A DNA stretch of 64,000 bases from positions 1-64,000 of the forward strand of contig NZ_WOFO01000004.1 in NCBI RefSeq assembly GCF_010993705.1, given 5' to 3'. Source of the DNA: Cyclobacterium sp. SYSU L10401. GTDB lineage: Bacteria; Bacteroidota; Bacteroidia; Cytophagales; Cyclobacteriaceae. Numbering within the stretch: position 1 is the stretch's first letter; each line of letters starts with the position of its first letter. The notes beneath the pieces were generated by a model. It was not told the origin of the DNA. It saw only the letters and a list, made by a program, of their open reading frames with translations, and ran no database searches. Shown in pieces: positions 1 to 64,000 of the stretch. The position numbers and the translations under genes were made by a program.

Positions 1-24
1 GTCGGGAAGGTCGCCGGTTCGAGT
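1..24 (+). repeat. tRNA-like repeat fragment at window edge
   Basis: The first 14 bases are repeated exactly at 198-211, where they form the right half of a 14-bp perfect palindrome. Here they run into a T-arm-like stretch (ggttcgagt) and then leave tRNA similarity. It looks like the 3' part of a degenerate tRNA-derived element whose start lies outside the window. The 3' acceptor strand is not intact, so this is not a functional tRNA. Confidence 0.35.
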
Positions 25-41
25 TATAGAATAAAAATATT

Positions 42-115
42 GGAGTGGTAGTTCAGCTGGTTAGAATGCCTGCCTGTCACGCAGGAGGTCGCGGGTTCGA
101 GTCCCGTCCATTCCG
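42..115 (+). tRNA. tRNA-Asp (GTC)
   Basis: A complete cloverleaf can be folded by eye. The 7-bp acceptor stem GGAGTGG pairs with CCATTCC (one G-T pair), the anticodon stem CCTGC/GCAGG holds a seven-base loop with anticodon GTC at 76-78, and the T-arm GCGGG/CCCGT encloses TTCGAGT. The discriminator base is G115. No CCA is encoded, as is common in Bacteroidota. A hairpin plus T-run follows within 10 bases. Confidence 0.96.
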
Positions 116-119
116 CTCA

Positions 120-147
120 AAAGCCTGGGGTTTCCCGGGCTTTTTTG
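120..147 (+). terminator. Intrinsic terminator of tRNA-Asp
   Basis: A 9-bp stem (AAGCCTGGG with CCCGGGCTT, one G-T pair) and a GTTT loop are followed by a run of T. It lies 6-30 bases after the tRNA and points the same way. Confidence 0.8.
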
Positions 148-189
148 CTTTAACCCCTTCCCTAACTCAATCACAGCTGGGTAGATTGT

Positions 190-211
190 CCCGACGCGTC
201 GGGAAGGTCGC
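190..211 (+). repeat. Palindromic tRNA-like repeat
   Basis: Bases 190-203 are a perfect 14-bp palindrome (cccgacgcgtcggg). The segment from about 175 to 211 also has D-arm-like bases (agctgggtaga) before it and a tRNA-like variable region (aggtcgc) after it. Bases 198-211 are identical to bases 1-14. It resembles a tRNA remnant with a collapsed anticodon arm. Function unknown. Confidence 0.4.
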
Positions 212-265
212 AGCTCATTTTAATCAATTTAATGTCTACGAGCACTCCCTACCAATGCTGAAGAC

Positions 266-859
266 CTATGCTCCCACCGTTCCCGTTTCCACTTCACCAA
301 CTCGCTTGTAATTGACAATAATCACGCCGCTGGGTGTCACTGTACTTTCTGTTAATGTAAATGCAGCTGGGATCGAACCTTTGTCAAATAACTTTTTACC
401 TTTCCCTAGTGTCAAGGGGTGAATTTTGAGCCAGAATTCGTCCACCAGGTCATGTTCAAGCAATAGTTGAATAAGCTCACCGCTGCCGTGTACTTGAATA
501 TCAGATCCTTCAGTAGTTTTAAGCTGTTTGATGTCCTCCACGCTATGGAGGAAAGTCGAGTTTTGCCAAACCGACTTCTGCAGGGTCGTGGATACCACGT
601 ATTTTGTTACGTCATTGATACCCGGCCATTGATCGCTCCGCTCCGGCCAGTAAGACGCAAAAATTTCAAATGTTTTTCTGCCCAGAAGAAGATCTGCGGG
701 ACTCATCTGCTTTTCCATGACCCTGGCGTAGGTTTCATCAAAAAAAGGTGCCATCCAACCGCCATATTTAAAACTGCCTGAGGTATCTTCCTCCGGACCG
801 CCGGGTGCTTGCATGATGCCATCTAATGTAACAAATGATAGCACAATTATTTTTCTCAT
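266..859 (-). CDS. Dihydrofolate reductase family protein (RibD C-terminal-like)
   Basis: A 197-residue soluble protein with the fold signature of the bacterial DHFR/RibD_C family. It opens with a beta strand plus the SFVTLDG motif (residues 8-14), followed by a LLLGRKTFEIFASYW stretch typical of the NADPH-binding core, and has a HGSGELIQLLLEHDLVDEF segment near residues 125-143. Family members are NAD(P)H-dependent reductases, mostly of unknown substrate; this is not the housekeeping FolA. It lies 66 bp downstream of the small HMA-like gene and DoxX on the same strand, so it is probably the last gene of a three-gene operon. A stress or detoxification role is inferred only from the company it keeps. 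Confidence 0.85.
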   Translation of the reverse strand: MRKIIVLSFVTLDGIMQAPGGPEEDTSGSFKYGGWMAPFFDETYARVMEKQMSPADLLLGRKTFEIFASYWPERSDQWPGINDVTKYVVSTTLQKSVWQNSTFLHSVEDIKQLKTTEGSDIQVHGSGELIQLLLEHDLVDEFWLKIHPLTLGKGKKLFDKGSIPAAFTLTESTVTPSGVIIVNYKRVGEVETGTVGA

Positions 860-925
860 AACAACTTAATTAATACCAATATCGCCCACATTTAAATCAG
901 AGTGATTGCCCTACTTCTTGGTCTC

Positions 926-1159
926 TTAATGATTTTCCATTTCATCAGGCAACACTTCTGCCTGGTACCCTGTCCGTTCCAGCACTTCAATAATACATAC
1001 GGCATCGGGTTGCGTTCCGGTACATTCCACCCGGAGGATATTATCACAATCCTCCAGGTCAAAGTTGGCTTTGTAAGCAGGAAAATGCCCGTGAATTATA
1101 TCGACCAACGATTTGGCATTTTTTGGATTGTTTACGTTGGTTTTAAAGACTTCTACCAT
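926..1159 (-). CDS. Small HMA-like hypothetical protein
   Basis: A 77-residue protein with no signal peptide or membrane segment. The pattern of a beta strand, a helix (about residues 12-25), then LEDCDNILRVECTG and IIEVLERTGYQAEVLPDE suggests a ferredoxin-like beta-alpha-beta-beta-alpha-beta fold like heavy-metal-associated domains, but the paired CxxC metal site is absent. It sits 31 bp after the DoxX gene and before the reductase gene, so co-transcription is likely. Function unknown; the fold assignment is an inference from the pattern only. Confidence 0.65.
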   Translation of the reverse strand: MVEVFKTNVNNPKNAKSLVDIIHGHFPAYKANFDLEDCDNILRVECTGTQPDAVCIIEVLERTGYQAEVLPDEMENH

Positions 1160-1190
1160 TTGGTGTTTTTAGGATAAGTTCTCGTGAAGC

Positions 1191-1571
1191 TCATGATTTC
1201 ACCATCGGAAAGTATCTTTTACGGTTTTCAATGATTAGCCAAAGCAAGATCCCAAACAACACAAGCGGCACCGCCAATCCTGAAGGAGCCACCACCAGAT
1301 GATGGACGATAATTCCTACCATAACCGGGAAAATGACAATAGCCCCGAGTGCTCGCGTCTTCCCCGGTATAAAGAGAAGCCCTCCCAGGATCTCTACTAA
1401 CGCCACCAGTGGGTTCACCCACCCTATGCTGTTGAAAGCTTCCATGGTTTTTAGGACCTTTTCAGGCAGGTCATCCGGGATAGGCATGTAATAGAAAAAC
1501 TTGTTGAGCCCTGAATTGATGAATATTAATCCGAAAAGTAGACTAATGATCATTAGAATTTTATTTTTCAT
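1191..1571 (-). CDS. DoxX-like membrane protein
   Basis: A 126-residue protein with four hydrophobic stretches (about residues 5-22, 52-68, 74-92 and 98-112) and the family-typical N-terminal LIFINSGLNKFFY. It also has the internal NPLVALVEILGGLLF segment common to DoxX/DoxD-like proteins. Members are four-helix inner-membrane proteins linked to redox or thiol stress in some bacteria; no specific partner can be named here. It is the first gene of the minus-strand operon that continues with a 77-residue protein and a DHFR-family reductase. Upstream lies a decayed VOC-family gene and then the divergent AraC-type regulator at 2131, a plausible controller. Confidence 0.8.
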   Translation of the reverse strand: MKNKILMIISLLFGLIFINSGLNKFFYYMPIPDDLPEKVLKTMEAFNSIGWVNPLVALVEILGGLLFIPGKTRALGAIVIFPVMVGIIVHHLVVAPSGLAVPLVLFGILLWLIIENRKRYFPMVKS

Positions 1572-1793
1572 ATACCCAGTAGTCGTTACGTTTCAACCTT
1601 TTATTTGGGCGCAAAGGCGCCTCGTCAATAGACGTTGTTTAAGAAATAGTGCTACTTGCTTTAAAACGCACTGGCAAGCCAAATTTTTCCCGTGCCTATC
1701 AACGGACTAGCCTCCAAACCGAGAGTATTTCCACAAATTTTCTGGCTTTTCCGCTTTATTCATTAGATAAGCTGCCTTATGCTTCGGTTTTGT

Positions 1794-1991
1794 TTACGTT
1801 TGTCCTTCATTATAATTTACCATCCACATCACCCCAAATTTATCGATAAAGCAACCGAAGTAGTCACCCCAAAACTGCTTTTCAAGTGCCGTTTCCATTT
1901 CTCCACCCTCGGAAAGAGCATTGAAAAGGAGATCGGCTTCTTTTACCTACTGGTCAAACCAAAGACAGGAAGTGAGTTTTTGTTCGCTCAT
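1794..1991 (-). pseudogene. VOC/PhnB-like protein, internal deletion remnant
   Basis: Reading the minus strand in one frame gives a start at 1991, MSEQKLTSCLWFDQ, an in-frame TAG, and then a segment containing EADLLFNALSEGGE, FWGDYFG and DKFGVMWMVNY, ending in TAA at 1794. The first part is the N-terminus and the second the C-terminus of the PhnB-like vicinal-oxygen-chelate family. The middle (roughly 80-90 residues in intact members) is missing and a stop marks the join. It is a clear relic, not a short functional gene. It lies upstream of the DoxX operon, where an intact VOC gene would be in keeping. Confidence 0.82.
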
Positions 1992-2118
1992 TCTATGTTT
2001 TTTTAATAGATAATAACAAATTATTTTTACATTCCTTCTATACAAAAATAGGCTTTCTACTTTAGAATTATAGCGTGTAAAAACGACAAAGAAAAGGGAT
2101 GAATGCGACAGAATATAG

Positions 2119-2126
2119 TAATTTTG
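2119..2126 (+). promoter_or_regulatory. Candidate -7 element just before the GlxA-type regulator
   Basis: TAATTTTG matches the Bacteroidota -7 consensus TAnnTTTG exactly and ends only four bases before the ATG at 2131. No clear -33 TTTG is visible at the usual spacing and no ribosome-binding site fits in the gap. If real, the transcript would be leaderless or nearly so. Confidence 0.35.
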
Positions 2127-2130
2127 CACC

Positions 2131-3117
2131 ATGAAACATGTTTCAATCTTACTCCTGCATCATGTAAATCTGGCGGGAATGGAGAATGCACGTCAGGGTT
2201 TCCTTGAGGCCAATACTTACCTGAAGCAGCAAGGTCAATCACCCATGTTTGACGTGGAGATTGTGGGCCAGGACTGTAAAGTCAGGTTAAATCGTGGTCT
2301 TTACACCATTGAAGCCGACCGGTTAGTGAATGAAGTCCAGGAGACAGATATGATTCTCATCCCACCAGTTCAAAAGCTTTTAACTGCGGAAGCTATAAAA
2401 AAGAACCAGGGATTTTGCCCGTGGATCAGGGATAAGCGCGACAAGGGTGCACAGGTGGCCAGTTTATGCCTTGGGGCCTTTATACTGGGATCCACCGGCT
2501 TACTAAATGGCAAGAGTTGTGTAACTCATTGGCGGGCCGCTGCTGATTTTCAAAAGCTGTTCCCCGAAATCAATGTGGTTCCGGACAAAATACTCACGGA
2601 TGAAGATGGTATTTATACCGGTGGTGGTGCCTTTTCATCAGCCAACCTGATTTTATATTTAATTGAAAAACATGTAGGAAAAGAGGCCGCAATCTATTGC
2701 TCCAAAATCTTCCAGATTGATATGGGTAGGAACACTCAGTCACCTTTCATCATTTTTACGGGCCAGAAAGATCATGGAGATGAGCAAATAAAACAAGTTC
2801 AGGATTTCATCGAGTCTCACTACCAGGATAAAATGACGGTAGAAGGATTGTGCGAACGATTCAACCTGGTCCGCAGGACGATGGAACGAAGATTTAAGAA
2901 GGCTACAACCAACACCGTGGTCGAATACATTCAACGGGTAAAGGTTGAAGGAGCAAAGCGTGCGTTAGAAAACGGCCACAAAACAGTCTATGAGATCATG
3001 TTTGATGTAGGGTATACGGATACCAAAGCTTTTCGGAATGTATTTAGAAAATATTCCGGTATGTCACCTGCCGATTACCGCACGAAGCATGTTCGGGTTG
3101 GAACGGCACCATTGTAG
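2131..3117 (+). CDS. GlxA family transcriptional regulator (DJ-1/PfpI + AraC HTH)
   Basis: A 328-residue cytoplasmic regulator in two parts. Residues 1-190 form a DJ-1/PfpI-like glutamine-amidotransferase fold, with a nucleophile-elbow cysteine at 113 in SLCLGAFIL. Residues 225-320 form an AraC-type double helix-turn-helix domain, with the family-typical ending VGYTDTKAFRNVFRKYSGMSPADYR. GlxA-type proteins usually act as DNA-binding activators; the amidase-like domain is thought to sense a ligand rather than catalyse. It is divergent from the DoxX/HMA-like/DHFR-like operon and the VOC relic, so it may control them. The start is fixed by the ATG immediately after a -7-like box; there is no upstream in-frame alternative with a ribosome-binding site. 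Confidence 0.9.
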   Translation: MKHVSILLLHHVNLAGMENARQGFLEANTYLKQQGQSPMFDVEIVGQDCKVRLNRGLYTIEADRLVNEVQETDMILIPPVQKLLTAEAIKKNQGFCPWIRDKRDKGAQVASLCLGAFILGSTGLLNGKSCVTHWRAAADFQKLFPEINVVPDKILTDEDGIYTGGGAFSSANLILYLIEKHVGKEAAIYCSKIFQIDMGRNTQSPFIIFTGQKDHGDEQIKQVQDFIESHYQDKMTVEGLCERFNLVRRTMERRFKKATTNTVVEYIQRVKVEGAKRALENGHKTVYEIMFDVGYTDTKAFRNVFRKYSGMSPADYRTKHVRVGTAPL

Positions 3118-3461
3118 ATTTGGTTCATCATCCGGAATTTGTGATTCGTTAAGCAAAGGCTGCGAGCCTTCCCTGGTAACTTTGATTATTTTATTGTTAA
3201 CGTGGATAACGGTAACTTCATGGTAACCTCAGTTGAAGACCTAGCAGAGCCATTGAAGAATCAACGTTTCAAAAAACTTATAAAGGTGGGGCACTATCAC
3301 CGGAATATCCAATGGAGTGCCATTTTTGCCTTCTACCTTGTACACCTTACAGAATTCCATCTCCTTGGTGATCCAGGAAACCATCATACCTTACTTTCCG
3401 GAACTTTTTCCAGCATTGCAACAAAACAAGCCTTCTAAACAACAGGGTGAAATTTCTCGAC
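3118..3461. other. Intergenic region, no gene recognised
   Basis: This is the convergent gap between the regulator and the DUF4221 gene. A small perfect stem (aaggct/agcctt, 3156-3170) follows the regulator but lacks a T-run, so it is only a weak terminator candidate. Short open frames on both strands have no recognisable similarity. Confidence 0.5.
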
Positions 3462-4664
3462 TTACAGATCAAAGAGCAAAAATCCAAGGTCATCTGAGAA
3501 GTTCTGACATACCCAAAGCTTCCCGTCTTTGGCAAAGTATTTGTACCCCGCACCAGGTACCTCTTCAAGTTCCACCTCCGATACGAGATTAAATTCGGGA
3601 TCCAGCACCGACAAAAACACCCTGGTCTTCGTAGTTGCCGCAGTTTCATCAGATCCGGATTCATCTCCGAATATCCGCTGTGCGGACAATCGGAAATAGC
3701 GCCGGTTTACTTTGTCCCATACCGGGGCTTCAAAACTGACTTGTTCCATAAGCATGCGACTTTCGTGTCGGACTTGTTCCCGAGTGCCAGATAAAAGCTC
3801 CGGTTCTTTTGCTCTGGCAGGCGTCAATTTTGGTTCGTAATCAACTACTTTTACAAGCTCACCCTCTGGATTAAAGAGGAATATTTCATTGGAATATAGG
3901 TGGCTTAGATAAATATAATGCTCCTCAGCATGGAGAAATACCCATGGGGGACGATAGTTGTTGCCAGCTTTCAAGAAATAATTTGAAAAAGAAAGTTTGG
4001 TATCTACATCGATATTTTTTACCAATTTCTTTTCAACTGAAAGAACGCCCAAAAAAGCTGTCGTATTTGAGAAGTCCAGATTGGTTCCCATCACCCGCCA
4101 ATCTTTGGTGTCTACTACTACTTCCGATCTCGGCGGTACAGCACCAAATGGATCTCCTATCGAATCCTTTGCAGTTAGCCAATTGATCTTTTGAATTACA
4201 TGCCCGCTTGTATCAATCACCGAGGAGAATGGCACTGATTTTAGAAACAATAGGTTATCCTTCAAACACTGCAAACCAAAGACATACTGTCCTACCCCAT
4301 TGGGTCCCTCTGCTTCTAATGGAAAGGTTTTGACGAAGTCTTTTGTATCGAGGTTGATTTCGTCAATGGAATGATCATGGTGATTATACAGGAAAAAGGA
4401 TCTTTCATCATCATCCAGGTCTGAAACCTTCATGTACCCCGACACATCCAATAATCGCTCTTTTGAGGCAATGAAAACTGTATCTACCGTGTATGCTGTT
4501 ATCTGCCTACCTTGTTCGGAACCCTCCTCCCGACAAGAAAAGGATGTGTAGAGTAGTATTGAAAACAGTAAATATTTCCAACATTGGAATTCCGGTATTC
4601 TGGTCAACTGACTTTTATATGGTATTTTAATAAGCTCCAAACTAAATGGTTTCAACTTTCGCAT
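3462..4664 (-). CDS. DUF4221 family lipoprotein
   Basis: A 400-residue protein resembling DUF4221, a Bacteroidota family of predicted beta-propeller lipoproteins. A hydrophobic stretch around residues 29-43 ends in a lipobox-like SFSC (Cys44) after an unusually long, charged N-terminus. The ATG at 4664 has a good GGAG ribosome-binding site five bases upstream and no later Met precedes the hydrophobic core, so this start is kept. The body has repeated strands such as YIYLSHLYSNEIFLFNPEGE and ends DLGFLLFDL, in keeping with propeller blades. The gene appears monocistronic. Its function is unknown; family members often lie near nutrient-uptake or signalling genes. Confidence 0.72.
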   Translation of the reverse strand: MRKLKPFSLELIKIPYKSQLTRIPEFQCWKYLLFSILLYTSFSCREEGSEQGRQITAYTVDTVFIASKERLLDVSGYMKVSDLDDDERSFFLYNHHDHSIDEINLDTKDFVKTFPLEAEGPNGVGQYVFGLQCLKDNLLFLKSVPFSSVIDTSGHVIQKINWLTAKDSIGDPFGAVPPRSEVVVDTKDWRVMGTNLDFSNTTAFLGVLSVEKKLVKNIDVDTKLSFSNYFLKAGNNYRPPWVFLHAEEHYIYLSHLYSNEIFLFNPEGELVKVVDYEPKLTPARAKEPELLSGTREQVRHESRMLMEQVSFEAPVWDKVNRRYFRLSAQRIFGDESGSDETAATTKTRVFLSVLDPEFNLVSEVELEEVPGAGYKYFAKDGKLWVCQNFSDDLGFLLFDL

Positions 4665-5037
4665 TTCTCCGGTGTTTAAGTGATTTCTATTTCAATTGCT
4701 CTTCGATTTAAAGTTATGCAACTTGAAAGCCCTTCATTTCTTTTTGTATCCTCGGACAGATCAACATATTAGCGTTCATACATTTTCATCTAAAATATAC
4801 GGAATTTTTATAAAACTACACCTGTAGTAGTATTAAAAAATAAGTTGAACCCCTTTTATACCTCAGAAACCAGCCCCTGTTCGACTCCGAAGCCTGAAGG
4901 GCTTCAACAACAATAACCCCGGGCGAAACCCGGGGTATACGAGCCAATCTATCCTTCCAGCAACCCCGGAGTGGGTTGAACATTTCGAAAAAGAATTATA
5001 TTTCGTAACTTTCTTTAAACGCTAACTCCTTAACCTA
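4665..5037. other. Intergenic region holding repeat A1
   Basis: This is the divergent gap between the DUF4221 gene and the transposase. The first 200 bases are AT-rich and presumably hold the DUF4221 promoter. From 4880 it contains the first REP-like repeat of the transposase element. No gene is seen. Confidence 0.5.
4880..4981 (+). repeat. REP-like repeat A1 (left end of RAYT element)
   Basis: A repeat of about 102 bp found again at 5701-5803 with few changes. It contains gcctgaagggct, caacaacaataacc, a hairpin (ccccggg cgaa acccgggg-like, 4917-4936) and a terminal hairpin built from caaccc and gggttg. Its reverse complement has the same architecture as the B repeats at 5493 and 5918, so A and B act as inverted ends. 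Confidence 0.85.
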
Positions 5038-5487
5038 ATGCGCAGTTACAAACAAATACTCTACCATTCAGTATTAGGAACTAAAAACAGAAACGCAACA
5101 ATCCCCAATACGCACTGCGAAGAACTATACCGCTACATTGGGGGTATAGTTAAAAATAAAGGCTGTACGCTTTACCAGATAAACGGGATCGAAGATCATA
5201 TTCATCTCTTAACTGATCTACACCCCACCCTGTCACTATCCGATTTCATTAAAGACATAAAAGTTGCAAGCAGCTTATGGATGAAGGAACACACGAGTTT
5301 TTCCCAGTGGAATGCGTGGGGAAAGGGATACGGTGCATTTACTTGTACCTACAGAGAAAAAGACCGTATTACTTCCTATATCAAAAGGCAGAAAGAACAT
5401 CACAAAAAGGAATCCTTTTTGGAGGAATACAAACGATTGCTGAAAGAAAATGGTATTGAATTCGACGAGCGTTATCTTTTCCTATAA
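5038..5487 (+). CDS. IS200/IS605-like (RAYT) Y1 transposase
   Basis: A 149-residue HUH single-strand endonuclease/transposase. The HUH motif is His54-Ile-His56 in the context EDHIHLL. The single catalytic tyrosine is most likely Tyr114 in ITSYIKRQKEHHKK, a helix with the basic pattern usual in this family. The length is normal for TnpA, and no TnpB or accessory gene is present. Flanking repeats A1 and B1 form hairpins like those recognised by REP-associated enzymes. The ATG at 5038 is the first in frame and leaves both motifs intact, so the protein is probably active. The function is cutting and rejoining hairpin-bearing single-stranded DNA. Confidence 0.9.
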   Translation: MRSYKQILYHSVLGTKNRNATIPNTHCEELYRYIGGIVKNKGCTLYQINGIEDHIHLLTDLHPTLSLSDFIKDIKVASSLWMKEHTSFSQWNAWGKGYGAFTCTYREKDRITSYIKRQKEHHKKESFLEEYKRLLKENGIEFDERYLFL

Positions 5488-5492
5488 TTAAT

Positions 5493-5584
5493 GTTCAACC
5501 CCTTTCGGGGTTGGAGGTACTTTTTTGTTAGCTTTTTTCCGTGGGCTGCACCCACGGTTATTGTTGTTCAGGCCCTTCAGGCCT
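5493..5584 (-). repeat. REP-like repeat B1 (right end of RAYT element)
   Basis: It begins with the hairpin caacccc tttc ggggttg, contains a second hairpin (ccgtggg ctgca cccacgg) and ends ttattgttgttcaggcccttcaggc. Its reverse complement aligns with repeat A. Both hairpin stems are preserved despite different bases (ccgtggg/cccacgg here, ccccggg/cccgggg in A), which points to selection on structure. Confidence 0.85.
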
Positions 5585-5700
5585 GCCTTTACTGAGAAAA
5601 GCTTCAACAGTCTTATTTGGCATCTACTAAAATTACTGTTCATTTGGTCCAATCATATTTTAATGTAGTACCAAATTACCTCCCCAGAAACATGCTCCTA

Positions 5701-6003
5701 TTCGACTCCGAAGCCTGAAGGGCTTCAACAACAATAACCCCGGGCGAAACCCGGGGTATACGGGCCTGATTCATCCTGCATACAACCCCGGAGTGGGTTG
5801 AACAAGGTACTGCAAACCAACTGTCCTATCCAGAGATAAGCTCTCCTATGCCATCAGCTTCGAAATGGTGGTGTACCAGCAAGAATATTTGATCTTAAAA
5901 AGGCATCTACATCAGATTCAACCCCTTTCGGGGTTGGAGGCACTTTTTTGTTAGCTTTCCGTGGGCTGCACTCACGGTTATTGTTGTTCAGGCCATTCAG
6001 GCC
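5701..6003 (+). mobile_element. Transposase-less REP pair (MITE/REPIN-like)
   Basis: Repeat A2 (5701-5803) and inverted repeat B2 (5918-6003) enclose a non-coding core of about 114 bp. The ends match those around the neighbouring Y1 transposase, so this is a non-autonomous copy that the RAYT enzyme could act on. It lies between that transposase and the 3' end of a sulfatase gene. Confidence 0.75.
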
Positions 6004-6086
6004 AGGATTTTCCGATAAACCCTCGAAAATAGAGAAGGTTATTGAAAGAATAGTTGCCAAAATTGTTAAATCTGGGCTTTTGGATA

Positions 6087-7853
6087 TCATGGACCAGTAA
6101 TTTTTTCCAGCTCCACCCACAACGGAAAAATACTCCGGCCTTCCGTCACATAGTGGGGAATCAGGTCTACTTCCATTTCCGGCAAATAAACATCCTCCAT
6201 ATTGATTTCGTCTGTGGGAAGGTCTTCATATTGCTCCTGCAGGATGACAGAATTCGTTTCCAGTACCATTCTACCCTGGGTCTCCAGGGGTTTGATAAAT
6301 TTGAAGCGGATATTGTACCTGCCTTCCAGGGTTTTGACCTTCCACATCCCGAATACCTCTTCCTGGGTCCAGATGCCCCGTTCCCCTCCGGCATCGTTAC
6401 GGTTGAGAAATACCGGATTCTCATGTTCACTGCCAATAATCATTCGCTGGGCCTGGTTGAGTTGAGGAGATTGGGTCAGTTCAGCCATCATTTCATCCAT
6501 CTCTGCTTTCAGGGACCTCGCCAGGGGGATATTTTCGTGAACCATGTTATGCTGTTCGTAAGGATCTTCCTTCACATTGAAAAGATCAAAGGCCTCCACC
6601 GGCGCATCATGATCGGTGTGCCCGACCAATTTAAAATCCCCTTTATGCAAAGCCACATTATTATACAATTCAGGATACCGCCTGGTCCAGTAAAAAAACA
6701 GGGACCGATTTTCAAATTCATCCGCTGCTTCTCCCCTAAGCAAGGCATGAAAACTCTTCCCGTCTATTTTCCGGTTCTCGGGAAGGGGGGCAGCACATAT
6801 TTCTGCCAGCGTAGGCAATACATCGATATGGGCAAGGGTAGTGGAAACATCCTTGTTTCCCGGCAATCGATCCGGAAGGCGAAGAAAAAAAGGCACCCTG
6901 ACTCCACCCCTAAACACGCTTCCTTTTCTGCCCCGCATGCCGGCCAGGTACCTGGGCTGCTGGGGCCCGTTATCGGTCATAAAAACCACCAGCGTATTGT
7001 CGGCTATATCCAGTTCCTCCAACTTTTCCAGCAATTTCCCTACATTATCGTCAATATTGGAAACCATGGCATACACCTTCCGCGCATCTTCCTTGTCCTT
7101 TTCGCTCATTTCAGGAAACGGCCTTTCATCTGCCTCAAATCCGGAAGCCGGGTCAATGTCCTTGTACATATTGTAGTATTCCTCTGGTACCTGCAGCGGG
7201 GTATGCGGGGCATTGAAAGAAAGGTAGAGGAAGAAAGGGTTGTCCCGGTTATTTTCCAAAAAAGAGATGGCTTCACTGGTGTAAATATCTGAGCAATACC
7301 CTTCGTAGGCTTTTTGTTGGCCATTGTACCAGAGTACTGGATCAAAATAGCTGCTGTCCCCTTTGAAATAAGTGGTGAAATCACCCGGCTGCCCCATGCC
7401 ACCGGAAAGGTGGATCAGGGACTCATCAAAGCCCTGGTCTGCGGGCCTGAACGGGTAATTGTCCCCTAAATGCCACTTCCCAAAAATACCCGTACTATAG
7501 CCGACTTCTTTCAACATCTCAGCAATGGTCACTTCGGCTGTCGCCATGATGGCTCCTCCATTATAGGTATCCCGCATTCCGGTACGCAGGGAAAACCTAC
7601 CTGTCATCAGGCTGGATCGGGTTGGGGCACAGACAGGGGACACATAAAATTGATTCAACCGTATGCTCTCCCTGGCAAATTGATCCAGGTGAGGTGTTTG
7701 CAGGTGAGGGTTGCCATGAATACCCAGATCGCCGTAACCCTGATCGTCTGTTATGATGAGGATCACATTGGGCCGATCCTCCTGAAAGGCATTGCTACAG
7801 CGGGGGGAGAATAACAGCATCGAGCCTAAAGTAACATAGCAAAGAAGTTTCAT
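6087..7853 (-). CDS. Sulfatase with C-terminal extension
   Basis: A 588-residue S1-type sulfatase that hydrolyses sulfate esters, presumably in the periplasm, given an N-terminal hydrophobic signal. The metal-binding DDQG is at 36-39, the formylglycine motif CAPTR at 75-79 (Cys75 is converted to formylglycine), GKWHLG at 125-130, and the second metal-site motif TDNGPQQ lies near 295. The protein is about 100 residues longer than most neighbours. After about residue 475 it carries an extra, probably beta-rich domain (IWTQEEVFGMWKV onward) that could bind carbohydrate. It is 42 bp downstream of a second sulfatase on the same strand. The exact substrate cannot be read from the sequence. Confidence 0.92.
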   Translation of the reverse strand: MKLLCYVTLGSMLLFSPRCSNAFQEDRPNVILIITDDQGYGDLGIHGNPHLQTPHLDQFARESIRLNQFYVSPVCAPTRSSLMTGRFSLRTGMRDTYNGGAIMATAEVTIAEMLKEVGYSTGIFGKWHLGDNYPFRPADQGFDESLIHLSGGMGQPGDFTTYFKGDSSYFDPVLWYNGQQKAYEGYCSDIYTSEAISFLENNRDNPFFLYLSFNAPHTPLQVPEEYYNMYKDIDPASGFEADERPFPEMSEKDKEDARKVYAMVSNIDDNVGKLLEKLEELDIADNTLVVFMTDNGPQQPRYLAGMRGRKGSVFRGGVRVPFFLRLPDRLPGNKDVSTTLAHIDVLPTLAEICAAPLPENRKIDGKSFHALLRGEAADEFENRSLFFYWTRRYPELYNNVALHKGDFKLVGHTDHDAPVEAFDLFNVKEDPYEQHNMVHENIPLARSLKAEMDEMMAELTQSPQLNQAQRMIIGSEHENPVFLNRNDAGGERGIWTQEEVFGMWKVKTLEGRYNIRFKFIKPLETQGRMVLETNSVILQEQYEDLPTDEINMEDVYLPEMEVDLIPHYVTEGRSIFPLWVELEKITGP

Positions 7854-7895
7854 CGTTTCAATTTTTTGGTAAGAAGGAATTCTATAGACAAAAAC

Positions 7896-9350
7896 TTATT
7901 TTTCCAGCTGGTTTTCAACTGGAACGATTCCGGCTTTGTGCCTTGCCAGCACTTCCCTGATGGCAGCAATTACTTCCGGATGATCGGATGCAATGTTAAA
8001 CCTTTCGCCTGGGTCTATATTCACATTATACAATAAGGGCTCTTCCAGCACCGTCGGTCCATTTTCCAGTGGTACGGCCGGATTGGTCACCGGATGGGCG
8101 GTTGGGTTGCCATATTCCAACTGGGTAATAAAGTGGGCTTTGTAATCTCCCAGGCGGACGGCATAGACTTGCTGGCCCCGGTAATAAAATACCGTCTCCC
8201 TTTCTCCATTACCTGTTCCCATCAGCAAAGGGCTGATGTCATAGCCGTCATATACCCGATCTTCAGGAAGACTTGTCCCGGACAATGCACAAAAGGTGGG
8301 CAATAAGTCCATGGTGGTACCCATATCCGCCACCACTGCAGGTTTAATTTTCCCCGGCCACCAAAAAATGGTGGGTTCCCGCATGCCTCCTTCAAAGGTC
8401 CCTCCTTTCGCTCCCCTCAGTAAACCTGCGGTACCACCATGGGTTTTGAATGTATGCCAGGGGCCATTGTCGGAGGTAAACACCACCAGGGTGTTTTCGG
8501 CAATACCTTCCTGCCTCAAAGTCTCCAGGATTTGCCCTACCGACCAGTCGATTTCTTCAATCACATCGCCATAAATACCACCAATAGAGGCATCCTTAAA
8601 GGCTTCTGAACGAAACAAGGGAATATGGGGAAGGGAGTGGGCCAGGTAAATGAAAAAAGGGCCCTTATCCTTCATGTTTTGAATTTTTCCCACTACCTCT
8701 TCGGTATAGCGTTTGGTAATGGTCCGCTGATCTGCAGGCCTTTCCACCTCTTCCTTATCCCTTAGCAAGGGGACATTATAAGCCTGATACCTTTCCGTTT
8801 CCGCCAGGGTAAAATGATCGGTTTTCTCTACCTTGTCCATGTCATTGGAATAGGGTATTCCGAAATAGCTATCGAATCCATGATCGGTGGGAAGATAGGG
8901 AGACTGATGCCCCAGGTGCCATTTGCCTACTGCTGCGGTTTGATACCCGCTTTCCTTCAGGGCCCTCGCTATGGTAATTTCACTTTGGGGTAGTCCGCCA
9001 TTGGAGTCGGGAAACAATACCCTTCTCTTATCGCTACTCATTCCCGACCGGATCGGAAGTCTTCCCGTAAGCAAACCTGCCCGGCTGGGCGTACATACCG
9101 GAGCGGCAACATAGAAATTGGTCCATTTTTGTCCTTCAAACGCCATCCTGTCCAGGTGAGGAGTTTGATTGCTGGGATGACCAAATACCCCCAGGTCTCC
9201 ATAACCCAGGTCATCCGCAAAGATGACGATGATATTTGGCGGATCGGCTTTGGGCTTTCCCTTTTCGGCAAGGATCTGGCCTGGCAAAGTGACCATTCCA
9301 CTTAGTAGCAAACAAATAAGGGCGATTGATTTTGGGTTATTTTTTCTCAT
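7896..9350 (-). CDS. Arylsulfatase A/GALNS-like sulfatase
   Basis: A 484-residue periplasmic sulfatase with a signal peptide (residues 1-28). DDLG lies at 46-49, the formylglycine motif CTPSR at 86-90 and GKWHLG at 142-147. The later TSDNGPW and GAKGGTFEGGMREP segments are typical of the arylsulfatase A/N-acetylgalactosamine-6-sulfatase group. It is followed after about 40 bp by the 588-residue sulfatase, and the two probably share a transcript. It is divergent from the sialidase fragment at 9492. The substrate is unknown; the family removes sulfate from sulfated sugars. Confidence 0.93.
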   Translation of the reverse strand: MRKNNPKSIALICLLLSGMVTLPGQILAEKGKPKADPPNIIVIFADDLGYGDLGVFGHPSNQTPHLDRMAFEGQKWTNFYVAAPVCTPSRAGLLTGRLPIRSGMSSDKRRVLFPDSNGGLPQSEITIARALKESGYQTAAVGKWHLGHQSPYLPTDHGFDSYFGIPYSNDMDKVEKTDHFTLAETERYQAYNVPLLRDKEEVERPADQRTITKRYTEEVVGKIQNMKDKGPFFIYLAHSLPHIPLFRSEAFKDASIGGIYGDVIEEIDWSVGQILETLRQEGIAENTLVVFTSDNGPWHTFKTHGGTAGLLRGAKGGTFEGGMREPTIFWWPGKIKPAVVADMGTTMDLLPTFCALSGTSLPEDRVYDGYDISPLLMGTGNGERETVFYYRGQQVYAVRLGDYKAHFITQLEYGNPTAHPVTNPAVPLENGPTVLEEPLLYNVNIDPGERFNIASDHPEVIAAIREVLARHKAGIVPVENQLEK

Positions 9351-9491
9351 GGATATTTTAGATTAAACAACAATTTTTAGCTTATTATTGATGAAAACCT
9401 GGCGGATGAACCAATTGGTTTGAAGAATGCCTTTATTTCCCGAATGTCCGGATCAATTACATTTTGTAAATTGGGAAAAAATCAGTTTAAA

Positions 9492-9761
9492 ATGAAATCA
9501 TTTTTACTAAAGATTGGGTGCTTATGTGGTTTGTTTATTTGCTGCTTTCAGGGAATGGCGCTGCAAAGTTACCAAAATGATGAAACTCCTTTTTTTCACA
9601 CCGAGAAATTGTTCAATGGAAGAGGTGGCCGGAGCATGGTGGCCGCAATAGATGGCAGTATGCTGACTTTCAATGGTGGGGGCATCCGGAAAAGTACGGA
9701 TGGGGGCATTTCATGGGAAAGTGCTTATGATATTGGTGAAGCTGCAAAAGGGGTACTATAG
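9492..9761 (+). pseudogene. Truncated sialidase/BNR-repeat protein (5' fragment)
   Basis: An in-frame ATG at 9492 starts a signal peptide (MKSFLLKIGCLCGLF, cleavage near MALQ), followed by TEKLFNGRGG, a short strand and one Asp-box (KSTDGGISW). This is how exo-alpha-sialidases and related BNR propellers begin. The frame stops after about 89 residues, whereas family members have 350 or more with several Asp-boxes. No continuation is found downstream, where the next gene is a sulfatase. It is therefore a 5' remnant. A longer reading from 9420 adds residues that do not look like a signal peptide and was not used. Confidence 0.72.
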
Positions 9762-9896
9762 AAAATGATCGGGAAATTAAGGTCAGGACAACACACCCAG
9801 AATAATCTGTGAAAATCTGCAGCCATCTGTGGTGAATCCATTGCCAGTTTAACCATTCTTATGTAAATTGAAAGTATCCATGACAATAAACCCAAC

Positions 9897-11267
9897 ATGA
9901 TGTATTTAAAACTGCTTTTGATACAAATATTACTTCTTTTGGGAGCTTCCTTTTTTTGGACTGATGCCAAAATAGAAAAAAAAGAAAGCCTCCCTGACAA
10001 ACCCAATATCCTGTTTATCCTACCGGATGACCTGGGTTGGGCGGATGTGGGGTACCATGGCTCTGATATCAAAACACCCAATATTGACAGACTGGCCAGG
10101 ACCGGGAAAATTCTAAGTCAGCATTACGTCATGCCCACCTGTACGCCTACCCGCGTCAGCCTGATGACAGGCAAGTATCCCAGCCGGTACGGGGTACTGG
10201 CGCCGGCCTATGGGGAGGTCATTGACCTGGGAGATCCTACAATCGCTTCCGTACTGGCAGAAAACGGGTATTATACCGCCATTGCCGGAAAGTGGCACAT
10301 GGGATCGCCGCCTTATACCCCTTTAAAATATGGGTTTCAATCCTCCTACGGTTACTTTGATGGACAGATTGATCCTTATACCCATGAATATAAGACAGAA
10401 ACCGAACTGACAGAACGCAGGTCCTGGCACCGCAATGATGAATACCTGGATGAAAGTGGCACCCATGTGACCGATTTGATTACAGCCGAAGCCATACGCA
10501 TCATCGAGGAGGACAGGGACCAACCCTTTTTCCTCTATGTGACCCACCATGTACCCCATTATCCCCTTTCCGAACCAGAGGAATACCATGCCTTGTACAG
10601 GGACGAGGTAATGATGCATCCATCCCGCCGACTGTTTGCCGCATCGGTCAGCCACCTGGATGAAAGCATAGGTCAGATCATCGATGCCCTGGAACGTACC
10701 GGCAAAAGAGAGAATACCCTGATCGTATTTGTTAGTGACAATGGTGGACAGCAAAGCTGGCAAAGTAATACCGAATACGAAGGAAGGTATGCCGATAAGC
10801 CACACCTGGTTTTGGGGAATAATTATCCTTTACGGGGTTGGAAAGGAAGTTTACATGAGGGAGGCATAAGGGTACCGGGATTTGTCAATTGGCCGGGTCA
10901 TTTGGAGCCTGGAATCGTTGATCATCCCATCCATATATCCGATTGGCTGCCTACTTTGAATAAGCTGATCGGAAATGAAAATGAAAAAATTGACGGTCTG
11001 GATGGAAGAAATGTTTGGCCGCAAATCGCAGCCAACCAGGCCCCTGAAAATCCAAGGCGCATGTATTGGAAGATCCGAAATACCCTGGCCGTTAGGGAGG
11101 GGGACTGGAAGCTGCTTTTGCACGACAATGATGAAGTGGAACTTTATAACCTGAAGGAGGATTTCAGGGAAACCCGCAACCTGAAAGCCCGGCACCCTGA
11201 AAAAGTAGCAGAATTGATGAAAATGATGCAGGATTTTCAGGCAGATGACCGGGATGCTGTGCGATAA
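9897..11267 (+). CDS. Arylsulfatase B-like sulfatase
   Basis: A 456-residue sulfatase with a hydrophobic N-terminal signal (residues 3-20). DDLGWADVGYHG (44-55) and the formylglycine motif CTPTR (82-86) in TCTPTRVSLMTGKYPSRYG resemble arylsulfatase B (N-acetylgalactosamine-4-sulfatase-like). GKWHMG and VSDNGGQQ follow in order. It is one of the few plus-strand genes here, between the sialidase remnant and a CPBP protease, and interrupts an otherwise minus-strand series of sulfatases. It appears monocistronic. The substrate is unproven; the B-type similarity suggests a 4-sulfated galactose- or GalNAc-like residue. Confidence 0.92.
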   Translation: MMYLKLLLIQILLLLGASFFWTDAKIEKKESLPDKPNILFILPDDLGWADVGYHGSDIKTPNIDRLARTGKILSQHYVMPTCTPTRVSLMTGKYPSRYGVLAPAYGEVIDLGDPTIASVLAENGYYTAIAGKWHMGSPPYTPLKYGFQSSYGYFDGQIDPYTHEYKTETELTERRSWHRNDEYLDESGTHVTDLITAEAIRIIEEDRDQPFFLYVTHHVPHYPLSEPEEYHALYRDEVMMHPSRRLFAASVSHLDESIGQIIDALERTGKRENTLIVFVSDNGGQQSWQSNTEYEGRYADKPHLVLGNNYPLRGWKGSLHEGGIRVPGFVNWPGHLEPGIVDHPIHISDWLPTLNKLIGNENEKIDGLDGRNVWPQIAANQAPENPRRMYWKIRNTLAVREGDWKLLLHDNDEVELYNLKEDFRETRNLKARHPEKVAELMKMMQDFQADDRDAVR

Positions 11268-11426
11268 ACTGAATCAAGGTACTCCAAGAAAGCATTCTTG
11301 CCTCTTCATAAAAAAAGGAATCAAAGCCTGGCTACTGACCATGGTTCATACTGTTTTGCCCTTACGTGCTTCCCACATTCTCTCCCAAAATCCGGGGAAA
11401 TAGACGTTTTCTATCCATCGTTTGTA

Positions 11427-11434
11427 TATTTTTG
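11427..11434 (+). promoter_or_regulatory. Candidate promoter -7 box for the CPBP protease gene
   Basis: TATTTTTG fits the Bacteroidota -7 consensus TAnnTTTG. The implied leader of about 75 bases contains an 18-codon open frame (11454-11510) that ends six bases before the CPBP start. The -33 element is not obvious, so this is tentative. Confidence 0.3.
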
Positions 11435-11516
11435 AAGGAAAAAAATCTGAAAAATGGCGAGACAATCGTCCAAAAAAATTGGGGAGTTTTCCTTTATCTA
11501 TCTCATATAACCTAAA

Positions 11517-12356
11517 ATGAAGCACGCTAAAACCATCCGTAACTTAATAATTTTCGGTCTGATTGCCCTCAGTATTGGCTGGGCAGGAGTGGGTATAGAT
11601 CGCATTGTTCCAGAGCAAGAAGGGGAGGAAAGCCTCGGAATGGCCATATGGCTGATCACCCCATTAATTGCGGTAGTTGTCCTGCGGACTTTTGGGGGAG
11701 ATGGCTGGAAGGATGCCGGGCTCAAGCCCAATTTTAAAAATAACTATAGGTGGTATGGTATCGCCTTGCTCATTTTTCCCTTTGTGACCAGTATTACTTT
11801 GATAGTGGGAAAGCTGACAGGATGGACCGATTTTTCAGCTTTTGAGGTGAAAGACTATTTTTCAGTCCTACTGGGACTGTTTTTGGTCAATATTATAAAG
11901 AATTTTTTTGAGGAGACGGTTTGGAGGGGCTACCTTACCGCCAGGCTCATCTATCTCAGGCCAAATGATCTGACCATTTACCTGATTGCGGGACTGGTTT
12001 GGGGGTTATGGCATGCGCCTTACTACCTCCATTTTTTACCAGATGAATCCATCAACGCAGTGCTGCCTGTAAACCGGTACCTGTTTACAATTATTGCCGT
12101 TTTGAACATGCTGGTATGGACAGTGATGTTTACAGAAATTTTCAGAATAACTCAATCCATTTGGCCTGTGATTTTGCTTCATGCCGTGGAAGATGCCCTG
12201 ATCAACCATTTGGTCATTGATGGCCATATTCAAATTGCATCCCAAAAGGAAATCTGGATTTCACCCATAATCGGCATCCTACCAGCGGCACTTTATTTAT
12301 TTATTGGCTTATGGCTAAGGAAACAGCGGTTAAAAATTGCTTCTACCCACCATTAA
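11517..12356 (+). CDS. CPBP family intramembrane glutamic endopeptidase
   Basis: A 279-residue polytopic membrane protein with about seven hydrophobic segments. The CPBP (Rce1/Abi) signatures are present in order: EETVWRGY with Glu132, Glu133 and Arg137; GLVWGLWHAPYYLHF with His166; and ILLHAVEDALIN with His222. Family members cleave membrane-associated substrates; some mature prenylated proteins or bacteriocins, but most bacterial targets are unknown. The gene is convergent with the sulfatase at 12395 (38-bp gap without a clear terminator). No bacteriocin gene is visible beside it. Confidence 0.9.
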   Translation: MKHAKTIRNLIIFGLIALSIGWAGVGIDRIVPEQEGEESLGMAIWLITPLIAVVVLRTFGGDGWKDAGLKPNFKNNYRWYGIALLIFPFVTSITLIVGKLTGWTDFSAFEVKDYFSVLLGLFLVNIIKNFFEETVWRGYLTARLIYLRPNDLTIYLIAGLVWGLWHAPYYLHFLPDESINAVLPVNRYLFTIIAVLNMLVWTVMFTEIFRITQSIWPVILLHAVEDALINHLVIDGHIQIASQKEIWISPIIGILPAALYLFIGLWLRKQRLKIASTHH

Positions 12357-12394
12357 TACATGTGTATAAATCCACCTCTTCCTAAAGCAAATGC

Positions 12395-13798
12395 TTAGTT
12401 ACTGAATTTGGCATCCAGGCGTTGTTTCAATTTATTTTGGGTGTCCATATAATCCGGATTCCCGGCCAGGTTGACGTATTCATTGGGATCGGTTTGATGG
12501 TCATAAAGCTGCATTCCTTTTTTGCCCCCATCCCACTCAATGTATCGCCAGCGTTCTGTCCTTATGGCTCTCCCCATATAAGGTCCCTTTCTCCTCACCT
12601 GTGTGAATCCCCCATGGTCCCAGGTCTCATCTGGGTTTTTCAATAGCGCTGAAAGATCACGACCCTGTAAATATTCAGGGGCATCTAAGCCACACAACGC
12701 TGCCAAAGTAGGATAAAGGTCTACCAATTCTACCACGCGCTCACAAACCTTGCCATTTCCCTCCATATCCGGTGCCGCAATCATCAGGGGAACCCGTGCC
12801 GATTCCTCAAAAAGACTTTGCTTTTTCCATTGACCATGCTCGGAAAGGTGGTACCCGTGGTCACTCCAAAACACCACAATGGTATTTTCTGCAAGCCCCA
12901 AATCTTCCAGGGCATCCAATAGTTTACCTACCTGCGCATCCATGAAAGTGGCGGAAGCATAATACGCCCTGATCACTTGCTTGCGTTGATGCTCCTCCAG
13001 CCCCCAATACAGGGGATTGGTCCAAAAGGCGGCCTGTGGAATCTCTTTGAAATGATCCTCCGGCTCGTCCGGAAGGACAATACTTTCCAAAGGATACATA
13101 TCAAAGTACTTCTTCGGGGCGATATAAGGGCAATGAGGTCGAAAAAATCCTGCTCCGATAAAAAAAGGCTTGTCTTTATTTTCTACCATTAACCTGATGG
13201 CCTCATCGGCGACCATCCCGTCTGTTTGTTCTGCATCAGTACCTTCTGCTTCTAGCCAACTTAAAGAACTTCCCAACCCTCTGTTTGGGGTGAGGTTGAT
13301 AATTTTGTCTTCTTCCCATTTATCCCTGCCAATTGGATTGATGACCTGGTTCCAGGATTTTGCATCATCCAAACCATTCGTGCCAATGTCCCCGGGGACC
13401 CCATAATGGTAAATCTTTCCAACCCTTGCAGAAAAATATCCATTTTCCATGAAAAGTTCGGGTAATGTCGTGACTGTGGGAATAATGTCTCTAAAATCTG
13501 TTTTAAGATCAAATACCTGAGTTGTGTCTGGTCGAAGTCCCGTCATTATCGAAACCCTACTTTGGCTACATTGAGGGTATTGACAATAGGCCTTATTGAA
13601 CTGAATTCCCATTTTTGCCAACCGATCCAGGTTAGGGGTTTTTACCAAATCATGCCCATAGCTACTGATACCATTATTGAGATCATCCGACGCGATAAAC
13701 AGGATATTCATTTCTTTGGTATTCCTGCTTTCCTGTGCCAACAAGGAACCATTCATCCAACATAGAATCAAAATGGATAAAATTTCTCTTAAGAACAT
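12395..13798 (-). CDS. Iduronate-2-sulfatase-like sulfatase with variant active-site motif
   Basis: A 467-residue sulfatase with a signal peptide ending near LLAQ (residue 21). The segment SRVSIMTGLRPDTTQVFDL closely follows the iduronate-2-sulfatase (IDS-like) pattern. The formylglycine motif is CSQSR (Cys77-Arg81): the usual Pro/Ala at the third position is Gln. GKIYHYG replaces the usual GKWHLG, as in IDS relatives, and WSDHGYHLSEHG supplies the second metal and His site. It is the last gene of module 1, 15 bp after the Gfo/Idh/MocA gene. It may act on a sulfated uronic acid or similar sugar, an inference from family only. Confidence 0.9.
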   Translation of the reverse strand: MFLREILSILILCWMNGSLLAQESRNTKEMNILFIASDDLNNGISSYGHDLVKTPNLDRLAKMGIQFNKAYCQYPQCSQSRVSIMTGLRPDTTQVFDLKTDFRDIIPTVTTLPELFMENGYFSARVGKIYHYGVPGDIGTNGLDDAKSWNQVINPIGRDKWEEDKIINLTPNRGLGSSLSWLEAEGTDAEQTDGMVADEAIRLMVENKDKPFFIGAGFFRPHCPYIAPKKYFDMYPLESIVLPDEPEDHFKEIPQAAFWTNPLYWGLEEHQRKQVIRAYYASATFMDAQVGKLLDALEDLGLAENTIVVFWSDHGYHLSEHGQWKKQSLFEESARVPLMIAAPDMEGNGKVCERVVELVDLYPTLAALCGLDAPEYLQGRDLSALLKNPDETWDHGGFTQVRRKGPYMGRAIRTERWRYIEWDGGKKGMQLYDHQTDPNEYVNLAGNPDYMDTQNKLKQRLDAKFSN

Positions 13799-13813
13799 AG
13801 GGGTAAAATTTAT

Positions 13814-15205
13814 TCAGGAATTGAATTTTTTTGCATCAAATCCATTCACTTGCCAGCCTTTTCTGTAATCCCTTGATAAATATTGATTAGCGGCGTCCTG
13901 GTTTAGTATTTTCATGTTACTGGCATCCCAATTCAATACTTCATTGGGTTGCCTGATGGCCACAGTGCCCAAAATTACGGTTTCAGACATGGGGCCGGAA
14001 ATGGCAAAATGACTTTCCGTATTGGTTTTTCCTAAACAGGCATCCACAAAGTGATGGTAATGATCCCTTTCTTCCAATTTGGGCGGGGCAACATGCGCAA
14101 ATTGTGCTTCGGGTAACAAAACAGGCATTTGGGTATGGGGGATCAATAGCGCTCCTTCCGTACCAATCAGCATGGCCGATTCTGCCGGGTAGTCTTCTAC
14201 GGAAAACAATGCCCTCACTTCCTCCGGAGGGTAAAATTCTCCATCAAACCACTCTACTTTTAACTCACCGGCTGCAGTCATTTTATTACCCGGAAATACC
14301 CAGGTGATGTGGTTGCTTTGAGGCCAGGTATCTGCTCTTCGGGCAGGAGAATTTTCCCAGGAATCTTGCACTTTGGCTACTACAGATTTGGGAGCCTTCA
14401 ATTCCAAACCTTTCCAGACCGCATCCAGTATGTGGCAGCCTATATCACCGGACCAACCTGTGCCAAAATCCTGCCAGGCCCTCCATTTGGAAGGATGGTA
14501 AATGGTAGGCGCATAGGGCCTCATCGGCGCTGTGCCAATAAACAAATCCCAGTGCACATGGGCAGGCGGATTTTCACCCCGATCAGGTCTGGGACCTTCA
14601 AATCGGTAAGCCTCTGTGGCGCCGGGCCTGTTGGAGCAGAGGTACACCTGTTTGATTTTACCGATATGTCCCTCCTTGATCCATTGTACGGCCGTTCGGT
14701 CTCCTTTGCCCGAAGCATGCTGGGTGCCCAGCTGGCTGACAATCCCTGCTTCTTCGGCAGCGGCGGTAAGTGTTCTGATTTCCGCCACATCATGACACAT
14801 GGGTTTTTGGCAGTAGACATGCTTGCCCAGCTGGATGGATTGATAGGCAATCGCAAAGTGGTTGTGGTCAGGAACGCTCACATTGATGGAATCGAAATTA
14901 CCTGCCTCTACCTCCAGCAGTTCTCTCCAATCTGTATATTTTTTTGCATTGGGGACAGCTTCTGCTGCCCTGTTCAAATGATTCTCATCCACATCACAAA
15001 TGGCCACAATCTCCACTTCCGGATGAGCCTTAAAGCGGTTTAAATCATGCCACCCCATTCCCCCTACACCGATGCAAACATGCCTGAGTGGGATTCTTTT
15101 ACTTTTTCCCAGGCTGGCATGGCTTAACAAAAGCGGTTGGGCCAGTGCTGCCGTAGCTGTGGTGATTAAAAATTTACGCCTGGAAACGGAATTTTCTTTT
15201 TTCAT
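13814..15205 (-). CDS. Tat-exported Gfo/Idh/MocA family oxidoreductase
   Basis: A 463-residue NAD(P)-dependent sugar oxidoreductase. The N-terminus has a twin-arginine signal (SRRKFLITTATAALA, residues 8-22), so it is predicted to be exported folded. The Rossmann motif GVGGMG is at 46-51, followed by VAICDVDENH. The family-typical KPMCHD (here CQKPM rather than EKPM) lies in the first third. The gene lies between PSCyt1/DUF1553 (167 bp upstream) and the IDS-like sulfatase (15 bp downstream). Its position in a sulfatase/SusCD operon suggests a role in oxidising or hydrolysing a glycoside by a redox mechanism, as some exported members do; the substrate is unknown. Confidence 0.9.
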   Translation of the reverse strand: MKKENSVSRRKFLITTATAALAQPLLLSHASLGKSKRIPLRHVCIGVGGMGWHDLNRFKAHPEVEIVAICDVDENHLNRAAEAVPNAKKYTDWRELLEVEAGNFDSINVSVPDHNHFAIAYQSIQLGKHVYCQKPMCHDVAEIRTLTAAAEEAGIVSQLGTQHASGKGDRTAVQWIKEGHIGKIKQVYLCSNRPGATEAYRFEGPRPDRGENPPAHVHWDLFIGTAPMRPYAPTIYHPSKWRAWQDFGTGWSGDIGCHILDAVWKGLELKAPKSVVAKVQDSWENSPARRADTWPQSNHITWVFPGNKMTAAGELKVEWFDGEFYPPEEVRALFSVEDYPAESAMLIGTEGALLIPHTQMPVLLPEAQFAHVAPPKLEERDHYHHFVDACLGKTNTESHFAISGPMSETVILGTVAIRQPNEVLNWDASNMKILNQDAANQYLSRDYRKGWQVNGFDAKKFNS

Positions 15206-15372
15206 GCTTGAGTTATTTTGGGTTGGTTTAAATTAACAAATACGCATCCCCGCATAGAGAATTTACCTGCTATTTTTAAAAATGAAAACGGTCACATTTA
15301 TGTTAAATTAAAAATACCGAATCATTTTCTAACGTCTTCTTTGACCCTTAATTTTCGCTGTTAATTCTTTCT

Positions 15373-17700
15373 TCAGGTTTTTGTGATGGCCTCTTCCAGG
15401 TTATATAATGCTACTATTACCTGCATTAATGCTGCTGATTCGCGGGCTTCCTGCTCCTTTTGCAAGGGGAATTCCCCGATTTGTACTGACTGCTTTGCAG
15501 CCAGGGGGCTTTCATCAAAACGGGCGCGCTCCTCCTCATAAAATGCCAATATTACCTCCTTTTCTTCGTCCCTTGGGAAGCGGGACAATATCCTTAGAAA
15601 AGCTTCTTCTATGGCCTGCTCAGGGTTGTCATGTGCCGTACTCAATCTTTCGGCCAATACCCGGGAGGCTTCCAAAACCAAAGGGTCATTGAGCATGACC
15701 AGGGCCTGCAAGGGGGTATTGGTCCTGTTTCTCCCCACCTGACAAATGTCCCGGTTGCTGCCATCGAAAATCAGTTGGGATGGAGGAGGCAAGGTCAACT
15801 TGATGAAGGTATAAATACCCCTCCTGTACAGTTTATCGCCTTTATCCTGCCGGTAAACATTCAATTCTCCCCTGCCCGAACTGGATGCTTCCCATAAGCC
15901 AGCCGGCTGATAGGGTTTTACGCTCGGGCCTCCTATTTCAGGAACCAACAAGCCGCTACTTGAAAGCACAAAGTCCCGGATGAGTTCGGCATGCAAACGA
16001 AGCCTGGGAAACCGGGCCAAATAGGTGTTTTCTGGATCCATTTCCAGGTGCCTGGCTTTCACTTCAGCAGACTGCCTGTAGGTAGCCGAGCTAACGATCA
16101 AGCGAATAAGCCTTTTGATATCCCAACCATGCTCCCGGAAATCTACTGCCAGCCAATCCAAAAGCTCCGGGTGCGTAGGTAATTTCCCCTGCATCCCAAA
16201 ATCTCCCGCAGAAGGTACCAGCCCGCTGCCAAATATTTCCTGCCAGATCAGGTTAACAAAAACACGGGAAGTAAGGGGGTGGTCATCCGTAAACGCCCAC
16301 TTTGCCAGACCCAACCGGTTTTTAGGCAATTCCGGGTCAAAGGGCTTGATCACCTCAGGTGTTGCTGCCAACAATGGCTCACCTGAAGGAGCATCGTACA
16401 ATCCCCTTTCCAAAACACGGGTAGGCCGGATAGAGTCCTGCAGATCGGCCATGATAGAAACGGCCACCCTGCTGGTATCAGGATGGTTGACGAAGGACAG
16501 GATGCTTTCGGTATCTGCTTCCTCCACCCAAATCAGGGGAGTTTTAGCCCTTACCGGAGAACCTGCCCCACCTTCAAATCCTTTCTCCGGTGTATTGTTA
16601 AAAAAGGCATAGAGTGAAAAATAATCCTCTTGAGAAACCGGATCATATTTATGGTCATGACACTGGGCACATTCCATGGTAATACCAAGACTTACCTTGC
16701 TAAAGGTGTTGGTCTTATCCAGCACGTATTCTACGCGGTATTCTTCATCTATCACCCCTTCTTCCTCGGTAATTTTATGGTTGCGGTTAAAGGCGGTAGC
16801 GAGCAGCTGCTCCTTACTCGGGTTCGGCAGCAGGTCGCCGGCCAATTGCCAGGTCAGAAATTGATCGTAGGGCATGTTTTGGTTAAAAGCATGAATGACC
16901 CAGTCCCGATAGGGCCATTGCGTCCGGATATTGTCGTTCTGGTAGCCGAAGGAATCTGCATACCTGGAAATATCCAGCCAAAGCAATGCCATCCGCTCTC
17001 CAAATGCAGGCTTTGCCAAATAATGGGCAATCATTTCCTCCCAGCTTCGCTCATTGTTCAAAAAACCTTTAACTTCTTCCATTTCCGGCGGCAGGCCTGT
17101 AAGATCCAGGCTCAGGCGTTTCAGCAGATGTGCTTTTTCCGCTTCCGGGTTGGGCGACAGGCCATTGGCTTTCATTTTTGCCAAGGTAAAACGGTCAATG
17201 GGATGGTCAGACCAACCCTTCATTTCATTTTTGGGGAGCTCCTGTTTCTCAGGGGGAACAAAGGCCCAGTGTTTTTCGTATTTTGCTCCCTGGTCGATCC
17301 ATTTTTTGATCAGGTTTTTGTCATGTGCTGTAATTGTTAGATTGGATTCCGGAGGGGGCATCATTTGTCCGGGATCGGTTGAAAAAATCCGCTGAATCAA
17401 CATGGATTGCTTTGGGTCTCCGGGAATAACGGCATGCTTTCCCGGATTTTCTTTTAGCGCAGCATAAGCGCCCTCCTCGTTATCCAAACGTAAACCTGCC
17501 TCTCTCTTGTTGGCATCCGGGCCATGGCAGGCAAAACAGTTGTCGGATAATATGGGACGTATATGGAAGTTGTAACTGACTACATCCGGGATCTCAGCAC
17601 TGTTTTTAGCCCCTCCTTCATTACAGCTGTATAATAGAATACTTGCCAATATGGGGGCCACCAGGCCTGCCAACAGGTATTGATACACTTTTAAATGCAT
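15373..17700 (-). CDS. PSCyt1/DUF1549/DUF1553 lipoprotein (PSD1 type)
   Basis: A 775-residue predicted lipoprotein (lipobox LYSC, Cys26). A planctomycete-type cytochrome c domain follows, with one CxxCH heme site (Cys55, Cys58, His59), the RLDNEEGAYAAL pattern and a likely Met ligand in the MMPPPESN region. DUF1549 (about 160-360) and DUF1553 (about 450-700) complete the PSD1 architecture. The biochemical role is unknown; such proteins are abundant in Planctomycetes and Verrucomicrobia and usually lie beside a DUF1501 gene. Here no DUF1501 gene is present. Its neighbours are a sulfatase upstream and a Gfo/Idh/MocA enzyme downstream, so it may work in redox steps on sulfated sugars. Confidence 0.9.
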   Translation of the reverse strand: MHLKVYQYLLAGLVAPILASILLYSCNEGGAKNSAEIPDVVSYNFHIRPILSDNCFACHGPDANKREAGLRLDNEEGAYAALKENPGKHAVIPGDPKQSMLIQRIFSTDPGQMMPPPESNLTITAHDKNLIKKWIDQGAKYEKHWAFVPPEKQELPKNEMKGWSDHPIDRFTLAKMKANGLSPNPEAEKAHLLKRLSLDLTGLPPEMEEVKGFLNNERSWEEMIAHYLAKPAFGERMALLWLDISRYADSFGYQNDNIRTQWPYRDWVIHAFNQNMPYDQFLTWQLAGDLLPNPSKEQLLATAFNRNHKITEEEGVIDEEYRVEYVLDKTNTFSKVSLGITMECAQCHDHKYDPVSQEDYFSLYAFFNNTPEKGFEGGAGSPVRAKTPLIWVEEADTESILSFVNHPDTSRVAVSIMADLQDSIRPTRVLERGLYDAPSGEPLLAATPEVIKPFDPELPKNRLGLAKWAFTDDHPLTSRVFVNLIWQEIFGSGLVPSAGDFGMQGKLPTHPELLDWLAVDFREHGWDIKRLIRLIVSSATYRQSAEVKARHLEMDPENTYLARFPRLRLHAELIRDFVLSSSGLLVPEIGGPSVKPYQPAGLWEASSSGRGELNVYRQDKGDKLYRRGIYTFIKLTLPPPSQLIFDGSNRDICQVGRNRTNTPLQALVMLNDPLVLEASRVLAERLSTAHDNPEQAIEEAFLRILSRFPRDEEKEVILAFYEEERARFDESPLAAKQSVQIGEFPLQKEQEARESAALMQVIVALYNLEEAITKT

Positions 17701-17845
17701 GAGTACATTTGGTTAATAAGCTGCTTAAGATACCAAATATCCTTTAAATTCCCAATGCAGAAATCGATTAGCGGGGAATTGCAGGAAAAAATAAAATATT
17801 CCGGAGACCATACGCTTTATCCAGAGGCTCTCAGGGTTGCTTTTA

Positions 17846-19375
17846 CTATGGTTCTTCTCCCAAAGCTGCAAACCGCCAGCGAGGATTAGAGGCAGGAACA
17901 TGGGCTTCAGAAACGATTTCTTCCACTTTCCTGATGATCTCCGGATGATCGGCAGCCAGATCATTAGTTTCCAAAAGATCACTGCTCAGGTCAAATAGTT
18001 GCCATTCCGATTCCTCCTCCTGCATGTTTAGCCTCATGGCTTTCCAGTTTCCCATCCTGACCGCCATCTGACCACCATAGGAAGGAAATTCCCAATACAA
18101 GTATTCATGCTCCTTTTGATCCTCTCCAAGTAAGGTAGGCAGGAAGCTGACACCATCTGAATCGTAAGTTTCCGCCACTCCGGCAATTTCAGCCAAGGTA
18201 GGCATCACATCGTAAAATACCGAAACATGATCACTTTGGGTTCCTTTCTCAATTTCTGCCGGCCAGGATGCAATCATGGGTACCCTGATTCCCCCCTCAT
18301 AAAGGAAACCCTTTCCATAGCCTCTTTCCTCCCTGAATGGTCCTCCACTATTAAACCAGGGTGAATCCGTACCTCCATTAAAGGTGGGCCCGTTATCGGA
18401 GGTGAAAATAATCAGGGTATTGTCATAAATACCCTGATCTTTGAGCTGCTGTACCAATTGCCCCACCTGCTCATCGAGGTAGCTGACCATGGCCGCATAG
18501 GTGGCCCTTGGATAGCGGGCCGGAAAATAAGATCTCTCACCCAGATAAGGCTCTTCTTCTCCAAACTTTTCGACATAATAATCGATCCATTTAACTGGTG
18601 CCTGTAGGGGAACATGCGGAATAGGTGTTGCCCAATACAGGAAAAAGGGATGAACAGTCTCTTCTTTTACAAATTGCTGAATGCGGGTAAACATCTCTTC
18701 TGGTGCATAATCGCTCAGAAAGTAATCTGAATAGCTTTCTTCTGCATAGGGGTCAGCTCCTTCTACCAGTCGGGTATTGGGAGGAACGGTATCGTTATCC
18801 AAATACACCCGCCGGTCATTTTCCCAAAGATGAACGGGGTACAAGGTATGGGCTTGTCGTTGGCAATTGTAGCCAAAAAAATAATCAAAACCCTGCTTAT
18901 TCGGTACACCAACTGTATGAGGAGCACCCAATCCCCATTTACCAACAATGGCCGTCGTATACCCCGCTCCCTGCAGGAGCGTACCCAATGTAGTGGTTCC
19001 TTCCCTTATGGGTCGTTGCCCTTCCAGAGTGGAGTCGGCCAGCATGGCCATATAATCCCATACGTCTCCCCTATCTCCCCATTCATCGTTCCCTCTGACC
19101 TGTGCCCTGCCACTGTGCTGGCCTGTCAGTAAAACAGCCCTGGCCGGCGCACATACCGGAGAACCGGAATAGTATTGGGTAAATAACATACCGGAGGCAG
19201 CCAATGCATCGATATGAGGCGTCTCGATCTTTTCCTGCCCGTAGCAACCCAGATCCCCATAACCCAGATCATCTGCCAGAATGTAGATGATATTGGGTGG
19301 GGTCTGCACTTCCTGCTTTTCTGCAGTACATGAAATGGCCAGAAAAGCAATCAACAAAATAATCCTGAAGGTCAT
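17846..19375 (-). CDS. Sulfatase (CAPAR motif), predicted lipoprotein
   Basis: A 509-residue sulfatase. A signal with lipobox-like AISC (Cys16) suggests membrane anchoring. DDLGYGDLGCYG (35-46), the formylglycine motif CAPAR (75-79; Ala at position four instead of Ser/Thr), GKWGLG and TSDNGPTFNGG are in order. GQHSGRAQVRGNDEWGD after the motif places it with N-acetylgalactosamine-6-sulfatase-like enzymes rather than the IDS or ARSB types. It lies 26 bp after the PhoD-like gene and 145 bp before PSCyt1/DUF1553, inside module 1. The final Trp-Arg-rich tail (NPRWRFAA) is typical of this group. Confidence 0.91.
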   Translation of the reverse strand: MTFRIILLIAFLAISCTAEKQEVQTPPNIIYILADDLGYGDLGCYGQEKIETPHIDALAASGMLFTQYYSGSPVCAPARAVLLTGQHSGRAQVRGNDEWGDRGDVWDYMAMLADSTLEGQRPIREGTTTLGTLLQGAGYTTAIVGKWGLGAPHTVGVPNKQGFDYFFGYNCQRQAHTLYPVHLWENDRRVYLDNDTVPPNTRLVEGADPYAEESYSDYFLSDYAPEEMFTRIQQFVKEETVHPFFLYWATPIPHVPLQAPVKWIDYYVEKFGEEEPYLGERSYFPARYPRATYAAMVSYLDEQVGQLVQQLKDQGIYDNTLIIFTSDNGPTFNGGTDSPWFNSGGPFREERGYGKGFLYEGGIRVPMIASWPAEIEKGTQSDHVSVFYDVMPTLAEIAGVAETYDSDGVSFLPTLLGEDQKEHEYLYWEFPSYGGQMAVRMGNWKAMRLNMQEEESEWQLFDLSSDLLETNDLAADHPEIIRKVEEIVSEAHVPASNPRWRFAALGEEP

Positions 19376-19401
19376 GGAGTTACAATTATTTAGTTTTCGG
19401 A

Positions 19402-22008
19402 TTAAACCCGGTAATTCACAAATACGGTATCTTTTTGCTCATGATCCAAGGCCAATCCACCAAAAATTTGGGGACTATCCTGATGTTCTTCCCATACTTT
19501 CACCATGTATTTGCTATCCTTGAATACCCTGGGGCGAAAAGTTTTTTCCCTTACCCTAAGCCCATATACCAGCTCACCGCTCTCCTCATCAATTACCTGG
19601 ACAATGGGTTTGTGGTAATTGCTCAAATCGAGTGCAGGTAAGGTACCCAGGCTTGCTTTGGCATAATTATCCTGCTGAGCAATGGTCATCGGCCAACCTT
19701 CGAACTGACCATCGGGTTGCTTTTCAGGATCTACATACCTGGGCCAGCACTCCAATTTCATCGTCTTTTGTGCTTTATCGAAGGTCACCAATCCATAGCC
19801 CGTGGATCGGTCATGGATCAAAGCGGGTTCCTGACCCGTTTTTCTGGGATTGGCTACTGCATGTACCGTCATTTTATTTCCAAAACCATCATGAAAATTA
19901 CCTGTATAAGCTGGCTTTCCGGGAAGCTCTCCTTGTTTTTCACTTATCGGAGGCCACCAGCGCCTGGGGAAAAGGTTGTTTAATGCCGGTCCGGCAAAGG
20001 CAAACCCTGCATCCCCAAACTCATCCACCCCATAATGAACAACAGAAGCCAGGTGTTGGTCACCAGCCACATGCAAGGCAAAGGCTTTCCGGATGATTTT
20101 CAATGCCTCATCCCTGCCTTTTTGTGGCCAGCCATTGGAATCCATGTCTGATGTAGGGGCATCTCCAGGTACATATTCTCCAGGTTCGGGAATAGGTAGT
20201 TTAGGTACAATACTGTCAATGATACTGCCTTCCGGCAAGGTGGCTACCGTGCAGAAATTGGTTTGAGACAATACCGCCTTCATTTCAGCCCCTTTGCTCC
20301 AATCTGAAGACCAGTGCTTTAAAAATTCAAGCTGCCTCTCGCCTAGTAACTGGGCTTCCACATCATAGTGGGCTTTGATATCAAACTCGCGATTCTGAAT
20401 AAATCCATTGGTCACCATGGCCTCCTCTGGCAATACATTTTTGGGTGCGGACTTGAATTTCCGGTCTTCCAGGATGGCAAAACTCACCCCTCCATAAACC
20501 CAATCGGTATAATAGGTACCTATCCCCTGCTTGACCGGGCTGGGGTCAAACGGATCCGGCAAATGACCGGTTTGGGTCAGTTGCACCATGTTTACCCATT
20601 CTGCCGGCATTTTATATCCACCCTGGTCCTGTGCTGCATAGCCCCATCCTTCATCCGTGGGGGCTTTTTTTCCTGATTCCCCCCAAACGTTGCCATGGTA
20701 AACGTCGTGGTCATCAGGAATAAATGCGCTGGGGATGTGGCGGAAAATTTCCCGGTAAGACCAGCCAAACATGTACCATTTGCGCAGGTAATCCAGGCTG
20801 GATTTTTCCAGGGGAGACGTTTGAATGCCAAAACCTCCGGTGCTTTCGTAAAACTGGTCGCCCAGAAAAACGGCCAGGTCGGGCTGGTGCTTGAGAGAAT
20901 GGAGGCTGACCTCCTGATCCGGAAAACCATAATCTGCGTTACAGCTGAATACGGCCATTTTTACCTGGTCCTGTTCGCCTGGCTCCCGGGCTATGGTTCC
21001 GGTATAATAATAAGATTTGATCCCGGATTTTAAAGGAAGGTCCAGTTTTACCCGGTAAGGGGTAGCCTTTTCGGCTATCCAGTTTTCCTGCCTGAAGTGG
21101 GCTACCCTGCCCAAAGGATCCGGGATGGCTCGCTGCAATGTCTCCCATTGGCCATTTTGTTGGGTCTGCAGGCTTAACTGAAGATCCGGTATACCGGCTA
21201 CAGGAGCCAATTGGGCAGCGAGTTTCAATATGCCATGATGCAGGGTATATTGCGCAAAGCAGATCGGGCCAAAGGCCTGTGCTTCATCACCAGTGATTTT
21301 ATCTCCCGAAATTTGCCAATCGGAAAATGATACTGAAGGAGCAGCTGTGTCATCCACCGGCATATGAGCCAGCAGGGCCAGGTTGCCTTCCCATGTAGCC
21401 TCGGGCTGGCTATAGGTCAACATGGCCAACAATTTACCGTTTTCCGGATGCTGAGCCTTGAGTTGGAGTTCATTCCCGCTTCCTTCCAGTTTGAGGGTAA
21501 TTTCCCCATCCAGGGAGAGCTGTTGGGTACCGGTTTTTTCTCCAATGAAAAGGAAGCCCTGTCCGTTGATACCGGCATCAAGCCCCTGGCCAAAAACAGC
21601 TGCAGAGCGGTAATCTTCAAATTTCCCTTTGGCTGCCAGCCGGAATCCGGTATGGGCTTCAGGGAGGCCCTTGGAGTCGGAGTTGAGCCATCGCAAATTA
21701 ACTTGCAGGGAAAAGTTACCACTACCGCTGCCCAGTTGATGGGTGAGGCAATGAAGAGAACGGTTTTTGTCGGAGATTACGCAAACGGCTCTACCATCAC
21801 GAATTTCCCAGTCCTGCAGCCGGTTACCCCAATATTCAGGACCCACCCAGGGCATATCGGGCCATTGCTGCCAGGCACTGGAAAAATCCGAAAGGGTTAC
21901 TTTATTTTTAACTTTTGGTGCCGGCACAAAGCCCGTAGTCCCACCCAAGAGCAAATGGGGAGTAACAGATCCAAGGGCGATTGCTTTTACTGCATGTCTT
22001 CTTTTCAT
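19402..22008 (-). CDS. PhoD-like phosphatase with N-terminal beta domain
   Basis: An 868-residue protein. The start has a Tat-like MKRRHAVKAIALG signal. Residues 35-245 look like a lectin/laminin-type beta sandwich, and the PhoD-type metallophosphoesterase begins near 350. Motifs are FSCNADYG (354-361), LGDQFYE (382-388), DDHDVYHGN (432-440) and a later HVAGDQHLASVVHYG. PhoD enzymes are calcium/iron phosphodiesterases or phosphomonoesterases; this long form is common near sulfatases and is not evidence of a phosphate-starvation gene. It starts five bases after susD, so it is the first enzyme of module 1 downstream of SusCD. It could act on phosphate or sulfate esters of the imported glycan (inference). 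Confidence 0.88.
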   Translation of the reverse strand: MKRRHAVKAIALGSVTPHLLLGGTTGFVPAPKVKNKVTLSDFSSAWQQWPDMPWVGPEYWGNRLQDWEIRDGRAVCVISDKNRSLHCLTHQLGSGSGNFSLQVNLRWLNSDSKGLPEAHTGFRLAAKGKFEDYRSAAVFGQGLDAGINGQGFLFIGEKTGTQQLSLDGEITLKLEGSGNELQLKAQHPENGKLLAMLTYSQPEATWEGNLALLAHMPVDDTAAPSVSFSDWQISGDKITGDEAQAFGPICFAQYTLHHGILKLAAQLAPVAGIPDLQLSLQTQQNGQWETLQRAIPDPLGRVAHFRQENWIAEKATPYRVKLDLPLKSGIKSYYYTGTIAREPGEQDQVKMAVFSCNADYGFPDQEVSLHSLKHQPDLAVFLGDQFYESTGGFGIQTSPLEKSSLDYLRKWYMFGWSYREIFRHIPSAFIPDDHDVYHGNVWGESGKKAPTDEGWGYAAQDQGGYKMPAEWVNMVQLTQTGHLPDPFDPSPVKQGIGTYYTDWVYGGVSFAILEDRKFKSAPKNVLPEEAMVTNGFIQNREFDIKAHYDVEAQLLGERQLEFLKHWSSDWSKGAEMKAVLSQTNFCTVATLPEGSIIDSIVPKLPIPEPGEYVPGDAPTSDMDSNGWPQKGRDEALKIIRKAFALHVAGDQHLASVVHYGVDEFGDAGFAFAGPALNNLFPRRWWPPISEKQGELPGKPAYTGNFHDGFGNKMTVHAVANPRKTGQEPALIHDRSTGYGLVTFDKAQKTMKLECWPRYVDPEKQPDGQFEGWPMTIAQQDNYAKASLGTLPALDLSNYHKPIVQVIDEESGELVYGLRVREKTFRPRVFKDSKYMVKVWEEHQDSPQIFGGLALDHEQKDTVFVNYRV

Positions 22009-22013
22009 AATGA

Positions 22014-23651
22014 TTAATTTGCCAGATTTGGGTTAATGTTGGTTTCTGATTCAGGAATAGGCCATTGATCATCAATGCCGGGCCTGAAATTTTTGGTAGT
22101 GACATACCACCTGGATTGAGGGTCCAGTTTAATAGAAGTAGTGGGATACCTGACAGAATTAGGGAAGGGCGCTCCCCAAAAATCCCCATTCAAAACTTCT
22201 TCTCCTATCTCCCATCGCAATATATCCCATAGGCGGGTCCCCTCAAAGGCCAATTCTATCCTTCGTTCCCTTCTTAGAATTTCCCGCAGGGCATCCGGGT
22301 TCGTTTCAGTAACTGGTGGCAGGTCTACTGAGGGCCTTCCCCTTACTTCATTAATCGTTTGGTCCAATAGTTCTTGCGTAATGGGGTTTCCCGCTTCAAG
22401 CTCTGCCTCCAGGTAACTTAACAAGACCTCGGCATACCTGATGATCGGAATATTGCCACCATAATCATTGACCAGGTTTCCGCTAAATGATTCATCAAAA
22501 TATTTTCTAAACCCAAACCCGGTACGGGTGGCCTGCTTGGAATAAGTCAATTGATCAACAGACTGGGTAGAATCGGGATGACAAACATATCTCCTGCCCC
22601 GAAAGGTGGATTCATTCCAAATGAAAGTATCCCTGAAACGCTGGTCCCGGTTGGCTCCCATATCCTCCTGAACGAATTTCGGGTCATCATAAGAAAACGG
22701 AGTTCCGTCATCAAAACCGTATTCTTCAGCCAGACTTCCCAGGGGATTAATGATATGCCATCCACTGGAAGCAGCAGGAAAGGCATGTTGCGGCATGGAA
22801 TTAGGTGCCAGGCCCGATACGAATTGCACACTGAAAATATTTTCACGGCTGTCTTCATTTTCCGTGGTAAATAGGGGGCCATATTCCGTATCTATGATAT
22901 TATCCCCATAATTAATGATTTCCTGGTACACTTCGGATGCCTCGTCAAATCTTTTCTCAGCCAGGTATAGCCTACCCAAAAAGGCCAGTGCAGCTTGTTT
23001 GCTTGCCCTTCCTATTTCAGAAGCTGTAATATCTGAGGATCTGGGCAGTCCATCTACTGCTTCTTCTAACTCCTGAATCGTAAAATCTACAATAACCGAT
23101 TTACTTGATTTTTCCACATTGTTGGCCTCATCAGGTGTAAGGGTATTGGTAACCAGAGGCACATCTCCCCAAAACTGGGACAGATAAAAGTATTGGGTTG
23201 CCCTTAAAAAACGCGCTTCGCTTTTCATTCTCTGCTTGTTTTCTTCGGGCATGTTTACGTTATCTATGTTTTCCAGAAAATCATTGGTAATGGCTATCCT
23301 CCTGTAAGATCCCTGCCAATAACCGTTCACTACATTGTTGTTAGGCAACAAGGTACCATCTGTCAGGCGGTTATAGGTCGAATTATCTCCTCTCCTATCG
23401 TAGGCATTGTCCGTAGCGAATTCCAAAAAAACTATTCCACAGTAAGTCCACCAATCTGAGGGGACTACCTGGGTTCCATAATTGATATTACCCCTATACA
23501 TTCCGGTCAATGCAATCAGGGCATTGGACTCTGAAGTCCAGAATGTGCCGCTGGCAAAGGCATCGGTGGGAAATTGTTCCAGTTTATCATCGCAGGAAAT
23601 ACCCGTAAGTAACAGGAACATGACTAGCAATGGCTTATATATCATTTTCAT
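22014..23651 (-). CDS. SusD/RagB family outer-membrane lipoprotein (module 1)
   Basis: A glycan-binding lipoprotein that caps the partner SusC channel on the cell surface. The lipobox is TGISC, with the cysteine 20 residues after the chosen start. SusD features follow: the helical TPR-like body, the FLRATQYFYLSQFWGDVPLV motif region and the C-terminal RRERRIELAFEGTRLWDI stretch. The first ATG in frame (23681) is only six bases from the susC stop; the internal ATG at 23651 has AAGGAA at a proper distance and gives a normal signal peptide, so it is preferred. It pairs with the SusC gene 36 bp upstream and lies 5 bp before the PhoD-like gene. Confidence 0.93.
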   Translation of the reverse strand: MKMIYKPLLVMFLLLTGISCDDKLEQFPTDAFASGTFWTSESNALIALTGMYRGNINYGTQVVPSDWWTYCGIVFLEFATDNAYDRRGDNSTYNRLTDGTLLPNNNVVNGYWQGSYRRIAITNDFLENIDNVNMPEENKQRMKSEARFLRATQYFYLSQFWGDVPLVTNTLTPDEANNVEKSSKSVIVDFTIQELEEAVDGLPRSSDITASEIGRASKQAALAFLGRLYLAEKRFDEASEVYQEIINYGDNIIDTEYGPLFTTENEDSRENIFSVQFVSGLAPNSMPQHAFPAASSGWHIINPLGSLAEEYGFDDGTPFSYDDPKFVQEDMGANRDQRFRDTFIWNESTFRGRRYVCHPDSTQSVDQLTYSKQATRTGFGFRKYFDESFSGNLVNDYGGNIPIIRYAEVLLSYLEAELEAGNPITQELLDQTINEVRGRPSVDLPPVTETNPDALREILRRERRIELAFEGTRLWDILRWEIGEEVLNGDFWGAPFPNSVRYPTTSIKLDPQSRWYVTTKNFRPGIDDQWPIPESETNINPNLAN

Positions 23652-23687
23652 AAGAATATTCCTTTTATTTATTGAATTCATTTGTAC

Positions 23688-26600
23688 TTAAAATCTGGCA
23701 TTTACACCCAGGGTATAGGTAGCCAAAATGGGATAATAGGCCCCACCCGTATTGATTTCAGGATCCCAACCTTCTGCATAGGAAGTGAATGAAAGTACAT
23801 TCTCTCCACTTAAATAGAGCCTTAAGTTTTGAAGTCCAATCCTTTCAAGTACAGTTGCGGGCAGTGTATATCCCAGCTGAAGGTTTTTTACCCTGAGGTA
23901 AGAAGCATTTGTTACCCAAAAATCGGAAATGACGGTATTGGGAGTTCCGCTATTGGTAATGACCTCCAGTCGGGGATAAGCCGGGTACCGTTCGGGACTG
24001 TCCGGGTTAAACCTGCCATCCATCTGCCATTTCTGGATATTGCCCAGATTAAAAAATGCCCAACCGGCGTAGTTATTTAAAAACCCACTTACACCAGCCA
24101 CACCTTGTAAGAAGACGGATATGTCAAATCCCTTGTACCTGGATCCAAAATTCAATCCATAAGTATACTTCGGAATCCTGCTTCCTAAAAAGGTCCTGTC
24201 ATAGGTGGGATCCACCCTTCCATCAGGTACCCCGTCGGGACCACTGATATCCTTGTATCGGACATCACCTGCCCGGGGATTGGGTGTGATGGCAGATTGA
24301 TTGGGCCAACCGGATATATCCTCCTCATTTAAAAAAACACCGTCCGATTCATATCCGTAATACATTTCCATTGGGAAACCTAAAAACAAGGAAGACCCAT
24401 TTCCTACCATTCCATTGGGCTGTTCCACATTTCCCAGGCCTAAAGTAACCACCTCATTATTGATGATGGAAAAATTTCCTGAAACATTGTATTGAAATTC
24501 ATTGATTTGGTTTCTATACCCAAAATCGAATTCCCAGCCTTTATTTCTAGCTGCTCCTGTATTGATCTCTCCTATACCTACTCCTAAAATGGACGATACA
24601 CTTGCAGTAGGTTGGAAAAGGATATCTGTGGTATTCCGATTAAAATAGGTAAAATTAAATGATAATTTACCTTCTAAAAAGCTCGTTTCAGCTCCAAAAT
24701 CCAAAGTTTCGGTAGATTCCCAACGTATATTGGCATCCCTGTAATCTGAATAGGCCGCGCCCGTGGAAATACTTCCACCAAATGGATAATTCCTACCGGA
24801 GTTAAGTACGGTTTGGTAGGGGTAGTTTCCAATATTCTGGTTTCCCAGAATTCCCCAGGAGGCCTTTAATTTAAAATCTGAAAGCCAGCTCCAGTTCTCC
24901 AGGAAAAGTTCGTCTGAGAGTCTCCAGCCCAGTGCCATGGAAGGAAATAGTGCGTATTTATTATTTTCAGGGAATCTGGAAGAACCATCATACCTCAAAG
25001 TGGTTTCAAACAGGTATTTTTCATCATGGTTGAATTTCACCCTTGAAATAAGGGATTGAATGGCCCATTCCTCATCAAAACCGCCTACTCTCTGATTATC
25101 CGCCCCTCCCATACCGATTACTGTGTAATCATTGCTGGGGAAATCCTGCCGGTAGCCGTTGAAATAGGTATTGATTTGGTTTTCGAAGGTATAGCCCAAC
25201 AAGAAATCCAAATTGTTTTTATTGAAACTTTTTGAATATTCTCCGATTAACTGGGCTGTCTTGAATATTTCCTTATTGCTGAATTGGTTCAGGTAGGATT
25301 GTGCATGAAAAACATCATCATTCAACCGCTGAGAGGCCAGGTAAGAGCGCTGCTCCAATAAAAATGAATTATAACCCCCAATAGCCGAAAAAACCAGGCC
25401 GTCTATCGGCTTCCAATCCAATTTCATGTTTATTCCAGTTCGCGTTCTGGGATTGGTCAGGTAGGAATCGGAATGCAACCACGATACGGGAGTTCCTCCA
25501 CTTTCCGGGCCAATGCCAAAATCCCCATTTGATGCTTGCCCCAGATACACAGCAGGGTACCTGATGGCGTTTTGAATCAGCTGGTCACTAAGTTCACCTC
25601 CTTTATTGGCGGTGGCCTGGGGCTCATTGCGTTCTTCTATGGATCCAAATAATCTGGTGGTCAATGTAAAATTTTCTCCCAACTTATTTTCAAGATTCAG
25701 CCTCAGATTATACCTGTTGTAGTTATTTTTCGGTACAATTCCTTCCTGACTTAATATACCTCCTGAAAGAAAATATTTGTTGTTTTCGTCTCCTCCGTTC
25801 AGGGTTAGGGTATGGCCGGTCTGTATGCCATCTCCGGCAAACACATGGTCCAAAAACCGGGTATTGGGATAATTATCCGGGTCAGATTGTGACCGGTAGT
25901 TGGCTATGTCCTCTTCTGTAAAACTATTGCTTCCTGAGGCGATATTGTACATGGCAGCATAATCCCAGGAATCTACAAACTGAGGTAGCTGAGTCGGCTG
26001 ATTAAAGCCCACATAGCCATTGTAGCTTACCGTCATTTTTTTATCAGACCCATTTTTGGTGGTTACCAGGATAACCCCATTGGCAGCCCTTGCCCCATAA
26101 ATCGCAGCGGAGGAAGCATCTTTTAGAACAGAAATGGACTGTACATCATCAGGGTTGATATCATTCATATTTCCCGGAATACCGTCAATCAAAATCAATG
26201 CATTCGGAGTGGCTCCAAAGGAACCTACCCCTCTGATCCTAATATTGCCGCCACTCTGGCCAGGCCTGCCAGACCTTTGAATAACCGTCACCCCGGGCAT
26301 TTGTCCTGTGATGGCCTGCGAAAGCTGCTGAACCGGGCGATTCTCAATATTTTCAGCGGTTATCTGTGAAACAGAACCGATGACGTTCACCTTTTTCTGG
26401 GTTCCATAACCCACTACTACCACTTCTTCCAATGATGACTGATCTTCGGTTAAGGTAATGGTCAGGCTGGTTTGATTGCCTACGGTTACCCGCTGGGATT
26501 CATATCCTATAAAGGAAAAAAGTAGCACTGATCCCTCCGCTGCCTCGATGGAAAAATTGCCATCAATATCGGTAGCTGTCCCTGTGGAAGTTCCCTCCAG

Positions 26601-27068
26601 CAGCACAGTAGCTCCGGGTATGGGGCTACCATCCTGGTCTACGACTTTCCCGGTAATTTCTATAAAATCCATCTCAATGGTGACTTCCTGGCCTTGGTTT
26701 AAGGACTTGGAGCCCCCGACATAAATGGAATTGTTGACTTGCCTGAATTTCAATCTGGAGGATTGGGCTACCTGAATCAGGATGTCATTGACAGATTGCC
26801 TTCCAGCCTTCAGGCTTACCGGACCCCTGCCAGCTAGCAAATCGTCCGGGAAAATGAATACATAATCTGTTTTGGATTCCAGGATTTGAAAAACTTCCTT
26901 TAAACTCCACTCCTTATCGCCCATACGAAGGAAGGTCTCATCAATCGGCTTGATCTGGGCCTCGGAATCATTGGCAAGCAAGGTAGTCAGAAACATACAT
27001 TGCAGTATACAGCCGTAAAACAGGTTTTTGGATACCATCTTTATTAGGTATAGTATTTTTCTTTTCAT
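23688..27068 (-). CDS. SusC/RagA family TonB-linked outer-membrane protein with STN domain (module 1)
   Basis: An 1126-residue TonB-dependent transporter. In order: a signal peptide; an STN (secretin/TonB short N-terminal) domain near residues 48-120, the part that signals to FecR; a carboxypeptidase-like beta domain (ITGKVVDQDGSPIPGA); a TonB-box-like SLEEVVVVGYG; a plug domain (LKDASSAAIYGARAANGV); and a 22-strand barrel ending in an aromatic residue (TLGVNARF). It imports oligosaccharides together with SusD, encoded 36 bp downstream. The STN domain and the nearby FecR and sigma genes indicate trans-envelope autoinduction. The 105-bp gap upstream to fecR holds a + strand terminator. Confidence 0.96.
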   Translation of the reverse strand: MKRKILYLIKMVSKNLFYGCILQCMFLTTLLANDSEAQIKPIDETFLRMGDKEWSLKEVFQILESKTDYVFIFPDDLLAGRGPVSLKAGRQSVNDILIQVAQSSRLKFRQVNNSIYVGGSKSLNQGQEVTIEMDFIEITGKVVDQDGSPIPGATVLLEGTSTGTATDIDGNFSIEAAEGSVLLFSFIGYESQRVTVGNQTSLTITLTEDQSSLEEVVVVGYGTQKKVNVIGSVSQITAENIENRPVQQLSQAITGQMPGVTVIQRSGRPGQSGGNIRIRGVGSFGATPNALILIDGIPGNMNDINPDDVQSISVLKDASSAAIYGARAANGVILVTTKNGSDKKMTVSYNGYVGFNQPTQLPQFVDSWDYAAMYNIASGSNSFTEEDIANYRSQSDPDNYPNTRFLDHVFAGDGIQTGHTLTLNGGDENNKYFLSGGILSQEGIVPKNNYNRYNLRLNLENKLGENFTLTTRLFGSIEERNEPQATANKGGELSDQLIQNAIRYPAVYLGQASNGDFGIGPESGGTPVSWLHSDSYLTNPRTRTGINMKLDWKPIDGLVFSAIGGYNSFLLEQRSYLASQRLNDDVFHAQSYLNQFSNKEIFKTAQLIGEYSKSFNKNNLDFLLGYTFENQINTYFNGYRQDFPSNDYTVIGMGGADNQRVGGFDEEWAIQSLISRVKFNHDEKYLFETTLRYDGSSRFPENNKYALFPSMALGWRLSDELFLENWSWLSDFKLKASWGILGNQNIGNYPYQTVLNSGRNYPFGGSISTGAAYSDYRDANIRWESTETLDFGAETSFLEGKLSFNFTYFNRNTTDILFQPTASVSSILGVGIGEINTGAARNKGWEFDFGYRNQINEFQYNVSGNFSIINNEVVTLGLGNVEQPNGMVGNGSSLFLGFPMEMYYGYESDGVFLNEEDISGWPNQSAITPNPRAGDVRYKDISGPDGVPDGRVDPTYDRTFLGSRIPKYTYGLNFGSRYKGFDISVFLQGVAGVSGFLNNYAGWAFFNLGNIQKWQMDGRFNPDSPERYPAYPRLEVITNSGTPNTVISDFWVTNASYLRVKNLQLGYTLPATVLERIGLQNLRLYLSGENVLSFTSYAEGWDPEINTGGAYYPILATYTLGVNARF

Positions 27069-27107
27069 AATTTTAGGTGTTTTATTGAATTGATTTCTTT
27101 AAAGCGG

Positions 27108-27160
27108 GCAGGGTAAAATGTTTCATTTGGCGATGGGAATTTTATCCTGCTTTTTGTTTT
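27108..27160 (+). terminator. Plus-strand intrinsic terminator between fecR and susC (module 1)
   Basis: A 12-bp stem (27108-27119 with 27139-27150, one G-T pair) is followed by TTTTTGTTTT. The genes on both sides are on the minus strand, and the minus-strand copy has no T-run after the stem. It therefore terminates a transcript running antisense to the susC 5' region, if one exists. Confidence 0.75.
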
Positions 27161-27173
27161 ATCTCATAGGCAA

Positions 27174-28163
27174 TCAGAATTTTATCAGTACATTTTTTTG
27201 ATTGATTTGGTATTCAAATCCGAGGGAAAAACTCAAACCTGTCAATAGGTCTTCCAGACTTTCATTATTGAATAAACCGGTGACTTTTCTATTATCAAAG
27301 GCTTCCGTTTCGAATCGGACGCCATACCAATCTTCAAGAGATTCAAGGATTTCCCTGAAGGGTTTGCTCTGAAACCTAATCTTTCCTTCCTTCCATAACG
27401 TAATTTGAACCGGGTCAAATTTTTCTTTGGTCAAACTGGAAGCCATGTCGGGCTGCTCTGAGGCCATCTCTCCCGGAAAAAGAGAAATTACCTGAGCATC
27501 TTTGGCTACATTGACCCTTCCTTCTGTTAAAGAAATTTTAATGCCTTCCGCTCTGGAATAAGCATTAAAAGCCGTACCAAGGGCAGTAGTTATCACAGCT
27601 CCCGTTTTTACGATAAAGGGCTTTTCTTTATCCGGAGCTACTGAAAAAAATGCTTCACCCTCTAAGGTTATTTCCCTGTTGCTGGCCCCGAAATCGGAAT
27701 AAAAAGTGATGGTGGAAAGGGAGTTGACCACCACTTCAGACTTATCAGGGAGCAACAGTCGTAACTTCTCCCCTGCCGCTGTGCTTTTCTCAATTTTCGT
27801 TGGGGAAACCTCAGCCAAGGTGGGTTCACCCTTCGTTGAAAAACCCAACTCATAAAGAAAATAAACGGAAAAAAGCAACAATAAAAATGTCGCAGCCACC
27901 TTTCCAAATTTCAGCAATTGATAAAAAACTGCTTCCCTATTATGCCCCTCATCATTTTTCAGTGTGGCTTTGTGAATTTGATCCAGTAATTGTTGCTGCC
28001 TGGATTGACTCACATTCGCAGGCTTCCCGGATTGCCAGTCCTTTTCAAGCAGGTCCAAAAAATCATTTTCAGAACCGTTTTTTTTCAGCCAATCCATCAC
28101 CTCCCTATTTTCTTTAGGTGTGCTAAGGTTATTTAAAAATCTTATTAGCTTTCTTTCCTTCAA
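27174..28163 (-). CDS. FecR family anti-sigma factor (module 1)
   Basis: A 329-residue anti-sigma factor. Residues 1-88 are the cytoplasmic sigma-binding part, a single transmembrane helix lies at 89-107, the periplasmic FecR domain spans about 125-240 (LRLLLPDKSEVVVNSLSTITFYSDF, split over the domain) and a DUF4974-type domain runs from about 250 to the end (WYGVRFETEAF, FSLGFEYQINQ). It receives the signal from the STN domain of the SusC encoded 105 bp downstream and controls an ECF sigma factor. Its likely partner at 30278 is not adjacent: a sulfatase gene and a dead sulfatase lie between them. Confidence 0.93.
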   Translation of the reverse strand: MKERKLIRFLNNLSTPKENREVMDWLKKNGSENDFLDLLEKDWQSGKPANVSQSRQQQLLDQIHKATLKNDEGHNREAVFYQLLKFGKVAATFLLLLFSVYFLYELGFSTKGEPTLAEVSPTKIEKSTAAGEKLRLLLPDKSEVVVNSLSTITFYSDFGASNREITLEGEAFFSVAPDKEKPFIVKTGAVITTALGTAFNAYSRAEGIKISLTEGRVNVAKDAQVISLFPGEMASEQPDMASSLTKEKFDPVQITLWKEGKIRFQSKPFREILESLEDWYGVRFETEAFDNRKVTGLFNNESLEDLLTGLSFSLGFEYQINQKNVLIKF

Positions 28164-28444
28164 AATATCATTTCATTTTAAGCAATACACCTGACACCAA
28201 CTTATTACTTAAAAAAATCTAAAAAAATTTTATTCTGCCAGAGTCAGGCAATTATTTTATGTGCCATTTAGGCCTTACGGCAAGATTTCTTATGGTTTTC
28301 CGAAAATAGGCTTGTCCCCTGAGTCCCGTATCGATATACCCAATATTAAAGGCAAAAAAACACAGAAGGCTGAATTTCAAATGTTTTTAATCGAAACAAA
28401 TAAGCGAATTCGTATTCCCGAATTGGGTTAATATCGGTTCGATA

Positions 28445-29812
28445 CTATTCAGGTTTTTGCCAGGGAGTCTTGCCTCCTTCCTGAATATGGGACATCAACA
28501 AGGCATTTAATTTTTGATAAGTTTTCTGATTTTGCTCTATTACATTATTTTCCTCCTTCGGGTCTTCCTTAAGATTATATAACTCCATCGGCTGGTAAGG
28601 GTCGTTTTGGAGCAATTTCCAATCGCCCAGTCTAAGGGCATGGTAAGCTTTTCCGCCATATCGGGTTCCTCCTTCTCTTCTGACAAAATAAAGGGGTCTT
28701 TCTTTTTCCTCCATTATTTGACCCATAAGGGTCGGTAAAAAACTTCTGCCATTAACCCCATGTTCCAATTCAACACCTGCTATATCCGCAAGGGTAGGAT
28801 AAATATCCATTGACAGATTAACCTGTTCCGAAACAGACCCAGGCTCAATTACTTCAGGCCAGGAAATAACTGTAGGTACTCTTAATCCCCCTTCATACAT
28901 GCTTTGTTTCCCATCTCTAATTGGGCCATTATTGGCCAAAGACGGTAAATGTCCCCCATTATCACTTGTAAAAATAATCAGGGTATTCTCATACTGGCCG
29001 GTCTCCTTTAGCGCTTCCACTACTTTTCCTATACCATTGTCCATGTGTTCAATAAAGGCAACCAATTCGGCTCTTGTATCATGAATGCCTGGTTCTCTAT
29101 CTTTTACTTTTTTTAACCACTCTTCCGGAGGCTGAACAGGAAAATGAGGGGCATTATAGGCCAGGTAAAGAAAAAATGGATCCTTACTTTCCTTGCGAGA
29201 TTTGATGTATTCCACAGACCATTGGGTAAACAGATCAGTTGCATGTCCCTCCGGATCAATAATCTCTTCGTTAAGGCGCATGTAATTTCTCCCATGCCTT
29301 CTATGGGCCCAGTAATCGTCCATCATGTCTTCCAACCAGCCATGAAAATAGTCAAATCCATGTTCATTGGGAAGGTTGGGAGTTTCAAACCCTAAATTCC
29401 ATTTTCCGATGTGCGCCGTATGGTAATCTGCTCTTTTGAGCATGGCTGGCATCAGCAGGCTTGCAGGGTCCAAATATCCCCAGTTGTTATCCGGCGTAGA
29501 TCTTATCAATCCAGGAACCCCAACATGATCCGGATAACGGCCTGACATCAAAGAAGCCCTGGTGGGGGCACAGACTGGAGAATTGGTATAGAAAAAGTCC
29601 ATGCGCATACCGTCGTTTCTTATGTCATCTATATGAGGGGTACGAATGTCTTTTGTACCATAATAAGACACATCATGGTACCCTTGATCGTCTGTAAATA
29701 TGAATAAGATATTGGGTTTCTCTACCTGGGTATCTGATTGGCCAAAAACCTCCATGACATGAAATAATAAGCAGAAAACCGATATAATACCTAAGTTTTG
29801 GTGTATCATCAA
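28445..29812 (-). CDS. Sulfatase (CAPTR) inserted between sigma and fecR
   Basis: A 455-residue sulfatase with a signal peptide ending near FGQ (residue 25). DDQGYHDVSYYG (41-52), the formylglycine motif CAPTR (81-85), GKWNLG and TSDNGGHLPS follow in order. MYEGGLRVPTVISWP is the usual C-terminal subdomain entry. It lies between the module 1 sigma factor and its FecR partner, an unusual place, directly after a decayed sulfatase. There are 281 bases without a gene before fecR. The substrate is not known. Confidence 0.92.
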   Translation of the reverse strand: MMIHQNLGIISVFCLLFHVMEVFGQSDTQVEKPNILFIFTDDQGYHDVSYYGTKDIRTPHIDDIRNDGMRMDFFYTNSPVCAPTRASLMSGRYPDHVGVPGLIRSTPDNNWGYLDPASLLMPAMLKRADYHTAHIGKWNLGFETPNLPNEHGFDYFHGWLEDMMDDYWAHRRHGRNYMRLNEEIIDPEGHATDLFTQWSVEYIKSRKESKDPFFLYLAYNAPHFPVQPPEEWLKKVKDREPGIHDTRAELVAFIEHMDNGIGKVVEALKETGQYENTLIIFTSDNGGHLPSLANNGPIRDGKQSMYEGGLRVPTVISWPEVIEPGSVSEQVNLSMDIYPTLADIAGVELEHGVNGRSFLPTLMGQIMEEKERPLYFVRREGGTRYGGKAYHALRLGDWKLLQNDPYQPMELYNLKEDPKEENNVIEQNQKTYQKLNALLMSHIQEGGKTPWQKPE

Positions 29813-29833
29813 GAATTGTTTGTTTTACTAAAT

Positions 29834-30242
29834 TTATTCTTCCGGCCAGGAGAACGCTCTCCAGTCGACGGCTTCTTTTACATTTCATGATGCTATTCGG
29901 CAATGGTATAATCTTACTTTACCAAATGCATTTTTGAGAGGTATGGATCCAGTAGTAAATACCTACCCTGACTGAAGACCGCCCTGTAATCAATGATACC
30001 CTGCATGGCGAATAGACCGCAGAACCGGCATAGAAATCGGTAAACCTCATTTCTTCGGCGGCAAAGCGATCCAAATTTGGGGTTTGGACCTGGGTACTCC
30101 CATAACAACTCAGGTCCCGGTATCCCAGGTCATCCGCCAGTAGAATTACAATATTTGGTAGATGCGTGCTTCGACAATAAGTAGTGGTGATTCCTGTAAA
30201 CAAAATCAGTATAGAAAATAATTCAAATTTACGCTTCATCAC
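29834..30242 (-). pseudogene. Decayed sulfatase with lost active-site cysteine
   Basis: The start at 30242 gives a signal peptide and a sulfatase N-terminus (ADDLGYRDLSCYGS, QTPNLDRF). At the formylglycine motif the expected CSPSR reads YSPCR (residues 77-81), so the catalytic Cys is Tyr. The frame ends after SQKCIW; a one-base shift restores SQKMHL and, past two stops, DYTIAE, the next conserved block. From there the sequence jumps to a C-terminal tail (KEAVDWRAFSWPEE, stop at 29834). About 300 residues are missing. It is a dead gene with both ends kept. Confidence 0.85.
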
Positions 30243-30277
30243 GAACTATAAATATTAATAAGGTTTAAAATCAAGAT

Positions 30278-30868
30278 TTAACCGGCAATTAAAACCAGGA
30301 TCAGTGGTCCGTACAGTGAAGCTCTTTGGGTCAACTCCCCCTTCAAAAACTTGGTTGCCAGATAAACATGGTGTTCTACTGTCCTTTTAGATAGGCTCAA
30401 TCGGGAGGCGATTTCATCATGGCTCAGGCCTTCTATTTTGCTTAAAACAAAAACTTTTTGTTGGGTTTTGGGTAGGTTTTTGATAAGTGCCGTGGCAGTA
30501 TTTTCCAGTTCTTTATAGGTTATATTTTCGAAGACATCCTCTGAACTGACGAAATACCTCTCTGGAATTTCTTCTATGGTGCAATTTTTCTTTTGATTCC
30601 TAAGCTTATTAAGTAGTTGATTTTTAACAGACTGAAACAAATAAGATTTGAAGTTTTGATTTTCATTCAGGCTACTTCTTTTTTCCCATATTTTGATAAA
30701 AATTACCTGTACCGTTTCTTCAGCCTCTAATTCGTCGCTAATGTAACGGTAAGCAAATCCGAGTAGCCTGGGAAGGTAGCGGTAATACAATTCATCAAAG
30801 GCCTTCATATCCCCCTGTCTAAGGGAACATACCAAGTCCTTCTCACTTTTGTTAATAAGTGGTCTCAA
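30278..30868 (-). CDS. ECF RNA polymerase sigma factor (module 1)
   Basis: A 196-residue Bacteroidota-type ECF sigma factor. Sigma region 2 covers about residues 20-85 (YYRYLPRLLGFAYRYI, then VQVIFIKIWEKR) and region 4 about 125-180 (LPKTQQKVFVLSKIEGLSHDEIASRL, split; SLSKRTVEHHV is the recognition helix). After region 4 there is a hydrophobic tail (SLYGPLILVLIAG). It presumably pairs with the FecR encoded at 27174 and directs transcription of the module 1 SusCD operon. It is the most upstream gene of that module. Confidence 0.92.
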   Translation of the reverse strand: MRPLINKSEKDLVCSLRQGDMKAFDELYYRYLPRLLGFAYRYISDELEAEETVQVIFIKIWEKRSSLNENQNFKSYLFQSVKNQLLNKLRNQKKNCTIEEIPERYFVSSEDVFENITYKELENTATALIKNLPKTQQKVFVLSKIEGLSHDEIASRLSLSKRTVEHHVYLATKFLKGELTQRASLYGPLILVLIAG

Positions 30869-31316
30869 AATCAGGGTTTAGGTTAATTGATGGCAAACAC
30901 TTCAAATAAACTATAACAGAAAGATAGTTATTTTACCCAATTTGGTTTAATAGGATTCAATTACAATTATCCAATTTATAAAAAATAACTGAATAAAATA
31001 ATAACTCCTTTAAAATCTAGGGATGAGTAATTCTACTCCACGGAAAATGGACGCTTGCCCAATTCAATGCAACGGAAGGTTAACCGAATGTAACCAATAT
31101 GCATAATGGCATGCTGTTCTTTAATGCTTGGATACAGTTCATTTCGATAAAAGCATGTTATGTACTTTATTCTTACCAACTGATCATCTAAATACCTTGA
31201 TCAAATGATAGGTAACTTTCCAGTAGGTCCCTCATTTACTTTATGGAAAAATAGCCGTATTCCAGGGGAAAAAAATATTGATTATCACCACCTTACTGAA
31301 ATAATTAGAAGGTAGT
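30869..31316. other. Intergenic region between modules 1 and 2
   Basis: This 448-bp AT-rich stretch separates the end of the glycoside hydrolase gene from the start of the module 1 sigma gene, so it should hold the sigma promoter. No clear consensus promoter was found. On the minus strand, 31033-31200 is an open frame of 55 codons without a start. Confidence 0.5.
31033..31200 (-). other. Possible gene remnant (55-codon open frame)
   Basis: The frame starts after a TGA and has no usable start codon. It ends with a stretch like QHAIMHIGYIRLTFRCIELG, which looks coding but was not recognised. It may be the tail of a lost gene or chance. Confidence 0.2.
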
Positions 31317-34142
31317 TTATTTTAAAACAAAATACCGATACCCACGCTCTGGTATGGTGACCTCAAGCGGAAGGCTAAATTCACGGCCTACAGCCAGGGT
31401 CTGTGATTTTCCCCATTGATCTTCCAACACTACCTCTTCATGCAGGCCGGTATAGTATGCCGGAACATTTATGGTGCGCGTAATTTCCTCACTTAAGGGA
31501 TTGTAAAGCATGAGCAAGCCCTTTTCTTCTCCCCTCGGGTTTACATGCAAAATACCGTCCCAATCGCGGCCATCTGGCCGTCGAAGATGGATGATATCTG
31601 CATCCAGCACTTCCCGGTGTTTTTTATAAAAGCCCACCCATTTTTCTACCAATGCCTTGGTTTCGGGCGCATCGTACAATTGCGGCCCCCGGTAGCAGGC
31701 CTGTACGCCTGCACCGAATAGGTTGGCCAGGCGCTGCTCGTAATGGGGCAGGTGCGCTTTTAATGGTTCGATCGTAGCTGCTTCTCCTCCCCCATGGTAT
31801 TGTACCAGCGGTACAAACATCCACCCCATGGAGGGAGTCTTGGACCAGGTACCATCGTATATATTTTGGCGTTCGATGATTTCCTGCTGAGCACGGGGCA
31901 GCGACCAATTGGTCTCGCGGTAACCCATCCCGGTTTTGTTGCTCCCCGCCAGAAAATAATAATCCGGTACATTCAGGTAAATCCCTTTGGAACGGGCCCA
32001 CTGGTAAAATTCAGCAATCCGCCGGTACTGGTTCCATTGCGAATCGGCCAATCCCTTGTGTCCGGGGTGATCAGTTGCCGCACACACATCGCCCGGATAA
32101 GAGCCGTCATGCTCCAGGATATCGAGTCCGGTTGTGCTGTATAAATTATAAAGGGTTTCAAAATAATCGTGTCCCCATTCACTTTCCAGGCAGGGCGAAT
32201 TGCCAAAACGGGGAGTCATCCCCTCGGGCATCACCACGTCGTTTCCACCGCCAACACGGCGACTGGCCAGCAAAGAATAACCGCCCAGGGCGATCCCCTT
32301 TGAATGGGCGTAGTCGGCAAGGCCCTTCATGCGATCCAGGTTTTCCCTGCTTGCATCTTCGGCATTGAATCCGCTTCCAAAGGTCATGATCACCATTTCA
32401 AACCCCACTTCAGCACTTTGGTCTATGGCTTTTTTCACCGCCTCTGTATCCGCAGACCGTACATGCATCAATATGGGGTTTTCGGTCACCCAGGGAGCAA
32501 GGGAACGCATCATCCGCCGGTGCTCAAGCCCTTTTCGTTCCCGATCCCAACTATCGTGAAGCAATTCCCATACCCGATAGGAGGAAAAGGAAGCCCCCGG
32601 CTGGAGCTCCTGCTCCGGGCCGTACTTGGGCGAAACTTCCAGCAAAACGGGCATGGTACGTTCGTAGTTGACCTGGGTTTTGTACAGGGGATCCGGTTTC
32701 CAGGCAATGCTGGAACGCAAGACATTTTCGGAAGTCATTCCGCCAAAATTGTAATCGGTTTCGATCGTCAAATTGGGAAGCTGCCACTGCTCCCGGCTAT
32801 CAACGGTGCTTTCGGGTTCCATCACTGCCAGGATTTCACTGGTAAAGGAATTGACAGTTACCGGCTGGTCGGAATTATTTTCAACAGTCACCCATTTGCT
32901 AAACACCGGGAGGCCGTCGTACAATTCGTAATGCACGTTCACGGTAATATCCAACAGGTAGCGGTAGGATGCCAGGTCGGCAGCTTTTGCATCGGGAGAA
33001 ATTTCCCCCAGCATGGAAAACACTTCGATTTTACTGCGCCCGAATTCCCCCTTTTCGGTGTGGTCCTTATCGGTGCCCGATGCATCCGTTTTGCCAATGC
33101 GGACTGTTTGCGGAGCTTGCTGAATTGGGACCGCAGCCACTGGCTGCCAGTCGTGTTTGTCGTAAGACCAGGAGGCCAACAGCTTCCCCTCCCCTAATTC
33201 CATCCTCAGCCAGACCGGTTTCCCGCCTTCCAGGCCTGGCATGCGTTGTTCCTGCTGCCCATCGTAAAACCCGATCTCCTGGTTACCAGGACGAAGGTTG
33301 AGTTTGATCACCTTGTCGGAAAACACCAGTCCGAGCCCCGGCCCCCAACTGCTACTCTGGTCCGTGCCTGGATCAATTTTAGCCAGAAAAACACTGGCAT
33401 CCGGAAGCACCGGCTGCTCGGCATACACCGCGGTATTGGCCAATGCCATGATTTCACCCGCCTTTCCTTCGTTGATAAAGGAATTTCGTTCATGGGCAGC
33501 CGATTCAACCCGCTTCCAATTTTCGTGTAAGGTGGCAAAAGCATCCTCAAACAGGATTTTGCGGCTTTCGTCCGTGATCATTCGATCCGAGAGCTCCTGT
33601 ATTGCCTCCTCGTCCAATTGGTAGCTAAAAACAAGTTCCTTTCCGGGTGCAGGCCAGGGCATGTCTTTGGGCATCCATTCGGCTCGCTTCTTCCAGGCAA
33701 AACGGGCTTTGGTGTTTTCCACGGTATGAGCTGCCAGTTTGAAGGACCCCGGATTAGCTTTCATGGAAGCGATCCATTCCGGCAGCAAATAATTGTGAAT
33801 GGGTTGGCCGGTAAGACCACCTACTTCAAACCGAATCCCATCCAATTGAATTTCCGCTTCTGGTCGCACGGAGCGCAAAAAGGACTCCCTGGTTTGCAGT
33901 TGTTCCAGTCCGATGGTAGCTCCGTTCGGCGCGGTGGCAAAGGTACGGCTCACCAGACCATTGCTCAGCACCAGGTGTCCTTCTTTGTTGGCCTGCACCC
34001 TGGCAGGCTGATTGGACCGGTAGAGGAGCCAGTCATTTCCAGAAGACAAATGATCATTTCTAACTTCTGCGACACCCTTTTGTGCCTGGGTATTCAAGTG
34101 GATCGCAAGGAAAACGTAAATCAGAACGTATATTTTCTTCAT
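31317..34142 (-). CDS. Clan-D-like glycoside hydrolase with inserted lectin-like domain
   Basis: A 941-residue secreted protein (signal peptide 1-21). Residues 50-115 resemble the N-terminal beta sandwich of GH36/GH31-like enzymes (LSNGLVSRTF, IGLEQLQTRESF). Residues about 195-380 look like an inserted concanavalin/LamG-type domain (FEDAFATLHENW to SKIEVFSM). The sandwich then resumes (YELYDGLPVFSKWVTVEN) and a TIM-barrel follows from about 550, with candidate catalytic GLDILEHDGSYPGD (672-685). This order suggests an alpha-galactosidase-like retaining hydrolase, but no family is assigned with certainty. It is the last gene of module 2, 103 bp after a sulfatase. It is one of only two glycosidase-like enzymes in the whole region. 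Confidence 0.7.
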   Translation of the reverse strand: MKKIYVLIYVFLAIHLNTQAQKGVAEVRNDHLSSGNDWLLYRSNQPARVQANKEGHLVLSNGLVSRTFATAPNGATIGLEQLQTRESFLRSVRPEAEIQLDGIRFEVGGLTGQPIHNYLLPEWIASMKANPGSFKLAAHTVENTKARFAWKKRAEWMPKDMPWPAPGKELVFSYQLDEEAIQELSDRMITDESRKILFEDAFATLHENWKRVESAAHERNSFINEGKAGEIMALANTAVYAEQPVLPDASVFLAKIDPGTDQSSSWGPGLGLVFSDKVIKLNLRPGNQEIGFYDGQQEQRMPGLEGGKPVWLRMELGEGKLLASWSYDKHDWQPVAAVPIQQAPQTVRIGKTDASGTDKDHTEKGEFGRSKIEVFSMLGEISPDAKAADLASYRYLLDITVNVHYELYDGLPVFSKWVTVENNSDQPVTVNSFTSEILAVMEPESTVDSREQWQLPNLTIETDYNFGGMTSENVLRSSIAWKPDPLYKTQVNYERTMPVLLEVSPKYGPEQELQPGASFSSYRVWELLHDSWDRERKGLEHRRMMRSLAPWVTENPILMHVRSADTEAVKKAIDQSAEVGFEMVIMTFGSGFNAEDASRENLDRMKGLADYAHSKGIALGGYSLLASRRVGGGNDVVMPEGMTPRFGNSPCLESEWGHDYFETLYNLYSTTGLDILEHDGSYPGDVCAATDHPGHKGLADSQWNQYRRIAEFYQWARSKGIYLNVPDYYFLAGSNKTGMGYRETNWSLPRAQQEIIERQNIYDGTWSKTPSMGWMFVPLVQYHGGGEAATIEPLKAHLPHYEQRLANLFGAGVQACYRGPQLYDAPETKALVEKWVGFYKKHREVLDADIIHLRRPDGRDWDGILHVNPRGEEKGLLMLYNPLSEEITRTINVPAYYTGLHEEVVLEDQWGKSQTLAVGREFSLPLEVTIPERGYRYFVLK

Positions 34143-34245
34143 GGGTAAGCGATTAAATGCATTTAGGATTTCTTTCAGCTAAAAAAGATTCCCGGGCAAA
34201 CTACCACGCACTGACTACCTATCCTAATGTATCCATGTCCCACAC

Positions 34246-35664
34246 TTAGAAGCTGATCGGTCCCAATGGATCATTTAAAGTCTGTTGCTGCATCGCCAGC
34301 AAGGTCAGCAACTGCTGCTTTACCCCCTGATACGTCGGATCGGTCGAACGGTCCCTCAGTTCTGCCGGGTCTTTTTCCAGGTCAAATAACAAAATTTTAT
34401 TCAATTTCGGGTAAAAAATCAATTTATATTGGTCGGTCCGTACCATCCGTTGGAGGTTAAGATAGGAACTGTATATGCTGGGATAGGCACTTGGCGCATC
34501 GTCCTTAATATAAGGTATGAGGCTGTTAAACACGGTAGTTTCGGGTTTTTCTATCCCGGCCAGGTCCATCATGGTGGCACTGACATCCTGCAGGTAGACC
34601 TGCTGATGGTACTTTTTGCCTTTTGGAATGCCCGGACCCAGGATGGTCAATGGTGCTCTCACACTATGGTCAAACATGTTTTGTTTACCCATCAAGCCGT
34701 GGTGGCCCACCGCCAGGCCATGATCGGCAGTGAAGATGATGTAGGTGTTTTCCATTTTGCCTGTTTCCTCCAGGGCATCCAGAATTTTACCAATCTGGGC
34801 ATCCATATGACTGATGATGGCGTAGTATTCCTGAATGTTCTTCCGAACCGAATAAGCGGTACGGGGAAAGGGAGCCAGGGCTTCATCACGCAGGTTCTCG
34901 CTGAGTCCTATGCTGTCTTTATAAGGATACATATCCATGTGGCTGGGTGGTAAGGCAATGCTTTCGACCGGATACAGGTCCACAAATTCCTTTGGTGCCT
35001 GCCGGGGGTCGTGTGGCGCATTAAAGGCCAGGTACATCATAAAGGGAGATTCACTTTTGCCTGCCTGATCCAGAAACCCACGGGCATCCTCTGCGAGAAC
35101 CTCCGACCAGTGCTTACCGCCTTTCCAAAATCCTTCAAAGCTTTGGTCCCAGGGCTGCCAGGTGGTATCTGCCTTGCTTTTGGGGCGGTTGTAGCCCTCA
35201 GGGGTTTGATTGGGCATGCCCGGTCGTACGTGTACCACGTTCTGGAAAACGCTTTCAGCATCTGCTTTTACATGCCACTTTCCGGTCATATAGGTTTCGT
35301 AGCCAGCTTTTTCCAGCAATTGGGGCCAAAACCTGCCGTCATCGGCCATTTGTTGAAAGTTTTTCTCCTGCTCCCGGGCATCCCATACCGAAAGCCCACT
35401 GATCATCATGGCCCGGCTGGCCACACAGACCGCACCGTTCCAGGCACCCATGTTATAGGCATGCGTAAAAGTAGAACCATTGTTTACCAAGCGGTCCAGG
35501 TTGGGCGTAAGCACCTCAGGATGTCCGAGCGCACCGATCAGGTCATAGCGTTGGTCATCCGAAAAGATAAATAGGAAATTGGGTTTTTCATCGCTGGCTT
35601 GTTGGGCCTGAGCAAGTCCGGTCAGTAACAGGGTAATCCCTAGAAAGAGAATTTTAATTTTCAT
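34246..35664 (-). CDS. Sulfatase (CVASR motif)
   Basis: A 472-residue periplasmic sulfatase, signal peptide ending near AQA (residue 20). SDDQRYDLIGALGHPE (35-50) replaces the more usual DDLGYGD, and the formylglycine motif is CVASR (80-84), with Ala in place of Pro at position three. GKWHVK and TADHGLAVGHHGLMGKQ are the later metal and histidine motifs. The AWNGAVCVASRAMMISG context and the His-rich second motif set it apart from the other sulfatases here. It is the fourth sulfatase in module 2, 23 bp after the previous one. Confidence 0.92.
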   Translation of the reverse strand: MKIKILFLGITLLLTGLAQAQQASDEKPNFLFIFSDDQRYDLIGALGHPEVLTPNLDRLVNNGSTFTHAYNMGAWNGAVCVASRAMMISGLSVWDAREQEKNFQQMADDGRFWPQLLEKAGYETYMTGKWHVKADAESVFQNVVHVRPGMPNQTPEGYNRPKSKADTTWQPWDQSFEGFWKGGKHWSEVLAEDARGFLDQAGKSESPFMMYLAFNAPHDPRQAPKEFVDLYPVESIALPPSHMDMYPYKDSIGLSENLRDEALAPFPRTAYSVRKNIQEYYAIISHMDAQIGKILDALEETGKMENTYIIFTADHGLAVGHHGLMGKQNMFDHSVRAPLTILGPGIPKGKKYHQQVYLQDVSATMMDLAGIEKPETTVFNSLIPYIKDDAPSAYPSIYSSYLNLQRMVRTDQYKLIFYPKLNKILLFDLEKDPAELRDRSTDPTYQGVKQQLLTLLAMQQQTLNDPLGPISF

Positions 35665-35687
35665 ATTTAGGTTATTTTTTAGAAGTT

Positions 35688-37106
35688 CTATTGGTAATCC
35701 ATTCCCTGATTACTTTCCTCGCAGGAAATCAGCCAATTTTCAAGCTCTTGAGACAATTCCGCTGTTTTTTGGGGATTGTCCAAAGCAATATCGGTAGATT
35801 CCGAAGGATCATTCAGCAAGTCAAATAAAGCGAAATTTTCTCCATTGTCCGCCGAATACAATTTGAATTGGTTGTCCATAATGGCCTGTTGTTTTTGAAA
35901 CCGGAAAGCGATGGTGGATGCTCTCGTTTGCTTATTCTCTTGAATTAAGGGAAAAACATTGGCACCGTCCAGAGGTTTTACTCCATTTTGATTATCAATG
36001 CCCAATATACCCAATAGGGTTGGGAAAATATCACTGGTGGAAACGGGTAAATTGGTTTTCTTTCCCGCCTCAATTTTTGCTGGCCATTCGATCAGTGCCG
36101 GAACGCGGATACCCCCCTCGTACAGGCTTCTTTTTCTTCCACGAAACGGTCCGGCTGAGCCCTGGGTCCGGTTGATTTGTTCCGGACCTTCGGGTCCATT
36201 GTCGCTGCAAAAAAGAATAATGGTATTCTCTGCCAGTCCTTTCTCCCGAAGGAAATTCCTCAACCTACCAATTTGTTCGTCCATAGCAGTGATGCTGCCA
36301 TAATAGTGTTGCTTGTCTTCAGAAAAATCAGCATACAAACTACGGTAAGCAGGCCCTGCCACTACGGGAAGGTGGGGCGTATGAAACCAGATAACGGATA
36401 GAAAGGCCTGGTTGGATTCAGCCGCCTGATCGATAAAAGGGATTACCCGGTCCATGATGATTCGGGAGTCATCTCCGGAAAGGTTATCCGTAAACTTTTC
36501 ATCCTCCCCTGTCCAATAAAAAGTGCCAAAGTGTTCTCCGGGAACCCGATTGCCTATATCCTGCGCACTGGGGTCAGGCGTAACCATGGGATCCCAGGTA
36601 GGTACTTTGGACTCGGTGGAGAAACTGACATCAAAACCATTTTCCCAGGGCGGGGAATAATGGGCCGCTCCCCTGGGGCCTCCCCGATTGGCATCTTTTT
36701 CCGTCACCGTCAAGGTTCCCAGATGCCATTTTCCGAAGTGCCCGGTGGTATACCCTTGGTTTTTTACCAGTTCAGCAAGGGTAATTTCCTCCGGTTTCAT
36801 GTGACCGGTATTGGCATGGGTAATGCCGTACCTTTCCGGATGCCTGCCGGTAAGGAAACTTCCCCGGGTGGGGGAGCAAACGGCAGAAGCGGCATAAAAC
36901 CGATTCAGCTTTAGCCCATTCTGAGCCATTTGGTCCAGTTCAGGGGTCTGCAGGTACCGATTTCCATTAAACCCCACGTCACCCCAGCCCAGGTCATCAG
37001 CCATGATCAGGATGATGTTGGGGGAATCTGGGGTTTGGCCAAAAGAACCAATGCTATTAAAACAAATAATGAAGAAAGTATAAATTACTACTTCCAGGTA
37101 TCTCAT
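35688..37106 (-). CDS. Sulfatase (CSPTR motif), source of the 50.3-kb stub
   Basis: A 472-residue sulfatase with a signal peptide ending near FGQ (residue 24). ADDLGWGDVGFNGNR (36-50), CSPTR (77-81), GKWHLG and CSDNGPEGP are present in order. The first 40 residues, the start region and the 54-bp gap to the next gene upstream are nearly identical to the fragment at 50300-50542 and its own upstream gap. It is 54 bp downstream of the 507-residue sulfatase and 23 bp upstream of the CVASR sulfatase, all in module 2. Confidence 0.93.
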   Translation of the reverse strand: MRYLEVVIYTFFIICFNSIGSFGQTPDSPNIILIMADDLGWGDVGFNGNRYLQTPELDQMAQNGLKLNRFYAASAVCSPTRGSFLTGRHPERYGITHANTGHMKPEEITLAELVKNQGYTTGHFGKWHLGTLTVTEKDANRGGPRGAAHYSPPWENGFDVSFSTESKVPTWDPMVTPDPSAQDIGNRVPGEHFGTFYWTGEDEKFTDNLSGDDSRIIMDRVIPFIDQAAESNQAFLSVIWFHTPHLPVVAGPAYRSLYADFSEDKQHYYGSITAMDEQIGRLRNFLREKGLAENTIILFCSDNGPEGPEQINRTQGSAGPFRGRKRSLYEGGIRVPALIEWPAKIEAGKKTNLPVSTSDIFPTLLGILGIDNQNGVKPLDGANVFPLIQENKQTRASTIAFRFQKQQAIMDNQFKLYSADNGENFALFDLLNDPSESTDIALDNPQKTAELSQELENWLISCEESNQGMDYQ

Positions 37107-37160
37107 ATATATTACTTCTTTTCAATTATTCTAAATTGTTTGATCTTCGATACTCCTAAT

Positions 37161-38684
37161 TTACTGTTTTTCAGGATAACGGATCACTTCTACATCATTT
37201 TGCTGGATGGGTCCAGGAGAGCTTCTACCTTCCGTTATGAGTTTTTCCAGAAGTTCTTCCATCTGTTTTACCCGCTCGGGTTCCTGGCCGGCCATATTTT
37301 GGGTTTCACCGGGATCAGCAGCCAGGTTGTAGAGTTGTACCGGTAGGTCGCTTTCCCCGGGTGTCCAACCACCTGAACCTGGACCAGCAATGTATTTCCA
37401 GTTCCCATAGCGCAGACCGGGTAAACCACTTAACGAAGTGCTTACAGCATTTTCCCGGACAGGCTTATTGCTTCCCTCAAATAATGGGAGTAAACTGAAA
37501 CTGTCCTCCCCTGCATCTTCAGGAAGCTTGATTCCGATGATCTCGGCCAAAGTTGCCATGAGGTCTGTTTGGTGAACCAATTGATCGGAGACACTTCCCG
37601 GCTGAACCTTTTTTGGCCATCGGACGATAAAAGGAACTCGATGTCCGCCCTCCAGAGCATCTGACTTATATCTGCGAAAGGGTCCACTCGGGAAATGTCC
37701 CATATCCACCAAATCCCCCACCGCATGCATCCGGTCATGGGAGTAACGGGGATCTGCGCTAACTCCGGTGCCAACGTAAGGAGCGCATCCATTGTCGCTG
37801 GTAAAAATCACCAAGGTCTCCCCGACGATCCCGGCAGCTTCTATCGCCCGCATCACCTCACCGACTGCCGCGTCCGTTTGCATTACGAAATCAGCATAAT
37901 CCCCCATTCCACTCCTACCTTTCCACTTCTCGGTCGGGGCAAGCGGGGTATGGGGTGAATTAAGTGCCAGGTAGAGAAGAAATGGACCCTCTTTTTGGTC
38001 ATTAATCCATTCGACGGATTTTCGTACAAAGGCAGGCAATACCTGTTCGGATTCGAAATTTGGGGCTGCAGGTCCTCGACGCCGCTCCTCATTACCTCTG
38101 ATCAGCAGAAGTGATTTTTCAGCGGTAGGCAATTCCGTGAAGCGGTCGTTTTCGATAAACGCATAAGGTGGCATGTCCAAAGAGGCACTGATGCCGAAGA
38201 AATAATCAAAACCGATCGTTGTGGGACCTTCTTCGATGCTTCCTTCCGTTATTGGATCGGGCATTATCATGCCCAAATGCCATTTGCCGATACAGGCCGT
38301 TTCATAACCGCATTTCCGGACCAGGCTGGCCAGAGTCAGGCGGTCTGATGTGATGATCGGCTTGCCAAAACCATTCATCACTCCCTTTTGCAGCCGAGTA
38401 CGCCAATGATAGCGCCCGGTGAGGATTGAATAGCGGGAAGGGGTGCAGACTGCAGAAGACGAGTGCCCATCTGTGAACCACATGCCCTGAGTCGCAAGAA
38501 GATCAATATGAGGAGTAGGTATTTTTCCCCTGTCCGGATTATAGTATTGAACGTCGCCGTAACCCAGGTCATCGGCATATATAATTACAATATTGGGTTT
38601 ATCGTTTTGTCCCATGCAGGAAACGATGGTCAGAAGAAGGCATGCCGCCCCAGCACAATAATTTAATAAAATTGATTTAATCAT
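37161..38684 (-). CDS. Sulfatase (CTPSR), YNP-type paralogue 1
   Basis: A 507-residue predicted lipoprotein (lipobox TIVSC, Cys23). DDLGYGDVQYYNPDRG (38-53), IPTPHID, the formylglycine motif CTPSR (80-84) and RYSILTGRYHWRTRLQKG define a subtype shared with the sulfatases at 41162, 50597 and 52280. GKWHLG and TSDNGCAPY follow. The C-terminal 36 residues differ by one residue from those of the gene at 50597, which shows a recent shared origin. It starts 10 bp after the DUF5703 gene in module 2. Confidence 0.93.
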   Translation of the reverse strand: MIKSILLNYCAGAACLLLTIVSCMGQNDKPNIVIIYADDLGYGDVQYYNPDRGKIPTPHIDLLATQGMWFTDGHSSSAVCTPSRYSILTGRYHWRTRLQKGVMNGFGKPIITSDRLTLASLVRKCGYETACIGKWHLGMIMPDPITEGSIEEGPTTIGFDYFFGISASLDMPPYAFIENDRFTELPTAEKSLLLIRGNEERRRGPAAPNFESEQVLPAFVRKSVEWINDQKEGPFLLYLALNSPHTPLAPTEKWKGRSGMGDYADFVMQTDAAVGEVMRAIEAAGIVGETLVIFTSDNGCAPYVGTGVSADPRYSHDRMHAVGDLVDMGHFPSGPFRRYKSDALEGGHRVPFIVRWPKKVQPGSVSDQLVHQTDLMATLAEIIGIKLPEDAGEDSFSLLPLFEGSNKPVRENAVSTSLSGLPGLRYGNWKYIAGPGSGGWTPGESDLPVQLYNLAADPGETQNMAGQEPERVKQMEELLEKLITEGRSSPGPIQQNDVEVIRYPEKQ

Positions 38685-38694
38685 AACACAATTT

Positions 38695-41148
38695 TTATAA
38701 AAAAGAGGTAATAATATCTTTCCTTCTCGACTCGGGAGTTATGTCTAAGCGGACAATCTTTCCTTCTTTTAAGCTACATTCAACGATAGTATTGCCTGGC
38801 GCATGCAATTTAAAATCTACATCCCAGGCTTTTGGCCAGGCCGGGAACAGCACAAGTTGGTCACCGATGGTCTGCATCAGCATTTCCTGAAGGCCAATCA
38901 TACCCGATCCACCCCAGTTATGATCAGGTACCCAGTCATGTCCTGGGCCCCAGAAAGTGGGGAAACGGCGGGGACTGTCCTGTAGTTTTTTGGTGTTATA
39001 ATCAGCGGCTTCCTGTGTCATGCCCATTCGGGCAAACTGAATTCCATCCTGATGCCAGCTCTGTACTTTACCCTTTCTGAAATCATCTGCTTTTTCATAG
39101 GCATTTTTGAAAAACGGAATCTCTTCATCGCCTAACTGAAATTGGTTAAAAGGGAAAAGTGGGTAAAACTGGGGAAGTTCCTGGTTGGATTCCCTGATCC
39201 AGCTTTTTGCCGGTTTAATCACTTTCAACCCGTCAATTTCCTCATAATCAAAATCAGGAACGCTGCTCAAGAATTCACGATAGTATTTTTTTCTTTCCTC
39301 CGACAGGTACTTTTCATCCAATTCAAGCAGTCCGTTTAAACAAGCCTTGAGTCCGGAAAGTACATCAGCCGGGTTTTCTGCCCCGCGATAAGATTCACAT
39401 GAAGTCGAAGGATAAATGACTAGTTTGCCGTCTTTATCCAGCTCTTTTCCGTTGCGCATTTTCTGGCGTGTACGGTAATGTTCGTCAAAAAATATTAGCG
39501 ACTGCTCGATGAAAGGCATGTATTCAGAAACATCATTACCTGTAAAACGGTGATATTCCAGAATCATATATGAATGTTCAATCTGTGACTCCCAGTGGTA
39601 TGCAATGGCACCATTCGCCATCACTCCTTTTTCTACAGGGTCATTAAAACCGGTGGCTGCATTGGCGCGCGGGTCGCCAAAAGGTATCTCTTCACCCCGT
39701 ATACGGTAATTCTGTTCATTTTGCCAGCCCCAGCCGTCACCAAACGCAATTCCCGGAACACTTGTATATTCGCAATAAACCGCACCTTCGTGCCCAAAAT
39801 GTTTTTTCACCCTGGCCTTTGCGCCCGGCAATCCTTTCCGATACAGTTCAAATTGGGGTAAGATGGCATCAAAATCACCTGACTTTAACATCGGCCAGTA
39901 CAAAAGCCGCTGGTTTTGTGCCGTAAAGACGGCCCCACCCCATTGTCGCCAGTCCGGATCGTGTACCTTCGCTGAATCTACCAGAACCGCATCGTAGGTT
40001 AAGTTACCACCGTTAAATTTGGTAGGATATTTCCCAAAAACGTTTCCGCCGAGCTGGTAACGAAAGAGTTGATAGTTTCGCCCCATTTGCCAAACTGGAT
40101 TTTCTTGATCAGGATTATCGGGTTGAATATAAATGTAACTTCGATTCCAGAAATCGCTCCACCAGTTAACCGCTTTTTTGAATGCTTTCTCCGGTGCCTG
40201 TACAGACAGATCTGCCGTTTTTAATAACCCATCTTTCCAGTCTTCAATTTTCTCCGCTTTTTCAATGTGAGTAGCGATACGAATTTGGTATCTGTTTCGC
40301 GGTGATTCACTTTTCAGTTTCCAAGACTTATAAGGTGTCCCCTGATAAACTCCATCCTCTATCCCATCAAAAACTAAACCCTGGCCTGATAATAATCCGC
40401 CAAAAGTCAACTTTTCTAAGTCATCATTTATTTCATTAGCGAATTCTTCAAGTTCCTGCAATTTGATATAAACTTCAGGAACCAGTTTTTCTTTTGGGTT
40501 TCGGTGATAGAATAAAATCCCATCATCATTTTGCGCAATGATGTCTTTTGAACGGATTACCTTACCTGGATAACCTTCCAGACCAAATGCCCCAAAACGG
40601 CCTTTTCCGAAGGCCAATTCCTTATCTTCCGTACGCCAGCTTTCGTAAGCAACATTAACATCCACTTTTTTCGCCGATTCTATCTCCACATGAACAACCG
40701 GACTAAATACATCCGTCCAAAGTTTGATCTTGGTATTATCCAGTTCATCACTTTCCGATTCAATTTCAATGTAACCATCTTGAAGTTTTAGTTCTTGTTG
40801 AAATGAATTGCCTTTAGCGAACGGATTTGGATTAATCTGAACACGGAACCGACCCAGTTTCAGGTATTCTCCGTTTTCACTCAGGCTGCCGCTTCTTTGA
40901 ACGTAGAAAAGCAAATCCCCATTTTCCACCCACACATTACAACCGATATCTCCTCCGACCAGCGGCATGGATTCGGAAGCATTTTTACTTTGGGTATTCC
41001 AGGTGATCGTGTAGGGATTCGGAATTTGTTTCCATTCCGTTTCAGGACTGCAAGCCATGTTAAAAGTAAGATATCCCAGACTCAGTAATACGAAAACGAA
41101 AGGAGCCCTTCTTTTAAAAAACAGGGAAATGATATTCTCATTATTCAT
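38695..41148 (-). CDS. DUF5703/GH95-like glycosidase, lipoprotein
   Basis: An 817-residue protein. A signal with lipobox-like NMAC (Cys33) is followed by a DUF5703-type beta-sandwich (SMPLVGGDIGCNVWVENGD, then LLFYVQRSGSL). A six-hairpin (alpha/alpha)6 barrel follows from about residue 330 (WWSDFWNRSYIY; GRNYQLFRYQLGGN; SWHQDGIQFARMGM). The order resembles GH95, the alpha-L-fucosidase/galactosidase family, but the catalytic residues cannot be confirmed by eye. It lies between two YNP-type sulfatases in module 2 (13- and 10-bp gaps), so it probably trims the desulfated sugar chain. The activity remains inferred. Confidence 0.82.
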   Translation of the reverse strand: MNNENIISLFFKRRAPFVFVLLSLGYLTFNMACSPETEWKQIPNPYTITWNTQSKNASESMPLVGGDIGCNVWVENGDLLFYVQRSGSLSENGEYLKLGRFRVQINPNPFAKGNSFQQELKLQDGYIEIESESDELDNTKIKLWTDVFSPVVHVEIESAKKVDVNVAYESWRTEDKELAFGKGRFGAFGLEGYPGKVIRSKDIIAQNDDGILFYHRNPKEKLVPEVYIKLQELEEFANEINDDLEKLTFGGLLSGQGLVFDGIEDGVYQGTPYKSWKLKSESPRNRYQIRIATHIEKAEKIEDWKDGLLKTADLSVQAPEKAFKKAVNWWSDFWNRSYIYIQPDNPDQENPVWQMGRNYQLFRYQLGGNVFGKYPTKFNGGNLTYDAVLVDSAKVHDPDWRQWGGAVFTAQNQRLLYWPMLKSGDFDAILPQFELYRKGLPGAKARVKKHFGHEGAVYCEYTSVPGIAFGDGWGWQNEQNYRIRGEEIPFGDPRANAATGFNDPVEKGVMANGAIAYHWESQIEHSYMILEYHRFTGNDVSEYMPFIEQSLIFFDEHYRTRQKMRNGKELDKDGKLVIYPSTSCESYRGAENPADVLSGLKACLNGLLELDEKYLSEERKKYYREFLSSVPDFDYEEIDGLKVIKPAKSWIRESNQELPQFYPLFPFNQFQLGDEEIPFFKNAYEKADDFRKGKVQSWHQDGIQFARMGMTQEAADYNTKKLQDSPRRFPTFWGPGHDWVPDHNWGGSGMIGLQEMLMQTIGDQLVLFPAWPKAWDVDFKLHAPGNTIVECSLKEGKIVRLDITPESRRKDIITSFL

Positions 41149-41161
41149 GACTTTTATATAC

Positions 41162-42706
41162 TTATGGTGCTTTAAATTTTGAAAATTGATTATTATCTCC
41201 AGCTATCAGGATTTCATTACTGTATCCCTTCCGTTTTTGGCGGGTTAAAAGGCTTGTAAGTTCATTGATTTTCTTGGGATTATCCAGTACCAGGTTGACT
41301 GATTCGTTGGGGTCATTTTTGAGATCATACAACTCATTTTTTCCTACGGTTTGGTTTCCGTTCAATAATAATTTCCAATCTCCCTGTCGAATGGCAAAAT
41401 CACCACCATAATTTTGCATGATTAATGAATTTCGAGCTTCCCGATCATCTTTGGCCGTAAATAGAAAATCATAACTGTCTTCCCCACTGCCATTTTTTAC
41501 GGGTTCTCCAACAATTTTTGAAAAGGTGGTATAAAAATCGGTTTGGCATACCAGCCGATCCTCAACCGTGCCAGCTTGCAATTGATTAGGCCAGGAAACG
41601 ATAAAAGGCACCCGGTGTCCTCCTTCATAAAGCCCTCCTTTGTAACCGCGGAGGTCCCCACAACTCTTATGGCCATAATCTTTACCATCGTCACTTACCC
41701 GCGTAGCCCCATTATCACTTGTAACGATTAGGATGGTATTATCTTCAATTCCTAACCTGGCCAATGTTTTCATGATTTCTCCGACACTCCAATCAAATTC
41801 AGCGACCATATCCCCCCTTTCACCGGCTTGGCTTTTCCCTTTGATAAAATCCGGAGGGGTGCAAGGTCTATGGGGAGAGACGGTAGGAAAATAAAGAAAA
41901 AAAGGCTCATCGGGATTTTCCGTATGAGCGGTGGTTATAAAATTCATGGCACTTTCGGTGAGATCAGGACCGACTTGCCTGTCGTCCCATCCGTCAACCA
42001 TCCAACCCTCATGCACCTCTGAAGCGGATACCCCTTGCCAAAGTGGTACTTTTGCCTCTCTCCAAATATCTGGAATGCCCAAAGCAAAATCATTTTCAAT
42101 AAAACAATGAGGTTCCATATTATGTCCCGCGGCAGAGACAAAGGAATAATCAAACCCCAAATAATTAGGCCCGTTATAAATGGGGGCAGAAAAATCGACA
42201 TCCCTGGTCCCGTTCAATCCACTGAAATGGTAATCCTTTGGATTAACAAAAGAAATTTGGTCCTTTTGAAGAAAATTCATCCCTAAATGCCATTTCCCCA
42301 CCACACCGGTTTTATATCCATGATTCTTGAGTAAGGAGGCAAGGGTCTCCCTCTCCAAAGGGATAAGCGGATCATCATAACCGGACCACAAAACCCCCTT
42401 TTTCAGGCGAGATCGCCAACAATACCGACCGGTCAAAATACCATATCGTGCCGGGGTACATACCGAGGCGGCAGCATGGGCATCCGTATACCTTACACCC
42501 CATTTACTTAATTCGTCCATATTGGGGGTCGGTATTTTGGATTCGGGATTATAACAGCCCGGATCGCCGTAGCCCATATCATCGGCCACGATCAATACAA
42601 TGTTGGGCAAATTTCGGTTTTCAATTCCATCTGCCTTTTGACCTTGACATCCGATGATATGGATGCACAGTATTAAAAAGACCAGAAGATCATATTTCAA
42701 GTTCAT
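41162..42706 (-). CDS. Sulfatase (CTPAR), YNP-type paralogue 2
   Basis: A 514-residue predicted lipoprotein (lipobox HIIGC, Cys20). DDMGYGDPGCYNPESK (42-57), IPTPNMD, the formylglycine motif CTPAR (83-87) and RYGILTGRYCWRSRLKKG place it in the same subtype as the genes at 37161, 50597 and 52280. GKWHLG and TSDNGATRVSDDG follow. It is the first enzyme downstream of the module 2 SusCD pair, after a 237-bp gap that could hold its own promoter, and is followed by the DUF5703 enzyme. Confidence 0.93.
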   Translation of the reverse strand: MNLKYDLLVFLILCIHIIGCQGQKADGIENRNLPNIVLIVADDMGYGDPGCYNPESKIPTPNMDELSKWGVRYTDAHAAASVCTPARYGILTGRYCWRSRLKKGVLWSGYDDPLIPLERETLASLLKNHGYKTGVVGKWHLGMNFLQKDQISFVNPKDYHFSGLNGTRDVDFSAPIYNGPNYLGFDYSFVSAAGHNMEPHCFIENDFALGIPDIWREAKVPLWQGVSASEVHEGWMVDGWDDRQVGPDLTESAMNFITTAHTENPDEPFFLYFPTVSPHRPCTPPDFIKGKSQAGERGDMVAEFDWSVGEIMKTLARLGIEDNTILIVTSDNGATRVSDDGKDYGHKSCGDLRGYKGGLYEGGHRVPFIVSWPNQLQAGTVEDRLVCQTDFYTTFSKIVGEPVKNGSGEDSYDFLFTAKDDREARNSLIMQNYGGDFAIRQGDWKLLLNGNQTVGKNELYDLKNDPNESVNLVLDNPKKINELTSLLTRQKRKGYSNEILIAGDNNQFSKFKAP

Positions 42707-42943
42707 GGATTTTGATTAATTTTCGTTGTAATTTACTAGGCATCACTGATTTATTTCAGGTTAACCTTTCCTCCCACAATCAAATATTTTTTTTGGAGTT
42801 GAATTCAAAAACATGGCTGTCCTCCACCGTGGAAATATCCATAAGTGCTGATTTCTCCTAAAAGTTAGGATCAATGCACCCGAGAAGTCCTTATTTCCGA
42901 AGATCCCAAATACATTGATCCACCGATACCAAGTCCGATATCA

Positions 42944-44596
42944 TTAGAAATACCCAGGGTTTTGGGTCAATTCAGCTTCGGTATTGGTTTCAATCTCTCT
43001 AAAAGGAATCGGCCACAAATTTTGATGGTCTAAAATATTGTCGCCTGTCATGGTATTGTATCTTTTTACTCTATCAACCAATAAATTTAACCTCATGAGT
43101 GTGAGCAACCGCAATTCTTCCCAACACAATTCCCTGGCTCTTTCGTCTAGAATGTAATCGATATTCACCTCTGCAGCAGAAACAGGATTGGCATTCGATC
43201 TTTCCCTAACCACATTTATATCTGCCGCTGCACTGGCCATATCCCTTTTGCCCAAATGGGCTTCCGCTCTCAAAAGATAGGTTTCCGCTAAACGAAATAT
43301 GTAATTATCTGTCATCATATCATTGGATTGGTTGTTCAAAAGTCCTGATTCTGCATTCAGTACAAACTCATCGGGGAAATTGTTGATGGGTGCAATTTTG
43401 GCAAAAATGACGTTCCACCAGCGATCCCAGATATTGGGGAAATTTGAAATGGCACCGCTTTCCACAATGTACTGCCCAAAATATTCGGAATTGGGATTGG
43501 TGGCTTTAATATCTCGAATAATGTTATGCTCTGAATTTCGGATATCATTGTCAAAATCACTTTCCCAAACCTCATCCATCAAAAAGGGAGTAGGTGCAAA
43601 CCAGCCGATCCCTCTGCCTCCATACTGATTCATAGGCCCTGTAAACAAACTTACCCCATCGGGATCGGATAATTGCCAGTATAGGGGTACAAGAAATCTC
43701 GGCCAGCCTATGCTCGTTCCTCCTCCCTCTACCAAATATTCAAATTGGCTGACCCAAATCCCTTCCCGGTTACCGCTGGATCTATTTTGATTGTTCCTGC
43801 GGAACAGATCCCAATACACATCTCCCGGTTCATTCATTCTGGAACCAAACCTTTCTGTCATTAAGTGGAAATTTGGGTCGTCAATGACTCTGGTGGCTGC
43901 TGCTATTGCGTCATCCCAATTTTCTAAAATGACATATACTTCGGACATCAAGTGATCCGCGACAGCTTTGGATATACGGCCTTCTTGAGGAACTTCATTG
44001 ATTCCAGGTAAATGGGTAGACGCAAAGGTTAAATCGCTAATAATCTGCTGAAAAACCTCTTCACGGCTGGCACGAACAAAGTCCCTTTTGGGTTCCTGGG
44101 TTTCTTCCAAAACGATGGGTACTCCCCCATACATTATACCTAAGGTTCGATAGGCAAATGCCCTGAAAAACATGGCTTCAGCTTTAAATTCATTGCGTTG
44201 CTCACTGCGAGTAAAAACCACACTTTCATCTTCGATCCTTTCTATGATCACATTGGCATCGAAAATAATCCGATACAAATTGGACCACATATTCTGGACT
44301 TGCCCAGTAACAGGTGTAAGCCTATCAGCGTAAAGATTCAATTGATGGGTTGGGTCAATAGCATCAACAGCCACATCGGTAGGATAAAACATGGATCTAA
44401 CCGTTAGATCATTTACCTGATAAAGGTCATTGTGTACATTTTCATATAATCGGGCAATAGCTGCATTAAAATCACTGGGATTCGTAAAAGAATTGGCCGG
44501 TGAATAAAAATCAAGGGGCTTTTCCTCCAACCAACTATCGCTACAAGATGATGTAAATAAGAAGAAGGTTAATATATAAATATATTTTATTTTCAT
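42944..44596 (-). CDS. SusD/RagB family outer-membrane lipoprotein (module 2)
   Basis: A 550-residue surface glycan-binding lipoprotein; lipobox TSSC with Cys18. SusD landmarks are AEAMFFRAFAYRTLGIMYGGVP, the RAEAHLGKRDMASAAADIN helical hairpin and the C-terminal DERARELCWEELRL motif. It starts 12 bp after the SusC stop, with which it forms the uptake complex, and ends 237 bp before the first module 2 sulfatase. It has low similarity to the SusD proteins of modules 1 and 3, so the three modules probably bind different glycans (inference). Confidence 0.94.
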   Translation of the reverse strand: MKIKYIYILTFFLFTSSCSDSWLEEKPLDFYSPANSFTNPSDFNAAIARLYENVHNDLYQVNDLTVRSMFYPTDVAVDAIDPTHQLNLYADRLTPVTGQVQNMWSNLYRIIFDANVIIERIEDESVVFTRSEQRNEFKAEAMFFRAFAYRTLGIMYGGVPIVLEETQEPKRDFVRASREEVFQQIISDLTFASTHLPGINEVPQEGRISKAVADHLMSEVYVILENWDDAIAAATRVIDDPNFHLMTERFGSRMNEPGDVYWDLFRRNNQNRSSGNREGIWVSQFEYLVEGGGTSIGWPRFLVPLYWQLSDPDGVSLFTGPMNQYGGRGIGWFAPTPFLMDEVWESDFDNDIRNSEHNIIRDIKATNPNSEYFGQYIVESGAISNFPNIWDRWWNVIFAKIAPINNFPDEFVLNAESGLLNNQSNDMMTDNYIFRLAETYLLRAEAHLGKRDMASAAADINVVRERSNANPVSAAEVNIDYILDERARELCWEELRLLTLMRLNLLVDRVKRYNTMTGDNILDHQNLWPIPFREIETNTEAELTQNPGYF

Positions 44597-44608
44597 GACA
44601 AATAATGG

Positions 44609-47600
44609 TTAAAATTGAACATTCAATCCCAAGGTAAAGGTCCTCATAACTGGTAGTCCTGCCACCAGCCCTGTTCCGGTTTCGGGATCCCATCCCTCCC
44701 AATTGGTCAGGGTAATCAGGTTTTTGGCACTTAGATTTACCTTCAGATTACTGACTTTCCATTTTTCGAGGAATCCAGGGTCAAAAGAATAGGCCAATGA
44801 AATATCTTGGAGTCTTATAAAACTTCTTTGGTCATAAGGTCTAGCTTCGAAACTTGATGGCGTATCCAATCTTCTGTATTTTGCATTGGGGTTTTCAGGC
44901 ATCCAATAATCAAAAGGCATGGCATTGGAGTAGGTAAGTTGATCCCTTTTGAAAAAGGCTCCTGAAGCGTAGGGACTTCCGTCGGCATAATAGAAATCAC
45001 TCCCCCCCTGAATGGAATTGATAAACACATAAAGGGATAGATTTTTATACTTTAGGGTATTTCCAATCCCAAACCGATAGGAGGGGTCCCGGTATCCAAG
45101 GATTTTCCTGTCATTCGGTGTAATGATACCATCATCATCCACATCATTTAACTTATAAGTTCCTGGAAAAAATCCTTGTGGGACTTCATCTTCCAGCTGC
45201 CACATACCGACCACCTCGTAATCAAAAACAACATTCTGAGGTTCTCCAATAAAAAGTTGGTTGGTAACAATATCATCTTCCACTCCATCATTATCATTGT
45301 CTACTCCTAAAATAGACTTAATTTGGTTTCTATTTCTGGTGAAATTTAGAGTAGACTGCCAGGAAAAATCTCCGGTTCTAACCAATTCCCCTGTGAGAGA
45401 AAATTCAATACCATAATTAAAAACTTCTCCGATATTAGTGGCAATATTAGAAAAACCAGTTGTTTGAGGAATCTGGATATTGTAAAGAATATCTTCGGTG
45501 TTATTGTTGTAATATTCTATATTCCCAAACAATCTGGAGTTCAACATATCAAAATCAACTCCTAAATTAAGTCCGGTAGTGGTCTCCCAGGCCAAATTTG
45601 GATTTGCCATGGTGGTAATCCATTGTCCAATAGTTGCCGATCCCCCGTCACCAAACACCCTGCTGGGGGCAGCGTTCATTCTTGCCTGGGTTTCATACCT
45701 TCCCACACCCCGCCTGGCAGTCTGCCCGTAAGAGGCCCTTACCTTAAGGAATTCTACAATATCGGCGGTAAAAAATCCTTCTTCACTAAGTACCCAGCCA
45801 AGGGCAACAGATGGGAAAATTCCAAATTTGTTGTTCTCTCCAAAACCAGAAAACCCATCCCTTCGTAGGGTAGCCGTTAATAAGTACCGATCCTTATAAC
45901 CATAAAGGATTCTTCCCATACTATACAAACTCGTCTCTTCTTCAGCTCCTGAATTAATGACGTTCAGGGAGGGGTCACCTGCTTGCATTCGATGGAACCC
46001 CAAAGTAGGGTTTGCGAAATTTTGCGCAGCAGTGTTGGTGAAACTGGTTTGTATTTTTTCAACACCGTACAAAAAGGTCAAACTCAACCTATGGTCGTCT
46101 CGAAAGGTATTGTCATAACTAAAAATATTATCCAGAATATAACTGTAGTAATGATTGGAGTTTTTAAATCCTGAACCAGTAAAATTAGCCCCATGGGGGT
46201 CAAATTGATTGTGGGTATTGTTTCTGTAATTATGACCATAATTTACCCGATAATTAAAGCCCGGTAAAAATGGGAGTTTTACATCAAAATGGAAATTGCC
46301 AAATAGATTAATTCTTTTGTTTTCATCCTCTCTCTCAATCTGCATAAAAGGATTCAACCATGAACCCTCAGGTTGAGGGATAAATTCCCCATTTTCGTCA
46401 TAAATGGGTGCAAAAGGCTGCAAATGAAATATATTTTGAACAGATGGGGAATGGCCTGAATAATCACTCGAGGTCAAAAAGGTCTCCATCCCAAAATGCA
46501 ACCATTCCGTGATTTTGGTATCAAAGTTTGCTGTGAGATTTATTCTATTGAAAAGATCATTTTTTATAAAGCCTTTTTGATCTGTAATCCCAGCAGCTAC
46601 AAAATACCCTGAATTTTCTGTCCTACCCCTTATGCTTAGGTCATGTGTGTGGATATGGCCATTTCCTGTAAACATTCCCCACCAATCATTATCCAAATCG
46701 TTTTGAAAGCCCTGTGAAAGATCATTGGTTTTCAAAAATGGGACAACCGTAAAGTCTGGGTTCGTTTGCAGATAATCTGGAGGCAGTCGGCTCTGTTCCC
46801 AATAAATATGAGGTAAAAATTCTTTGTTTTCAGCGGTATTCCTGGGCCGTATATTTTTTGTTGGCACTTGAACGGTATACTGGCCGGAATAATTGATAAC
46901 AGGCTTACCCATATCAACTCCCTTTTTAGTAGTAAGCAATATAACACCATTTGCTGCCTGGGAGCCATAAATAGCCGCAGCACTCCCATCTTTCAGCACT
47001 TCTACTGACTGGATTTGGGCAGGGTTTATATCGATGATATTTCCCCGGTAAATTATGCCGTCGAGCACTATCAATGGGGCATTGTCTCCCGCACTGCTTG
47101 AAATCGTATTTTGTCCCCTCACTTCAATCCTTGGATCTTGACCGGATCGGGTGATGGCCCCTACGTTTAGTCCCGGTATCCGTCCTTGCAGCGACTGAAG
47201 CACACTGACATTCGGTAGTTCAAGTTGTTGTTCCACATCAACACTTGCAATGGCCCCGGTTAAATCCCTTTTTCGCACAGCTCCATACCCCACCACCACT
47301 ACTTCTTCCAGCGATGCCTGATCTTCTACCAGCGTAATGGAAAAGTTACTTTGATTCCCCACCGTGATGCGCTGAGATTCATAGCCGATAAAGGAAACCA
47401 ATAATACAGCTCCTTCCTCCGCATCCAAACTGAATTTTCCATCGATGTCGGTCGCCGTGCCTGTATTGGTTCCTTCTACCAGCACGGTAGCCCCGGGAAT
47501 GGGCTCCCCGTTTTCATCGGTTACGGTTCCCCTTATTTCTACCGCTACGGTAGAAACGGACACAACGGGTTTCTCCTGTCCTTTTCGGTCCGCCTTTACA

Positions 47601-47947
47601 TGGATATTATGGTTTATTTGCTTGAAATCCAATCCGGATTGTCGGGCTATCTCCACCAATACCTCATAAAGGCTTTGGTCCTTGTCCTCAACGAAAATGG
47701 GAGGCAAACTCCTGACTTCCTTTGTAAGATAAACAAAGGTGAAATCGGATACTCCTTCAATCTTCTTGAATGCATCCTTGACCGGGACTCCTTCCAGGGG
47801 CAGCCTGACCACCACCTCTTCTATACTTTTGATCTGGGCATTGCCATTCGAGGCAACTAAAAAGCCCATGGTCAAACACTGGAAAAGAAAAGCATAGGTA
47901 AATAATTTGCTCATGCGTATAACATGCCTAAGTATAAGATTTTTCAT
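44609..47947 (-). CDS. SusC/RagA family TonB-linked outer-membrane protein with STN domain (module 2)
   Basis: An 1112-residue TonB-dependent transporter. Signal peptide, STN domain (about 45-115), carboxypeptidase-like domain (IRGTVTDENGEPIPGA), TonB-box-like SLEEVVVVGYG, plug (LKDGSAAAIYGSQAANGV) and a barrel ending in TLGLNVQF follow in order. With the SusD encoded 12 bp downstream it imports oligosaccharides. The STN domain should signal to the FecR encoded upstream (174-bp gap containing a + strand terminator). The carboxypeptidase-like block is nearly the same in the module 3 SusC, also at the DNA level. Confidence 0.96.
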   Translation of the reverse strand: MKNLILRHVIRMSKLFTYAFLFQCLTMGFLVASNGNAQIKSIEEVVVRLPLEGVPVKDAFKKIEGVSDFTFVYLTKEVRSLPPIFVEDKDQSLYEVLVEIARQSGLDFKQINHNIHVKADRKGQEKPVVSVSTVAVEIRGTVTDENGEPIPGATVLVEGTNTGTATDIDGKFSLDAEEGAVLLVSFIGYESQRITVGNQSNFSITLVEDQASLEEVVVVGYGAVRKRDLTGAIASVDVEQQLELPNVSVLQSLQGRIPGLNVGAITRSGQDPRIEVRGQNTISSSAGDNAPLIVLDGIIYRGNIIDINPAQIQSVEVLKDGSAAAIYGSQAANGVILLTTKKGVDMGKPVINYSGQYTVQVPTKNIRPRNTAENKEFLPHIYWEQSRLPPDYLQTNPDFTVVPFLKTNDLSQGFQNDLDNDWWGMFTGNGHIHTHDLSIRGRTENSGYFVAAGITDQKGFIKNDLFNRINLTANFDTKITEWLHFGMETFLTSSDYSGHSPSVQNIFHLQPFAPIYDENGEFIPQPEGSWLNPFMQIEREDENKRINLFGNFHFDVKLPFLPGFNYRVNYGHNYRNNTHNQFDPHGANFTGSGFKNSNHYYSYILDNIFSYDNTFRDDHRLSLTFLYGVEKIQTSFTNTAAQNFANPTLGFHRMQAGDPSLNVINSGAEEETSLYSMGRILYGYKDRYLLTATLRRDGFSGFGENNKFGIFPSVALGWVLSEEGFFTADIVEFLKVRASYGQTARRGVGRYETQARMNAAPSRVFGDGGSATIGQWITTMANPNLAWETTTGLNLGVDFDMLNSRLFGNIEYYNNNTEDILYNIQIPQTTGFSNIATNIGEVFNYGIEFSLTGELVRTGDFSWQSTLNFTRNRNQIKSILGVDNDNDGVEDDIVTNQLFIGEPQNVVFDYEVVGMWQLEDEVPQGFFPGTYKLNDVDDDGIITPNDRKILGYRDPSYRFGIGNTLKYKNLSLYVFINSIQGGSDFYYADGSPYASGAFFKRDQLTYSNAMPFDYWMPENPNAKYRRLDTPSSFEARPYDQRSFIRLQDISLAYSFDPGFLEKWKVSNLKVNLSAKNLITLTNWEGWDPETGTGLVAGLPVMRTFTLGLNVQF

Positions 47948-48042
47948 ATCTTTACATGGTTTATTTTGGCTATTGTGTAAATGGTTGAATAAACGGGCAT
48001 CGGGTACTGATTAGCGTCAAATGGCCCGATGTTTTACTACTT

Positions 48043-48074
48043 CCGAAGGTGTTACAGCACCTTCGGTTTTTTTT
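48043..48074 (+). terminator. Plus-strand intrinsic terminator between fecR and susC (module 2)
   Basis: A perfect 9-bp stem (ccgaaggtg/caccttcgg), a 6-base loop and eight T. Both flanking genes are on the minus strand. In that direction the stem is preceded by A and not followed by T, so it acts on a + strand transcript. Confidence 0.85.
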
Positions 48075-48121
48075 ACTTTCAATCTGAATTAGTTTTCCAT
48101 GGGCAGTGAAGTTTTGGTTTA

Positions 48122-49210
48122 CTAGTTGAATGTTATGTTGACCTGGTCCTTTTCGATCCTGAAATCAAGCCCTGCCGTATAGCTCAGGCCTGCCAGCACG
48201 TTTTCCAGCGTCTCATTATGAAATTTCCCCGAAAGGCGCTTTCCGGGTTTCGGTTGGTTTTGAAAATGAAACCTGACCCCGTACCAGTTTTCCAAAGCCC
48301 TGATGGCTTCCGCCAACTTCGTATCCTCAAACACAATGGTTTTTCTAGTCCAGGCCAGGATGGCATCCTCATCAAATTTAGTCCTGGAAACCAGCATTTT
48401 ATCCGGACTGATACTTATCGCCTCTTTTGGAGCCAATAAAATTTTTTCATCTATTGAATTTGGCAGCGCTATGGATACCTTTCCAGCAACCAGAGAAACC
48501 ATTTGTTTTTCATCTTTATAGGCCATGATATTAAAGGAAGTACCCAAGGCAGTGGTATTGACTCCTCCTGCATTTACCGTAAAGGGCCGATCTGGGTCAT
48601 GTGCCACTTCAAAAAAGGCTTCCCCTTCCAAAAAGACATCCCGAGCCTCTTTGAATCTACTCTCCTCATAGGATAAACTGCTTCCCGCATTTAGCATTAC
48701 TCTTGTTCCATCAGCCAGGGAAATACTAGATTTTACACCTGGAGGGTTATTGAAAACGACCTTCTTCACGGGTTGGGGAATCTCTACCGTTGGTTCAGGA
48801 AGCGTATAGCGGCTCGTAAAAAAACCTACCCCCAATGCTATCAGCAATATGGAGGCAATTCGCCAAAAATAGCCTACCTGAAAAGAGTCCTGAGTACTGT
48901 TGGGCTTCTCTTTTACAACCCCTTGCCTGATAGGCACCACCTTTGTAAGTTGCTTTTGTTGGTCTTCTTTAGTGGTTTTGGTCTCTATATTGTCCCAGAT
49001 CTCCTTATATTCCTTATCCTGAAGCGGGTATTGATTTGAAAACAACTCCAAAATAAGCTCCCTGGCCAGCTCCACATCCTTCACAGAGGTGGGATTATCG
49101 GACAAATACTGCTTCCAGATCTTATTACGTTCGGAACTTGGATTTAATACCCATTTCCTAAACTCCGGGTTTAGCACCAGGCCTTTGACTGTATCGTTGT
49201 AAATATCCAT
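48122..49210 (-). CDS. FecR family anti-sigma factor (module 2)
   Basis: A 362-residue anti-sigma factor with a cytoplasmic N-terminus (1-114), a transmembrane helix (115-133), a periplasmic FecR domain (about 150-270, VKSSISLADGTRVMLNAGSSL split) and a DUF4974-type C-terminus (WYGVRFHFQNQ, LSYTAGLDFRIEKDQ). It lies 75 bp after the ECF sigma gene and 174 bp before susC, the classical order of a trans-envelope signalling trio. It should hold the sigma factor until SusC reports substrate. Confidence 0.94.
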   Translation of the reverse strand: MDIYNDTVKGLVLNPEFRKWVLNPSSERNKIWKQYLSDNPTSVKDVELARELILELFSNQYPLQDKEYKEIWDNIETKTTKEDQQKQLTKVVPIRQGVVKEKPNSTQDSFQVGYFWRIASILLIALGVGFFTSRYTLPEPTVEIPQPVKKVVFNNPPGVKSSISLADGTRVMLNAGSSLSYEESRFKEARDVFLEGEAFFEVAHDPDRPFTVNAGGVNTTALGTSFNIMAYKDEKQMVSLVAGKVSIALPNSIDEKILLAPKEAISISPDKMLVSRTKFDEDAILAWTRKTIVFEDTKLAEAIRALENWYGVRFHFQNQPKPGKRLSGKFHNETLENVLAGLSYTAGLDFRIEKDQVNITFN

Positions 49211-49285
49211 TTAGGCATGTTTTCATGGATAGGTGTCAAACAAACCAAAAATCTATCCTTTATTTTTGGACTATTTTCAAAAAAA

Positions 49286-49906
49286 TTAATTGAAGTTGCT
49301 TAAAAGGGAAAAATAAAGTGAAATAAAGAGGATATAAAGTTTTCTTAACTTGCATAAGGCCTTCCAGCTCAGTGTATATACGGACTGAACATTGATCCCC
49401 ATCAGCTTGGCAACCTGTTCATTGGGAAGGTTTTCGAAAAACACGTAGCGGATTACTTCCATCTGTCTGGGTGAAAGTTTGGAAAGGGCTTCTGACAATC
49501 TCCGGTTGTTGGCTTCTTCCGGATGGATGTGGATCATCCCAGACTCCGCTTCATTTTGATAATAAAGCGAATTTGCACCCAGTTCCTGATCGTTGGCATG
49601 TCTCTTTTTTTCTCTGGCCAATTCCTTTTTGATTTTATTGGAAAGGGCCTTAAAGACATAAACTTTCACATTTTTGACGGCTGCCCCGTTTCTCCTGTAC
49701 CGCCAAATCTCGATAAAAAGTTCTTGAATGCAATCCTTGATCAGAGTCCGGTTAGGGACAATGGAAAGGCCAAAAGCCATCATTTCACTGGCAAATAGCG
49801 CATAAAGACCCTCTAAACCCGTTTTATCATCCTGCTGAATACGCATCCAGCAATCCTTGCTTTCAGCAACAGTCCTATCAACAATATGCGAATGAGGTTG
49901 GCTCAC
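49286..49906 (-). CDS. ECF RNA polymerase sigma factor (module 2)
   Basis: A 206-residue ECF sigma factor. Region 2 spans about residues 30-95 (LYALFASEMMAFGLSIV, IQELFIEIWRYR) and region 4 about 135-190 (LSPRQMEVIRYVFFENLPNEQVAKL split; GINVQSVYTLSWKAL). The start codon is GTG at 49906; no ATG is available upstream in frame before a stop. The C-terminus is a strongly hydrophobic tail (LYILFISLYFSLLSNF). It is the first gene of module 2 and is followed by its FecR partner. Confidence 0.92.
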   Translation of the reverse strand: MSQPHSHIVDRTVAESKDCWMRIQQDDKTGLEGLYALFASEMMAFGLSIVPNRTLIKDCIQELFIEIWRYRRNGAAVKNVKVYVFKALSNKIKKELAREKKRHANDQELGANSLYYQNEAESGMIHIHPEEANNRRLSEALSKLSPRQMEVIRYVFFENLPNEQVAKLMGINVQSVYTLSWKALCKLRKLYILFISLYFSLLSNFN

Positions 49907-50299
49907 TTTTGAGTTAATTTGGGTTTACTATTCAATAGTAGAAAAAAATTTGGTAAGATACCAATATTATTTGTGGTAAAGTAGTTTTTTAAAAAAAGGA
50001 AGTACTTTTGATTCACCAAATAGGTTGTTTAGAAGGTTCACATGCAGGTCAAAAATGCTTAAACCCAAAAAAATAGATTATAGGAAAAGGAATGGCACGT
50101 CCAAGGCAATCATCCATCTTCACCGCTACTCATCATTTCATTTTATGGTTATTGTGCTTAAACTTTACATGCGCTGATTCCCGGCAGGACCTGCAATGAA
50201 ATTGTTTACAAGGCCTGCCATCTATTCAATTCAATTTTGCATTTGAAAATTAAGTGGTCACTTATATTCTTAAAATTGGTAGCGGGTGTAATGGGCATA
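49907..50299. other. Intergenic region between modules 2 and 3
   Basis: A 393-bp AT-rich stretch upstream of the module 2 sigma gene. It should hold its promoter. A 35-codon plus-strand frame (50092-50199) lies in it. No repeat or RNA gene was recognised. Confidence 0.5.
50092..50199 (+). other. Possible lipoprotein/signal-peptide gene stub
   Basis: A 35-residue frame with a good ribosome-binding site (aggaaaagga) and a start MARPRQSS, followed by a hydrophobic stretch (FILWLLCLNFTCADS) that resembles a lipoprotein signal. It stops soon after, so it may be the beginning of a lost plus-strand gene. It is short and may be chance. Confidence 0.25.
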
Positions 50300-50542
50300 T
50301 CAGAGCCACATTCCAATGGAGGCATAAGATTGGATATTAGTAAAACGCATTCCCTGAAAATACATAGAATCAAGGTACACGGTTTTTATTTTTGAATGTG
50401 GGTGAACAGAATAAATCCCCAACCCCAGGTCATCGGCCATGATCAGGATGATGTTGGGGGGATCTGGGGTTTGGCCAAAAGAACCAATGCTATTAAAACA
50501 AAAAATGAAGAAAGTATAAATTACTACTTCCATGTACTTCAT
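50300..50542 (-). pseudogene. Sulfatase 5' stub (copy of the 35688-37106 gene)
   Basis: The 80-residue frame begins with 40 residues almost identical to the start of the 472-residue sulfatase at 37106, with its signal peptide and IILIMADDLG. It then switches to a different sulfatase-like segment (KIKTVYLDSMYFQGMRFTN) and stops before the formylglycine motif. The spacing to the next upstream sulfatase gene (54 bp) is the same as at the original site. It is the remains of a duplicated gene pair whose first member is at 50597, possibly joined to debris of another sulfatase. Confidence 0.85.
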
Positions 50543-50596
50543 ATATATTACCTCTTTTCAATTATTTAAAATTGTTTAATCTTCGAAACTCCTAAT

Positions 50597-52222
50597 TTAC
50601 TGTTTTTCAGGATAACGGATCACTTCTACGTCATTTTGCTGGATGGGTCCAGGAGAGCTTCTACCTTCCGTTATGAGTTTTTCCAGAAGTTCCTCCAGCT
50701 GTTTTACCCGCTCGGGTTCCTGATCGGCCAGGTTTTGGGATTCACCTGGGTCAGCATCCAGGTTATAGAGTTGTACGGGCTGCTCGCTCTCCCCGGGTGT
50801 CCATCCACCAGATCCCGGACCTGCGATGTATTTCCAATTGCCATGGCGCAAACCAGGTAAGCCGCTTATCGAAGTGCTTACTGCATTTTGACGTACAGCC
50901 TGATTACCTCCCATTAACAAGGGAAGCAGGCTGAAGCTATCTTCGCCTGCATCGTCGGGAATCTCGGCTCCTATGATCTCTGCAATAGTCGCCATCAGAT
51001 CAGCCTGATGAACCAACTGTTCAGAAGAACTCCCGGATTGTACTTTGCCAGGCCAACGTACTATAAAAGGGACACGATGTCCGCCTTCCCAAACGTCCGA
51101 TTTATATCCCCGGAAAGGTCCGCTGGGATAGTGGCCTTTCTCTTCCATGGCGGCAACAGGAGGATGGGTACGGTCCCAGGGCCATGCTTTCATGCTCAGG
51201 TCATTGGCTTCCTCCGGGGTGGTATTACCCACATAGGGAGCACAACCGTTATCACTGGTAAAGACCAGCAGGGTATTTTCCATTACCCCACTTCTTTCCA
51301 ATGCTTCGAGCACCCTGCCCACCACCGCATCAGTCTCCATCACCAAATCAGCATAAAGCGAAAGGTTGCTTTCACCCAACCATTCATTATTAACAGAAAG
51401 TGGTGTATGGGGTGATGTTAGGGAGAGGTACAGCAAAAAGGGATGGGAGGATTCCGCTTCCCGCTCAATATAAGCGGTCGACCGGGCAACCAAAGCAGGT
51501 AATATATCTTCAAGGGACCAAAGCTCACGTGCCGGTCCCTGCGTACTGGCATGGTTACGTCCAAATAAACGGGGAGCTCCGAATTCAGTGGGGATGCCTA
51601 CAGTCCGGTCGTTTTCGATAAAACAATAGGGAGGCCAATTGGGGACCGCCGTTCCAAAATACTCATCAAACCCAACAGCCAAAGGTCCTCCCGGAATGGG
51701 AAGGGAAAAAACCTCTTGCCAGGCTTTGCGGTGCTCATCTGTGGCCCTAACATCTTTCTTTTCCGGCCGAAATAAATTCATCTGTCCATCAGGAATGGGC
51801 CATTCCCAGCCCAAATGCCATTTACCGATACAAGCAGTCTGGTATCCGTATTGCTGTGCCAATCCAGCAAAAGTTAGCCTTTCCGGGCTGATTAAAGGTT
51901 TTTCAAACAATCCTACAATTCCCTTCTGTAACCTACTACGCCAATGATACCGGCCTGTAAGCAGTGTGTATCGCGAGGGAGAACACACCCCCGATGAAGA
52001 ATGAGCATCTGTAAAAGACATTCCTTCCGAAGCCAATCGGTCAATATGGGGAGTAGGTATTTTTCCCCTCTCCGGATTATAGGATTGGACGTCACCATAA
52101 CCCAGGTCATCGGCATATATAATAACAATATTGGGAAGTTGTTTTTCTTTGTTTTCCAGGTTACAGGACAGAAAACCGGTAGCCACGAAAAGAAATGAAA
52201 CGAAAATATTTTTTTTTAACAT
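50597..52222 (-). CDS. Sulfatase (CSPSR), YNP-type paralogue 3
   Basis: A predicted lipoprotein sulfatase of 541 residues from the ATG at 52222. An earlier ATG at 52258 adds 12 residues before MLKKNIF; the later one gives a normal lipoprotein signal (GFLSC, Cys20). DDLGYGDVQSYNPERG (38-53), CSPSR (80-84), RYTLLTGRYHWRSRLQKG, GKWHLG and TSDNGCAPY follow. The C-terminus (EELLEKLITEGRSSPGPIQ and beyond) is nearly identical to that of the 37161 gene. It ends 54 bp before the stub that copies the 35688 gene, so the pair was duplicated together. Last intact gene of module 3. Confidence 0.93.
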   Translation of the reverse strand: MLKKNIFVSFLFVATGFLSCNLENKEKQLPNIVIIYADDLGYGDVQSYNPERGKIPTPHIDRLASEGMSFTDAHSSSGVCSPSRYTLLTGRYHWRSRLQKGIVGLFEKPLISPERLTFAGLAQQYGYQTACIGKWHLGWEWPIPDGQMNLFRPEKKDVRATDEHRKAWQEVFSLPIPGGPLAVGFDEYFGTAVPNWPPYCFIENDRTVGIPTEFGAPRLFGRNHASTQGPARELWSLEDILPALVARSTAYIEREAESSHPFLLYLSLTSPHTPLSVNNEWLGESNLSLYADLVMETDAVVGRVLEALERSGVMENTLLVFTSDNGCAPYVGNTTPEEANDLSMKAWPWDRTHPPVAAMEEKGHYPSGPFRGYKSDVWEGGHRVPFIVRWPGKVQSGSSSEQLVHQADLMATIAEIIGAEIPDDAGEDSFSLLPLLMGGNQAVRQNAVSTSISGLPGLRHGNWKYIAGPGSGGWTPGESEQPVQLYNLDADPGESQNLADQEPERVKQLEELLEKLITEGRSSPGPIQQNDVEVIRYPEKQ

Positions 52223-52279
52223 TTTTGACGCCTTAAGTTGGTACCATTTTATATACATCCTTTTTTGTTTCCAGTCAGA

Positions 52280-53839
52280 TCAATCCGTCATCCAATAGAG
52301 TTGCTTCCAGGTTTCCGGTCCATCGTTTTTCTGAAGTGCTCCCGGAGTGCTCCTGCCATTTTGTACATAAGCAGTAAGGAGGGACTTCAACTCCTCCACT
52401 TTGCCCGGGTGGTTAGCGATAAGATTTTGCTCTTCTCCCGGATCACTGTCGAGATTATACAGTTGCATGGCTGGCAATCCTTCTAATTCTTCAGGGGTTC
52501 TCGGAAAACTCCAACCACCAGACCCCGGGCATAATATAAGTTTCCATTCGGCTTTTCTGATCGCGAAACTCCCATCTATGGAATGATGTACAGTTGCATC
52601 TCTCAATGGTTCAGGCTCATCAGTACTGGTCAATAGTGGTAAAAAACTAAAACTGTCTTCCCCTGCCTGTTCTGGTAATTTGTAATTAACAAGTTCTGCA
52701 ACCGTTGCCATCAAATCGGTGGTACATATGGTGCTGGATGTGGTTTTCGCTTTCTTTATTTTTTCCGGCCAATGAACAATAAAAGGAACACGATGCCCTC
52801 CTTCGTATATATCGGCCTTATGACCCCGATAAATATAACTGGGATCATGATTTACCTTTTCAAGTTCGGGAAAACTGGCTTTTGGAGAGCAGCCATTATC
52901 ACTAACAAAAATAAGAATGGTGTTTTCCAGTTCACCCTGGTTTTCCAGCGCTTGTATCACCTGGCCTACCACATCATCTACCTGAAGCATAAAATCCCCA
53001 TACATATTGGTATTACTTTTCCCCATAAACTCAGTCGTGGGTAAAATCGGAGTATGCGGTGCAGGAAGGGCAAAATACAGGAAAAACGGGCCCGCAGTAT
53101 TGGATTGGTCATGGATATAATTCACTGCTTTTTGGGTAAGGTGAGGCAATACCTGAACATGATCAAAATTACTTCCTGTTGGTCCTTCTCTCCAAAATCC
53201 CTTATCATCTACATTGACCGTAACCCTATCCGGAGCAGCCGTAATCCTATTGTTTTCCACATATACATAGGGGGGCATATCCAAAGAACCGCTAAATCCA
53301 TAAGAATACGTAAATCCCAGGTCCATAGGACCATTTTCGATGGGCTGGGTGAAATCTACTTCAAAGTTATTGTTAAGGTTGTCTATTCCATGTGCATTTT
53401 CTTTAAATGTCCAATCCCATCCGAGATGCCATTTCCCAACAAAAGCGGTATGGTATCCTTTTTCCTGAAGCAGCTTTCCGACCGTAAGTCTATCGGTGGG
53501 TATCAGCGGTTTGGAATACCCCCCCAATACACCACTTTTTAAGGTGGATCGCCAATTGTACCTTCCGGTAAGGATCCCATAACGGGTAGGAGTGCATACT
53601 GCAGAACTGGTATGCGCATCAGTAAATTGCAATCCTCCTTTAATCAACCTGTCTATATTAGGGGTAATGATTTTGGAATCGGGATTATAAGCGGACACAT
53701 CTCCAATCCCTAAATCATCCGCCAATATGTATACGATATTCGGATGGTCCGTCGAATTTGATGTTTGCCCATTGATTTGAAAACACAATAGCAAAAAAGC
53801 AATAGAATATAAAAACCGGAATTTTATTAATTTAAGCAT
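52280..53839 (-). CDS. Sulfatase (CTPTR), YNP-type paralogue 4
   Basis: A 519-residue sulfatase with a signal peptide ending near NGQ (residue 25). DDLGIGDVSAYNPDSK (41-56), the formylglycine motif CTPTR (82-86), RYGILTGRYNWRSTLKSG, GKWHLG and VSDNGCSPK are in order. It shares the YNP subtype with the genes at 37161, 41162 and 50597, but is more distant from the first and third than they are from each other. It is the second sulfatase of module 3. Confidence 0.93.
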   Translation of the reverse strand: MLKLIKFRFLYSIAFLLLCFQINGQTSNSTDHPNIVYILADDLGIGDVSAYNPDSKIITPNIDRLIKGGLQFTDAHTSSAVCTPTRYGILTGRYNWRSTLKSGVLGGYSKPLIPTDRLTVGKLLQEKGYHTAFVGKWHLGWDWTFKENAHGIDNLNNNFEVDFTQPIENGPMDLGFTYSYGFSGSLDMPPYVYVENNRITAAPDRVTVNVDDKGFWREGPTGSNFDHVQVLPHLTQKAVNYIHDQSNTAGPFFLYFALPAPHTPILPTTEFMGKSNTNMYGDFMLQVDDVVGQVIQALENQGELENTILIFVSDNGCSPKASFPELEKVNHDPSYIYRGHKADIYEGGHRVPFIVHWPEKIKKAKTTSSTICTTDLMATVAELVNYKLPEQAGEDSFSFLPLLTSTDEPEPLRDATVHHSIDGSFAIRKAEWKLILCPGSGGWSFPRTPEELEGLPAMQLYNLDSDPGEEQNLIANHPGKVEELKSLLTAYVQNGRSTPGALQKNDGPETWKQLYWMTD

Positions 53840-53894
53840 GCTTGTTATTATTTGTTAACTGATAATTCTTTTAGTTACGCAGGTCTAAGAGGGA

Positions 53895-55235
53895 TCAGGT
53901 CAGTATCGTTTCTTCATTTAAACCTGATTCCCATTCTTTATAAGCTTTATTTAATTCCTGAAAAATATCCGGATATTCATCGCTGACATCATTTAATTCC
54001 TGAACATCAGTTGACAGATTATATAAAGATGATTCCCCATCTATGATCAATAATTTCCATTGTCCCTTTCTTGCAGCAGCCTGATTTTTAAACCTCCAGA
54101 ACACAGTCCTCGCTTCTTCCTCAATATCAGGGATGGGCCCATCAAATATTTCTGACATGTCCTTTCCGGACAAATCCTTTGGTACTTCCAAACCCATCAG
54201 GCTGGCGATAGTGGGAAATAAATCCATGGACAATACCAATGCATCAGATTCTCCGGGAGTAATTTTATCTTTCCAGGAGAAAATTGCCGGCACCCTGTGC
54301 CCTCCCTCATAAAGTTGACCTTTAAAGCCACTGTAAGGAGCATTTGATCCTACATTTTTAGTGCCTCCGTTATCTGAACAGAAAATTACAAGGGTTTGCT
54401 CTGCCAGCCGGTTCTTTTCCAAATATTCCATTAACTTTCCAACATTCTCATCCAATGATTCAATCATCTCCTTATAGGCAGCTGCTTTATCTTCACGGCT
54501 TCCCTGTATTTGAAAATTACCGCCAACCGTTCTATCTGCCTGATCATTGGGTCCCTGATAGGGATAATGTGGAGCTCCGTGGGCCAAATACAGAAAAAAA
54601 GGTTTATCAGCTTCTTTTTTTTCCAAAAACGCCATGGCATTATCGGATATCAGGTCAGTCAAATAACCGGTTTCCTTTTGAAGGCTTTGATTGATCCACC
54701 AATCTTCATATCCCTCTTGATCGATATGGCTGAAATAATCCACATTCCCACTCACGAATCCTTTAAATTGATCAAAGCCTTGTATATTGGGCCCAAATTC
54801 CGGCTCATAACCCAAATGCCATTTTCCATATATAGCTGTTGCATAGCCAGATTCTTTTAAATATTCCCCCAATGTAAGTTTATCGGGAGACATACCGCTC
54901 TTCCTATGGCTTTTGGCAGTTACAACTCCTTCTACTCCAGCTTCCTGAGGATAAAGGCCGGTTAAAAGAGCGGCCCGGGTCGGACTACACACCACCCCAT
55001 TGGAATGGTAATCGGTGAGCCTTATCCCCGAAGCGGCCAGACGATCAATATTTGGGGTATGGACCGTAGAATTTCCATAACAGCCCAGGTCATTGAAACC
55101 CATATCATCAGCCATAATAAGCACTACATTGGGTAGGGTCCTTTCTGGGTTGTAATGGGCCTCCTTACTGGGTTGGGAATTACATCCCCAACCCAGTAAA
55201 GCCAATAGACCCATCCCATAAATGATTTTTCTCAT
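53895..55235 (-). CDS. Sulfatase (CSPTR), first enzyme of module 3
   Basis: A 446-residue predicted lipoprotein (lipobox LGWGC, Cys18). DDMGFNDLGCYGNST (43-57), CSPTR (83-87) in VVCSPTRAALLTGLYPQEAG, GKWHLG and CSDNGGTKN follow. It is shorter than the neighbouring sulfatases and of a different subtype (no YNP element). It starts 11 bp after the SusD stop in module 3 and precedes two YNP-type sulfatases. The substrate is unknown. Confidence 0.93.
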   Translation of the reverse strand: MRKIIYGMGLLALLGWGCNSQPSKEAHYNPERTLPNVVLIMADDMGFNDLGCYGNSTVHTPNIDRLAASGIRLTDYHSNGVVCSPTRAALLTGLYPQEAGVEGVVTAKSHRKSGMSPDKLTLGEYLKESGYATAIYGKWHLGYEPEFGPNIQGFDQFKGFVSGNVDYFSHIDQEGYEDWWINQSLQKETGYLTDLISDNAMAFLEKKEADKPFFLYLAHGAPHYPYQGPNDQADRTVGGNFQIQGSREDKAAAYKEMIESLDENVGKLMEYLEKNRLAEQTLVIFCSDNGGTKNVGSNAPYSGFKGQLYEGGHRVPAIFSWKDKITPGESDALVLSMDLFPTIASLMGLEVPKDLSGKDMSEIFDGPIPDIEEEARTVFWRFKNQAAARKGQWKLLIIDGESSLYNLSTDVQELNDVSDEYPDIFQELNKAYKEWESGLNEETILT

Positions 55236-55246
55236 ATTGCCTTTCT

Positions 55247-56752
55247 TTAATATCCCGGGTTTTGTTCTCCCAATTGAGCATTATTTACAAATTCTATAGA
55301 AGGAAGCGGGTAAAGAAAATATTTCTTGCCCGTAATAGGATGGTCTATCAAGCGTTGTTGAGGGAAATTAAGTCCTGTAAATCCCATCTGGTTTTGAATG
55401 ACTTCTCTAAGAATCCCATACCGGTTTAAATCAAAATACCTTTTGGTTTCAAAAGCCAACTCTATTCTTCTTTCATCCCGTAATCTATTCCTAAAAGCAT
55501 CTTGATTAGGAAGGTCAACAGCATCAAGGGCAGGAAGACCGGCATTGATCCTGACCTGATTGAGCAATTCAAAAGCTTCCCCATCAGCCTGATAGCCGAT
55601 TTCATTCAACGCCTCAGCCCGATTCAGTAAAATTTCAGCATACCTGATCAAGGGAAAATTCCAGGTACTTAACGATTGGGGATCATCCGTATTAAAATAC
55701 TTATTGACAAAATTGAGGCTGCCATCTGGCTTGGAAGGATCTATGAAATTAGACAATCCATAATCCTGGACGATTACTGCTCTGCGGTTATCACCGGCTT
55801 CGAATAGTTGAATGATACCATTTCCTGAAGACAATCCTCCACCTTCACCATTTAAATTATCATCTGTTGGTAAAATGAAAGCCAAACCATTGAGGAAATC
55901 AGGTGGCGCAAAGGCAACGCTCTTGGAGGAGGTAGTTTGCCCTATTACCCCACCATATTGCACTTCAAAAAAAGAGGCTTCGCTATTTTCCTGGGAGCCA
56001 TTAAAATGATCAGCATAATCCGCTAACAAGGAACCGGCACCAATGAGGCTACTGGTAACCTGGGAGACTTCATTCCACTCCTCCAATTCCAAATGTACAG
56101 CGGAAAGAAGTGCCATGGCCGAATATGTGGTTGGTCTGCCGTTTTCCATTCCTATACCACCGGAATAATTTTCTGGCAATAAGTTTATGGCATCGTTTAA
56201 ATCAGATTTTATTTGGTTATAAATATCCAATAAACTTTCCCTTGGTAATTCAGCGTCCTCTCTTGTTTCTATTTCGTTGATAATTAAGGGTACTTCTCCA
56301 AATAACCTGACCAAATTAAAATAATACAAAGCCCTCATGAATTTAGCCTGACCTTCTATGGCGTTTTCCATTACAGGACCGGAGAAATCTTCGACCCTGG
56401 ATATATTATCCAGGACAGTATTGGCACGGGTAATTCCAGTATAGTGCAAACCCCAGGTTGTTTCGATATAGCCTAAAGTTGGATCTACGTTAAAAATATC
56501 CGGCTCAGTTTCCTTCCTCCAGGTCCAGCCATCATCACTAGCCAGATCAGTAAGTTGAAACATTACGTTTTGATACAAAGGATTTAAAGGCTGGTAAACA
56601 CCATTGACGGCAGTGATGATATTACTTTCTGTCGTAAACAGATCGGCCATAGGAACAAGGCCCTCAGGTGCTGGTTCCAGAATAGATTCGCAGCTCATGG
56701 AAAAAGCAGTTAATACTATTCCTATATTTTTGAAAATTTTATTGCTTTTCAT
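55247..56752 (-). CDS. SusD/RagB family outer-membrane lipoprotein (module 3)
   Basis: A 501-residue surface glycan-binding lipoprotein; lipobox SMSC with Cys21. Typical SusD blocks include GQAKFMRALYYFNLVRLFGE, LIRYAEILLNRAEALNEIG and the C-terminal RDERRIELAFETKRYFDLNR. The protein starts 39 bp after the SusC stop. A sulfatase follows after 11 bp, so transport and desulfation are tightly co-expressed. Confidence 0.94.
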   Translation of the reverse strand: MKSNKIFKNIGIVLTAFSMSCESILEPAPEGLVPMADLFTTESNIITAVNGVYQPLNPLYQNVMFQLTDLASDDGWTWRKETEPDIFNVDPTLGYIETTWGLHYTGITRANTVLDNISRVEDFSGPVMENAIEGQAKFMRALYYFNLVRLFGEVPLIINEIETREDAELPRESLLDIYNQIKSDLNDAINLLPENYSGGIGMENGRPTTYSAMALLSAVHLELEEWNEVSQVTSSLIGAGSLLADYADHFNGSQENSEASFFEVQYGGVIGQTTSSKSVAFAPPDFLNGLAFILPTDDNLNGEGGGLSSGNGIIQLFEAGDNRRAVIVQDYGLSNFIDPSKPDGSLNFVNKYFNTDDPQSLSTWNFPLIRYAEILLNRAEALNEIGYQADGEAFELLNQVRINAGLPALDAVDLPNQDAFRNRLRDERRIELAFETKRYFDLNRYGILREVIQNQMGFTGLNFPQQRLIDHPITGKKYFLYPLPSIEFVNNAQLGEQNPGY

Positions 56753-56791
56753 CGTATTTTTGATTTCTAGTTTTATGGAAAATTAGAAAAT

Positions 56792-59700
56792 TTAGAAGGT
56801 CACCTGGGCAGACAACGAAACCAATCTGGTTTGTGGATAAGGGGTATAATCTATTCCAGATGATAACAAACTGGTCCTGCTGGAAGCTTCCGGATCCAGT
56901 CCCGTGTAGTTAGTAAACATTAACAAATTGGTACCAGTCAAGGTTAGTTTGGTACTTTGAATGGACTTTCCAACAAACCATTCCAAGGGGAAATTATAGG
57001 ATAAACTAAGATTTTTTAACCTAACAAAATCTCCCGTTTCCAAAAACCGGTCTGACACCATGGTTACAAGCGTGGTGGTATTTCCACCTTGTGAAGGCCT
57101 GGGAATTGTGCTACTTGGGTTTTCAGGTGTCCAGAAACCATTTACCTCGGCAAAGTTTTGAACAAAAGGCACTCCTCTGGCCAAAAGGTTTCTTGCCGTA
57201 TTATAAACCTGGTATCCGCCGGCAAAATCAAAAAACACGGAAAGATTAAAATTCTTATAATTGAAAGTATTATCTATTCCTCCAAAATATTTTGGATGGG
57301 GATTTCCCACAAAGGTCTTGTCGCCTGCATCGAATACTCCATTTCCGTTATTGTCCTTGTACTTGGGATCTCCAGGTACTGCACCAGACCAGCTTGAGGC
57401 TTCATCTTCTTCTCCCAATTGCCAGACCCCATCATATTGCCACATGTAAAAGGATCCAACCGGATGTCCAGCCCTGGATAGATTGGCAGGTTGGTTAGAA
57501 AGAGGGATATTTTGTCCTGGAATTTCCAGTGACTCTCCAATAGAATTTGTACCTATATCCAATACTTCATTTTTATTAAATGAAATATTGAAATTGGTGC
57601 TCCAGGAAATTGCTCCAACAGTGTTTCTCGAATTGACTGAAAATTCGAAGCCGGAATTCAAAACCGAACCCAAATTCACAACAGGATCCTGTGCAACCCC
57701 TGCCGTTAGAGGAATGGGAGTTGAAACCAATAAATCCTGGGAAACACGATTATAATAATCTGCGGTAGCATAAATCCTTCCCTCCAAAATGGAAATGTCA
57801 ATCCCTGCATCAAATTGTTTTGTACTTTCCCATTGTAAAAATGGATTTCCTATATTTTGGGGAGAATTTCCGATGACCAGACTGTTTCCAAATACATAGG
57901 GAGTGGATGCAGCCCGGGTTAGGAATGCAAAATTCCCAATTTCTTGATTTCCTGTAAGTCCATAACTGGTTCTTATTTTAAGGTCATCAATAAAATTGGA
58001 GGATTTAAGGAACTCCTCTTCTGATACCCTCCAGGCGATGGATCCGGACGGAAAAACGCCAAACCTTGTGGAGGGACCAAATTTTGAGGAGCCATCCCGC
58101 CTTACTGTTCCTGTTAATAGTAATTTATCATTATAGGAATAGTTTGCCCTGAAAAAGGAGGAAATTAATCCGGAACTTACCTTTGATCCATTGGCATTGA
58201 AGTTAATCTGGTTCGAGAGTTGATTTAAGGAATTATTGACCGTTCCTGAACCTGATATTGAATTGTTATTAAAGATAAACTGCTGGGCAGAAAATCCAGC
58301 TAATAATTTAAAATCATGGCTATTTATTCTTTTCTCATAATTTGCGGTAACATCGGATACCCAATTGATTTCCTGTCTATTGGGCACAGTAACGCTTCCT
58401 TCCGGGCGCGTGAATCTCCCAATTTGGTAAACCGGCATGTAAGTATAGCCACTGCCCAATATCAAATCCCCTCCAACATTAGCCGAAATGGTTAGATCAT
58501 CCATGGGCTTGAAATCAAACCTGGTGTTTCCCATTAATCGGGTTACATCTTCCTCCCGGGTAGGCAACAAGAGATCTATCAAAGGATTATCATTGGCACC
58601 AAAATAAGGGGCAGCAGTTGTATTGATGGCGGTCAAATTGCCATTATCATCATATGCTGGCGTGTAGGAATGTTGAAAAGCCAAACTTCGGTATCCGGTG
58701 GATCCCCAGTTATCATTATTCTGAACATTCTGTTTTTGATGGCTTCCGGTCATATTCGTAGATACCTTTAACCACTTATTGATTTCAGAACTTACATTCA
58801 ATCTTAAAAACCAGGTTTTTAAATCAGAGTTAATGAGCGTCCCTTTCCTGTCCAGATAGGAAACAGATCCTGAAAATTGGGTTTTTTCAGATCCTCCGCT
58901 AAAACCAAGATTGTAATTTTGCCTTACCCCTGTCTGAGTTCCCAGTTCCTGCCAATCGTTATCTACCTGCCAGGAAGGGTGACCAGGATCATCATATACG
59001 GAAATATTCCGGTTTGAATTTTTAAAAGCTTCTACAAACAAAGCCCTTTGCTCCTGTGAACTCATTACATCAAACCTTCGGGTGATTTCTTCTAAGCCAA
59101 TATCTGCATTGAAGGTGAATTGAGTTTTACCTGCCTGACCCTTTTTGGTCGTGATGATGACTACGCCATTGGCAGCTCTTGCCCCGTATATTGCCGTTGC
59201 TGAGGCATCTTTAAGAATATCTATGGCTGTGATGTCTTTTGGATTGATGGTAGAAAAATCCGAACTGAAAAGCGGTACACCATCCACTACGATTAAGGGA
59301 TCATTACTACCTGTTACAGATCCAATCCCTCTGATGTTGATAGAAAATTTTCCATTGAGGTCTCCTCCTGTTTGCCTCACCTGGACGCCACTGGCCCTTC
59401 CCTGCAATGCATCTTCAAAATTGGCCACAGGTCTGGATTGTAGAAGGTCTTCTGATACCGATGAAACAGAACCAGTAATATCAGCTTTTTTCTGCGTTCC
59501 ATACCCCACCACCACTACTTCCTCTAACGAAGATTGATCCTCCATCAGGGTAATGGACAAGCTGCTTTGGTTTCCTACCGTAATCCGCTGAGATTCATAA
59601 CCGATAAAGGAAACCAACAATACCGCTCCTTCCTCCGCATCCAGGCTGAATTGGCCCTCTATGTCCGTGGCTGTACCCGTATTGGTGCCTTCTATCAGAA

Positions 59701-60157
59701 TGGTAGCACCCGGAATGGGATTCCCATTTTCATCTACCACCGTTCCGGTGATGGGCCTTAGCTCCACATCAGACATAACCTGAACCTTCGGTTGTTCCGT
59801 AGGGACAACATCGATGGTATGGTTCATCTGGCGAAAACCCAATTTTAACTGTTGACTGGCTGTTTTGAGGCGGTCTTCTACCGTGCCTGATTCCGTGTCA
59901 AATTGAATACGCTGGGATTTGTTCAGCTTTTTATTGTCGTAAGCAAACTTAAATGGTGTTTTCCCTTCTATTTCGTTAAAAAATTGCCGGACATTCATTG
60001 AAGAAGCCGATAAGCGGATGGTGACTTCCTCAATGCGCTTGTATTGGCCTTTTGCCTGCATGATACTGGCAAAATTGACCAGCAGCATTTGTAAAATTAA
60101 GCCATATAAAAAGCCTTTGGACAACATGAGTATTGCCTTTAGTAATTTATTTTTCAT
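56792..60157 (-). CDS. SusC/RagA family TonB-linked outer-membrane protein with STN domain (module 3)
   Basis: An 1121-residue TonB-dependent transporter: signal peptide, STN domain (about 45-115), carboxypeptidase-like domain (ITGTVVDENGNPIPGA), SLEEVVVVGYG, plug (LKDASATAIYGARAANGV) and a barrel ending in VSLSAQVTF. It works with the SusD encoded 39 bp downstream. The STN domain should signal to the FecR encoded 148 bp upstream; that gap holds a + strand terminator. Confidence 0.96.
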   Translation of the reverse strand: MKNKLLKAILMLSKGFLYGLILQMLLVNFASIMQAKGQYKRIEEVTIRLSASSMNVRQFFNEIEGKTPFKFAYDNKKLNKSQRIQFDTESGTVEDRLKTASQQLKLGFRQMNHTIDVVPTEQPKVQVMSDVELRPITGTVVDENGNPIPGATILIEGTNTGTATDIEGQFSLDAEEGAVLLVSFIGYESQRITVGNQSSLSITLMEDQSSLEEVVVVGYGTQKKADITGSVSSVSEDLLQSRPVANFEDALQGRASGVQVRQTGGDLNGKFSINIRGIGSVTGSNDPLIVVDGVPLFSSDFSTINPKDITAIDILKDASATAIYGARAANGVVIITTKKGQAGKTQFTFNADIGLEEITRRFDVMSSQEQRALFVEAFKNSNRNISVYDDPGHPSWQVDNDWQELGTQTGVRQNYNLGFSGGSEKTQFSGSVSYLDRKGTLINSDLKTWFLRLNVSSEINKWLKVSTNMTGSHQKQNVQNNDNWGSTGYRSLAFQHSYTPAYDDNGNLTAINTTAAPYFGANDNPLIDLLLPTREEDVTRLMGNTRFDFKPMDDLTISANVGGDLILGSGYTYMPVYQIGRFTRPEGSVTVPNRQEINWVSDVTANYEKRINSHDFKLLAGFSAQQFIFNNNSISGSGTVNNSLNQLSNQINFNANGSKVSSGLISSFFRANYSYNDKLLLTGTVRRDGSSKFGPSTRFGVFPSGSIAWRVSEEEFLKSSNFIDDLKIRTSYGLTGNQEIGNFAFLTRAASTPYVFGNSLVIGNSPQNIGNPFLQWESTKQFDAGIDISILEGRIYATADYYNRVSQDLLVSTPIPLTAGVAQDPVVNLGSVLNSGFEFSVNSRNTVGAISWSTNFNISFNKNEVLDIGTNSIGESLEIPGQNIPLSNQPANLSRAGHPVGSFYMWQYDGVWQLGEEDEASSWSGAVPGDPKYKDNNGNGVFDAGDKTFVGNPHPKYFGGIDNTFNYKNFNLSVFFDFAGGYQVYNTARNLLARGVPFVQNFAEVNGFWTPENPSSTIPRPSQGGNTTTLVTMVSDRFLETGDFVRLKNLSLSYNFPLEWFVGKSIQSTKLTLTGTNLLMFTNYTGLDPEASSRTSLLSSGIDYTPYPQTRLVSLSAQVTF

Positions 60158-60250
60158 AATTTTGGATGTTTATTGGAATTTGATTTCAATAAGCCTGGTC
60201 TTTTGATGGCCCCATTCCCCAATGTACACCATCATCAGACCAGTCCTGAG

Positions 60251-60279
60251 CCGGTTGGTTTTTACCAGCCGGTTTTTTT
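60251..60279 (+). terminator. Plus-strand intrinsic terminator between fecR and susC (module 3)
   Basis: An 8-bp stem (ccggttgg/ccagccgg, one G-T pair), a six-base T-rich loop and seven T follow each other. The neighbouring genes run on the minus strand. As in modules 1 and 2, the T-run is on the + strand side only. Confidence 0.75.
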
Positions 60280-60305
60280 ATGGAGCGTGTATCATTACCA
60301 TACTT

Positions 60306-61343
60306 TTACAATTTTATGTGAACAACTTTTTCTTCTATATTGAATTGGAAGCCCTGTATGTAAGCCATACTACGCAATACATCTTCCAGGCTCTGTTCCT
60401 TGTAATCCCCCGAAAACTCCCAGGCGACGGGTTTCGAACCTTGCACGTGGAACGCTACCCCGTACCAGTTTTCCAGTGTTTGCATAACCTCTTCCAGTGA
60501 GGCCCGGTCAAACCGGATCCAACCGTCCCTCCAGGCCAGCACCACATTCGAATCAAAATTACTTACTTTGTTTCTTCCCGTCTGTCCATCGTGATGCAGG
60601 GCCTCGCCCGGCTCCAGCCAAACCGGATCGGCCAGGGCTTTTTCTGTTACTTTCACCGACCCGGAAACCAGGGAAATATCAATGTTGGACCCCTCTAGGT
60701 TGCGGATATTGAAGGTGGTACCCAATACGGTGGTCACCAACCCATTGGTTTCTACCCGAAAGGGCCGTAAACTGTCCTTCTCCACCTCAAAATAGGCCTC
60801 TCCTATCAGCCTAACATTTCGCTCCAGGGAGTCAAACCGCTCCGGAAAGAAGAGGCAACTATTGGCATTCAGCCAAATCCGACTACCATCACCCAAGGTC
60901 AACTGCAATTTTTCTCCCGGCTGGGTGCTCTTTTCGATCCAAACGGTTTCATTAGCCGCTGCCCCGGGTGCCGTATCGGTGGGCATAGGCGATAGCCACC
61001 AGGCCAATCCAAAAGAAAGGAGTAGGATGGCTGCGATGCGATGCATTTGCCCCAGGGGTTGCCAACGGAACGAATGGTCCTTTTTCAAAGCGGATTTTTC
61101 AATCTCCTTTTGCTGTTTTGGTTCACGAAGTAATTCCTGCAAGATAGCCTCCCGGGCCCCTTCGGGAGCTTTGTGCTCCGGATACCGGACCCGGAGTAAA
61201 ATTTCCCTGGCTTTTTTTAACTCCCCCACCTGTCCCGGGTTGGCCACCATCCATTTGGACCAATAGCTGTCCAATTGCTGGTTAGGCTGCTTTACCCAGG
61301 CAATAAATTCCGGGTCAGTCAAAAAATCCTCTTTGGTTTTCAT
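60306..61343 (-). CDS. FecR family anti-sigma factor (module 3)
   Basis: A 345-residue anti-sigma factor with a cytoplasmic N-terminus (1-102), a transmembrane helix (103-118), a FecR domain (about 140-250, LQLTLGDGSRIWLNANSCLFF split) and a DUF4974-type C-terminus (WYGVAFHVQGSKP). The sigma factor that it presumably controls is 817 bp upstream, beyond a repeat-rich spacer. SusC follows 148 bp downstream. Confidence 0.94.
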   Translation of the reverse strand: MKTKEDFLTDPEFIAWVKQPNQQLDSYWSKWMVANPGQVGELKKAREILLRVRYPEHKAPEGAREAILQELLREPKQQKEIEKSALKKDHSFRWQPLGQMHRIAAILLLSFGLAWWLSPMPTDTAPGAAANETVWIEKSTQPGEKLQLTLGDGSRIWLNANSCLFFPERFDSLERNVRLIGEAYFEVEKDSLRPFRVETNGLVTTVLGTTFNIRNLEGSNIDISLVSGSVKVTEKALADPVWLEPGEALHHDGQTGRNKVSNFDSNVVLAWRDGWIRFDRASLEEVMQTLENWYGVAFHVQGSKPVAWEFSGDYKEQSLEDVLRSMAYIQGFQFNIEEKVVHIKL

Positions 61344-61471
61344 GCCGTATTATTTCCTTCTTTACTGTAAATACCAGCAGTCCCCAAAACAACACCTAAA
61401 AAATTTACTTTTTTTAATAAATATTGCAGCATTGAAAAAATGTCCTGTCGCATTCCAAAAATTTTGGACAT

Positions 61472-61558
61472 AAAGACTTAGAGACTGGGGGACTGAGAGA
61501 CTCAGAGACTTAGAGACGAAGAGACGAAGAGATGATGTGGTGATGTGGTGATGTGATA
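61472..61558 (+). repeat. Degenerate short tandem repeat
   Basis: Imperfect units of agagactt/agagactg/agagacgaag type are followed by three copies of gatgtggt. It is low-complexity sequence, not a CRISPR. Confidence 0.8.
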
Positions 61559-61690
61559 ATGGCGTCACTGTGAGGGTGCAGGTGGAGTCAAATCGTATGG
61601 CGGTATCCGCTCCTGCACCCGCGGCAGTCTGTCGGTGTACGTTTGCGTTGGTCGTTTTCTATTTGCCATCTACGGAGGACTTGCGATTTC

Positions 61691-61728
61691 GCTTCGAATC
61701 AGATTGCTGCGCTGCGCTCGCAATGACG
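61691..61728 (+). repeat. Dispersed repeat copy 1
   Basis: gcttcgaatcagattgctgc followed by gctgcgctcgcaatgacg; its twin is at 61885-61922 and a truncated inverted relative (cgtcactgcgaggga) starts near 61757. Confidence 0.8.
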
Positions 61729-61884
61729 GTGTTTTTGGTCGGTATGAGCAGTCTTCGTCACTGCGAGGGAGCGTTTTTGGATAAATAAACCTACGGAAAA
61801 CGCTCAACGCTCCCGCGGCAGTCTGTCGGAATATGTATCCGTACTACCTTATTTATTATCATTCCACAAATTTCTTGGGTGCCC

Positions 61885-61922
61885 GCTTCGAATCAGATTG
61901 CTTCGCTGCGCTCGCAATGACG
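61885..61922 (+). repeat. Dispersed repeat copy 2
   Basis: It differs from copy 1 at 61691 by two bases. Both lie in the non-coding spacer of module 3. Confidence 0.8.
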
Positions 61923-62160
61923 AGTAAGGTAAATTTAAAAACTTAGTCCTCTGTGGTTCTTTGAGTCCTCTGTGACAAAGAATAACGCATCGTATTCCGA
62001 GATTTTTTGACACAAAGCGCACGAACGATGCACAAAGGACACGAAGCATTTTAAAATAAGCCTCTGTGCGCTTTGTGGTTCTTTGAGTCCTTTCGTGACA
62101 AAAAACTGAAACGGGTATCTCGGTTTTAGGAGTCTTTTTAAAGGATCTGATCGAGAAAGA

Positions 62161-62772
62161 TTACCGCAAGGTTTTCCGCAAAAAGGCCAGTGCCTTGTAC
62201 ATCAGGTTACGGGTGGTATGGTCGCTGTCCATTCCCATCAATTCCCGGATCTCGGCATAGGAAAGATCCTCGTAAAAAAAATAATAGATGATTTCTTTCT
62301 TTCTGGGACTTAGTTCGGCAATGGCCTGGTTGAGCTCTTCCATCCTCTCGGCATCCAGCTGCTGATCTATCAGTATCTGCTCGTGGGACAACTCAAACCC
62401 GAACCCTTCCTTCTCCGACAAATCCGCCCGGCGTTGCTCCCATCTGCTCTGTTGCCGATAAAGCTTTCGTTTAAGGCATTTCAATAAATAAAACCGGATA
62501 TGATCCGTAGGCCCCAACTTCTTTCGGAGGTTTTTTAAATCGAAAAACAACTCCTGAATGCCGTCTTTGCTCAGAGATTCATCTCCAGTCAATCGCATGC
62601 CATAGGCAAAAAGTCTATCAAAATACTGTTCGTAAATCTCAATAAAAGCCGCATCGCTGCCATTCCGGAATTGATCCCAAAGGGTGGCATCCGGAATTTT
62701 ATCCGCAGACCGGGTTTTGTTTCTTTCATCAGGGAACTGCTTCGAAACGTTGAATTGAGAGCGAGGCATCAT
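62161..62772 (-). CDS. ECF RNA polymerase sigma factor (module 3)
   Basis: A 203-residue ECF sigma factor. Region 2 lies at about 45-110 (YEQYFDRLFAYGMRL, IQELFFDLKNLRK) and region 4 at about 145-200 (LSPRKKEIIYYFFYEDLSYAEIREL split; SDHTTRNLMYKALAFLRK). It has no hydrophobic tail, unlike the two other sigma factors here. The following FecR gene is 817 bp away. It likely drives the module 3 SusCD operon. Confidence 0.92.
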   Translation of the reverse strand: MMPRSQFNVSKQFPDERNKTRSADKIPDATLWDQFRNGSDAAFIEIYEQYFDRLFAYGMRLTGDESLSKDGIQELFFDLKNLRKKLGPTDHIRFYLLKCLKRKLYRQQSRWEQRRADLSEKEGFGFELSHEQILIDQQLDAERMEELNQAIAELSPRKKEIIYYFFYEDLSYAEIRELMGMDSDHTTRNLMYKALAFLRKTLR

Positions 62773-62904
62773 AGGGTTTATTGGTAATTACAGGATAAAT
62801 TTACCCATTAATAAGGCATTTCCTAATTTTTACCAATTAAAATAGCTCATTTTCCGATTTCAACCTATAACCTTATGTAACACGACATGCAAGCTTTTAA
62901 AGGA

Positions 62905-62934
62905 AGGCGATCACTTTCCGGAAAGTGATCGCCT
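62905..62934. terminator. Perfect 15-bp inverted repeat between the sigma gene and a small membrane protein
   Basis: The stem aggcgatcactttcc pairs with ggaaagtgatcgcct without a loop spacer. It lies 27 bases after the 66-residue minus-strand gene, whose direction it would serve as a terminator; the following bases are T-poor, so an operator or RNA stability element is also possible. Confidence 0.5.
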
Positions 62935-62960
62935 ACTTTTACTATTGTTTGCCGCCTGAT

Positions 62961-63161
62961 CTATTCTTTCGGCTTATTCTGGAATTTTTTAACGGTCCAG
63001 GCAACGGAAAAGGAGACAAATAAACCCGTAAATAGAGCCCAATAGAACCCAAAACTAGTCGGATCCACAGACGCCAATGGATTAACTTTCATCAAGGTAA
63101 ATGCACCTAATAATCCGAAAATCAATGATATTGAATGTTCTTTCCACTTATTGGTTTTCAT
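62961..63161 (-). CDS. Small two-helix membrane protein
   Basis: A 66-residue protein with two hydrophobic segments (about residues 10-26 and 38-56) separated by a short loop, and a basic C-terminus (KKFQNKPKE). No family recognised. It ends just before a perfect inverted repeat and lies 120 bp from the glycine-rich gene on the same strand. Function unknown. Confidence 0.6.
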   Translation of the reverse strand: MKTNKWKEHSISLIFGLLGAFTLMKVNPLASVDPTSFGFYWALFTGLFVSFSVAWTVKKFQNKPKE

Positions 63162-63281
63162 CTGTTTCTAATTGTTTTTTTAACGGTCAAATAGCCTGTC
63201 CCGATATTAAATCGGGAGAATCTCGCATGGTTTATAATCATCCTTCTTTGTGTCGCTTGCGTGATGCTCGATTTCATTTGT

Positions 63282-64000
63282 TTACGCCCTCCAGCAAGAA
63301 TATAATAATGAACCGGCAACCCCAGCTATTGCTCCTTCGATAAAACCCACTGCTCCACCCATAACAGCACCTCCTACACAACCAGAGGCAGTCCCCAATA
63401 AAGGAAATACAACAGTGCCTCCTGCACATCCAATTAAGCCTCCCCGGACAGCCCCATAACCACCATTGATAACAGCACTTCCCCATACTGCCCTCATGTC
63501 TACTCTACAGCGTAAATTAGAAGAATACCCTGATCCTTTAGCCAGCACAGCCATTTGTTCTCCAAACCTGTCCATCCCTCCATTTTCCAAGAAGTCAGCC
63601 AGGGCATAAACTCCGGAACCTATGGCATGTAGTTCCAGCTTTTCCTCGATGGATAAATTACTATCGCTCAAATTATTATGAAAATTTTTAGCCAAAATTT
63701 TCGCCTCCATGTAATCATCTGTTAAAAATAATTCATCCAGAAAGCCCTTAAGGACCATCAATTGCGGGCCACTATACGCCTTTTCCAGGATTTCCACAAA
63801 TTCAGAGGTGTTAGGGTCAATAATAACATTTCTCCCACTGATGTCCTCCAGGTTTTCTGATAAAAACGCCTGGGCATCAAAACTTTCAGCGTAAAAAAAG
63901 TTGTTTCGCCAATGATGAAATGTATTCGCCTGCAAAGATGGTTTATCCAGAAATATACCATTACCCTCTTTCCTTAACGTTTCGTCTAAAGTCCGAATGG
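63282..64000 (-). CDS. Glycine-rich, possibly membrane-inserting protein (5' end outside window)
   Basis: The frame is open to the right-hand edge with no stop, so the start lies outside. At least 238 residues remain. The first part is soluble and helical (HNNLSDSNLSIEEKLELHAI). The last 65 residues are very rich in Gly and Ala with many GxxxG-like steps (GGYGAVRGGLIGCAGG, GGAVMGGAVGFIEGAIAG), as in glycine-zipper peptides and some bacteriocins. A TTG at 63935 is a possible internal start but the codons upstream read well. No recognised family; possibly a contact-dependent or secreted effector, but this is unproven. Confidence 0.6.
   Translation of the reverse strand, partial: IRTLDETLRKEGNGIFLDKPSLQANTFHHWRNNFFYAESFDAQAFLSENLEDISGRNVIIDPNTSEFVEILEKAYSGPQLMVLKGFLDELFLTDDYMEAKILAKNFHNNLSDSNLSIEEKLELHAIGSGVYALADFLENGGMDRFGEQMAVLAKGSGYSSNLRCRVDMRAVWGSAVINGGYGAVRGGLIGCAGGTVVFPLLGTASGCVGGAVMGGAVGFIEGAIAGVAGSLLYSCWRA

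Follow-up and report, generated by a model that had tools for sequence, protein, structure and literature searches.

What lies opposite the start of a susC gene that is neighbored by fecR? The question was raised by a 64,000-nucleotide stretch of Cyclobacterium sp. SYSU L10401 (GCF_010993705.1, contig NZ_WOFO01000004.1, positions 1-64,000; GTDB lineage Bacteroidota; Bacteroidia; Cytophagales; Cyclobacteriaceae), referred to here as the window. It carries three modules whose susC, susD, and fecR genes we assigned by Pfam (Table 1). Each of the three susC genes is adjoined by fecR, and, judged by gene content alone, the modules fit PULs under ECF sigma/anti-sigma control. The module-1 receptor also matches STN (E 4e-6, under its curated cut-off). 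An orphan susC, L151, has no STN domain. The original prediction was that all three fecR-susC gaps (27069-27173, 47948-48121, and 60158-60305) contain a strong stem followed by T on the + strand only, that is, antisense to susC, and that a short antisense RNA covering the leader of susC ends there.

Table 1. Positions of genes and antisense elements in the three modules
Feature	Positions	Strand	Remarks
Module 1			
susC-like TonB-dependent receptor	23688..27068	-	CarbopepD_reg_2, Plug
Antisense -7 box TAATTTTA	27068..27075	+	First T complements A of susC ATG
Predicted antisense RNA, ~82 nt	27079..27160	+	5′ end predicted from -7 box
Antisense terminator	27108..27160	+	Long hairpin 27108-27150, T-rich tail to 27160
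GCCTATG, candidate sense (ECF-dependent) susC promoter element	27165..27171	-	Adjoins fecR stop
fecR anti-sigma factor	27174..28163	-	
ECF sigma	30278-30868		Sulfatase gene between it and fecR
Module 2			
susC-like receptor	44609..47947	-	CarbopepD_reg_2, Plug, beta-barrel
Antisense -7 box TATCTTTA	47947..47954	+	Fused to susC start codon
Predicted antisense RNA, ~117 nt	47958..48074	+	5′ end predicted
First antisense hairpin	47995..48034	+	By folding
Antisense terminator	48043..48074	+	Hairpin 48043-48066, T to 48074
GCCCATG	48098..48104	-	One mismatch from GCCTATG
fecR	48122..49210	-	
Sigma-70 region 4 protein adjoining fecR	49286..49906	-	Presumed ECF type
Module 3			
susC-like receptor	56792..60157	-	CarbopepD_reg_2, Plug, beta-barrel
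Antisense -7 box TAATTTTG	60157..60164	+	Fused to susC start codon
Predicted antisense RNA, ~112 nt	60168..60279	+	5′ end predicted
Small hairpin at predicted RNA 5′ end	60168..60194	+	
Main antisense hairpin	60195..60243	+	By folding
Antisense terminator	60248..60279	+	Hairpin 60248-60275, T to 60279
AAGTATG at GCCTATG position	60299..60305	-	Only TATG retained
fecR	60306..61343	-	
Sigma-70 region 2 (weak) + region 4 protein	62161..62772	-	Presumed ECF type

Terminators in the fecR-susC gaps

Folding and, for modules 2 and 3, a terminator scan located the predicted structures in all three gaps; in each, a T-run follows a GC-rich stem on one strand, as in an intrinsic terminator. Module 2 has one more + strand hairpin ahead of its terminator and module 3 has two, one of them small. 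The strand restriction held as well, since no sense terminator of -10 kcal/mol or better was found in these gaps or in any of the 14 gaps of this genome; a weaker one, at -9.4, is present in module 2. The module-1 hairpin was absent from the generic terminator scan, probably because the scan permits no bulge and only loops of ≤8; folding and a covariance model both recover it. An Rfam scan of the window returned nothing but tRNA at the cut-off, and with E up to 1 the three gaps gave only SNORD45 (23.2 bits, cut-off 42) and Hrs13 (23.5 bits, cut-off 52, E 0.0008).

Nor is the arrangement peculiar to these modules; it is present in most fecR-susC gaps sampled in the genus, family, and class, and the search that it proposed in other gaps of this genome and in relatives was positive. 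From 256 loci we obtained 252 gaps (L057, L233, L282, and L305 had none), of which 227 were left once identical ones were removed. A set of 215 combined 14 gaps from this genome, 73 from the genus, 69 from the family, and 59 from other families of the class. Family and class gaps came from the best-scoring entries of FecR_C listings, and 80 further regions were hand-picked from such listings and are not random. At -13 kcal/mol, antisense terminators occurred in 161/215 gaps and sense terminators in 17/215, with near-identical Arenibacter gaps each counted separately and the gaps not statistically independent because susC-like genes are related. The ratio of antisense to sense was 11/14 to 0/14 in this genome, 61/73 to 4/73 in the genus, 49/69 to 3/69 in the family, and 40/59 to 10/59 in the other families. 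Dinucleotide shuffles, four per gap, reached the same antisense energy in 12-13% of cases for the own, genus, and family gaps and in 9% for the class set. The three gaps of this genome that have no terminator are 28, 47, and 128 nt long. Other classes of the phylum, represented by 12 gaps only, gave 3 antisense and 0 sense terminators at -13, with no difference in fold between the strands. As controls we used susC-like genes of this genome without fecR. Out of 84 Plug matches, 70 were inspected and 58 retained (56 with ATG, gene starts being set by a heuristic), after exclusion of genes that adjoin fecR or have no clear signal peptide. Antisense terminators were found in 3/58 of these and sense terminators in 5/58.

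A promoter-like box at the susC start codon

A search for + strand promoters within the first 150 bp of each susC had been proposed. We did find a promoter-like element near the susC start; it is probably not deep inside the gene, since it overlaps the ATG. This -7 box, TAnnTTTR, is sigma-A-like and fused to the complement of the start codon, so the predicted RNA would begin some 11 nt upstream of the start codon, spanning only the leader. Its final base is A and not the consensus G in modules 1 and 2, a replacement that is frequent in the survey. Upstream of it, module 1 has TTAG at a distance of 20 nt (27044-27047), module 3 has TTG at 60133-60135 with a spacer of 21, and module 2 shows no clear -33 element. 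A -7 box at -12 to -5 is described for a flavobacterium (PMC9723704).

The box is coupled to the terminator. Among gaps whose terminator reaches at least -10 it occurs in 122/172, versus 7/43 of the others (116/161 versus 13/54 at the -13 cut-off); control genes have it in 7/56 cases. In the class set the -10 comparison gave 31/45 versus 0/14 and the stricter -13 a weaker difference, 26/40 versus 5/19. Within this genome, 4/11 terminator-bearing gaps do not have the full box. TTTG at a spacer of 16-20 was seen in 17/60 cases, compared with 3/26 gaps lacking both box and terminator and 3/56 controls. The A-rich bases ahead of the ATG, which form part of the box, could have a role in susC translation, as these bases are common to both features. 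Two other candidates were set aside. All three modules have TTTG at +41 to +38; it was not counted as a promoter deeper in susC because the same place encodes a Ser-Lys codon pair common to the three proteins. An antisense AGTA block at +16 to +13 was dropped because fecR-less susC-like genes often have TTAC near +12 too (30/56). In 116 gaps the RNA running from box to terminator would have a median length of 99.5 nt (5-95%, 74-135), counted from predicted 5′ ends, and 23 of the 116 contain an ORF of at least 20 codons. Synthesis of these RNAs and their exact ends are predictions from sequence.

Just past the terminator, 85/227 gaps carry GCCTATG on the sense strand, while none of the 227 has it on the antisense strand; the exact motif is absent from 142/227. 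It lies upstream of the terminator stem in 75/77, and several module-2 orthologues carry it. We infer that GCCTATG belongs to the susC promoter recognized by the ECF sigma. A literature search on the motif gave no title about promoters among the matches listed. The DNA presents a recurrent order of parts: a box at the start codon, a terminator linked to it on the antisense strand, and GCCTATG.

Strand of the structure and rival readings

The stems had been said to differ in sequence, with no common repeat. This is so for the three modules among themselves; module 1, however, is one of a family of related sequences, with two more copies in this genome and 29 across the sample. Covariation within single orthologue groups was indecisive because their members are nearly identical. 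These groups being too thin, we used the module-1 paralogue family and built a covariance model, R1, which matches 27108-27164 on the + strand. In 24 distinct sequences (384 cells), 98.2% are paired in the antisense reading versus 84.6% in the sense reading, and the stem contains compensatory changes, with five standard pair types at one pair. The stem is selected for pairing on the antisense strand. A genus-wide search with the model gave 35 matches across 12 genomes. Of these, 34 face a susC start (29 checked locus by locus and 5 from their coordinates), the remaining one adjoins a fecR whose susC is missing, and none is free-standing. High conservation begins at the T-tract, spans the gap, and continues into susC, where codons 1-15 have raised same-codon conservation. 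Strand-specific structure, covariation, conservation, the box, and recurrence all support the predicted short RNA antisense to the susC leader.

Might the hairpins be chance inverted repeats in AT-rich gaps? Weak hairpin-plus-T matches are indeed common in the generic scan, with 31 in 44500-64000 versus 21.7 in shuffles and 8 in 22000-30000 versus 9.6, but the strength, covariation, and recurrence of the hairpins, together with strand numbers that are far from equal in the 215 gaps, make this explanation vanishingly improbable. A structured susC leader on the sense strand, acting as an mRNA stabilizer, attenuator, or riboswitch, has some support: the complement of the antisense structure also folds, and compensatory changes are kept in its stem too. 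It folds less strongly, however. The fold energy is lower on the antisense strand in 185/198 gaps, and folding beyond composition gave antisense z values of -4.2, -4.2, -3.1, and -2.9 versus sense values of -2.4, -2.6, -2.2, and -2.0. Wobble pairs also favor the antisense strand, and the sense reading of the module-1-type sequences breaks one stem pair in 15/24 and another in 24/24. Sense T-tails are as rare as the survey indicates, and tRNA apart, no Rfam family passes its cut-off in the window. An upstream ATG (CAAATG) is retained in 28/29 module-1-type leaders, but the frame that follows ranges from 2 to 50 residues, and a leader peptide from this conserved ATG is unsupported. The strand comparison of folding and pairing led us to reject sense-strand structure as the main role, and we regard such a leader as very unlikely.

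Another reading accepts the terminator and dispenses with a dedicated RNA. The terminator would only halt stray antisense transcription leaving susC, shielding the sense promoter and fecR. Its placement between the susC side and GCCTATG/fecR suits such a guard, and a good part of bacterial antisense transcription may be noise according to statements in PMC7366714 and PMC9723704. Against this account stand a promoter-like box coupled to the terminator, conservation that extends from the T-tract to the ATG and so beyond the terminator itself, and the further hairpins in modules 2 and 3, and we consider it improbable. About as improbable, in our view, is a real antisense RNA whose main effect is positive or in trans, by which it would protect, titrate, or pair with sister leaders. 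Module-1-type RNAs do keep an invariant loop core, ATTTG..GA, on a variable stem in three copies in this genome, and positive correlations are described for some B. thetaiotaomicron pairs (PMC10994844). Against this, all but one of the genus matches sit opposite susC starts, and DonS is described as repressing its own locus (PMC7366714, PMC11697453).

A predicted cis-antisense RNA and its relatives

The explanation that we favor, and think likely, is that each module encodes a DonS-type short cis-antisense RNA over the susC leader that works as follows. RNA polymerase with the primary sigma would start at a promoter whose -7 box uses the start-codon complement, and transcription would head away from susC through about 75-135 nt of structured leader-complement to end at the intrinsic terminator set just before GCCTATG. 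While the ECF sigma is bound by FecR, the antisense RNA would dominate; a basal susC transcript would encounter an RNA complementary to its whole leader, or polymerases from the two strands would collide, and the importer would be off. A glycan signal that frees sigma would let sense transcription from GCCTATG overrun the antisense. The backward-reading RNA that such gaps appear to encode in marine Cyclobacterium and many relatives probably acts locally to restrain the uptake of sugar.

Structured cis-antisense RNAs complementary to a leader include CopA/CopT and RNAII of pMV158. Those predicted here resemble them in this respect, but they are chromosomal, one per nutrient-uptake module, and lie beside ECF sigma/FecR genes.

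The nearest comparison is with DonS and DonS-like RNAs, described as short antisense RNAs divergent to a susC homologue in Bacteroides PULs and negative in their effect (PMC7366714, PMC11697453, PMC10994844). Here too a terminator and box lie opposite the 5′ region of a PUL susC homologue, and the predicted lengths in Table 1, which depend on the predicted 5′ ends, stand beside the 78-128 nt given for the DonS family (PMC7366714). Host-glycan PULs, the kind DonS controls, are described as typically under ECF sigma/anti-sigma pairs (PMC11697453). Unlike DonS, the present cases are in Cyclobacteriaceae and Flavobacteriaceae and are predicted from the DNA alone. By analogy, the effect on susC is probably repression; this is not assured, because antisense RNA and susC are sometimes positively correlated in B. 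thetaiotaomicron (PMC10994844). The concept was already known from Bacteroides; the breadth, the promoter position, and the structural evidence are added here. The start-codon-fused promoter, GCCTATG, and the covarying stem are described here, with DonS compared through the descriptions in later papers only.

Among the FopS and GibS sRNAs, which go with RbpB in B. thetaiotaomicron, FopS is similar in that it is described as acting at the susC mRNA 5′ end, bound by an RRM-1 protein (PMC11697453). It differs in being a set of 14 paralogs, of which 9 are intergenic, 4 antisense, and 1 from a 3′ UTR, with many targets (PMC11697453), whereas the RNAs here lie opposite their own susC. An RRM-1 partner (RbpB) was not found, with 0 PF00076 matches in this genome and matches in the control, Bacteroides ihuae. 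The Rfam scan of the window gave no FopS match, a result that counts only if the Rfam copy used contains a FopS model.

A broader extension is speculative, and we would give it only a small chance. Across Bacteroidia, ECF-sigma/FecR susC genes would be face-to-face units, with GCCTATG and a start-codon-fused antisense promoter of the primary sigma bounding a leader transcribed both ways, and the invariant loop of module-1-type RNAs would pair with sister leaders, so that modules would silence one another with no RRM-type RNA-binding protein involved. The literature on PUL antisense RNAs, as represented by the papers cited, concerns gut Bacteroides and gives mixed correlations with susC. If the 215 gaps are a fair guide to how widespread the arrangement is, antisense control would form a standard part of sigma/FecR glycan uptake, in environmental Bacteroidota too. 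The start-codon-fused promoter and GCCTATG offer precise sites at which starts can be mapped and mutations made, and with the covariance model further members can be found by sequence.

Antisense terminators in the fecR-susC gaps

As the original prediction held, the fecR-susC gaps of all three modules carry a stem and T-tract that read on the + strand, against the direction of the genes. The arrangement recurs at other fecR-susC gaps of the genome, which has 14 in total, and of its relatives, and is far more general than that prediction stated. In a first set of 116 distinct gaps, terminators at -15 kcal/mol numbered 90 antisense vs 3 sense. A second set comprised 227 gaps from the own genome, the genus, the family, other families of the class and other classes of the phylum, and here we required a hairpin of -13 kcal/mol or lower with a T-rich tail. 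Shuffled antisense gaps gave such a terminator at a rate of 6-13%. Among 58 genes for TonB-dependent receptors in this genome with no fecR detected, 3 had an antisense and 5 a sense terminator.

Terminators and promoter-like boxes in the 227 gaps (terminators at -13 kcal/mol; boxes in gaps with or without a terminator at -10 kcal/mol)
Set	Antisense terminator	Sense terminator	Box, with terminator	Box, without terminator
Own genome	11/14	0/14	7/11	0/3
Genus	61/73	4/73	55/63	3/10
Family	49/69	3/69	29/53	4/16
Other families of class	40/59	10/59	31/45	0/14
Other classes of phylum	3/12	0/12		

One of the three receptor genes with an antisense terminator but no fecR detected, the SusC-like gene L151 (contig C9 near 1140672), combines its hairpin and T-tail with a perfect TAATTTTG box at the start codon; it has no STN domain, and the 1 kb upstream, searched on the same strand, showed no fecR. 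The arrangement may therefore extend beyond FecR-linked genes. Relatives of the module-3 receptor in Arenibacter and another member of the Flavobacteriaceae (56-59% identity) also have antisense terminators of this kind, together with TAnnTTTA boxes. Five loci from Arenibacter (L237, L238, L240-L242), 57-59% identical in SusC, keep the terminator; the Arenibacter relatives possibly reflect transfer between orders.

Promoter-like elements on the two strands

Read on the antisense strand from the susC start codon, the gaps carry TAnnTTT(A/G), whose first T lies opposite the A of ATG. A transcriptome study places TAnnTTTG at -12 to -5 for the primary sigma factor in flavobacteria (PMC9723704). 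We scored the box as A at position 2 and TTT at positions 5-7, with terminator cut-offs of -10 or -13 kcal/mol. At -13, it occurs in 116/161 gaps with a terminator vs 13/54 without, and control receptor genes have it in 7/56 cases. At -1 and at -4 to -6, base usage likewise departs clearly from that of the controls. Furthermore, TTTG lies 16-20 nt upstream of the box in 17/60 family and class cases, and at the same spacing in 3/26 gaps with neither box nor terminator and 3/56 controls; our genus has TTG at spacer 21 instead (14/62). Use of this box would put the starts of the antisense RNAs near 27079, 47958 and 60168.

In the control genes with ATG (among L135-L204), TTAC begins at +6 to +16 of the coding sequence in 30/56, at +12 in 16 of them; all three frames occur, with 18/30 in frame. 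This suggests that the signal in these fecR-less susC-like genes acts partly at the nucleotide level.

On the sense strand, a heptamer count singled out GCCTATG, present in 34/123 gaps vs 0.6 expected from shuffles. In the second set, it is exact on the sense strand in 85/227 gaps, and its reverse complement in 0. It lies near the fecR stop, outside the genus 98-159 nt before ATG, and upstream of the antisense-terminator stem in 75/77 cases; only 2/58 controls have it within 300 nt. Module 2 has it with one mismatch, and module 3 retains TATG only. Across the whole window there is no enrichment (8 vs 5.9 expected). A second box at a fixed distance from GCCTATG was sought in the gaps and not found, so we can only infer that it is a candidate sigma-ECF promoter element.

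Strand of the predicted RNA and conservation of the unit

All three gaps fold better on the + strand than on the other (module 1, -29.1 vs -10.4; module 2, -50.2 vs -35.0; module 3, -52.1 vs -42.8 kcal/mol), in good part because G-U pairs turn into A-C mismatches on the other strand. In gaps of 60 nt or more, antisense folding has the lower energy in 11/12 (own genome), 65/72 (genus), 63/66 (family), 46/48 (class) and 7/9 (other classes). About half of this energy difference, or more, is already expected from composition. Z-scores against dinucleotide shuffles are nevertheless lower on the antisense strand (Wilcoxon p = 0.007, 8e-11, 2e-5 and 8e-6 for own genome, genus, family and class), and are equal on both strands in the other classes of the phylum.

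Module 1 belongs to 29 related gaps, 3 in its own genome and 26 in the genus. In 24 distinct hairpins of this type (384 cells), standard pairs make up 98.2% in the antisense vs 84.6% in the sense reading. Four antisense pairs change on both sides, one of them appearing as CG, AU, GU, UA and UG. Both strands lie above shuffles (0/500) in cells paired, cells changed on both sides and covariation score; the sequences are kin, so these counts are not probabilities. Shuffles are not clearly exceeded by pairs changed on both sides (106/500 antisense, 77/500 sense) or by further pair types (139/500 and 459/500). Since both strands exceed shuffles alike, the antisense call rests on the pairs broken in the sense reading. 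The near-identical alignment of module-3 orthologues holds one pair with both-side changes on either strand. On the sense strand, 28/29 module-1-type leaders contain an upstream ATG (CAAATG) followed by a frame of 2 to 50 residues.

Across orthologues of the genus (6 or 7 relatives for each module), conservation between the T-tract and ATG roughly equals that of coding sequence or exceeds it. In module 1, windows in the gap reach 0.92-1.00 vs 0.68-0.87 in fecR and 0.68-0.90 in susC beyond +35; in module 2, the final 34 nt of the gap and the opening 45 nt of susC are identical in 7 genomes. Past the T-tract, towards fecR, conservation drops to 0.71-0.91 in modules 2 and 3. Identical susC residues keep the same codon at 0.97 in codons 1-5, 0.72 in 6-10, 0.80 in 11-15, 0.57 thereafter and 0.38-0.50 past codon 80 (390 pairs); the first ten fecR codons score 0.67. 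DNA-level constraint may thus extend about 45 nt into susC, which would fit an antisense promoter in this stretch, although constraint on early codons is a general feature.

Cis position, known systems and neighboring genes

A covariance model of the module-1 hairpin gave at least 35 matches in 12 genus genomes. Of 30 examined as loci, 27 fall within a fecR-susC gap and read against the genes, as do L350 and L354 once mis-set gap borders are allowed for; the remaining one (L330, G061:C37:122913-122969) adjoins a fecR that is not followed by susC. Each of the other five is placed 36-40 nt ahead of a SusC N-terminal match and on the opposite strand to it. Across 60 family genomes plus our own, the model gave at least 13 matches, 3 of them in our own; of the 10 family matches, the best five (E <= 2e-6) are in fecR-susC gaps and five weaker ones elsewhere. 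By position, the predicted module-1-type RNAs are thus cis elements. Their loop core is invariant and the stem drifts. A purely cis RNA would not need an invariant loop; the loop might serve as a protein site, adopt a fold of its own or pair with sister leaders. At L330, similarity to module 1 ends soon after the hairpin on the susC side, and no module-1 SusC match follows.

DonS of B. fragilis and related antisense RNAs measure 78-128 nt, are divergent to susC homologues and have a negative effect (PMC7366714). In B. thetaiotaomicron, 32 antisense RNAs are associated with PULs, and their correlations with susC are mixed (PMC10994844). The flavobacterial study presents its list of antisense RNAs as a basis for work of this kind (PMC9723704). 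No RRM_1 protein, the type that partners FopS in Bacteroides, was found in our genome. Our literature search, with subscription papers mostly outside it, found no description of PUL antisense RNAs in Cyclobacteriaceae or of an antisense promoter fused to the start codon. The concept of PUL antisense RNA is known, and what we add is an anatomical description. The short antisense RNA over the susC leader that was originally proposed is well supported at the sequence level, and very probably exists. That its main effect is repression of susC in cis is somewhat favored. The whole account, a DonS-type cis-antisense RNA over the susC leader with a start-codon-fused promoter, GCCTATG on the sense side and repression, we consider likely.

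Each minus-strand module encodes an anti-sigma factor (FecR and FecR_C), a SusC-like receptor (CarbopepD_reg_2, Plug) and SusD; an STN domain is seen in module 1 only, under its curated cut-off. For the module-3 SusC, best-segment matches of 93-95% come from C. salsum, C. lianum and C. jeungdonense loci. The genome (genus Cyclobacterium) measures 5.9 Mb.

Features of the three modules and their surroundings
Feature	Positions	Strand	Remark
Antisense terminator, module 1	27108-27160	+	
Antisense terminator, module 2	48043-48074	+	
Antisense terminator, module 3	60248-60279	+	
GCCTATG, module 1	27165-27171	sense	exact
Sigma-70-type protein	30278-30868		protein domain scan
Sigma-70-type protein	49286-49906		protein domain scan
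Sigma-70-type protein	62161-62772		protein domain scan
Sulfatase	28445-29812		among window proteins scanned
Sulfatase	50597-52258		among window proteins scanned
Sulfatase	52280-53839		among window proteins scanned
Sulfatase	53895-55235		among window proteins scanned

The four sulfatases adjoining the modules point to sulfated polysaccharides as substrates. In module 3, fecR and the sigma gene are separated by a long gap (61344-62160) that holds inverted and repeated elements of the GCTGCGCTCGCAATGACG and CACAAAGCGCACGAA types with strong hairpins. Upstream of the sigma gene of this module, a 13-pair inverted repeat (62905-62934) has a T-rich tail on the + strand.
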